Positions 1 through 29,626 of a stretch of DNA of 29,626 bases are shown piece after piece. The notes beneath the pieces are model-generated. The model was not told the DNA's origin and did no database searches. It saw only the letters and a program-made list of their open reading frames with translations. The position numbers were made by a program, and so were the translations under genes. Origin of the DNA: a virus; the IMG/VR virus record IMGVR_UViG_3300050821_004361, positions 1-29,626 of that record; one strand, given 5' to 3'. How positions within the stretch are numbered: the first letter of the stretch is position 1; each line of letters opens with the position of its first letter.

Positions 1-72
1 CAAGCGCAGCAAGAGCGCCCGGTTCGCGATCTGAATTCGCGGCCTCCGTTACCCCCTAGTGGGACCGCGATA

Positions 73-112
73 GGGGCCGGGCTTCCTGGCCGCACAGAAG
101 GAGCCCGGCCCC
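73..112. terminator. GC-rich hairpin left of attP
   Basis: The arms GGGGCCGGGCT (73-83) and AGCCCGGCCCC (102-112) are perfect inverse complements around an 18-nt loop. There is no clear T-run on either side, so it is a strong hairpin that could end transcription of an unseen gene to the left rather than a canonical intrinsic terminator. I see no gene in positions 1-72. Confidence 0.5.
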
Positions 113-114
113 GC

Positions 115-184
115 TGTCACGCACAGTCACGCGGTAGTCACGCGTTTGTCTGGCTTTAACAAAATCAATGAGTTAAGTCACGCG
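115..184. repeat. AGTCACGCG repeats, left arm of attP
   Basis: Exact copies of AGTCACGCG lie at 125-133, 136-144 and 176-184, with an imperfect copy at 115-123. The third is followed by CGCGTG, so it is half of a palindrome. A further full palindrome of the same unit lies on the other side of the tRNA-derived core at 399-417. Short repeats flanking a tRNA-derived core are the usual form of arm-type integrase binding sites. The assignment to the integrase at 13869 is inference. Confidence 0.55.
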
Positions 185-255
185 GCGCGTGGTTAAAACG
201 TATAGGTAATGTCGGCCAACACAGGCTTAGAAGTCACTTAAAGCTCGGAAGTCAT

Positions 256-286
256 TGTGTCTGTTATGTCTGCTAAACCAGACACA
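256..286. repeat. Inverted CAGACAC motif next to attP core
   Basis: TGTGTCTG at 256-263 and CAGACACA at 279-286 form an 8-bp inverted repeat that abuts the tRNA-derived core. An ATGTCTG lies between them. This is one local cluster of the heptamer that recurs through the window. Confidence 0.6.
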
Positions 287-336
287 CTCCCTTCACACGG
301 GAGGGGTCGCAGGTTCGATCCCTGCATCGCCCACCA
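287..336 (+). other. attP core: 3' half of tRNA-Val(CAC)
   Basis: The segment folds as the 3' part of a tRNA. It has an anticodon arm (CTCCC 287-291, loop with CAC at 294-296, GGGAG 299-303), a T arm (GCAGG 309-313, TTCGATC loop, CCTGC 321-325), the 3' acceptor strand ATCGCCC (326-332) and an encoded ACCA (333-336). The CAC anticodon and the ATCGCCC acceptor fit bacterial tRNA-Val. The matching 5' half (GGGCGAT and a D arm) is absent upstream, so it is not a functional tRNA gene. Integrases that target tRNA genes carry such a 3' fragment in attP so the host tRNA is restored on insertion. Phage-like sequence and AGTCACGCG repeats on both sides favour attP over attL or attR. Confidence 0.8.
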
Positions 337-398
337 AGATAACTCTCTGAAATCTAAGCCGAATTTGAACCCCTCTCGGGTGTCTGGCAAAGTTGTCT

Positions 399-417
399 AG
401 TCACGCGGCGCGTGACT
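399..417. repeat. AGTCACGCG palindrome, right arm of attP
   Basis: AGTCACGCG (399-407), a single G, then CGCGTGACT (409-417) form a 19-bp perfect palindrome. The arm is identical to the repeats at 125-184. It overlaps the stop codon of the leftmost gene of the early operon. It may be an integrase or excisionase arm site, a weak terminator, or both. Confidence 0.55.
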
Positions 418-664
418 AACCTCTAGTTGTATCCTGTAGCGTTTGTATGAACGCGTCGACTTCCTCGTCTGTCACGGGGCGCACTCTCTCCGTGCGTTGG
501 TTGATGATTGTTTGAGGGGCAGCGCCCCAAAAGAACTCGCCCGATGACACGATGTAGGCGTCGATCCGGCCTTCGTTGTCGCCGTACTCCGTCTTCAGGC
601 ACAGCTCGCCATCAGCCGATACGAATAGGCCGATAGGGCATTCAGCAAGCGTCGTCTCAGGCAT
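416..664 (-). CDS. Conserved phage hypothetical protein, 82 aa
   Basis: This is the last gene of the leftward early operon. The core, with GLFVSADGELCLKTEYG near the N-terminus and YIVSSGEFFWG around residues 38-48, resembles a small protein of unknown role often seen in phages of alphaproteobacteria. No transmembrane or signal segment is visible. The start is supported by GGGAGAG about 6 nt upstream of the ATG. The stop overlaps the AGTCACGCG palindrome. Function is unknown. Confidence 0.75.
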   Translation of the reverse strand: MPETTLAECPIGLFVSADGELCLKTEYGDNEGRIDAYIVSSGEFFWGAAPQTIINQRTERVRPVTDEEVDAFIQTLQDTTRG

Positions 665-675
665 GCGTCTCTCCC

Positions 676-1023
676 TCAGATGTGCCCGGTGCGCACCATC
701 ACCTTTGACGTGCGGGCGTGGCTGCGCGAGCCGGTCATTCGCTGCTCAACGATTGGGCTCTTGTACCGGAGCGCCTTGTTGCGGAGCGCGGTCTGCGCGA
801 TCCCGCCCCAAGCCTCGGGTGTGTGAGCCCGGAGCCCCTGCGCTTCCGCCATGAAACGGATTTGTTCGAAGATGCCTTCCCAGCCCTCGGGCAGATTGTA
901 GATTAAGTCGCGCAAGGCGCGCTTCCAGGCTGGGCTGGCGGCGGCAAGGACTTGGTCAATGGCTTCGTCGCGGGCGATCTCGCCGTTTATCGTCGCCAGA
1001 CGAATGTGAGGCTGCGACGCCAT
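676..1023 (-). CDS. Conserved phage hypothetical protein, 115 aa
   Basis: The middle of the protein (WEGIFEQIRFMAEAQGLR, then a WGGIA element around residues 72-77) and the basic C-terminus (SRSHAR around residues 98-103) resemble a family of unknown function found in phages and mobile elements of Rhizobiales-like hosts. It contains no membrane segment or recognisable catalytic motif. It sits in the early operon between the Tad2-like gene and the leftmost gene, with 11 nt to the next start, so it is probably co-transcribed. The name is from memory of the family pattern and gives no function. Confidence 0.75.
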   Translation of the reverse strand: MASQPHIRLATINGEIARDEAIDQVLAAASPAWKRALRDLIYNLPEGWEGIFEQIRFMAEAQGLRAHTPEAWGGIAQTALRNKALRYKSPIVEQRMTGSRSHARTSKVMVRTGHI

Positions 1024-1037
1024 TTTGCATCACCCAA

Positions 1038-1298
1038 TTAGTCGTGCACCGCGACTTCCCAGTCTTGGGCCAGCAGGTCAGGCGTTGAGGCATTCCAACC
1101 GGGCTGGCGCACGCCTTGCGCGTTGAACAGCACGAGATACGCTGCGACTTGGTATCGCTCGCCGTCGCCCTTGGGTCGCGGATAAGCCTCCGTGTGGGCG
1201 TCTTCCATGTAGACATGCATATCTTTGCCATTCCATCCGGCGCGGCGAATAGATTTGCTTTCTCGCAACCACGCGATTGCCTGTCCAATGTCAGCCAT
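1038..1298 (-). CDS. Tad2-like (DUF2829) anti-Thoeris protein
   Basis: The 86-aa protein has the DUF2829 pattern. After a short helix comes RRAGWNGKDMHVYM, then YQVAAYLVLFNAQG, then W-x-ASTPDLLAQDWEV at the C-terminus. Characterised DUF2829 proteins are Tad2, phage inhibitors that bind and sequester the cyclic ADP-ribose-type signal made by Thoeris ThsB, which stops ThsA from depleting NAD. That function is known for family members and is inferred here. The start is taken at the second ATG, because GGAG lies 6 nt upstream of it but only 1 nt from the first (1304). It lies at the promoter-distal end of the early operon, where accessory and counter-defence genes are common. Confidence 0.8.
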   Translation of the reverse strand: MADIGQAIAWLRESKSIRRAGWNGKDMHVYMEDAHTEAYPRPKGDGERYQVAAYLVLFNAQGVRQPGWNASTPDLLAQDWEVAVHD

Positions 1299-1444
1299 TT
1301 TCATTCTCCAAATCTTGCGCGGCTTTACCGAGTTTCACCGGGTGACAACTCACTAACGAAGGACCGGAACTCGATCTTGTAGCGCCTTCAAACGCTCGCC
1401 GGGTGGCCGCGCGCCCGCTGCGGGGAGATCCCCTCCTTCGTCAG

Positions 1445-1699
1445 TTAGATGAAATTGAAAACGAGGCGCGAGCGCCCGTCACGAGTGTCGACGCGAATGG
1501 CGGCTTCGATCACCCGGTTCGCCTCCTCGGGCGTGATGACGAGCCCGCCGGCCATTGGAACCGCCCTGATCTGTTTCTTGTCGACGAGGGCGTAGATACG
1601 CTGTCGCGGCACGCCGAGACGGGCGGCGAGGCCCCCAATCGAGAGGGGCTGCGTGATGCGCTCCAAGGGCGCGGCGGACTTACGTTGGGCGGCAGGCAT
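1445..1699 (-). CDS. Small MerR/AlpA-type HTH protein
   Basis: An 84-aa protein with a central helix-turn-helix of the excisionase type. It reads SIGGLAARLGVPRQRIYALV (residues about 20-39), followed by a hydrophobic wing segment and TPEEANRVIEAAI. AAGGAG 9 nt upstream supports the start. It probably binds DNA as a small regulator or a recombination directionality factor. It lies nearer attP than the excisionase-like gene at 13723, so either could serve the integrase. The 140 bp downstream, up to the Tad2-like gene, holds only a small GGGGA/TCCCC hairpin. Confidence 0.7.
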   Translation of the reverse strand: MPAAQRKSAAPLERITQPLSIGGLAARLGVPRQRIYALVDKKQIRAVPMAGGLVITPEEANRVIEAAIRVDTRDGRSRLVFNFI

Positions 1700-1761
1700 A
1701 GGCGGGTTCTCCTTGTCTCTTAATTAGTGATTGTGTCTGGTCGTGTCAAGTTTGTCTTGCG

Positions 1762-4299
1762 TCAAACTGGCTCCTCGTCGGCGGACGGAAACGGGATTAT
1801 CGTAGCGCTCGCCGGCCTCGGGAGGTTCTTCCACAGCGCAATGATTTCGGCGTGGGTCATGGTGCTCCATTCGCGCCCGCCCGGGGCCTTCTCGCCCAAG
1901 AGCCACAACCGGCCCGAATGCGTCCCGTCGGCGACCAGACCTGCGAGGTGAGGCGCTTTCGGATCGACCCTGAGACGGCGCACGCCCGTTTTGCGCCGCT
2001 CCATGTCGAGGAGCCACGTTCGCACGATTTGCGACGACGGCTTGTTCTTGACTTCGTGGGCGACGTGATCGGCGATCTCGCCTTGCGTCGCCACCAGAAC
2101 AGCAAAGGGGCCTTTACCTTCCTGCGCGTCGGCCAGAAGCTCTTCCAGCCCCGCCAACGCCGGGTGGATGTTCAAGTGCTCCAATTCGGTTTTGTCGTCG
2201 CTCGACGGCGCGACGCCGCCGATGAACTCCTGCTTCTCGGCTTCGGTCAGGGCGTAGTGAAGCAGGTAGGAAGCGGCCAATTCGTCGCCGCCTTGTTTGA
2301 GCCACGCCCAAAGATTTTGGTAGTAATCGGGGGGTTCAGCTTTGGCGTCGCGGCGATTGACGACATGCACGCGGCGCTGGCCGCGCTCCAAGTAGAGCGG
2401 GTTTTCCTCGTTGGAGAACAAGATCACTGCGACCCGGTTCGGGATCTCGTAGGGGTGCATGTGCTTTTTGTTGATGGTCAGCGTCTCCGGCGGACGCGCC
2501 AACAGCTCTTTCAGGCGCGTGCCTACGTCATGCGCGGACGTGAAACCGTAGTCCGACTGGCGTGTCTCGCCGACGATCAGGAGCTTGGTTTCGACCACGC
2601 CGTTGAACGGCTCCGAAAGCTTAAAAATCAGCGTTTCTTTCCAATTGCCGTCGCCAACCGCCAGCTTGACCGGCTGCACCAAGGTGTCTTTGCCGAACCC
2701 CTGGAGAGACATGATCAGAAAGTGCCAGTTCGGCTTGCACTCCGGGTGCTGGGCGGCAAACGCGCACCATTTGATGAACCGCTCGGCCTCAAAGCGTGAA
2801 CCCATGACGAACTCGACGTGATCGAGCCACGGCTTCACCTGCGCCGCCGTCGCCATCAGCGTCCCGTGGGTCGTGGGCCGCCAGAGGTTGAATACCGGGA
2901 GCGACGAATTGCTTGACGGGATCATCACCAAGTCTCCAGGCGCGTAGAGGACGCCGCGCGTTCGACGCTTCGCCGCTTGGGCGAGAAACAGATCGGCGAC
3001 CGAGGGGAGCCGTCCCCGGTGGCCCGGGCGCAGCTCGCGCGTGAGCGTCTTCGCCAGATGCGCGTTGTCGTCAGAAAACGCTTGCCGGGAGACGACATCG
3101 CGGGTCTCCACGTCGATGAACCCCTGCGACCGGCAATAAACCCAGTGCTCTTCGAGCATGTCCCAAGCCGGGGTCTTGGTCTGGAGCGCGGGGTCTTCGG
3201 GGTCGAGATCGGGAAAATCTTGCCCGGTCGCAGGCACGAGCGAGCGCACGAGCTTGATGAGGCCAATGTCGCCATATCTGAACCCGCTTTGCGAGAGCAC
3301 GCTTTTCCAGACGCTCTCGGAAGTCTGGCCGTGCTGCGCCCGTCCGTCCGACCATGAAAGCCAAAGATCGAGCGCCGCAGGCGTGGCGGCGAGGGCCGCG
3401 CCGAGAAACGCCGCCAGGGCGTAGGCGACCCTTGTCCAGTTGTCGTAATTGTCGAGCCAGCGATCAATGTCGTTGGGCAGTTCCCCAGGAGGCACGTCGC
3501 GGTTCGGGATCTCGTCGAGGAGCGCTTTGGCCTCGGCGATCTTGGCGCTGGGATCTATCGATTTCGCGCCAGGCGCAGACGCCGTCGCAGACACGGGCGC
3601 AGACACGGGCGGGGGCGGCGGCCCGTCGAGCACCCAGCCCAGAGTTTTCGCTTCTCGGACAAACTCATCGAAAAAATTATCGAGCTGGTCGACGCTCACA
3701 ACCGGGATCTGATCCAAGCCTTCAAGCGCGCGGCTCCAGACGTATGGGCCACGCGTGCCGGGATGCACGCCCGCGATCACGGCTTGCTTGCTCGACGCGA
3801 GCAACTGAACCTCGGTCGTCAGGACGCCGTTGCGGAATTTGAACGACCTGTTTGCGACCGGCGCGCCGTCGCCGACAAAATCGACCGCCCGCACGAAGAA
3901 GGCGTCGCGCTCGTGCTTGGGTGCGACCACGTAGCGTCGGAGGGGTTCAACTCCGGTGTACGTCAGCAAGAGCGCCCGGAAAATTCGCGAGAAAATCTCG
4001 CCCTGGTCGTTGTCGACGATGAACCAACCGCCGCCCGCGACAAAGCCGACATTTGCGCCCCATTCGTCGCGCCAGAGCTTCGCGGTGGCGTAGTCGGCGC
4101 AACGAAATTTCGGATTGTTCACGTCAACGCCGACCCAGCCCGACGGGGTGAGCTTTCCCGGGGCTTTGCCTCGGTCCTTGGGGTGGATGCTCGAGCTGGG
4201 CGAGATGTCGCAGTCAGGCGGCGTCACAGGCACCAGGCGCGGGCCAAAATTCAGGTCGTAGAGCTGGATCGCGTCGTACTGGAGCTTCAAGTCGGGCAT
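1762..4299 (-). CDS. Primase-helicase (prim-pol N-terminus, D5/DUF5906-type helicase)
   Basis: An 845-aa replication protein. Residues about 35-190 resemble an archaeo-eukaryotic-type primase/polymerase domain, with VDND at 95-98 as a likely metal-binding acidic motif and LLASSKQAVIAGVHP at about 166-180. A P/A-rich linker (227-250) leads to a PriCT-like helical segment (about 275-345). The C-terminal SF3/D5-type ATPase has a Walker A variant GFGKDT at 534-539, LLIVGE at 573-578, LFSNEENP at 627-634 and RGQRRVHV at 639-646. It should prime and unwind DNA for the family A polymerase encoded just upstream. The start at 4299 has AAAGGG about 8 nt upstream. An upstream in-frame ATG at 4407 would bury it in the preceding gene. 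The gene overlaps that gene's end by 13 nt. Confidence 0.88.
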   Translation of the reverse strand: MPDLKLQYDAIQLYDLNFGPRLVPVTPPDCDISPSSSIHPKDRGKAPGKLTPSGWVGVDVNNPKFRCADYATAKLWRDEWGANVGFVAGGGWFIVDNDQGEIFSRIFRALLLTYTGVEPLRRYVVAPKHERDAFFVRAVDFVGDGAPVANRSFKFRNGVLTTEVQLLASSKQAVIAGVHPGTRGPYVWSRALEGLDQIPVVSVDQLDNFFDEFVREAKTLGWVLDGPPPPPVSAPVSATASAPGAKSIDPSAKIAEAKALLDEIPNRDVPPGELPNDIDRWLDNYDNWTRVAYALAAFLGAALAATPAALDLWLSWSDGRAQHGQTSESVWKSVLSQSGFRYGDIGLIKLVRSLVPATGQDFPDLDPEDPALQTKTPAWDMLEEHWVYCRSQGFIDVETRDVVSRQAFSDDNAHLAKTLTRELRPGHRGRLPSVADLFLAQAAKRRTRGVLYAPGDLVMIPSSNSSLPVFNLWRPTTHGTLMATAAQVKPWLDHVEFVMGSRFEAERFIKWCAFAAQHPECKPNWHFLIMSLQGFGKDTLVQPVKLAVGDGNWKETLIFKLSEPFNGVVETKLLIVGETRQSDYGFTSAHDVGTRLKELLARPPETLTINKKHMHPYEIPNRVAVILFSNEENPLYLERGQRRVHVVNRRDAKAEPPDYYQNLWAWLKQGGDELAASYLLHYALTEAEKQEFIGGVAPSSDDKTELEHLNIHPALAGLEELLADAQEGKGPFAVLVATQGEIADHVAHEVKNKPSSQIVRTWLLDMERRKTGVRRLRVDPKAPHLAGLVADGTHSGRLWLLGEKAPGGREWSTMTHAEIIALWKNLPRPASATIIPFPSADEEPV

Positions 4300-4517
4300 G
4301 GGCGCAGCCCTTTCGCGTGGCGGCGGATCTCGCTGATTGCGTTTCGTAGACCGCTGGCCGAGCGGCTGGTTCGGGGCGCGACTTGGATCAGCTTTCGCCC
4401 GGCGCATGACCAGTAGACCATCAGGTGTCTGCGCTTGTCGTCGACCTCGTCGATCACGCCCCCGTTGCGCTCGATCTCCACGAGGATCGCGTCTAGGTAC
4501 ATGTTTCGTCGGCTCAT
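4287..4517 (-). CDS. Small hypothetical protein between polymerase and primase
   Basis: A 76-aa basic protein beginning MSRRNMYLDAILVEIERNG. The ATG overlaps the polymerase stop as ATGA, which fixes the start and suggests translational coupling. Its pattern, an N-terminal helix, then strands with GRKLIQVAPRTSRS, then a C-terminal helix, is loosely like the small HicA-type dsRNA-binding fold, but I cannot show homology. A role with the replication proteins is inferred only from position. Confidence 0.7.
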   Translation of the reverse strand: MSRRNMYLDAILVEIERNGGVIDEVDDKRRHLMVYWSCAGRKLIQVAPRTSRSASGLRNAISEIRRHAKGLRPCPT

Positions 4518-6520
4518 AGCTTGCCGTACCTCTCGCTGATCCCGCCCGCGCACGAAAGCGGCATGCCCCGCGCCCATGTCGGGACCACGCTCATCGCCAG
4601 CTTCATTCCGAGGAAGAGTTCGTATGCGTCGTCGCCTTCCTTTGTCATCGCGACGATCTCGTCATGGACAGTGGTCAAAAGCGTGTCTGGGAACTCGTTC
4701 TCCAGACTGACCATCGCGTCGGCCAGCAGGTCGCGCGCGATGGCCTGCGTCGCGTTCTCGACCAGCTTGCCGCCGTAGGTGTCCAGCTCGCACCATTGGC
4801 GCGTGTACTGGTTGACGCCCCAGTAGATGATCCGCCCGCCTTCGATCCGCGCGTTGCGGTAGACGAGGCGTCGCCCTGACGGCAGTTCCATCAAGAGCGC
4901 GCCCGCGAGCCGCCCCTTCGGATCGCCCATGCGAAAGCTCAGTTTCCTGAGATAGAACGTCTCGCCGGGGCGGGTGATCGCTTGTTTCGCGTAAGCTTCA
5001 AGCGCGTGCCACAGAGCCACGATTGGCGCATTCGCCCGCCGAAACGCGTTGACCGCGTCGCGGGCTTCCTGAACGGTCAGGTGAACCCCTGCCTTCTCCG
5101 CCGTCTCCCAAAACTTGTTCGGGCCCATGCCGTAGCCACACGCGAGGCGCAGGACCTTGCCCAATTGCCGGTTGGTCGAGCCGATGCTCGCCGCCGTGAA
5201 TGTGTAGACATCCTCGTGTCTGCGGAACACATCAAGAAGCGGTTCGAATTCGGCCAGCCAGGCGAGCACGATGGCTTCAATCGCGTGGTAGTCGCAGACG
5301 ACGAGTTTGAACCCCTCGGGCGCTTTGAAGACGCCGCGCAGGCACGAAGACACGACATCGAGGGGCCGACCGAACAAGAGGCGTAGACTGTCCGCGTCCA
5401 TGCCCTTGAGGATTTGCTCGATGGCTTTGTCGACGTGCTTGACGACGGGGCGAGGAAAATTCTGGATCTGCGGGCCTCTGCCGGCCCAGCGCAGCGTGCG
5501 CACCGCGCCGCCGTACTGCACGAGATTTCGGGCGCGATCATCGTCCTGCGAATATTCGTTGATGGCGGTGAGTTTCGCCGTCGAAGTCTTGGACGCTTCG
5601 GAGCGCAGCAGGAGCACGTCCTGGGTGTCCGGGGAGAGTTTGAAAAATTCCGGCGAGCCGATGAAGCCGGCAAGCGTGTCTTTGGCCAGCGAGGCGTGCG
5701 GGTATCCTCGCGAGCGCACCCACTCCAAAAGCTTCACGTTCTGCGTCGCGCCATTGACCTCGCCGTTGGTGATCCGGCGGATCTCGGCGTTGAGACGGAG
5801 CAGTTCTTGCAGCGTGATCGCTTGCAACGCGACGAGCAGCTCGCGATCAACGGGGAGCCCGCGCTGGTTCATGCGCTGGTCGACGAGCCAGATCTCGCGC
5901 TCCCGGGGCGGCATGCGCGGGATGCGCAGATGAACGTCGCGCTCGGCTTCAACGTCGGCGAGATTGTAGGCGATCAGTTGGTTGAGCTTGACCGGGTCCT
6001 CGCGGTGCCACCAGATCGGTTTATGGTTGGCGTCGAAGCGCCGGGGCCTCGCCATGCGTTTCATCACGGCGTAGCCGGCCTTGTCTTTGACGTGCGGCGA
6101 GCCGACCGCTCGCGAGGCGTCGTCCAGGCTCATGGGTAGGCCGGCGCAGGCCGCCGCCGCCATCGTGCAATAGAACCGCTCGATGGGCAGCGCCGGCCAG
6201 TTAAAACGGGGAACGCAGATGTTGTTCCAGACCGCCCACTCGAAGGCGGCGTTCCACGCGTGGATCTCTGCCCCATTGCGGACAACTTCAAGCAGACGGC
6301 ATTCGTGCGCCTTGGCGGCGACAACTTCGGGACGCGCCGGATCAACAAGCATCGGGTCCAGAAGGTCGAAGCCGATGAAATACGGCAGATCGTGGTTAAG
6401 CGCGAACCCGGCCAGGATCGGCACGGTGTCTGGATGCTTCGTCCACACGTCCGCGCCGACCTCGGTCAGGTCGAGGACGCCCGCCAACTCGAAATCGAGG
6501 CTGACGACCGTCGCGCCCAT
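4514..6520 (-). CDS. Family A DNA polymerase with 3'-5' exonuclease
   Basis: A 668-aa phage replicative polymerase. The N-terminus carries a DEDDy proofreading exonuclease, with DFE at 9-11, NAAFEW at 90-95 and Y185-x3-D189. The polymerase domain has motif A CDYHAIE (D410), motif B RQLGKVLRLACGYGMG (451-466) and motif C VHDE (HDE at 619-621). All expected catalytic acids are present. The start is chosen at 6520, where ATG overlaps the preceding stop as TGATG. An upstream in-frame start would lie inside the dpdA-like gene. This polymerase with DUF2800, DUF2815, primase and SNF2 genes is a known phage replication cassette. Confidence 0.93.
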   Translation of the reverse strand: MGATVVSLDFELAGVLDLTEVGADVWTKHPDTVPILAGFALNHDLPYFIGFDLLDPMLVDPARPEVVAAKAHECRLLEVVRNGAEIHAWNAAFEWAVWNNICVPRFNWPALPIERFYCTMAAAACAGLPMSLDDASRAVGSPHVKDKAGYAVMKRMARPRRFDANHKPIWWHREDPVKLNQLIAYNLADVEAERDVHLRIPRMPPREREIWLVDQRMNQRGLPVDRELLVALQAITLQELLRLNAEIRRITNGEVNGATQNVKLLEWVRSRGYPHASLAKDTLAGFIGSPEFFKLSPDTQDVLLLRSEASKTSTAKLTAINEYSQDDDRARNLVQYGGAVRTLRWAGRGPQIQNFPRPVVKHVDKAIEQILKGMDADSLRLLFGRPLDVVSSCLRGVFKAPEGFKLVVCDYHAIEAIVLAWLAEFEPLLDVFRRHEDVYTFTAASIGSTNRQLGKVLRLACGYGMGPNKFWETAEKAGVHLTVQEARDAVNAFRRANAPIVALWHALEAYAKQAITRPGETFYLRKLSFRMGDPKGRLAGALLMELPSGRRLVYRNARIEGGRIIYWGVNQYTRQWCELDTYGGKLVENATQAIARDLLADAMVSLENEFPDTLLTTVHDEIVAMTKEGDDAYELFLGMKLAMSVVPTWARGMPLSCAGGISERYGKL

Positions 6521-7239
6521 CACAGCGCCTCGATCTGGGCGGCCAGCGCTTCTGCGTTGCGCCAGTCGTTCTGGCCTTGACCTTTTCGGCGCGCGGAGTA
6601 GGACCACGCTATGCTGTCGGCTGAGTGAAGATGGTCGCGGATCGCCTCGACCTTGAGGCTCGTCACTTTCAGTCCGAACCCATGCAGCCTGAGATCCGGG
6701 CGCTCGGCGTGAATGGCGTTCAGAACGGCCAGAACGGCCCCGGGATCGCCGTTGCGCTTACAGACGCTTCCGACGCCTACCCACATGCCGGGTGTCAGTC
6801 GGCGGCTATAAGCGTGAACATGCGCAGCGTAGTCGGCGGGGTCGTAACCCTGGAGCACCGGCATCACAGTGACGCCGTTGAGGTCACAGGCCAGAAGCTC
6901 GTCGTAACGCTCAATCGTCAGGCGTTGATGATTGGCGACCGTCAGCCCGGTCTTCGCCAGCATGACCGGCTCGCACATGTAGTCTTGGGCGACAGCTGCG
7001 ACGAGGTTGGGCGCGGCCCAACGGCGAATGTGCGCGGCGTAGGCCGCTGGCGGTTCGGGATAGCCGCCGTGGCGAGCAAGCGTAGTGAATGCCCCGCTGT
7101 CCATGATCCAGGGGGCGTCGGTGAACTTGCTCTTGCGCCCCCGTGGGCCAGTCAGGCGGGTGACGCTGACGAACACCGGACCCAGCCGCTTTGCGTCGGA
7201 CGGTTGATGGATGCCGACGAAAAAGCGCAGCGCGCCCAT
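6520..7239 (-). CDS. dpdA: DpdA-family 7-deazaguanine DNA-modification enzyme
   Basis: A 239-aa protein of the tRNA-guanine-transglycosylase-like DpdA superfamily. Signatures are IMDSGAF at 45-51 (the counterpart of the substrate-binding DSGGF of TGT), AQDYMCEP at 84-91, MPVLQGY at 126-132, VGVGSVCKR at 154-162, LRLHGFGLK at 183-191 and SADSIAWSYSARR at 206-218. Known DpdA enzymes exchange guanine in DNA for a 7-deazaguanine such as preQ0, shielding phage DNA from restriction. No queuosine-precursor genes (folE, queD, queE, queC) are visible in the window, so the base would have to come from the host or from genes outside it. TGATG overlaps join it to both neighbours. Confidence 0.85.
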   Translation of the reverse strand: MGALRFFVGIHQPSDAKRLGPVFVSVTRLTGPRGRKSKFTDAPWIMDSGAFTTLARHGGYPEPPAAYAAHIRRWAAPNLVAAVAQDYMCEPVMLAKTGLTVANHQRLTIERYDELLACDLNGVTVMPVLQGYDPADYAAHVHAYSRRLTPGMWVGVGSVCKRNGDPGAVLAVLNAIHAERPDLRLHGFGLKVTSLKVEAIRDHLHSADSIAWSYSARRKGQGQNDWRNAEALAAQIEAL

Positions 7240-7679
7240 CACGCCCTCCTGGCGAGGCGTGGGCGGTAGACCAGCGGCGGATTGCAGAGCGCGTGGTGCT
7301 CGGCGCAATAAGGCGAGCCCGCTTGCTTGGGCTTGGCGCAGAACCAATGGTCGCCGCGCGCAGTCCCTGAAATCACCGCATAACGGCAGTGATGCGCTTC
7401 AAGCTCGAACACACGGAGCGGCCCGCTCCTGGGCCGGGCAGGCACGAACGCGAGCACAGACACGGGCTCGGGCGGCGCTTTGGGCTTGCGCGGGACTTGT
7501 AGCCCTCGTTCTGGAAAGCGCGGATCGCCCTTTAGACGCGCCGAGCGCGCCATACCGCACACCGAGTTCTTCGGCATGTTGAGACGCCGCCCGATCTCGG
7601 CGGTCGTGACTTTGTCCGCCCACAGCGCCGCAATGCGAGCGAGGTCGTCCTCGGTGTATTTGCCCACCGGGCCGCTCAC
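7239..7679 (-). CDS. gcrA: GcrA-like cell-cycle regulator
   Basis: A 146-aa protein matching GcrA at both ends. The N-terminal HTH is YTEDDLARIAALWADKVT followed by IGRRLNMPKNSVCGMARS (about 8-46). The C-terminus has HHCRYAV and GDHWFCAKPKQAGSPYCAEHH (about 95-128). GcrA is an alphaproteobacterial transcription factor that binds sigma70-RNA polymerase and acts at promoters carrying CcrM-methylated GANTC sites. A phage copy could redirect host or phage transcription through the cell cycle, which is inference. The linker (47-90) is P/R-rich and longer than in chromosomal proteins as I remember them. The start is GTG, overlapping the previous stop as GTGA. Confidence 0.82.
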   Translation of the reverse strand: MSGPVGKYTEDDLARIAALWADKVTTAEIGRRLNMPKNSVCGMARSARLKGDPRFPERGLQVPRKPKAPPEPVSVLAFVPARPRSGPLRVFELEAHHCRYAVISGTARGDHWFCAKPKQAGSPYCAEHHALCNPPLVYRPRLARRA

Positions 7680-8101
7680 AGCCGCTCTTCGACCAAGTGC
7701 GCGCCGCCGGCTACGTCCGACCAGTGATCCTTGTGGTTCGGATCGCCGGAGAGAATGCGCGCGACCTTGGTGAAGACGCCTTCCAGCGCCTCGCGTTGCA
7801 CGTCGGTGAGCCTGGAGCCCCAGTTGGGCGTGTTGCGCGCCAGATCCTTGAAGCGTTGAGCGATCAGCGCGGTGGCGTCGAAATTGCCGTGCGTGTGCTC
7901 TCGCGCGGCAAGCAACGGGTGGCGCGGCTCGGGAGCTAGTGGGCGACGCAGCGCCTGCTCGATGGCGCGCACGCTCTCGACGCCGACCGCGCGAGGCAGA
8001 GACACGGGGGCGTACTTCTCGGCAAGCCGCCGCGTTTCCGTCTCGGGGAAGATCTGGCCTGCGTCGTCGTCGAACATGCCGTCCTTGACTTTGTCGTCCA
8101 T
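7676..8101 (-). CDS. DUF6378-domain phage protein
   Basis: A 141-aa protein whose C-terminal half resembles DUF6378: FDATALIAQRFKDLARNTPNWG, then LTDVQREALEGVFTKVARILSGD, then HWSDVAGGA. The family is common in phage early regions and has no established function. The N-terminal half is charged and probably flexible. The start at 8101 is preferred over 8128 because GGAG lies 8 nt upstream. An intercistronic hairpin lies just before it, so its level may differ from the upstream genes. Confidence 0.78.
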   Translation of the reverse strand: MDDKVKDGMFDDDAGQIFPETETRRLAEKYAPVSLPRAVGVESVRAIEQALRRPLAPEPRHPLLAAREHTHGNFDATALIAQRFKDLARNTPNWGSRLTDVQREALEGVFTKVARILSGDPNHKDHWSDVAGGAHLVEERL

Positions 8102-8123
8102 GTGTTTTCTCCGTCTGTCGTGA

Positions 8124-8151
8124 AACAAGACACGGGCGGCGAGGCCGCCCG
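8124..8151 (-). terminator. Intercistronic hairpin with GTGTCTTGTTT tail
   Basis: On the minus strand GGGCGGC-CTC-GCCGCCC (8132-8148 on the plus strand) is followed at once by GTGTCTTGTTT. It lies between the 57-aa gene and the DUF6378 gene and could attenuate the early operon. The same hairpin-plus-GTGTCTTGTTTT arrangement follows the AAA+ gene at 19112-19147. Confidence 0.55.
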
Positions 8152-8164
8152 CGCTTTTTGCCGG

Positions 8165-8338
8165 TCAGATTTGCTTGGGCGGCATCCTGTCCGCGATCAC
8201 ATCAAGAATTTCGTAAAGTTCGCTGATCCGCACGGCGATATGGTCGAGCTTCTCCCCGATCAATTTCGCCGCATCGTTGACAGTGTTGCTCAATGCAAGA
8301 ATTGCATCGATCTCATCTTTGGGATGCTCTACCGACAT
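8165..8338 (-). CDS. Small hypothetical protein, 57 aa
   Basis: A short gene found by reading the minus strand. It begins MSVEHPKDEIDAILALSN and ends RMPPKQI. The ATG overlaps the stop of the ssDNA-binding protein gene as TGATG, like its neighbours, which supports it as real. It is predicted mostly helical (IGEKLDHIAVRISELYEILD) and acidic overall, with no motif I recognise. Confidence 0.65.
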   Translation of the reverse strand: MSVEHPKDEIDAILALSNTVNDAAKLIGEKLDHIAVRISELYEILDVIADRMPPKQI

Positions 8339-9237
8339 CAGACCAGCTCTTCGCTCTCTTCGTCGTCGGGGAAGCTCTCGGACGCCGCCTTGCGACCGTC
8401 AAGGCGTTTGCCGGGGCGCAGGAACTGCACGCTGTCCAGGAACAGACCACAGCCTTTGTTGCCGCCCTGGTCGTAAGCGAAGGGCCGCACGTTGGCGCGC
8501 ACCAGCCAACCGGCCCAGAACTCGGTCCAGTCGATGATGTCCTGCTTCTGGGCGTTCACTGCGCCGGGCTTGTCTTTCGACCACGGCGAAATGAACACGT
8601 CGCCCGCCTTGTAGCCGTCATAGACACCGGCTTTCTCGGCTCCATCGTGGAAGGGCGAGCGCAGGCCCGGCGGCAGCTTCGAGGGCCAACGCTCCTTGAG
8701 CGCCGCGTCGATCCCCTGCTGGAGCGTCTTGAATTCGGGACGCGCTTGCTGGGCCTTGTCGAAGATCAAGGTGAGCGAAAAACGCGGCTCGCCGCCAACG
8801 ACGACAGGGCGAGCCTTCTGGAGATTGAGAAAGCTCGCGGTGCCCGGAGGCGTGAGAATAGAAGTCGTAGCCATGACAAAGTCCTTTGTGTCTGCGAAGT
8901 CCTTTGGGTCTTCGGGTGAGCACCAGACGAACGGCCCTTCACGGGCGAGCCCGGCTGGTCGAAGCGTCTCGACGATGAAACCGAATAGGTTGAATTTGTG
9001 CCGTGGCGCATGCGCCGCGAGCAGGGCGAAAGACAAAGCGCCAGGTTCGCGCCGAAACGAACGGACGGCGGCATAGAACATCTTCTCGGAAGCAGCACGC
9101 TCATGCTCAAGCTTGACGCGCTCACGCTCGGCGGCGAGCCCCTTCGCGGCGGCTTCAAGCATGCCGGGATCATGCGGCGCGGGCTCGAAGGGCAGCGACA
9201 TTAGGTGCTCAAGCGAGAGGGACTTGGACTGATCCAT
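8338..9237 (-). CDS. DUF2815-type ssDNA-binding protein with N-terminal extension
   Basis: 299 aa. Residues 122-299 match the DUF2815/Enc34-like phage ssDNA-binding family: SFLNLQKARPVVVGGEPRFSL, then WPSKLPPGLRSPFHDG, VFISPWSKDKPG and WAGWLVRANVRPFAYD. The acidic tail FPDDEESEELV is typical of SSBs that recruit replication proteins. The first 121 residues are an extra helical, charged region I do not recognise. The start at 9237 is fixed by a TGATG overlap. A second in-frame ATG at 8874, with AAAGGA about 8 nt upstream, would give a 178-aa protein that is the family domain alone. Both products are possible. Confidence 0.82.
   Translation of the reverse strand: MDQSKSLSLEHLMSLPFEPAPHDPGMLEAAAKGLAAERERVKLEHERAASEKMFYAAVRSFRREPGALSFALLAAHAPRHKFNLFGFIVETLRPAGLAREGPFVWCSPEDPKDFADTKDFVMATTSILTPPGTASFLNLQKARPVVVGGEPRFSLTLIFDKAQQARPEFKTLQQGIDAALKERWPSKLPPGLRSPFHDGAEKAGVYDGYKAGDVFISPWSKDKPGAVNAQKQDIIDWTEFWAGWLVRANVRPFAYDQGGNKGCGLFLDSVQFLRPGKRLDGRKAASESFPDDEESEELV
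8872..8899 (-). promoter_or_regulatory. Internal ribosome binding site inside the SSB gene
   Basis: On the minus strand AAAGGACTT occurs twice, separated by a CAGACAC-containing spacer. The second copy lies about 8 nt before an in-frame ATG (8874) that begins MATTSILTPPG, the usual type of start for DUF2815 proteins. Confidence 0.5.
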
Positions 9238-10055
9238 CAGACAATTCCTTCTTCGTCGAGTTCAGGGTCATAGTCGGGAAAACTGTCAATCGAGCGTTGC
9301 AATTTTAGACGCCGGTAAGCCGGGCACTCGCGGCTTGCGGCGCAAAAATAACAATGGTTGCCCGCCACGAGAGACAGATCGCGCCCGCGCACGATCCGCT
9401 CGATGGAGGGCTTCAGGACGGCGTGCGTCCAATAAAGCAGCTCGCCGACCGAGATCGTCCACGAACGCACCGGATCGCCTCCAGCGCGAGGCTGCACGAT
9501 CAGCACGCAGACACTCTCGATGGACGCGGCAAGTTCCGGTCGCTCGCGCATGAGACGCCCGAGAACGCCCACGGCGTAGCAGAGCATCTGCGTGTTGCCC
9601 TCGGGCTTGACCGCTTTGCCGCGCCCGTATTTGAAGTCGACGATGTAGAGCGTGACCGCGTCGCACGCGGCGAAGTCGGTGGTTCCGAATACCTCCTCGA
9701 TCACCACAGCCGTGGGCCACAGCCAGCCCAGAGACACCTCCTCCTCGACTATGCGCCAGTGCGAGTAGTCGGATATGCGTGCCGTGGTGGCCGCAAAAAG
9801 AGACACCGCGTTCAGCATCTCCTGCGTGACCTCGATCTCCTCCCCTTCGACCATGAATTTCATGCCCTCGGTCCACGGCACCGCGTTGAGCTTAAGCGCC
9901 GCCTCGCAGAGCGCGTGCGCCAGCGTGCCCTCCTTGGCGGCAAAGCCCACGGTCTTGGGCGGGTGTTTCGCCCATTCGGCGGGTGCGCCCAGACACGTCA
10001 GCCAGATGTCGCTGGACGACGGGCCCAGGCGCGCGTGGCGCTTGGCGTCCGCCAT
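9237..10055 (-). CDS. DUF2800 family PD-(D/E)XK nuclease (Cas4/RecB-like)
   Basis: 272 aa. An N-terminal LGPSSSDIWLTCLGAPA is followed by EGTLAHALCE. The nuclease core is FGTTDFAACDAV with IVDFKYGRGKAV, giving the D...DxK signature, and GNTQMLCYAVG follows. Near the C-terminus NHCYFCAASRECPAY provides the cysteines of a Cas4/AddB-like iron-sulphur cluster. It is probably an exonuclease for recombination-dependent replication or end processing. DUF2800 and DUF2815 genes are regularly adjacent in phages, as here. The start overlaps the preceding stop as TGATG. Confidence 0.86.
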   Translation of the reverse strand: MADAKRHARLGPSSSDIWLTCLGAPAEWAKHPPKTVGFAAKEGTLAHALCEAALKLNAVPWTEGMKFMVEGEEIEVTQEMLNAVSLFAATTARISDYSHWRIVEEEVSLGWLWPTAVVIEEVFGTTDFAACDAVTLYIVDFKYGRGKAVKPEGNTQMLCYAVGVLGRLMRERPELAASIESVCVLIVQPRAGGDPVRSWTISVGELLYWTHAVLKPSIERIVRGRDLSLVAGNHCYFCAASRECPAYRRLKLQRSIDSFPDYDPELDEEGIV

Positions 10056-10600
10056 CAGACTACAGGCAGGCCAGCCGCTTGCACCAGATCATAAAGCGCG
10101 GGCCGGTGTTCGTCCAAAGCGTTCATTACGAAAGCGAGGCCGGTCGTGTCTTTGAACGTCGGCAGGAGATCAAGGATCTTCTTCGAACCCTCCCCTTTCT
10201 GCGCCAGCCGTACTGCGTTGGTGACAATGGCCTTGAGCGTGTCTAGCGGCGGGAGATCCGGCGGCGGCGGCGGAGCTGCGGGCTCCGGGGGCGCTGGAGC
10301 TGGTGGCGCAGCCGCAGACACGCGCGGAGCCCGGGGGGCTCTCGTTCGCTTCGCCGGAGGTTCGGGAGCCGTCGGCTCGGGCTCGGGATCTGCGCCGTTG
10401 CCCTTGGCGTGCTCGGCGTCCTCGGCTGCGTCCTCGGCGTCGATCCGTTCGCAGGCTTCGGCTTCGGCCTGCACCGCCTCGGCGTCCAGGGGAGCGCCCA
10501 GCCACGAGGGTGGCTTTTTCTGTTGCAACGCATAGTTCAAGACGAGCCGCAGCAGCTCGTCCTCGTTCTCAGCTTCAAACGATAGAAAGACTTTAGTCAT
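10055..10600 (-). CDS. Hypothetical protein with P/A-rich linker
   Basis: 181 aa in three parts: an N-terminal ~45-residue segment (MTKVFLSFEAENEDELLRLV), an acidic then Pro/Ala-rich low-complexity linker (about 46-118), and a helical C-terminal ~60 residues (LDTLKAIVTNAVRLAQKG...). The layout suggests two small interaction domains on a flexible tether. It lies directly upstream of the DUF2800 nuclease with a TGATG overlap, so a partner role in replication or recombination is plausible but unproven. Confidence 0.72.
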   Translation of the reverse strand: MTKVFLSFEAENEDELLRLVLNYALQQKKPPSWLGAPLDAEAVQAEAEACERIDAEDAAEDAEHAKGNGADPEPEPTAPEPPAKRTRAPRAPRVSAAAPPAPAPPEPAAPPPPPDLPPLDTLKAIVTNAVRLAQKGEGSKKILDLLPTFKDTTGLAFVMNALDEHRPALYDLVQAAGLPVV

Positions 10601-10675
10601 TTGTCATAGCCCTGCCTCGTCCTCACTTGCAACCGGAGCTGAGGACGTTTCCGGTGTTTCCCCCCTGGACCGCAA

Positions 10676-11419
10676 TCACTCCGCGTTTGGGAAGACGTAC
10701 TCGGTTTTCTCCTCCTTGATTGGCGTTCCATCGACGACTTGGGCGATGTCCCGGGTCTTGCGGGCGACAATCGCCATCAGCCGGGCGTCGAGCGTGCCCG
10801 GCAGCAAGACGAACCGCGCCAGCACCGGGTGTCTCTGGCCTTTGCGGTGCGCGCGGGCGATAGCCTGGTGGTTCTTGGCAGGCACCGGGGAGGGTTCAGC
10901 CACGATCACGTTGTGCGACGCATGCAACGTGATCACTTCGCCCGCCGCCTCGATGGCAAGAATGATCAAGCGTCGGCGCCCGTCGTTTTGGAATTGCTCG
11001 ATGGCGATGTCGCGCGCGCGCATGGGCGTGCCGCCGTGGATCACCAGCGGCGAGTAAGGCTTGAGGCGCGCGGTCAGCCCGTCGATCACTTCCCGGTGGT
11101 GCGCGAACACGATGATCTTGTCGTCCTCGGCGTCGTCCAATTCGTCGGCGACGAGCTGGGCGACGCCTTCGATCTTGGCGCGTCCGATCAGACGGCGAAC
11201 AGTCGAGAACGCGACGCCGCCGGCTTGCACGGCGGCGAGAAGCGCGTCATCTTCGAGCGTGTCTTCGAACCCCTGCTCGCGCAGGTCAGACATGGCGGCA
11301 GCCAGCTCGATGCGCAGGCTCTTCTCGATGGGCGTGTCTGGCGGCAGCAGGTAGTCGACGATGCGCAATTCGGGCATGTCGAGGATCACGTCCTTCAGGC
11401 GCTTGCGATCAATGCGCAT
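10676..11419 (-). CDS. SNF2-type helicase, C-terminal half (separate frame)
   Basis: 247 aa from MRIDRKRLKDVILDMPEL. It contains the second RecA-like domain of an SNF2 ATPase: KIIVFAHHREVIDGL, then LVIHGGTP, RRRLIILAIEAAGEVITLHASH and the motif VI region ARAHRKGQRHPV. Both RecA-like domains are needed for activity, so this half must work with the product of the gene just upstream. The two genes overlap by 11 nt, and this one is in the +1 frame relative to the first. GGGG about 7 nt before its ATG could allow separate initiation. Confidence 0.82.
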   Translation of the reverse strand: MRIDRKRLKDVILDMPELRIVDYLLPPDTPIEKSLRIELAAAMSDLREQGFEDTLEDDALLAAVQAGGVAFSTVRRLIGRAKIEGVAQLVADELDDAEDDKIIVFAHHREVIDGLTARLKPYSPLVIHGGTPMRARDIAIEQFQNDGRRRLIILAIEAAGEVITLHASHNVIVAEPSPVPAKNHQAIARAHRKGQRHPVLARFVLLPGTLDARLMAIVARKTRDIAQVVDGTPIKEEKTEYVFPNAE

Positions 11420-12101
11420 TGATGCGCCCCGCCAATTCGTGGGTGTTGCGCCCGCCGCGAATGCGAACGCCATAAGGCGTCTGCTGGGTGACGCAGAAAC
11501 GGTCGGTGAACACGCTCTCGGTCATCACGCCAAACCCTTGGAGAATAATCGTGTCTGGCGCGAGCGCGTGCAGGTGGGTCCAGAACTCCGCCGGGTGGTT
11601 CAACAACGGCGTGCCGGTGAGACACCAGATGTGCTTGGCGTTTTCAAGCGGCGAGCCCTTGAGGTCAGTCTTGGGACCGTAGATTGCCTTGGTGCGCTGG
11701 GCGCTGGAATTCTTGAGGTAATGCGCCTCGTCGATAAGCACCACGTCCCAACGCTCCTCCAGCGTGGCGTTGATGACGCCGACGTTGGGCCGCGCCCGGG
11801 AGTACGGGATGATCCGAACCCCTCCCCCGGCGGCGAAGCCGTAAGGTTTGAGGGCGCTGAAGCTATTCAGCACTCGGATGTCCTGGATGTCGCTCCAATC
11901 CTCGAAGTGCTGCCGCCAGACGGCGGTGCCAATTGGAGGACAGAACACCAGGATGCGCGCCGCGCTGGCCAACAGACACGCGCGCACGCTGGTTGGCGTC
12001 TTGCCGACGCCCGGATCCCAGACCAGCATCGCCCGGCGTGACTGCGCCAGGAGCTTCGCCCCCTCCTGCTGGAAGGGCATGAGTTCGAGGTCGCGGTTCA
12101 T
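11409..12101 (-). CDS. SNF2-type helicase, N-terminal half
   Basis: 230 aa. Motif I is VWDPGVGKT (Walker A), motif Ia ILVFCPP, motif II VVLIDEAHYLKN (DEAH box) and motif III WCLTGTPLLN. The frame stops after HELAGRINAH, just where family members continue into the second RecA domain, which is encoded by the overlapping next gene. The start at 12101 overlaps the preceding stop as ATGA. It may be a genuine two-gene helicase, a programmed +1 frameshift or a single-base lesion. The two halves together total about 480 aa, a normal length for phage SNF2 helicases. Confidence 0.84.
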   Translation of the reverse strand: MNRDLELMPFQQEGAKLLAQSRRAMLVWDPGVGKTPTSVRACLLASAARILVFCPPIGTAVWRQHFEDWSDIQDIRVLNSFSALKPYGFAAGGGVRIIPYSRARPNVGVINATLEERWDVVLIDEAHYLKNSSAQRTKAIYGPKTDLKGSPLENAKHIWCLTGTPLLNHPAEFWTHLHALAPDTIILQGFGVMTESVFTDRFCVTQQTPYGVRIRGGRNTHELAGRINAH

Positions 12102-12334
12102 TGACGCGTCGCCCCGCGAGCTTCGGCGGCGTCCTGCTCCCACATGTCGTTGATCTGTTCCTGCAACAGCGTACAGAACTGGAGATGGCTGATCGCCAGC
12201 TTCTTGATGTCGCCTTCGGCGTCCATCACGAGCGCTCTGGCGCTTGCGGTGATCAGCACCGGCATGACATCGTCCACAGACTGGTGGTGAAGCAGTTCGG
12301 ACATGACGTTGAACAGGTCTTGGGACTTGGTCAT
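12098..12334 (-). CDS. Small helical hypothetical protein, 78 aa
   Basis: It begins MTKSQDLFNVMSELLHHQS, and its start and stop overlap the neighbouring genes as ATGA on both sides, which supports its extent. It looks entirely helical and acidic (LQFCTLLQEQINDMWEQDAAEA). I recognise no family. Its position between resolvase and helicase suggests an accessory role in replication or recombination. Confidence 0.7.
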   Translation of the reverse strand: MTKSQDLFNVMSELLHHQSVDDVMPVLITASARALVMDAEGDIKKLAISHLQFCTLLQEQINDMWEQDAAEARGATRQ

Positions 12335-12816
12335 ACGAATTTCGCTCCCGTCTCGGTGTCGTGGGCGAACCGCGCCAGCAAGAGAGCGTCCGCGCGCCCG
12401 TGATGCTTTTTCAGGCCAAGCATCTTCGCCATGCCGGGGTAGAGCCGGATCGCCAGCTCTCGCGAAGCGTCCTTCGGTTGTCCTGTCAGGCGGAAATGTG
12501 TCTTCCATCTTGAAGGCGTTACAAAAGAGACAGGAACGTCCAAACCTCCGGCGACGCCGATGCACACGCCGTAGGCGGCCCCGAACGTGAACACGCTGGC
12601 GACGCCCTGGCCCGGTCGGGAGGCAACTTTCTCGATCACCATGAGTTCAGGCTTGTGCATGCTAAAGATCGAACCCAGTTCGACGGCGCTCAAAGCTTTG
12701 GCGAACCTCGGAAGCTCGCCCATGTCGATGACCTCGCCCTGCTTCCCAAGCACCGCGAAAGCCCCGTTCACGCCGGGGTCTATCGCGAGGATTTTCGAGC
12801 GTGGATCGGGCGTCAT
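12331..12816 (-). CDS. RuvC-like Holliday junction resolvase
   Basis: 161 aa with an RNase H-like fold. The acidic catalytic set is visible: AIDPGVNG (D13), MVIEKV (E62) and HHGRADALLLA (D143), the last in the position of the C-terminal RuvC aspartates. It would cleave branched recombination or replication intermediates before packaging. It is the first gene of the leftward early operon, with the 355-bp control region upstream. I see no clear Shine-Dalgarno before the ATG. Confidence 0.83.
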   Translation of the reverse strand: MTPDPRSKILAIDPGVNGAFAVLGKQGEVIDMGELPRFAKALSAVELGSIFSMHKPELMVIEKVASRPGQGVASVFTFGAAYGVCIGVAGGLDVPVSFVTPSRWKTHFRLTGQPKDASRELAIRLYPGMAKMLGLKKHHGRADALLLARFAHDTETGAKFV

Positions 12817-13171
12817 CGCGCTGCCATGTCCGTCAAAACCGGAAAGTTTGTCCTAGTTGTCGGACCTTGCCAGACACTCACGGTTCCGTCAACGATCTCC
12901 TAACAGTTTTGTCCGATCCTGTGCATAATTTCTTCGGTTGGTTGAAATCGTTGACGTTTTGCCATACGATGGTTGTGGACGAATATAACCACAGCACACT
13001 TTTTGTAGGGAAAAATACCTAAATCATCATTGTTTGTCTTGACATGTTTTGTAACGCGGTGTCTTGTGTCGTGACAAAGTGTCCGATCCTGTCAAATAAA
13101 TAATGCGTGATAGGCGCTAACTGATCTAGGGAGTTGACGCGTAAGGGCCGCCACAGGGAGCACTGAAAATT
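12817..13171. promoter_or_regulatory. Divergent control region between early operon and repressor
   Basis: This 355-bp AT-richer gap separates the leftward early operon from the rightward repressor. The 13-mer TGTCCGATCCTGT occurs at 12910-12922 and 13080-13092, with a degenerate TGTCGGACCTTG near 12858. A TTGACA at 13039-13044 and a TATATT-like element in TTGTGG-N10-CCACAG near 12973-12994 are promoter-like. The two exact 13-mers lie about 170 bp apart and are good operator candidates for the XRE protein. I see no gene in the gap. Confidence 0.6.
12910..13092. repeat. 13-bp direct repeat pair, candidate operators
   Basis: TGTCCGATCCTGT is present exactly at 12910-12922 and 13080-13092, both in the plus orientation, near the two ends of the control region. 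Binding by the adjacent repressor is inference. Confidence 0.6.
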
Positions 13172-13726
13172 ATGAGAGCACCAACCAGAAGACTACCGCC
13201 AGCGCCAGCGGGCGCAGCGGGACGAACCCGCACCATGCAGATGGAGCTGGATCAGTTCGCTTCCAGACTACAGCACTTTCGCACCGAAAAAGGCTGGTCG
13301 CAGTCAGACCTCGCTCGCGAGGTTTGGGGCGAAATAGAAACCAAAGCAGGACGAAAGGTCGCGAAGAACCGCGACCGGATCTCGACTTACGAAATGGGGA
13401 AAAGTTGGCCCGATCCACACAACCTAATGAAGATCGCGGAGAAGCTTGGCGTGTCGCCAGAGGAACTAGCACCCGACATCACGGCGGCGACAGTCGACAG
13501 ACAGAACCCCGAGATCGCACTGGTGGCAGTCGCGGGGCACCACGACAAAGTGCATCTAAAAGTCAACAAGCTGGTGTCGATGAACATCGCGACAATGATT
13601 ATGCAGCTTCTCGACTACGCGAATTTAGTGAACCACGGTCAAGCCGATCCGCACGATGCTCCTCAATTGCACCTCCCCGACAAAATCAAGGTGAGGCAGT
13701 TGGGGCTCTCCAAAGCTGCTTCTTGA
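13172..13726 (+). CDS. XRE-family HTH repressor
   Basis: 184 aa with an N-terminal Cro/CI-type helix-turn-helix: FRTEKGWSQSDLAREVWGE, a short insertion, then RISTYEMGKSWPDPHNLMKIAEKLG and VSPEELAP. There is no LexA-like peptidase Ser-Lys signature in the C-terminal half, so inactivation by RecA-stimulated self-cleavage is not evident. It is probably the lysogeny repressor or an early-gene regulator, acting on the 13-bp repeats upstream. AGGGAG lies 11 nt before the ATG at 13172. An internal ATG at 13235 is an alternative start that trims a Pro/Arg-rich leader. Confidence 0.82.
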   Translation: MRAPTRRLPPAPAGAAGRTRTMQMELDQFASRLQHFRTEKGWSQSDLAREVWGEIETKAGRKVAKNRDRISTYEMGKSWPDPHNLMKIAEKLGVSPEELAPDITAATVDRQNPEIALVAVAGHHDKVHLKVNKLVSMNIATMIMQLLDYANLVNHGQADPHDAPQLHLPDKIKVRQLGLSKAAS

Positions 13727-14052
13727 CCGACATCGAAGCTGGCGCACTGGTCAAGCGCAACGCCGAAACGGTCGCCCGTTGGCGTCGGTGCGAAGGTCTG
13801 CGCTTCGTCCCGGGACGCCCGTGCCTCGTCGAACTCAAAGACTTTCTCGACTTTTTGGAAGCACGCAAATGCACGAAGCACAAACATCACCTTACAAGCT
13901 CGCCCTCAACCGCAACGAGGTTTGGGAAGTCCGCTGGAGCGAGCGGAGCGGCAAGCGATGGATCGTCCGCACTTGGAGCACGGGCTCGCGAGAGCGCACT
14001 GAGGCGGACGCTAAGGCGCAAGAGTTTTGGGACGCCAAGCATCTCGTCGTAG
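13723..14052 (+). CDS. Excisionase-like HTH protein
   Basis: The first ~50 residues (TDIEAGALVKRNAETVARW, then RFVPGRPCLVELKDFLDFLEA) look like an AlpA/Xis-type winged HTH. The frame has no ATG before the domain. The likeliest start is a TTG that overlaps the repressor stop as TTGA. The frame then stays open to 14052, inside the integrase gene, and that part is R/S-rich like an out-of-frame shadow. The functional protein may be mainly its first ~50-60 residues. Position between repressor and integrase fits a recombination directionality factor. Confidence 0.55.
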   Translation: MTDIEAGALVKRNAETVARWRRCEGLRFVPGRPCLVELKDFLDFLEARKCTKHKHHLTSSPSTATRFGKSAGASGAASDGSSALGARARESALRRTLRRKSFGTPSISS

Positions 14053-14924
14053 CTCACACAGGTGCAACGCGCGTGCGCGAGTGCGTCGAAGGGTACTTGC
14101 GCGCCGCCGAGAACGGCAAGGGCGTAGGGCCCACCCAACGCTGGTCGCTCAAGCCGGTGGCTGACTTGCTTGGGCACAAAGCTGTCGTTAGCATGGGCAG
14201 CGAAGATATCGAGGACTACCGCGAGCAGCGCAGACGGCGTGGCATTAAGACAGGCACCATCCGGCGGGAGCTAGGGGCGTTCGTCGCCGCGCTCAATTGG
14301 GCGGCGAAGCAGAAAACTCTCGGGATCACCCGCAACGATCTTCCCAGCGTCGAGCTGGGCGCAGCTTCAGAGCCTCGTGTGGTCTATCTCGACCGGGAGA
14401 GCGAGCGCGACTTCTGGCAGCGGGCGCTGGCAGACACGACAAGCGCAGGTGAACTCTCCCGTGTCGCGAGGTACGTGACCCTGGCGCTGGGCGCAGCGCA
14501 ACGCAGCGAGGCCAACCTCGATCTCACCTGGGACCGCGTGTCATTCGAGCGCGGGCTGATCGACTTTCGGGTGCCTGGCGCGGTCGCCACCAACAAGCGG
14601 CGGGGCGTGGTGCCTATCGCCGACCGGCTTCTCCCCGTGTTGGAGCGCGCCCGCCAGGAGAGCATTGCCAGAGGCGAACCCTTGAGCGCGCTGGTGTGCG
14701 GACCCGGCGCAATCAGAAAAGCGTGGGAGACGTGGCTTGGCAAGACGCCATACAAGCACATCCATCCGCACGATCTGCGCAGGACGTGGGCGAGCCTCGC
14801 AGTGCAAGCCGGCGTGCCCATCTACGAGGTCGCTTCGGTCCTCAATGACGACGTGGCGACGGTCGAGAAGCACTATGGCGTGCTTCGCCCTGGGCATTTA
14901 AAGTCCGCCATCAACGCGGTGTAG
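13869..14924 (+). CDS. int: Tyrosine recombinase / phage integrase
   Basis: 351 aa. The N-terminal part has SAM-like core-binding features, with VRECVEGYLRA at about 71-81 and GTIRRELGAFVAALNWA in the middle. The catalytic domain shows the first Arg in LALGAAQRSEANLDLTW, Lys in NKRRGVVPI, HDLRRTWAS (H-x-x-R) and the nucleophile in VEKHYGVL. The usual LGH box before the Tyr reads LND here, so the third basic residue of the catalytic set is replaced. The start at 13869 is the first ATG after the likely Xis domain. It should recombine attP at 287-336, which lies about 13.5 kb away rather than adjacent. Confidence 0.9.
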   Translation: MHEAQTSPYKLALNRNEVWEVRWSERSGKRWIVRTWSTGSRERTEADAKAQEFWDAKHLVVAHTGATRVRECVEGYLRAAENGKGVGPTQRWSLKPVADLLGHKAVVSMGSEDIEDYREQRRRRGIKTGTIRRELGAFVAALNWAAKQKTLGITRNDLPSVELGAASEPRVVYLDRESERDFWQRALADTTSAGELSRVARYVTLALGAAQRSEANLDLTWDRVSFERGLIDFRVPGAVATNKRRGVVPIADRLLPVLERARQESIARGEPLSALVCGPGAIRKAWETWLGKTPYKHIHPHDLRRTWASLAVQAGVPIYEVASVLNDDVATVEKHYGVLRPGHLKSAINAV

Positions 14925-14935
14925 GAGAACCCCCC

Positions 14936-15133
14936 GTGAGCGATCCCGCAACCAAAGACGATCTCGATCAACTCGAACAGCGCCTAGAGCAGCGCATAGA
15001 CACGAACCTCGCCGGGCTCCGACAGTGGATGGTCGAGCGCGAGGTCCAGTCGATCCGCTGGTTCGTCGGCACCCAGGTGACTTATTTCGTCATCACTCTG
15101 GGAGCGATGTACTTCATGCTCGGCAAGCACTGA
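14936..15133 (+). CDS. Small coiled-coil membrane protein
   Basis: 65 aa with a GTG start 12 nt after the integrase and GGAG 8 nt upstream. An N-terminal amphipathic coil (DDLDQLEQRLEQRIDTN) precedes one hydrophobic segment (VTYFVITLGAMYFML), so it is a tail-anchored-type protein. Phage proteins of this shape include holin-like and stress-type proteins, but no function can be assigned. Confidence 0.7.
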   Translation: MSDPATKDDLDQLEQRLEQRIDTNLAGLRQWMVEREVQSIRWFVGTQVTYFVITLGAMYFMLGKH

Positions 15134-15135
15134 TT

Positions 15136-15351
15136 ATGACCAGTGACGAGACACCGCCTTGCCCGGCATGCGGCAAGCCACTCGATCCGGTCAACTTCGA
15201 GCGTGACGACCGCAGCATCGTCCTGTGCTTCAACTGCGGGGAGCTGATGGTTTGCCAGGACGGGCAGTTGCGCAGCTATAGCGCGGAAGACTTGATGAAA
15301 GTGCTCAAGCGGAGTGGACTTGCGGGAAACAAAGATGAGCAAGCCAAGTGA
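15136..15351 (+). CDS. Small zinc-ribbon protein
   Basis: 71 aa from MTSDETPPCPACGKPLD, with CPAC and CFNC forming a four-cysteine zinc ribbon and an additional cysteine in GELMVC. The C-terminal part is helical (SAEDLMKVLKRSG). The start is 2 nt after the previous stop with only a weak ribosome site, so it may depend on coupling. Function is unknown. Confidence 0.7.
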   Translation: MTSDETPPCPACGKPLDPVNFERDDRSIVLCFNCGELMVCQDGQLRSYSAEDLMKVLKRSGLAGNKDEQAK

Positions 15352-15526
15352 GATCGAGAAGCTCGACACCAACGGCGGCTACCATTTCATCTGCCGCGAC
15401 TGTGGCTTCGATGTCTATTCGTATGGCGTGAAACCGGAGACACCCGTGTGCGCGACGTGCCTCTGGATCACCGAGTTCGGGGCGGAGATGACCGAAGCGC
15501 AAAAGCAGGTGCTGCGCGACCGATGA
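15335..15526 (+). CDS. Second small zinc-ribbon protein
   Basis: 63 aa from MSKPSEIEKL, overlapping the previous gene by 17 nt. CRDC and CATC form a four-cysteine zinc site around GFDVYSYGVKPETPV. The C-terminus is a short helix (MTEAQKQVLRD). It probably arose in the same small-protein set as its neighbour. Function is unknown. Confidence 0.7.
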   Translation: MSKPSEIEKLDTNGGYHFICRDCGFDVYSYGVKPETPVCATCLWITEFGAEMTEAQKQVLRDR

Positions 15527-15538
15527 AGTTCTTGACCT

Positions 15539-15566
15539 GTGTCTGGCGTGTCTGGTATGTCTGGCT
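15539..15566 (+). repeat. Tandem GTGTCTGG 9-mers before RHH gene
   Basis: GTGTCTGGC, GTGTCTGGT and ATGTCTGGC follow each other without a gap in the 60 bp between two genes. They are a non-coding tandem version of the heptamer dispersed in the window. Confidence 0.7.
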
Positions 15567-15586
15567 TGTTCCACAAGGAGATGAAC

Positions 15587-15850
15587 ATGCCAGCAGATAT
15601 CGATTGGGATGACAGCAGGAAGCCTCTCCCGCGCTACAGGACGTTTCATTGGCTTCGAGCAGGGCAGGAAACGCGGATTGTGTCGGTGCGCATGCCGGTC
15701 ACAGTCACTGTCGAACTGACCGATCAGGCGCAGCGGGAGGGGATTACCGTCACTTGGCTTGTAAACAGAGCCATAAACTTTGAGCTGGATCGGCTTAAAG
15801 CGCTCGGACCTGCCCCTTCAGCCGACGAGCTGGAGCACGGGCGCATCTGA
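15587..15850 (+). CDS. Ribbon-helix-helix (CopG/Arc-like) protein
   Basis: 87 aa. The segment RIVSVRMPVTVTVELTDQAQ, then GITVTWLVNRAINFEL, has the strand-helix-helix pattern of RHH DNA-binding proteins. AAGGAG 6 nt upstream fixes the start at 15587. It is the last gene of the rightward block, directly before the terminator and the repeat-rich segment at 15.9-16.5 kb. It could bind those repeats or the tandem 9-mers just upstream of its own gene. Confidence 0.7.
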   Translation: MPADIDWDDSRKPLPRYRTFHWLRAGQETRIVSVRMPVTVTVELTDQAQREGITVTWLVNRAINFELDRLKALGPAPSADELEHGRI

Positions 15851-15876
15851 ACTCCCCTGCGCGGACGCTAAGAAAG

Positions 15877-15912
15877 GCCGGAATATTCTCGAATCGCGAA
15901 TATTCCGGCTTT
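15877..15912 (+). terminator. Strong rho-independent terminator
   Basis: GCCGGAATATTC (15877-15888) and GAATATTCCGGC (15898-15909) form a perfect 12-bp stem with a 9-nt loop, followed by TTT and a T-rich stretch. It closes the repressor-integrase-RHH operon. Confidence 0.85.
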
Positions 15913-16131
15913 GTCATCTTTTGTCCCGAAGGTTTAAAAAGACTTTATCCATCAATCTTTTGCTAACACCCTCCTTCTTATTATTACATATATTCGCATT
16001 TCACATATCATATCATTAGAGGTACATATATATCAATGGAGAAAGAAGACAAACACAGTGTACTATTCATGTATTACATAGACGTTGATATAGACGTTGT
16101 GGTCGGATAGAACTTGGAGGGGGGGGGGGAT

Positions 16132-16230
16132 GCGAAGAACGCGAATATCCCTTGATTTCCTTGAGCTTTTTGCCCCGGAAATGCGAAGGGATTGCGAAGG
16201 TCGTTGCGAAGGTCGACCGGATTTGCGAAG
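16132..16230 (+). repeat. GCGAAG iteron-like repeats
   Basis: GCGAAG starts at 16132, 16183, 16194, 16206 and 16225. The middle copies extend to TGCGAAGG, and two read TTGCGAAGGTCG. The 11-12 bp phasing of three copies would place bound proteins on one helix face. Confidence 0.6.
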
Positions 16231-16373
16231 ACTGTTTCTGCCCCTGTTATCAATGGCTTATGCCACAGCGGGGTTCTTCTGAGGTAGGGGTCGCACGGGC
16301 TGGGGTTTGTGTCAAGGGGATCGTCGACACCGACCGACACGGTTTGATTTCGGTTTGATTTCAATGGCTTATT

Positions 16374-16462
16374 CCCGGGGCCACTTTTTCCTATAAGGCA
16401 AATCCGTTTGGATCGGGAGGATTCGGCTGGGCCGCGCCCGGGGCCACTTTTCCCTCTAAGGC
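16374..16462 (+). repeat. 26-bp direct repeat pair
   Basis: The segments 16374-16399 and 16437-16462 share CCCGGGGCCACTTTT and end in TAAGGC, with two mismatches in 26 bp and a 63-bp period. Each contains a CTATAAGG or CTCTAAGG element. They could be protein-binding or promoter repeats. Confidence 0.6.
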
Positions 16463-16540
16463 GTTGATATTCGGCCTGTTAAGCCCGCCCAGACACGGGA
16501 GGGGCGTCGGAGGCGTCGAGGGCGCGCCCGCGCGCCAAAG

Positions 16541-16630
16541 CCCCTAGGAAGCCCGCCCACGCCCGTTCACGGGCGAGCCGCTATCCATGAGGCCGAAAAC
16601 TGAAACGCCTGTCCTGGGGCTTCCTAGGGG
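16541..16630. repeat. 14-bp inverted repeat enclosing a small hairpin
   Basis: CCCCTAGGAAGCCC (16541-16554) and GGGCTTCCTAGGGG (16617-16630) are perfect inverse complements. Inside lies GCCCGT-TC-ACGGGC (16561-16574). It may be a structured RNA element or a remnant of a mobile element. There is no coding sign. Confidence 0.55.
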
Positions 16631-16650
16631 CTTCCAGAGCCCGAACGAAA

Positions 16651-16676
16651 AACGCCCCGCACTAGGGCGGGGCGTT
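16651..16676. terminator. Terminator at end of AAA+/VWA operon
   Basis: AACGCCCCGC (16651-16660) and GCGGGGCGTT (16667-16676) form a perfect 10-bp stem with a 6-nt loop. It is preceded by AAAA and followed by TTTG-type sequence, so it can act in both directions. It lies 22 bp past the stop of the leftward membrane gene. Confidence 0.8.
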
Positions 16677-16698
16677 TGGGGGCGGGCGTTTGGGGCTT

Positions 16699-16881
16699 TC
16701 AATCGCGGCGGATGCGTTGCGCTGCCTTCCAGCGATCTAGCCAATGTTTGGGCTCGGGCTCGGGCTCGGGCGGCGGGCGCTCGCGCGCCGCGTTTCGTCG
16801 GTTTTCGTTTTTGACAGCGCCATAGAAAACGAGGGCCGCCGCTAGAACCGTTAGAACTCCGATTAGAACTCCGATTAGCAT
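16699..16881 (-). CDS. Small single-pass membrane protein
   Basis: 60 aa. An N-terminal hydrophobic segment (MLIGVLIGVLTVLAAALVFY) is followed by a basic patch and a Pro/Glu-rich stretch (PPPEPEPEP). GGGAGGAACAAA before the ATG is an excellent ribosome site. It is the last gene of the AAA+/VWA operon, 14 bp after the VWA gene. It could anchor or regulate that complex at the membrane, but no family is recognised. Confidence 0.75.
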   Translation of the reverse strand: MLIGVLIGVLTVLAAALVFYGAVKNENRRNAARERPPPEPEPEPKHWLDRWKAAQRIRRD

Positions 16882-16894
16882 TTTGTTCCTCCCT

Positions 16895-18859
16895 TCACGC
16901 CACGCGCGGCGCGCCCGCGTCGAGCGCCTTCACCAGTTCAGACAATCCCACTGCCGAGAGCTGTGAGCAATCGCGAACCATGACGGCGCGCCCGTTGAAC
17001 GTATGGGCGAGATTGTGCGTCAAGAGCCCAATGCCGACAATCTCGACGCCGCGCGTCGTGTACCAAGTGCACAAAGCCGCGTTGGCTTCCGCCGGAAAAC
17101 TGTCATCGCCATCGGTCAACACCAGCAAGATACGGCGTGAGACGCCGCCAACTTGCAGCAATCGTTCGGCGCACATTTTCATTGCTGGCAGCATGCTCGT
17201 ACCGCCCGCAGTCTGCATGCCCGCCACGGCGCGGCGCGTGTCGTTAGCCCATGCTTTCGCGAATGGCTTGGGCGTCCACAAGTGATTGTGGTCAAAAGCC
17301 GTGATCTCAAACTTGACGCCCGCCGCTTTCAACGCATCGCCCATATGCAGCGCCATCGCTTTGGCTGCGCTCAAACGATAGCCCTTCATCGAGCCCGACA
17401 CGTCAAGCAAGAGCCCGACCGCAGCCTCGCGCCCTTCGTCCTCGACGCGTCGGCGAAACACGTTTTCTGAGCCCGACATGATGCCCGACAGGTTGCGCAG
17501 GTCGAGACGCCCCGACACTTGCCGGCGCTCGACGCCTACGCGTTCCGGCGATTTGACCGCCGCCGTTAGGTGACGGCGCAGCTTGGCCGGCGAAGCAATC
17601 GCCGCGCTCGCGCGCTTGGGATCGCCGCCCCGGTCAAGCAGCGCTTCTTTGTGCGGCGCGGCGTTTAGAACTGTCGCGGCGTGCGCGGCGTTCGCTCGCA
17701 CGGTCGAAAGATGTTGCTTTGCCTCGCGCGCCGCGTCTTGCGCCAAGTCATCTAGGTTCGCCTCGGCATAGGTTTGCGTCGCATCGGTCAGGTCTTCCAC
17801 GGGTGCGGGCGGTTCTTCCATCGCCACTTGTCCGCCGCGCCCGCCCGCGCCGGTCGCGCCTTCGCTCTTGGCTTCGCTCTTCTCGCCCTCGCCCTCGGGC
17901 GCGTCCTCGCCCTTGGGCATGTCCTCGCCTTTGGGCTTGTCTTCGCCCTCAGACGCGCCCGGAGCGCCCTTGGGCTTGTCCTCGGGCTCGACGCCCTCGG
18001 GCTTGTCCTCGGGCTTCTGGGGGGCTTCCTGCGCCCTTGGCGCGCCCGCGCCGTCCTCGGGCTCTTCTTCGACTATCTCACGCTCGCGCGGTGGGAGGGG
18101 TTCGCCCGCGCCCTCGCCCGCGCCTTCGGATGGCTCGGGCTTCGCCTTGGGCGCGGGCTTGGGCTCGGGCTTTTCCTTGGGCAACGCCGCAGCCATTGCT
18201 TTCAACTCGCGCGCCAACGCCAGCACGTCGCCAGTCGAGCCCAACGCGTCAAACCGTGCCAGCGCATGGTCGAACAAGGGCAACCATTGGGGCTTGACGC
18301 GCGCTCGCCAGTCGCTCGGAAATGTCGAGTGATAGCCCAACTTTTCCGAGAAAATTGCCATGTTGAGCACAAACGAAAATTGCTCGGGCGCGTCGAGCGT
18401 GAAACCCGGCGCGTTCAACGCTCGCGCGATAATGTGCGCGTTGAGCGCTTCCAACAGCCGGCGCGCTTCGCTCACTTGCACTAGATCGCCGCGTGTCGCG
18501 CGGGCTTCAATGCGATTGTCCTCTAGAGCGTTCACAAGCCCTTTGAGCCCGTCGACGCGTGACTGCGTTATCGCGTTCCAATCAGTCCACAGTGCATGCA
18601 AGAGTTCATGCACCGTGTATGCCGCGACCAAGTCTGCTTTCCAACGCGGTAGGCGCACGTCGAGCGGAAACGAGGGCATGCACAGCGTAAACGATGGCGG
18701 TTGCCATGCGTTGCCTTCGTCGCACGCGATTGCCGCCGTGCCAGGATACGGGCGAATTGTCCATTTCGCCCGGGCGTCACCGCCGTTGGCGACGTACAAG
18801 CGCAGACATGTCTCGCGCGCCGCGTGATAGAGTTCCATCGGTAGAACCATCTTAGCCAT
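16895..18859 (-). CDS. CobT-like protein: HExxH zincin-like domain plus VWA domain
   Basis: 654 aa. The N-terminal ~220 residues contain HELLH at 84-88 and NALEDNRIE at 110-118, the HExxH plus downstream Glu pattern of zinc metallopeptidase-like domains seen in some VWA proteins. Residues about 230-380 are a low-complexity E/K/P/G-rich linker. The C-terminal VWA domain (from about 480) has a complete MIDAS: DVSGS at 486-490, GGTS (T554) and LTDGD (D583). CobT/CoxE-type VWA proteins work with MoxR-type AAA+ ATPases, and one is encoded upstream. Known partners act in metal insertion or remodelling of protein complexes, and the target here is unknown. The start at 18859 has AAGGA about 8 nt upstream. 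The earlier in-frame start at 18937 lies in the preceding gene. Confidence 0.85.
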   Translation of the reverse strand: MAKMVLPMELYHAARETCLRLYVANGGDARAKWTIRPYPGTAAIACDEGNAWQPPSFTLCMPSFPLDVRLPRWKADLVAAYTVHELLHALWTDWNAITQSRVDGLKGLVNALEDNRIEARATRGDLVQVSEARRLLEALNAHIIARALNAPGFTLDAPEQFSFVLNMAIFSEKLGYHSTFPSDWRARVKPQWLPLFDHALARFDALGSTGDVLALARELKAMAAALPKEKPEPKPAPKAKPEPSEGAGEGAGEPLPPREREIVEEEPEDGAGAPRAQEAPQKPEDKPEGVEPEDKPKGAPGASEGEDKPKGEDMPKGEDAPEGEGEKSEAKSEGATGAGGRGGQVAMEEPPAPVEDLTDATQTYAEANLDDLAQDAAREAKQHLSTVRANAAHAATVLNAAPHKEALLDRGGDPKRASAAIASPAKLRRHLTAAVKSPERVGVERRQVSGRLDLRNLSGIMSGSENVFRRRVEDEGREAAVGLLLDVSGSMKGYRLSAAKAMALHMGDALKAAGVKFEITAFDHNHLWTPKPFAKAWANDTRRAVAGMQTAGGTSMLPAMKMCAERLLQVGGVSRRILLVLTDGDDSFPAEANAALCTWYTTRGVEIVGIGLLTHNLAHTFNGRAVMVRDCSQLSAVGLSELVKALDAGAPRVA

Positions 18860-18861
18860 TT

Positions 18862-19083
18862 TCAGTTTCCTTCGCTCATATATTGATCTTGCGGCGTTGC
18901 GATTTGCATTCCGCTTGCTTGAAATTCTCCGCACCAAAAGTAAGCGCCGGTGACGGGACTAACGCGCCCCGAGCGCCCTTGTGGTTCGTAGGCGTGCGCA
19001 GGAGGGAAGCGGCGGCATTCGCCTAGTCCCGGCCCTGCGACTTGATGCACCCAAAAGCGGCATCGATTGCATGTTTGTTTCAT
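18862..19083 (-). CDS. Small cysteine-rich protein
   Basis: 73 aa beginning MKQTCNRCRFWVHQVAG. The pattern C-x2-C-x2-W, then GLGECRRFPP and YFWCGEF, is found in small phage and bacterial proteins of unknown role that probably bind zinc or an iron-sulphur cluster. GGAC lies 9 nt upstream of the ATG. The gene ends just 3 nt before the VWA gene, so the two are surely co-transcribed. Confidence 0.75.
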   Translation of the reverse strand: MKQTCNRCRFWVHQVAGPGLGECRRFPPAHAYEPQGRSGRVSPVTGAYFWCGEFQASGMQIATPQDQYMSEGN

Positions 19084-19111
19084 TGTCGTTTAGTCCTCAG
19101 TTGTCAGTTGC

Positions 19112-19147
19112 AAAACAAGACACGGGCGCGGCGTCGAGCCGCGCCCG
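19112..19147 (-). terminator. Terminator after the AAA+ gene, GTGTCTTGTTTT tail
   Basis: On the minus strand CGGGCGCGGC-TCGAC-GCCGCGCCCG (19123-19147 on plus) is followed by TGTCTTGTTTTG. The tail copies the one at 8124-8134. It lies between the AAA+ stop and the next small gene and could lower downstream transcription. Confidence 0.7.
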
Positions 19148-19156
19148 TCGAGCGCA

Positions 19157-20764
19157 TCACAGCGTGTCGTTATCGTCGGGGAAACGAAGCCCTGCCGCGC
19201 TCACTGCGCCTTGCGCGTGCGCGTCGGGCGCGTTGGGATCAATCGTCCCGCGCGCTATGCCGTCAATCGTCGCATGCTGCGAGCGCAACGACGTTCCTTC
19301 CAACGCTATGATTGTCTCGCGGTCCTCGGGCGAAGCGCTGGCGACGATGCAAGACTGAAACGCTTTGGCGCTCGACACGCCAACGCGCACCGCCTTTGCC
19401 CAACAGAGCAAGCGCCTAGGCGTCAAACCCATTGTGAGCCTGCCAGCGTCGGCATTGTTGCGCGTCAAGCTGGCGTATTCGACCATCAGACGCGCGCATT
19501 CCGCATGCACGCCGGTATGGTTCGCTAGCATGGCGATTTCGCTTGACGCCGGAAGAAACGAGAACTCGACGCGAAAGGCGAACCGATCCATAAACGCCAC
19601 GTTGACCGGCGCAGTGTCGACATAGCGCCCGCTATCGTCGCCAGAGCCCGCCGTATTGTCGCACGCGACGATAAACACGCCGTCTGCGGCGCGCACCACT
19701 TCGCCTGTTGGAAGGTGAATTTCCCGCGTGTCGAGCGCCGTCATGAACACTGCGAGCGAGCCCGAACGCAATAGCGTTGGCTCGTCAATCAGGATGACGC
19801 AATGCGGAATGCGAAAGGCCCTAGTTAACTTCCCGTCACGCCATTCCATGCCGCCACCCCGGCGCGGCATTTCTTGCCCGATGATTTCTTGCGGCTCGGT
19901 CGTGCGATCAATCGGAATGCGCACAAACGGGCGGCCCAAGCGCGCGGCGTACTGGCGAACCCCCTCGGTCTTGCCCGTGCCAGCGTGCCCATACGCCCAT
20001 GCGTTCATTCCCGTCACGTCGGCGGCCCCGAGCTGCGCCAACGCCTCGACGTTCCAGACGTAGGCCGGATCAATCGCGGGCGCTTCTGCGTAGTCGCAGA
20101 CGTGCACGAACACGTTTTCCCATGCATAGCGATACGCGTTGGGCGCGTCGCTGCGGTTCATGCCAAATGCTTTGAAAAGCGCGCTTTTGCGCAGGACGTT
20201 GACGACGGGCGCGGCGCTCGACGCGACGCCGTCAATGTCGACATGTTTCACGACAGTCTTGACGACAGTGCGCGGGCCTTTCGTCGCAGCTTCGACAAAC
20301 GGTCGCAACAGTCCCGGCATCATCTGCGCAAGGTGCGGCGTCATATGCGCACTAGCGGGCGCGAGCGCTTCGGCAATCAATGCTTCTGCGTCTTTCCCTT
20401 CGAAGCCTTCGAAGCCCTCGCCTTCGTTGTCGAGCGCTTCGACGGGCGGCGCGGCGGGCGCGTCGAGCGTCGCGGGCGTTTCGTTATCCATTTCGTCACT
20501 TTCCTCATCGTTGGCGTCAAAGGTCGCGGTCAGGTTCGCCGGATTGACTGCGGGCTGCGAAAAGAAGCTGACGAACGCTGCGTTCAGATCAAAGCCCAAG
20601 TCATCGCAAGCTTGGCGTATGTCTTCGCCGGTTATGGTCGAAGATCGCTTCGTCCATCCCTTCACCGCCATGTAGCGCGCCCAACCGGGATGCGCCTTCA
20701 GTTCACTCAAGACATGCGGGCGAAACGCGCGGCCTAGTTTTATGTGGTCAAATTTTGTTGTCAT
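19157..20764 (-). CDS. MoxR/CobS-like AAA+ ATPase
   Basis: 535 aa. The AAA+ core begins near residue 250: Walker A GHAGTGKT (259-266), a pre-Walker B stretch, Walker B VILIDEP (323-329), then sensor-1-like FIVACDNT and the arginine-rich FMDRFAFRVEF. This layout, with IDRTTEPQEIIGQ after the P-loop, is that of the CobS/MoxR clade. The N-terminal 250 residues include a small helical domain (ITGEDIRQACDDLGFDL) and an acidic low-complexity region. Such ATPases pair with VWA proteins, and the VWA gene lies one gene downstream. No strong ribosome site precedes the ATG. Confidence 0.88.
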   Translation of the reverse strand: MTTKFDHIKLGRAFRPHVLSELKAHPGWARYMAVKGWTKRSSTITGEDIRQACDDLGFDLNAAFVSFFSQPAVNPANLTATFDANDEESDEMDNETPATLDAPAAPPVEALDNEGEGFEGFEGKDAEALIAEALAPASAHMTPHLAQMMPGLLRPFVEAATKGPRTVVKTVVKHVDIDGVASSAAPVVNVLRKSALFKAFGMNRSDAPNAYRYAWENVFVHVCDYAEAPAIDPAYVWNVEALAQLGAADVTGMNAWAYGHAGTGKTEGVRQYAARLGRPFVRIPIDRTTEPQEIIGQEMPRRGGGMEWRDGKLTRAFRIPHCVILIDEPTLLRSGSLAVFMTALDTREIHLPTGEVVRAADGVFIVACDNTAGSGDDSGRYVDTAPVNVAFMDRFAFRVEFSFLPASSEIAMLANHTGVHAECARLMVEYASLTRNNADAGRLTMGLTPRRLLCWAKAVRVGVSSAKAFQSCIVASASPEDRETIIALEGTSLRSQHATIDGIARGTIDPNAPDAHAQGAVSAAGLRFPDDNDTL

Positions 20765-20798
20765 TTCGGGTAGGTCTCTCGATTGTCGTAATCGGGCA

Positions 20799-20850
20799 AA
20801 AGCGCCCGCACATGCCCGGGCAATCCTGCCCGGGCATGAACTGGCGCTTT
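20799..20850. terminator. Long hairpin, bidirectional terminator
   Basis: CATGCCCGGGCA (20811-20822), ATCC, then TGCCCGGGCATG (20827-20838) form a perfect 12-bp stem. Outside it AAAAGCGCC and GGCGCTTTT pair again, leaving T-runs on both strands. It lies between the tiny leftward genes and the AAA+ gene. Confidence 0.8.
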
Positions 20851-20988
20851 TCAGTTGAGGATGTCAGCGAGTTGCAGAAGCTCGATCAATCGGCGCGCCC
20901 ATATCCTCGCGTCGTGATCTTTTCCGCAGCATTTGTAGGCGATGGCTTTTGCCAGGGCTTGCGCGACTGCGCTTCGATCAATCGTCAT
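20851..20988 (-). CDS. Tiny hypothetical protein, 45 aa
   Basis: Begins MTIDRSAVAQALAKAIAYKCC and ends RRLIELLQLADILN. The ATG overlaps the previous stop as ATGA. It is helical and basic, with two adjacent cysteines. Its first residues resemble those of the gene upstream (MTTIDRNA). No family is recognised. Confidence 0.55.
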   Translation of the reverse strand: MTIDRSAVAQALAKAIAYKCCGKDHDARIWARRLIELLQLADILN

Positions 20989-21101
20989 TTTGCCAGCACC
21001 AAAGCGACGAAAGCGCCCCACCACATGATGTTGCCTACGACTACGAAAACCAACATCATAATGTCGTTTGTCGTTATTGCGTTTCGATCTATCGTTGTCA
21101 T
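20985..21101 (-). CDS. Tiny membrane protein, 38 aa
   Basis: Begins MTTIDRNAITTND and continues as one hydrophobic span (IMMLVFVVVGNIMWWGAFVALVLA). The start context, TACCTGAAATGACAAC, nearly repeats that of the AAA+ gene (TACCCGAAATGACAAC), which supports it as a translated gene of the same operon. No clear Shine-Dalgarno lies at normal spacing. Confidence 0.5.
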   Translation of the reverse strand: MTTIDRNAITTNDIMMLVFVVVGNIMWWGAFVALVLAK

Positions 21102-21241
21102 TTCAGGTACTTAGCCTCATTTCAGCCAGACGACGTGTCTGGCGTGCCAACTATGTACCAGACACAATCAGACAAAGCAAACACTTTCATACAATATCAG
21201 CAGGCTTTTCCGATGATTTTTCGCGTGCTATCACGCCCGAC

Positions 21242-21541
21242 ATGTCAGACACGCAATTCAGCGCCCTCGACTGGCGGCCTTCGTCTAAACGGGCGAGCTA
21301 TCCGCGCGTCCGATCCTGGGGCGGGCAGAAGCAAGCGCCCGCCGCGTTCCTCGCAGCTGCGCGCCTATCGGGCTTCGCCTCGGGCAAACATCGGCGCTGC
21401 GATCATTGCACGCGTTGGGCGCTCAAGGGGCTAGGCGTGTGTCGCTGGCACGGTGGAGCAACCCATGCATCGAAGGGCCGCCCCTACGTCAGAACCGCCC
21501 GCACAATCGCGCTCACGGCGTCACAGCCCGCAGACGATTGA
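21242..21541 (+). CDS. HGG-motif zinc protein, terminase-associated type
   Basis: 99 aa. The C-terminal half has CDHCTRWALKGLGVCRWHGG, a Cys3-His zinc-binding pattern ending in the HGG motif found in small phage proteins that often lie near terminase genes. The N-terminus is basic (SKRASYPRVRS). The ATG at 21242 begins MSDTQFSALDW. An upstream in-frame start would add a non-typical leader. It overlaps or abuts the next gene, suggesting a two-gene unit. Confidence 0.72.
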   Translation: MSDTQFSALDWRPSSKRASYPRVRSWGGQKQAPAAFLAAARLSGFASGKHRRCDHCTRWALKGLGVCRWHGGATHASKGRPYVRTARTIALTASQPADD

Positions 21542-21773
21542 GACGGGCGCAGACACGCCAGACACGGTGGCGCTCGCCAAATCAACTTTGCAAGCGATAT
21601 GTCGAGACGAAAAAAGCCCTGCTGCGGCGCGTGCTCAAGCCGCGCGCACACTTTTGGAACTCGCCGGCGCGCTCAAAAACACGACCGCAGACACGGCGCG
21701 AAAAACCGCGCCGGAACTCACGCTGGAAGAGCTTGACGCACGGCTCGCAGCGCTGGCGCATGACGGCGCGTGA
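21465..21773 (+). CDS. Possible terminase small subunit
   Basis: About 102 aa. The C-terminal 70 residues are helical (TVALAKSTLQAICRDEKSPAAARAQAARTLLELAG) and end in LTLEELDARLAALAHDG, a pattern I associate with small terminase-like proteins of alphaproteobacterial phages. The start is uncertain. The ATG at 21465 has GGAG 6 nt upstream but lies inside the previous gene, while a later GTG near 21568 would give only the helical part. TerL lies about 6.5 kb away, so the pairing is tentative. Confidence 0.5.
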   Translation: MHRRAAPTSEPPAQSRSRRHSPQTIETGADTPDTVALAKSTLQAICRDEKSPAAARAQAARTLLELAGALKNTTADTARKTAPELTLEELDARLAALAHDGA

Positions 21774-22080
21774 CTGCGCAGGCACAGCTAACCAATTGAT
21801 ATCGTTGGTGTCTGCGCTCCCTGGTGGAGGGAGCGCCCCGCGCCCCTGCGCTCGCGCGGGCGCGCGCCTTCGCCCCCCGGGGTGCGCGCGCGGGGCGAGC
21901 GCGCGTGTGCAGACGTATGGAGAAAATTCTCGTGTCTCCAACTTCGGAGATCACACTTACATCACACTTTGGGACCGGCGGCGGCAAGCTCGCCCAGGAG
22001 ACACGGCGACAGGTTTATGACGGGCTCCGACGTGGTCCTCGGCCCCGCCGGCTGAGTGTGGTCGCGTGCTGCTGGGAGGT
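21774..22080. other. Structured convergent intergenic region
   Basis: No gene is supported here. GCGCTCCCT (21814-21822) and AGGGAGCGC (21828-21836) form a perfect hairpin. A second, very GC-rich folded block spans about 21845-21905, with GCGCGCGCC and a run of C/G at its apex. The region separates convergent transcripts and probably terminates both, though T-runs are absent. Confidence 0.5.
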
Positions 22081-22299
22081 TCAGATACGCCCTTCGGTCT
22101 GTGCGACCCGCTCTTCGAGCTGTTCGATCCGCGCCCATAAGCGTTTGATCGACGTTTGGATCTCCGCCTGTTCTTGAAGGATCTTGCGCATGTGGCCCGC
22201 CAACAGGTTGAACGCTCGCTCCAGCCGCCATAGGGCGTAGGCCAGGACCAGGACGCAGGCCATGACGCCAATGGTGTGAACAGCCTGGATACTCGGCAT
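22081..22299 (-). CDS. Small membrane protein with coiled coil (first of pair)
   Basis: 72 aa. An N-terminal hydrophobic span (HTIGVMACVLVLAYALW) is followed by a long coil (MRKILQEQAEIQTSIKRLWARIEQLEERV). The start at 22299 has CGGAAG 4 nt upstream. It pairs with a similar gene just upstream on the same strand. The pair resembles accessory lysis (holin/spanin-like) or membrane-scaffold proteins, but no motif decides this. Confidence 0.65.
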   Translation of the reverse strand: MPSIQAVHTIGVMACVLVLAYALWRLERAFNLLAGHMRKILQEQAEIQTSIKRLWARIEQLEERVAQTEGRI

Positions 22300-22336
22300 T
22301 TTGCTTCCGTTTGCTTCTCGTGCTGCTGGGAGGTTC

Positions 22337-22570
22337 TCATGCGCCCTTGCGCCCGCATTTCTCGTCCACGTCGAGCGCCAGCTTGTCGATCTGCGCTTGT
22401 TGGTCATCGAGCCGCTTGAGGATCGCATACTGACTGACAATGGTGTCCTGAACGTCGAGGTGATGTTTCCTGAGACGCCGGTCCAGATCCCGAAAAGATA
22501 AGGCGATGACGACGGTGAGCGCGATGATCATCACCGTTTGCCAGATGTCGATGATCACTCCGAGAGACAT
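22337..22570 (-). CDS. Small membrane protein with coiled coil (second of pair)
   Basis: 77 aa. MSLGVIIDIWQTVMIIALTVVIALSF is a membrane segment, followed by a charged coil (DLDRRLRKHHLDVQDTIV...) that ends in basic residues. GGGAGG 6 nt before the ATG is a strong ribosome site. Topology parallels the downstream gene, with 37 nt between them. The 228 bp between this gene and the divergent tail gene must hold promoters in both directions, but I could not place them. Confidence 0.7.
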   Translation of the reverse strand: MSLGVIIDIWQTVMIIALTVVIALSFRDLDRRLRKHHLDVQDTIVSQYAILKRLDDQQAQIDKLALDVDEKCGRKGA

Positions 22571-22798
22571 TGGCGGCCTCCCTTTTTTATTGTTGGCCCC
22601 ATGTTAACACCCGAAAGCGGCAGGGCGCACTGGGTAGAACTACCTAGGCCGCGCCGGAGCGGGTGTCCTGGGAGGTTCAGATGAGCCCCTGTCGGCAGAC
22701 ACGCTCGACATGCACGACAAAACCCCGTATAGCTCGCTTTCAGAGCCGCTCTTTGGACCGCTCGGCATGGTCCGTCGCCCTTCTCCCGCGAGCGGCGC

Positions 22799-24136
22799 AT
22801 GGCGTTTCCGAAGCCTCCCGAAAAGATTGTCGCCTTCAACAGCGGGCCTGTCGCGTCGCACGACATCGGCCGTCAGTTCGACGAGCACCGCCGCGCGAGC
22901 GCCGAAGTCATCGACTTCCTGCGCACCGTCGTGCGCGACGACGGACGCTTGAAGAACGGGCTCATCGGTCCCGAGCAGCTCGACCCGAAACTGCCGGAGA
23001 TCCTGGCCGAACGCGCCGTCAAGGCGATGAGCGATCTGCTCGCCAACGTCCTCGACAGCGCCTCGCGGGCGCAGGCGTCAGCCGCCGAGGTGTGGCGCAT
23101 TCAGGAAAGGATCGAGACGGCCCGCCGTGACATCGCCGCCAGCGCCGACGCGATGTCGCGTGCGTCCGAGGAGGTTCGAATGCGCCTCCAGAACCTCGAC
23201 GCCGAAGTCGAAACGCGCGTGTCTGCGCTCGTGCCAACTGGTGTGTTGGGCCCTCAGTACACGAACTTCTACGCGACCGACGAGCAAAGCTCGCAGCCGC
23301 TCTCGTCGGACTACGCCCAGGTGAGCATCGAGTGGGCGGAGCATATGCCCGACACCATCCCGCCGAACGTGCTCGCGATCAACGCGATCACCGGCGATCA
23401 CTGGTCGTCGCGATGGTGGGCCAACCGCAGCGCCAACGCGTTCGGCATGCTGGCGTGGTGGTATCAGGGCGCATGGCCGCAGCCCGGCCCGCCGACAACC
23501 CCGAACACCCCTACGGGTCAGCCCATTCCGCCCGGCGCGATGTACTTCGACACCACGCTCGGCGTGATGATGGTGTGGAACGGCTCGACGTGGGTGAACG
23601 CCTCCGCGCCCGCCAAGGGCGTGACCGCGACACTGTACTATCTCGCGACCATCAATCAGACCGTGTTCCCTCTCAATGTAGTCGACCGCAACGGCAAGAC
23701 TTTCGCCTTCAACCAGACCGCCCCCGAGGGTTTGCAGGCGTTCGTGAACGGTGTTCGGCTTGAGCCGACCTATGACTTTACCGTCGACACCGTGGGTTCG
23801 TCGGTGACCTTTTTGCGCGGGCTGACGACGAACAGCGTGGTCGCCTTCGATCTTCTCACCCCGGCGGCGCAGCTCACGCCCAGCGGAACCGTCAACACGG
23901 TGCTGATGAGCCCCATCACGCCCAACGGAACCACCGCAACGTTCGGGCTCACCGTGGCGTCGAACGGACATACCGCCAGCATCGCCAAGAACGAGGAGCT
24001 GCTGGTGTCCGTCGATGGCGTCATCCAGTCGCCCGGGTCCGCCTACAACGCCACCGGGACGATCATCACTTTCGTCGAGGCCCCCGCCGCCACCGCCAAC
24101 ATCTTCATCGTCTGGTTCGGGCCGCCCAACCCATGA
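22799..24136 (+). CDS. Phage tail/virion attachment protein
   Basis: 445 aa. The N-terminal ~140 residues are helical, including a coiled coil (AAEVWRIQERIETARRDIAA), as in a virion-binding stalk. The C-terminal part is a series of beta-rich modules typical of tail fibres: AMYFDTTLGVMMVWNGSTWVN, then VFPLNVVDRNGKTFAFN with GLQAFVNGVRLEPTYDF, then LVSVDGVIQSPGSAYN. It is probably a structural fibre or adhesin. Its stop overlaps the next start as ATGA, so the next product probably assembles with it. Confidence 0.75.
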   Translation: MAFPKPPEKIVAFNSGPVASHDIGRQFDEHRRASAEVIDFLRTVVRDDGRLKNGLIGPEQLDPKLPEILAERAVKAMSDLLANVLDSASRAQASAAEVWRIQERIETARRDIAASADAMSRASEEVRMRLQNLDAEVETRVSALVPTGVLGPQYTNFYATDEQSSQPLSSDYAQVSIEWAEHMPDTIPPNVLAINAITGDHWSSRWWANRSANAFGMLAWWYQGAWPQPGPPTTPNTPTGQPIPPGAMYFDTTLGVMMVWNGSTWVNASAPAKGVTATLYYLATINQTVFPLNVVDRNGKTFAFNQTAPEGLQAFVNGVRLEPTYDFTVDTVGSSVTFLRGLTTNSVVAFDLLTPAAQLTPSGTVNTVLMSPITPNGTTATFGLTVASNGHTASIAKNEELLVSVDGVIQSPGSAYNATGTIITFVEAPAATANIFIVWFGPPNP

Positions 24137-24633
24137 CCGTCACCCGCGCCTTCGACACCGCCCAGTTCGTGCCGTCGCCCGGCAACAACAACGTCAACGA
24201 CGGCGCGCTGATAAGCTCGGTCGGGCCGCCGTTCATGACTTCGTTCAAGCCGGTCGTCACTAGCGTCAATCCGGGCGTGACCGTCGGCGCGTCGATGCCG
24301 GCGGCGACGGCGCAGAACCAGATCCTGATCTCTGGCGCTGGCCCGGGGTTCGCATGGGCTCTTGGGACGAACCCCGCCGCAGCGGCGAGCGTGCCTGCGC
24401 CGACCGCGCAGTACAACCTGCTCATGGCCGACGCGACGCCGAGTTGGCAGAACACCGACATCCCCACGGTGCTGGCGCACGGCGGCGCAGTCACTCAAAG
24501 CGCCGGAGGAACCTTTGCTGTTGGCGCGAGCCTTGTCTTCACTGCGATGGCGTCGCTGACAAAACGAATTGATGGAAGTGACCCGAACTTCTCCCAGCTT
24601 GATAATTTTACCCTCGACTGCGGCACGTTTTGA
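24133..24633 (+). CDS. Small virion/tail-fibre protein
   Basis: 166 aa, coupled to the previous gene by ATGA. It is rich in Gly, Ala, Ser and Thr with repeated AxAQxxLLxADAxPSW-like beta modules (AAATAQNQILISGAGPG-type and APTAQYNLLMADATPSW). These are characteristic of fibre shafts. No signal peptide or membrane segment is visible. Probably a shaft or minor component of the fibre. Confidence 0.65.
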   Translation: MTVTRAFDTAQFVPSPGNNNVNDGALISSVGPPFMTSFKPVVTSVNPGVTVGASMPAATAQNQILISGAGPGFAWALGTNPAAAASVPAPTAQYNLLMADATPSWQNTDIPTVLAHGGAVTQSAGGTFAVGASLVFTAMASLTKRIDGSDPNFSQLDNFTLDCGTF

Positions 24634-24671
24634 CCCTGCGTAGACACGCGACATAGGGAGGCTACACAGCC

Positions 24672-26309
24672 ATGACGACCAGAATTCAGATCATCCGGTC
24701 ATCGACGCCGGGAGCCGTGCCTGCCGCAGGCACGCGCTCGCCTGGCGAATTGTGGACGACTTTTCCCGATCTTCAGTTGGGCGTGATCGACGCGTCGAAG
24801 AACGCCCAGAAACTGGTCGGTGTGCGCTTCTTCTCGACTACGGCGAATTACGCCGTTGGCGACTTCGTCATTCAGGCAGGCGTGCTTTACGTAGCGAAAG
24901 TCGCGGTGACGGCGGGGGCGTTCAACGCCACCCAATGGACGCAGGTCGCCGCCGCGACTGACGCTGGCGGGCCGTATCTGGCGATCAGCGGCGGAACGCT
25001 GACCGGCGCGCTGATCCTCGCCGCCGATCCCGGCACGGCTCTTGGCGCGGCGACCAAGCAATATGTCGACGGCAAAGTGGGGCCGTATCTGCCGTTGGCG
25101 GGCGGCGTCCTGAGCGGCACGCTCGCCGTTGGAGTTGGAAGCACAACCGTCAATGCGCTGACCATCATTCCTGGAGCTAATCCCGCAAACGCCAATCCGG
25201 CTCAGATCAATGCGTTTGATCAGACTAGCGGCGTATTGATCGCTGGCGCTTGGCAATCGATCAAGAGCGGCGGCATTGCTGTTTTGGCTGCGCAAGGCAA
25301 CGGTTCAATTATTAAGATTGGTCAGGGCAGTCCAAATAATCTGACATTCGATAACAACGCCAATGGCGGCGTTTTCATGCTGATGGATCAGACATCGGCC
25401 AATGCTAATCCCGGCAATTATTTGCAATTGCTCAATGCGCCGCTCGGCAACCCTTCGACGGCGGTTATTCAGACGGCGGGAGGAAGCGCGAACCGCAGCA
25501 TCCAACTTGTGCCGAACGGTACGGGCACGGTGCAAGCGCCCACCGCTGCGCCGGGAACCGCCACTACGCAGATCGCCACGACTGCCTTCGTCGCCGCTGC
25601 GATGATGGGCGACAACCGGCTCATCAACGGCAATTTTACCGTCAATCAGCGCGGGCAAGTTTCTGGAACGGCTCTTGCTGCTGCTGCTTACGGTCATGAC
25701 CGCTGGAAAGCGGGAGCGGCGGGCTGCACCTACACTTTCACCGCCGCGTTGCCCGATACGACCGTAACGATCACTGCCGGCACGCTGACCCAGATCATCG
25801 AGGCGGGCATGATTGAGGGCGGCGTCTACACGCTGTCGTGGACGGGAACGGCGCAGGCCCGCGTCTATCAGGGAACGCCTGCCGGCGCTTATGCGGCGAG
25901 CCCGATCATAACGGCGGCGCTGCCCGCTGGCGCGAACACCACAGTCGAGTTCAACGCTGGGACTTTGACGCGGGTCAAGCTGGAGATCGGCTCCACAGCA
26001 ACGCCGTTCAACCGGCAGTCGCTGGCCAAGAGCATGGCGGATTGCCAGCGGTATTATCAGACCGGGCAGTTGTACTTGACGGGCCAGGCCGGGACTGCGG
26101 GCCAGACCTTTTCTTATGGGTACACACCTCCCGTTGTGCTGCGCGTGCCGGGGCCGTGGGCGCTGACAATCCTGTCGAACAGCAACAGCAATTGGACGAC
26201 GGGTGCGGTCAACTACGGCGGGAGTGGCATCGTCAGCGCGCAGGGCACCGCCGTCGCGGCGGGCGCGGTCACGATCAACATGAATTGGGCCGCCCCAGCG
26301 GAGCTTTGA
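24672..26309 (+). CDS. Tail fibre / receptor-binding protein
   Basis: 545 aa. The N-terminal ~90 residues (MTTRIQIIRSSTPGAVPAAG, then GELWTTFPDLQLGVID) form a virion-attachment module. Shaft repeats follow, including ISGGTLTGALILAADPGTALGAATKQYVDGK and a second LAGGVLSGTL copy. From about residue 315, NRLINGNFTVNQRG and YGHDRWKAG begin a C-terminal carbohydrate-binding-like domain used in many fibres. GGGAGG 10 nt before the ATG is the ribosome site. This is the likeliest host-range determinant in the window. Confidence 0.85.
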   Translation: MTTRIQIIRSSTPGAVPAAGTRSPGELWTTFPDLQLGVIDASKNAQKLVGVRFFSTTANYAVGDFVIQAGVLYVAKVAVTAGAFNATQWTQVAAATDAGGPYLAISGGTLTGALILAADPGTALGAATKQYVDGKVGPYLPLAGGVLSGTLAVGVGSTTVNALTIIPGANPANANPAQINAFDQTSGVLIAGAWQSIKSGGIAVLAAQGNGSIIKIGQGSPNNLTFDNNANGGVFMLMDQTSANANPGNYLQLLNAPLGNPSTAVIQTAGGSANRSIQLVPNGTGTVQAPTAAPGTATTQIATTAFVAAAMMGDNRLINGNFTVNQRGQVSGTALAAAAYGHDRWKAGAAGCTYTFTAALPDTTVTITAGTLTQIIEAGMIEGGVYTLSWTGTAQARVYQGTPAGAYAASPIITAALPAGANTTVEFNAGTLTRVKLEIGSTATPFNRQSLAKSMADCQRYYQTGQLYLTGQAGTAGQTFSYGYTPPVVLRVPGPWALTILSNSNSNWTTGAVNYGGSGIVSAQGTAVAAGAVTINMNWAAPAEL

Positions 26310-26311
26310 GA

Positions 26312-26506
26312 ATGACCTACACACAAGTTTGGGACGCAGTGCAGGGCCAAGTCAGCGATCAGTGGGTCGAGCGCGACGAGGACGGCGCGCGCATCCCCAA
26401 CGATCCCGTCAACTCGGATTGGGCGACTTTCTTGGCGTGGCTCGATCTGGGCAACGAGCCCAAGGCCGCCACGCCGCCCCTCGCGCCAGAAACCGGGCTT
26501 CCGTGA
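26312..26506 (+). CDS. Tail-fibre-associated small protein
   Basis: 64 aa from MTYTQVWDAVQGQVSD. The element IPNDPVNSDWATFLAWLDLGNEP is the short motif commonly seen at the C-terminus of small proteins encoded after tail fibres, as in tail-fibre assembly-type proteins. It starts 2 nt after the fibre stop. It probably chaperones or caps the fibre, which is inference from position. Confidence 0.75.
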   Translation: MTYTQVWDAVQGQVSDQWVERDEDGARIPNDPVNSDWATFLAWLDLGNEPKAATPPLAPETGLP

Positions 26507-26766
26507 AGCGTATGGCCGCCATCCTCCTCGCAACCAGCCTTGGCGGCTGTTCGCTGTTGGCGGAACGCCTCGCCAACGGCGCGCTGGTCGAGCCCAACGG
26601 AGCCGTGGTCGAGCCCAACGGAGCCGTGATCGAGCCTTCGGGCGTCGTTGTCGAGCCTGACGGTCGTGTCGTTCAACCGCAACGCGACGAAGCTATTGAA
26701 ACCGTCATCACCGGACTGAGCGAGGCGCAGCAAGTCCGGACCCTCACGCGCCAACTTGCAAGGTGA
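26503..26766 (+). CDS. Lipoprotein with VEPNGAV heptad repeats
   Basis: 87 aa. A signal peptide (MKRMAAILLATSL) ends in a lipobox LGGC with the modified Cys at residue 16. Then come 7-aa repeats around VEPNGAV, VEPNGAV, IEPSGVV and VEPDGRV, encoded by near-identical 21-bp units. The likeliest start is GTG, overlapping the previous stop as GTGA. A later ATG at 26512 is an alternative. A phage lipoprotein could be an outer spanin or a superinfection-exclusion factor. Neither is proven. Confidence 0.7.
   Translation: MKRMAAILLATSLGGCSLLAERLANGALVEPNGAVVEPNGAVIEPSGVVVEPDGRVVQPQRDEAIETVITGLSEAQQVRTLTRQLAR
26575..26670 (+). repeat. 21-bp tandem repeat coding VEPNGAV
   Basis: Two adjoining units sharing GGTCGAGCCCAACGGAGCC are followed by two diverged copies (ATCGAGCCTTCG and GTCGAGCCTGACGG). 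They encode the lipoprotein heptads. Confidence 0.65.
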
Positions 26767-26770
26767 CGCC

Positions 26771-27091
26771 ATGACCAAAATTGTTATCGTCGGCGAAGCT
26801 TACTACAGTGACCTTCGCCCCGATCAGGGCTTGCCTCCCGGCCAGCCGCCTTCGATCTGGCCCTCGCCGGGATATCCTGCCCATCCGATTGCGCCGGGAG
26901 GTCCGCCCCTCGGCATTTGGGGCGGGATCGCGCCACCCGTCCCGACGCATCCGTGGGTGCCGCCATCCGGCGAGACGCTGCCCCCGCCGCCCGACGACAT
27001 CGTCAATCAGTATGTCGCCGCCGTTTGGAACCCGACCAAACAGGAGTGGCGTGTCACCGTTAGCGACGACACGACCGCCACGCCCAAGTAA
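26771..27091 (+). CDS. Proline-rich hypothetical protein
   Basis: 106 aa from MTKIVIVGEAYYSD. The middle is Pro/Gly-rich with PSIWPSPGYPAHPIAPGGPP and LGIWGG, a pattern I associate with extended, low-complexity phage structural proteins. The C-terminus (NQYVAAVWNPTKQEWRVTVS) looks like a small beta domain. AAGGTG 5 nt upstream supports this start over the earlier 26756. Confidence 0.68.
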   Translation: MTKIVIVGEAYYSDLRPDQGLPPGQPPSIWPSPGYPAHPIAPGGPPLGIWGGIAPPVPTHPWVPPSGETLPPPPDDIVNQYVAAVWNPTKQEWRVTVSDDTTATPK

Positions 27092-27105
27092 CGGGGAGAG
27101 ATCCG

Positions 27106-27285
27106 ATGAGCCCCCTCGGTATCGTCCTCTTGATCGTTCTGGTTCTGATCCTGTTCGGCGGTCTCGGCGGGGGCTCCTACATCGGCGCGTGGCCCTACGG
27201 CTACGGCTACGGTCACGGCGGGGTCGGGCTGGTTGGCGTGCTCGTCGTCATCCTGCTCGTCCTGCTCGTGATGCGGCTCGTCTAA
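27106..27285 (+). CDS. DUF3309-like small membrane protein
   Basis: 59 aa with two hydrophobic spans (LGIVLLIVLVLILFG and LVGVLVVILLVLLVM) joined by a Gly/Tyr-rich loop (WPYGYGYGHGG). This is the shape of DUF3309 proteins, found mainly in Proteobacteria with no known function. GGGGAG lies 7 nt before the ATG. It could have a lysis-related role given the late-gene position, but this is unsupported. Confidence 0.72.
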   Translation: MSPLGIVLLIVLVLILFGGLGGGSYIGAWPYGYGYGHGGVGLVGVLVVILLVLLVMRLV

Positions 27286-27300
27286 CAAGGAGGTTCAATC

Positions 27301-27735
27301 ATGGCGTTTCCAATGCGAGGCGGACCGCCGCCCGGGCTTCCTCCCGGCGGTCCTCCGCCGATGGGCGCAGGAGCGCCCTCTGGGGGAGGATTGGGCGGCC
27401 TCTTGGCGGCGCTGTCGCAGCGCCACGGCCAGCCCGCAAGCCTGACCATGCATCCCGGCCCCGGCGGTCCTCCCGGCGGCATGCCCCCGATGGGCGGCGG
27501 CGGACCTCCGGCCATGCCGCCCATCGCGGGCGGGCCGCCCCCTGGCGGACCTCCCGGCATGGGCGGCGGACCGCCGCCGGGCCTCCCACCGATGGGCGGT
27601 CCGCCGCCCGGCATGGGCCGACCGCCGCCTCCGGGCCCGCGCGCAGCTCCGGTCGGGGCCGGACGCGCGCCTGCGCCGCGCGCGGCGGCTCCAAGAGGCG
27701 TTCGCGTCAAGTCGGCCCCGGTGCGGGTGTCGTAG
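27301..27735 (+). CDS. Gly/Pro-rich low-complexity protein
   Basis: 144 aa composed almost wholly of Gly, Pro, Met and Ala (GGPPPGLPPGG, MPPMGGGGPP), ending in a basic tail (RGVRVKSAPVRVS). AAGGAGG 7 nt upstream of the ATG argues for real expression, and it is collinear with the genes around it. The opposite strand is also open here because of the biased sequence, so coding rests on start signal and position. It may be a disordered virion-surface protein. Confidence 0.6.
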   Translation: MAFPMRGGPPPGLPPGGPPPMGAGAPSGGGLGGLLAALSQRHGQPASLTMHPGPGGPPGGMPPMGGGGPPAMPPIAGGPPPGGPPGMGGGPPPGLPPMGGPPPGMGRPPPPGPRAAPVGAGRAPAPRAAAPRGVRVKSAPVRVS

Positions 27736-27747
27736 GAGGGTTCAGAA

Positions 27748-28266
27748 ATGACGATTGGCGACAAGAGCGCCCAGTCCTACGGCTGGCGCGTCAAACTGGA
27801 AGCCCCTCTGCCTGACGGCGAGGGGATCAAGATCCCCACGCCGGGCATCGATCAGCGCTACACCGATATTCGTCATGCCGACATCACCGTCGCTTCGACC
27901 AACAAGGTCTATCGCGACGGCGACGCCGGGATCGATCTGGCGTTCGACATGACCGAAGGGGCCGAGACCGTCGAGGTGTCCAACCATACCGGCTCGACAT
28001 GGCCGCTCGGCGACGAGATCTACGTGTTCTGCCCCCATCTTCTGGCGGAAGGGGCCAACGAGTGGGACCTCAAGGGGCAAATCTGGGATCTCCAGCAACG
28101 CGTGTCTGCGCTGGAAGGCGCGACCATGCAGCAGACGCAAAAACCGCCAAGAGACGCTTCTGAACCCTCCAAGGCTGCGCCTGCGCCCGTTAAAGCCGCG
28201 ATCCCGCCCGCGAAGCCGCCGAATTCGCCGACGAGGGGCCCAATTCCGCCGACAAGGGATCGATGA
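27748..28266 (+). CDS. Hypothetical late protein before terL
   Basis: 172 aa. A beta-rich N-terminal domain (WRVKLEAPLPDGEGIKIP, ITVASTNKVYRDGDAGIDLAF) is followed by a short coil (WDLKGQIWDLQQRVSALEG) and a Pro/Ala/Lys-rich tail. GGAGGG 9 nt upstream of the ATG supports the start. Its stop overlaps the terL start as ATGA. I recognise no family. A coupled role in packaging is possible. Confidence 0.7.
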   Translation: MTIGDKSAQSYGWRVKLEAPLPDGEGIKIPTPGIDQRYTDIRHADITVASTNKVYRDGDAGIDLAFDMTEGAETVEVSNHTGSTWPLGDEIYVFCPHLLAEGANEWDLKGQIWDLQQRVSALEGATMQQTQKPPRDASEPSKAAPAPVKAAIPPAKPPNSPTRGPIPPTRDR

Positions 28267-29626
28267 GCGACCGGATCGAACTCAGGAAGCTGCTCGAACG
28301 CAAGAAGGCGATCCTTCTGGCGCGCGACGACGTGATCGCGTTCGCCCGATTTATGATGCCGATCCCCGACGCGCAGGACGACGTGTCTGTGTCGCTTTAC
28401 CGGCCCGCCAAACACCATCGCGTGCTCGGCGCGGCCCTCGAAGAGGTCGAAAAAGGTGTCTACAAGCGGCTCCAGATCACCCTTCCGCCCAGACACGGCA
28501 AGACCAAGCTCGCCTCGCACCTGTTCGCGGCCTGGTTCATAGGCCGGAACCCGGAGAAATCGCTGATTTGCGCCACATATTCCGAAAAATTCGCCTGGGA
28601 TCACGGTCGGGCGGTGCGCGACCTGATCGAAAGCCCTCTTTTCCGGCAAATTTTCCCGAATGTGCGGCTCAAGAGCGGCTCTGCAAGCATGGATCGGCTC
28701 GAAACCGAAGACGGAGGCGTGCTTTTCTTCCTCGGGCGGGGTTCTGGTGCGACCGGACGCGGCGCGGACGTGATTTTGCTCGACGATCCGACCAAAGACC
28801 GCAAAGAGGCCGACAGTCCGACGATCCGTGAGCAACTTTGGTCCTGGTATACCCAGGTTTTGCAGACACGGCTGATGACCAAGGCCGGAGCTATCGTCAT
28901 CATCCAGACACGCTGGCACGAGGACGACTTGATCGGGCGTTTAACCGATCCGCAGAACCCCTGTTACTCCGCCAGCGAAGCCAAGAAGTGGCGGGTGATC
29001 GACATGCCGGCGATTGCGCGCGAAAAGGACGTTTTGGGCCGCAAAAAGGGCGAAGCCCTGTGGCCGGAGCGGTTCGACCGCGAATATCTCGACAACATCC
29101 GCGAAACCGACATTCGGGGCTTTCAGGCGCTCTACCAGGGCCGCCCGACGCCCGAAGAGGGGAGCTTCTTCAAGGCGGTTCATATGCGCACCTACGCGCG
29201 TGTCTCTGACATGCCGCCGAAAGAAAGACTTCGCTTTTATGGCGCGAGCGATCACGCCGTGTCTCTCGAACAGGGCCGCGACAAGACGTGTCTGATGGTC
29301 GTGGGTGTCGACGATCACGACCAGATGTGGGTCCAGCCCGATATTTTCTGGCAGCAGGCAGACACGCAGCTCGTCGTCGAGACGATGACCATCTTGATGG
29401 AGCGTTACAAACCCCTCTTTTGGTGGGCGGAAAAGGGCCATATTTCGAAGAGCATCGGCCCGTTTTTGCGCAAGCGCATGCTCGAAAAGCGGGTGTTCTG
29501 CTCGCTCGACGAGCTGACGCCGGTCGGCGATAAGCAGACACGCGCCCAGAGCGTGCAGGCGCGCATGTCGATGATGAAGATCCTCTTTCCTGGGTTCACG
29601 CGCTGGTGGGCCGAGGCGCACGATCA
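28263..29626 (+). CDS. terL: Terminase large subunit (partial, runs off the window)
   Basis: The first ~454 residues of a phage packaging motor. The ATPase domain has Walker A PPRHGKTKL (about 76-84), Walker B VILLDDP and the Arg-rich GATGRG just before it. The TQVLQTRLMTKAGAIVIIQTRWHEDDL segment is the coupling motif region. The nuclease domain begins near RFYGASDHAVS with the first metal-binding Asp, and GVDDHDQMWV follows. Sequence is intact to the window end. It should cut and translocate phage DNA into procapsids with a portal encoded beyond the window. The ATGA overlap with the preceding gene fixes the start at 28263. Confidence 0.93.
   Translation, partial: MSDRIELRKLLERKKAILLARDDVIAFARFMMPIPDAQDDVSVSLYRPAKHHRVLGAALEEVEKGVYKRLQITLPPRHGKTKLASHLFAAWFIGRNPEKSLICATYSEKFAWDHGRAVRDLIESPLFRQIFPNVRLKSGSASMDRLETEDGGVLFFLGRGSGATGRGADVILLDDPTKDRKEADSPTIREQLWSWYTQVLQTRLMTKAGAIVIIQTRWHEDDLIGRLTDPQNPCYSASEAKKWRVIDMPAIAREKDVLGRKKGEALWPERFDREYLDNIRETDIRGFQALYQGRPTPEEGSFFKAVHMRTYARVSDMPPKERLRFYGASDHAVSLEQGRDKTCLMVVGVDDHDQMWVQPDIFWQQADTQLVVETMTILMERYKPLFWWAEKGHISKSIGPFLRKRMLEKRVFCSLDELTPVGDKQTRAQSVQARMSMMKILFPGFTRWWAEAHD

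Follow-up and report, generated by a model that had tools for sequence, protein, structure and literature searches.

A dispersed, lineage-specific heptamer in an uncultivated phage and its relatives, and its possible link to cobS-cobT

Results

The heptamer CAGACAC occurs 40 times in the 29.6-kb stretch of DNA analyzed here (the window), part of an uncultivated phage whose host was probably an alphaproteobacterium, although an order-2 Markov model predicts only 3.3 copies. Related phages carry this or other words at high density, and strong motifs of this kind correlate best with the gene pair cobS-cobT. Exact counting placed 22 copies on the plus strand and 18 on the minus strand (Table 1), making CAGACAC/GTGTCTG the top-ranked 7-mer of the window; the top 8-mer is CAGACACG (28 vs. 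1.4 expected) and the core AGACAC is found 66 times vs. 10.5 expected. An initial annotation had put the number at ~40, far above chance, and had proposed that all 7- and 8-mers be counted as a check. The number held, and the positions it quoted were right to within 1-2 bases, although 7456 should read 7457 and 21552 corresponds to copies at 21550 and 21559.

The annotation also argued that selection acts on DNA rather than on protein, and this is borne out by a codon shuffle that it had suggested, by copies in all phases and on both strands, and by a greater density outside genes. Codon-preserving shuffles of the window's genes gave 3.6 +/- 1.7 copies (maximum of 8 in 300 shuffles) vs. 25 in the real genes, and a similar codon-shuffle excess of the motif was seen in ten genomes. 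As had been noted, the copies in terL (28263-29626) fall in differing codon phases; there are seven, covering all three phases and both orientations. The genic copies (25 of 40) are divided between the gene strand (14) and the opposite strand (11). Stoperators of mycobacteriophage L5 are likewise many dispersed, asymmetric sites, recognized by a phage-encoded protein, but they are mostly intergenic and oriented with transcription, whereas CAGACAC is largely genic and lies on both strands.

Spacing of the heptamer is uneven (gap CV 1.40 vs. 0.97 if randomly placed), with clusters at 21135-21808 and 28102-29535, and copy-free stretches from 16490 to 21135 and from 23219 to 28102. The two strands are used along the window without a clear switch, unlike the strong polarity along the replicon that marks FtsK-type polarised segregation sequences. 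Other records show a moderate strand skew of the motif (e.g., 45/20 in G001).

Table 1. Heptamer sites and candidate reader genes in the window.
Feature	Position	Strand	Support
heptamer CAGACAC	257..263	-	exact match
heptamer CAGACAC	279..285	+	exact match
heptamer CAGACAC	380..386	-	exact match
84-aa winged-helix protein, considered as reader	1445..1699	-	HTH_17 weak matches
heptamer CAGACAC	1733..1739	-	exact match
AEP-type primase-helicase, judged unlikely reader	1762..4407	-	PriCT_2, DUF5906
two heptamers, 12 bp apart, in primase gene	3588..3606	+	
heptamer CAGACAC	4425..4431	-	exact match
heptamer CAGACAC	4683..4689	-	exact match
heptamer CAGACAC	5216..5222	-	exact match
heptamer CAGACAC	6426..6432	-	exact match
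dpdA, judged unlikely reader	6520..7347	-	PF23859 2.7e-41
heptamer CAGACAC	7457..7463	+	exact match
heptamer CAGACAC	8888..8894	-	exact match
heptamer CAGACAC	9508..9514	+	exact match
heptamer CAGACAC	9990..9996	+	exact match
heptamer CAGACAC	10315..10321	+	exact match
heptamer CAGACAC	11334..11340	-	exact match
heptamer CAGACAC	11551..11557	-	exact match
heptamer CAGACAC	11973..11979	+	exact match
heptamer CAGACAC	12871..12877	+	exact match
heptamer CAGACAC	14431..14437	+	exact match
two heptamers, 9 bp apart, intergenic	15539..15554	-	
heptamer CAGACAC	16490..16496	+	exact match
cobT-like gene downstream of cobS, encoding its VWA-domain partner	16895..18937	-	Pfam CobT_C 2.6e-08, VWA_2
cobS-like gene, MoxR-type AAA+ ATPase, candidate reader or effector	19157..20764	-	Pfam AAA_5 6.3e-15, CbbQ_C 7.2e-09
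heptamer CAGACAC	21135..21141	-	exact match
heptamer CAGACAC	21159..21165	+	exact match
heptamer CAGACAC	21246..21252	+	exact match
two heptamers, 9 bp apart	21550..21565	+	exact match
heptamer CAGACAC	21688..21694	+	exact match
heptamer CAGACAC	21808..21814	-	exact match
heptamer CAGACAC	22696..22702	+	exact match
heptamer CAGACAC	23219..23225	-	exact match
heptamer CAGACAC	28102..28108	-	exact match
heptamer CAGACAC in terL	28383..28389	-	exact match
heptamer CAGACAC in terL	28490..28496	+	exact match
heptamer CAGACAC in terL	28863..28869	+	exact match
heptamer CAGACAC in terL	28905..28911	+	exact match
heptamer CAGACAC in terL	29288..29294	-	exact match
heptamer CAGACAC in terL	29359..29365	+	exact match
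heptamer CAGACAC in terL	29535..29541	+	exact match

Enrichment recurred in all close relatives, a further check that the annotation had proposed. At 1.3-1.8 copies per kb, these phages carry either CAGACAC itself or a word differing by one letter (CAGGCAC, RAGACACC), and more distant relatives carry other words (GGAGACA, GGAGCCC, CCAGGACA); together with CGGGGTA, these are the words that vary along the phage tree. The word differs even between G002 and G009, despite capsid proteins that are ~91% identical. Site positions turn over between relatives while density is maintained, and in the closest pair 61% of sites are shared vs. 41% for same-letter controls. The motif is absent from the Caenibius phage-plasmid, the top matches listed and examined for clustered CAGACAC in other viral contigs proved to be one-strand repeats or sparse sites, and genome contigs searched with the primase or polymerase yielded no host proviruses related to the phage.

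Both cobS and cobT are present in every motif-bearing record whose contig spans the region; the five in which they were not seen (G027, G028, G002, G003, and G010) are all fragments. Neither gene was found in the motif-poor relatives G021, G032, G033, G013, G018, and RHph_N65, which have polymerase, exonuclease, and SNF2 genes in common with motif-bearing relatives. When a panel was scored against whichever expectation was larger, Markov or codon-shuffle, the 14 highest motif scores all belonged to cobST lineages. Median motif score per 10 kb was 10.0 for CobS+ viral loci and 4.0 for CobS- loci, and 62% of CobS+ vs. 6% of CobS- clusters formed at 60% identity lay above threshold (29 vs. 34 clusters, P = 1e-6); with clustering at 45% identity, the comparison was between 5 and 13 clusters (P = 0.06). 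An unrelated CobS+ family has the motif [AG]TTTAAA, and cyanophage Syn9 has 295 copies of GGCAC vs. 106 (Markov) or 96 (codon shuffle) expected. About a third of CobS+ loci are without a strong motif, and ICP2 and SteveFrench, whose CobS is distant, have control-like scores of 8-9. As read from sequence, the link between cobST and the motif is correlative and confounded by descent; that cobS-cobT viruses of several kinds tend to carry such words suggests that the genes may act on DNA. Within cobST itself the motif is depleted (8 vs. 35.2 expected in six genomes; 37 vs. 86.4 at 13 loci). Since the tail-fibre region is motif-free too, this depletion could reflect recent acquisition.

In almost every CobS+ locus, cobS is followed by cobT, and Pfam matches, operon order, and a match of the predicted CobS fold to NorQ (E = 2.5e-17) indicate that a MoxR-type AAA+ protein adjoins a VWA protein. 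Structure predictions covered window and viral-contig sequences. At its N terminus (residues 1-70), the CobS-like protein has a separate helical domain, for which there was no fold match (best E = 4.0), and the identity of the N-terminal half was barely higher in same-motif pairs at matched AAA identity. Since the CobS reading frame of Syn9 spans only 361 aa, this domain is unlikely to be the general reader.

Discussion

We propose that CAGACAC is a recognition signal for a phage-encoded, lineage-drifting machine, most likely CobS-CobT, a reading that we find plausible but would stop short of calling probable. The word, present on both strands of genic and intergenic DNA at ~1.3-1.8 copies per kb, would act as a short, asymmetric DNA signal for a sequence-specific machine encoded by the phage. 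If the specificity of this machine drifts among phage lineages, the site set of the whole genome would change too. CobS, a ring-forming MoxR-type AAA+ ATPase, and its VWA partner CobT would be the most likely machine, acting on phage DNA at CAGACAC sites, where it might load so as to mark, protect, or segregate the genome or to assist its packaging. We infer each of these three elements, i.e., a phage rather than a host reader, CobST as that reader, and its action. Among the roles that the initial annotation had listed, binding by a phage factor appears the best supported, with cobS-cobT the best-correlated candidate on sequence grounds, and its overall interpretation is partly supported. More tentative still is the idea that phage CobS-CobT is a DNA-directed AAA+ machine whose address is a lineage-specific repeated word, the site set co-evolving.

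Annotations of phage CobS-CobT pairs usually assign them to vitamin B12 metabolism. Like the MoxR AAA+/VWA pairs NorQ-NorD, CbbQO, RavA-ViaA, and cobaltochelatase CobS-CobT, the phage pair combines a NorQ/CbbQ fold with a VWA partner; however, NorQ and CbbQ, the nearest structural relatives of phage CobS, remodel proteins, not DNA, and to our knowledge the known pairs remodel or metallate proteins and have no known DNA site. The pair occurs widely among tailed viruses, archaeal as well as bacterial, and its function in phages has been described as uncertain (PMC11288001, PMC8651126). If CobST acts at the word, genes that are common and presumed to be metabolic would have to be reclassified as DNA-handling genes; if it does not, a fast-drifting, genome-wide signal still needs a reader. 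The link of cobST to a word that is strong, specific to lineages, and spread over the genome offers a concrete handle on this pair.

A host enzyme is a less likely reader. On this account, CAGACAC would be the Chi site of a host AddAB or RecBCD, accumulated by the phage to recruit or survive host recombination. Phage Chi sites (RecBCD/AddAB; Bobay et al., 2013, PMC3784561) are similarly short, asymmetric, dispersed, and over-represented in genic and intergenic DNA, with a median O/E of 3.12 for host Chi in lambdoids without recombinases (PMC3784561), and the distribution of CAGACAC on both strands and its clustering fit Chi loosely. However, the reader of Chi is a conserved enzyme of the host, in which Chi is itself enriched, whereas CAGACAC drifts between close phages. 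Hosts are probably alphaproteobacteria, since a GcrA-domain gene is present and GANTC is almost absent, but CAGACACG was unenriched in four alphaproteobacterial megaplasmids (1.68 Mb; 18 vs. 25 for a reversed-pattern control), which may not be those of the host. In addition, an O/E of 8-14 and a density of >1 per kb lie above known Chi cases, and the phages bring their own exonuclease, SSB, and RuvC-like genes. Since the megaplasmids are unenriched and the word changes between G002 and G009, whose hosts may differ, the host-read, Chi-like signal that the annotation had raised is not supported.

We give a similarly low probability to recognition by another replication or recombination protein (SNF2 helicase, exonuclease, SSB, RuvC, or polymerase) or by some as yet unnamed protein. 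The genes for the former are common to motif-bearing genomes, and the words track their phylogeny, but they also occur in motif-poor relatives, and [AG]TTTAAA loci have a strong motif with no polymerase of the same family detectable in the fetched stretch. Structural proteins were considered and rejected, as G028 has a clade-B word although it yielded no homologue of a capsid, portal, or terminase protein.

Because each is missing or replaced in motif-keeping relatives, the primase, DpdA, and the winged-helix protein are unlikely readers. Sequence-specific primases (T7 gp4, NrS-1 PrimPol, pRN1) do use short template words on both strands of phage or plasmid DNA, the NrS-1 enzyme requiring an 8-nt site (PMC7102993) and that of pRN1 requiring GTG (PMC8076596), and the motif-bearing genomes that were examined encode a primase of the archaeo-eukaryotic-type superfamily. 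Still, a priming site is quite improbable: known primase sites are less strongly enriched (two sites only in NrS-1; 94 GGGTC vs. 57 in T7), primase type differs between phages that keep a word (G027 and G028 with GGAGCCC; MaeY and G026 with CCAGGAC), and G021, G032, and G033 have such primases but no motif. Modification by the phage's own DpdA, another suggestion of the annotation, is very improbable, since dpdA, although present in the window, went undetected in most motif-bearing relatives (several of them fragments) apart from a short partial match in G002. The 84-aa winged-helix protein is found only in the CAGACAC clade.

CAGACAC is over-represented and selected at the DNA level

By-eye inspection in the initial annotation had found about 40 copies of CAGACAC, a strong excess, lying in different codon phases. 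Its count and positions were essentially correct: the window, a virus record of IMG/VR of 29,626 bases, contains exactly 40 copies (22 on the plus strand, 18 on the minus strand) vs. 3.3 expected from an order-2 Markov model, under which CAGACAC ranks first among over-represented 7-mers. The top 8-mer is CAGACACG (28 vs. 1.4 expected). A codon-preserving shuffle, which the annotation had proposed as a check, did not yield similar counts; with genes called by a simple codon-score script and synonymous codons shuffled inside them, 25 in-gene copies compare with 3.6 ± 1.7 (300 shuffles, maximum 8). The in-gene copies occupy several codon phases in either orientation, as claimed, and density is 3.5 per kb outside genes vs. 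1.0 inside. The CAGACAC signal is real, and selection acts on it as DNA. GAACCCC/GGGGTTC is a further word in excess, with 18 copies vs. 3.8 expected in the window and 63 vs. 11.0 in the related record G001.

Words in related phages

Enrichment in related phages, also proposed as a check, was found: in close relatives, CAGACAC or a near variant ranks first (second in a few short fragments). The word is CAGGCAC in records G003 and G010 and RAGACACC in G009. Distant relatives have words of their own (GGAGCCC in G028, CC[AG]GGAC in G026, CGGGGTA in G029). Microcystis phage Mae-Yong1326-1 carries CAGGACA (89 vs. 11.4 expected; in genes, 66 vs. 24.3 after codon shuffling) and G025 carries GGAGACA (89 vs. 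5.0). An excess over codon shuffling was present in 10 of 10 genomes tested. The window and G002 are 80% identical where they align, and they share 61% of sites vs. 41% of same-letter control words; this excess is similar, smaller, or absent in other genome pairs. The words track the vertical descent seen in the polymerase, SSB, exonuclease, SNF2, and RuvC genes. A tandem array in G001 looks similar to an iteron array.

Coordinates of features in the window and G001
Feature	Record	Position	Remarks
dpdA	window	6520-7347	gene for 7-deazaguanine DNA modification
SNF2 helicase	window	10676-12143	two reading frames; single frame in relatives
Tandem array	G001	26437-26535 (L060 6437-6535)	eight 14-bp units containing CAGACACG, between genes

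CobST as candidate reader of the word

When gene content was compared, cobS and cobT, encoding a MoxR-type ATPase and its VWA-domain partner, distinguished motif-bearing genomes from relatives that share the replication genes but are poor in the motif. Each genome of a panel was scored against whichever of two expectations (Markov or codon shuffle) was larger, and the top 14 were all cobST lineages or fragments of such. The cobS carriers CRP-810, G030, and G036 scored 32, 20, and 17, and records without detected cobS scored ≤15, except BcepNazgul at 24; low-scoring cobS records were G031 and T5S1 (13), ICP2 (9), and SteveFrench (8). A search seeded with an alignment of CobS proteins gave 80 viral loci, 67 of them ≥10 kb, and the median score per 10 kb was 10.0 in these 67 vs. 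4.0 in 58 CobS-negative polymerase-family loci (p = 3.5e-14, uncorrected for descent). After clustering at 60% identity (29 CobS-positive vs. 34 CobS-negative clusters) p was 1e-6, with 62% vs. 6% of clusters scoring above 8; at 45% identity (5 vs. 13 clusters) p was 0.06. The CobS-positive set also holds lower-GC phages with a different word, [AG]TTTAAA. Cyanophage Syn9, which has a short CobS, contains GGCAC 295 times in 100 kb vs. 106 (Markov) and 96 (codon shuffle); the signal is less clear in halovirus HHTV-2. On correlation alone, CobST is the leading candidate reader.

The predicted CobS model (mean pLDDT 80.6) matches the MoxR ATPases NorQ and CbbQ (E 2.5e-17). Since its N-terminal helical domain (mean pLDDT 82.2) had no significant match in the fold search, any DNA-binding role of that domain is hypothetical.

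Within cobST of six genomes, 8 word copies were found vs. 35 predicted from the rest of the genome (P = 4e-8). Another 13 loci, whose words are GC-rich, gave 37 vs. 86, and 21 [AG]TTTAAA loci gave 116 vs. 141. The baseline is whole-genome density, with sites treated as independent and composition uncorrected. Because the window's tail-fibre region likewise lacks CAGACAC, the depletion may alternatively stem from recent acquisition of both modules.

Host Chi, a rival reading, is over-represented in phages, with a median observed/expected ratio of ~3 in lambdoids without recombinases (PMC3784561). In an indirect test, CAGACACG was not enriched in Sinorhizobium, Methylorubrum, Novosphingobium, and Paracoccus megaplasmids, which may not be those of the true hosts. 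A phage-encoded reader is more likely than a host one. Among other phage genes, dpdA was not found in 24 other records searched, save a short partial match in G002. Primase type varies within clade B (G025, G027, G028) and clade C (Mae-Yong1326-1, G026) while the word stays, and an 84-aa winged-helix protein, restricted to the CAGACAC clade, is likewise an unlikely reader.

Gene content and likely host

The window encodes terL, an AEP-type primase-helicase, a family A DNA polymerase, dpdA, an Enc34-type SSB, a DUF2800 exonuclease, SNF2-type helicase pieces, a RuvC-like resolvase, an integrase, the cobT/cobS pair, and tail-fibre genes. An alphaproteobacterial host is suggested by a GcrA-domain gene and by near-complete GANTC avoidance (2 vs. 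108 expected). GANTC is also nearly absent from most relatives (G000-G012, G025, G028, G029, G032, Mae-Yong1326-1), with counts of 0-3 in many and exceptions including G001, G009, and G027. Such avoidance suggests that the hosts have methylation of the CcrM type. Considering its GANTC avoidance (1 vs. 90), 72% GC, and kinship with these phages, an alphaproteobacterial host is more plausible than Microcystis for Mae-Yong1326-1 (L088, OP028995.1). The split of the SNF2 gene in the window may be natural or a sequencing error. CGGCCG (1 vs. 35) and GGCGCC (1 vs. 38) are also strongly avoided in the window, in patterns that vary among relatives.
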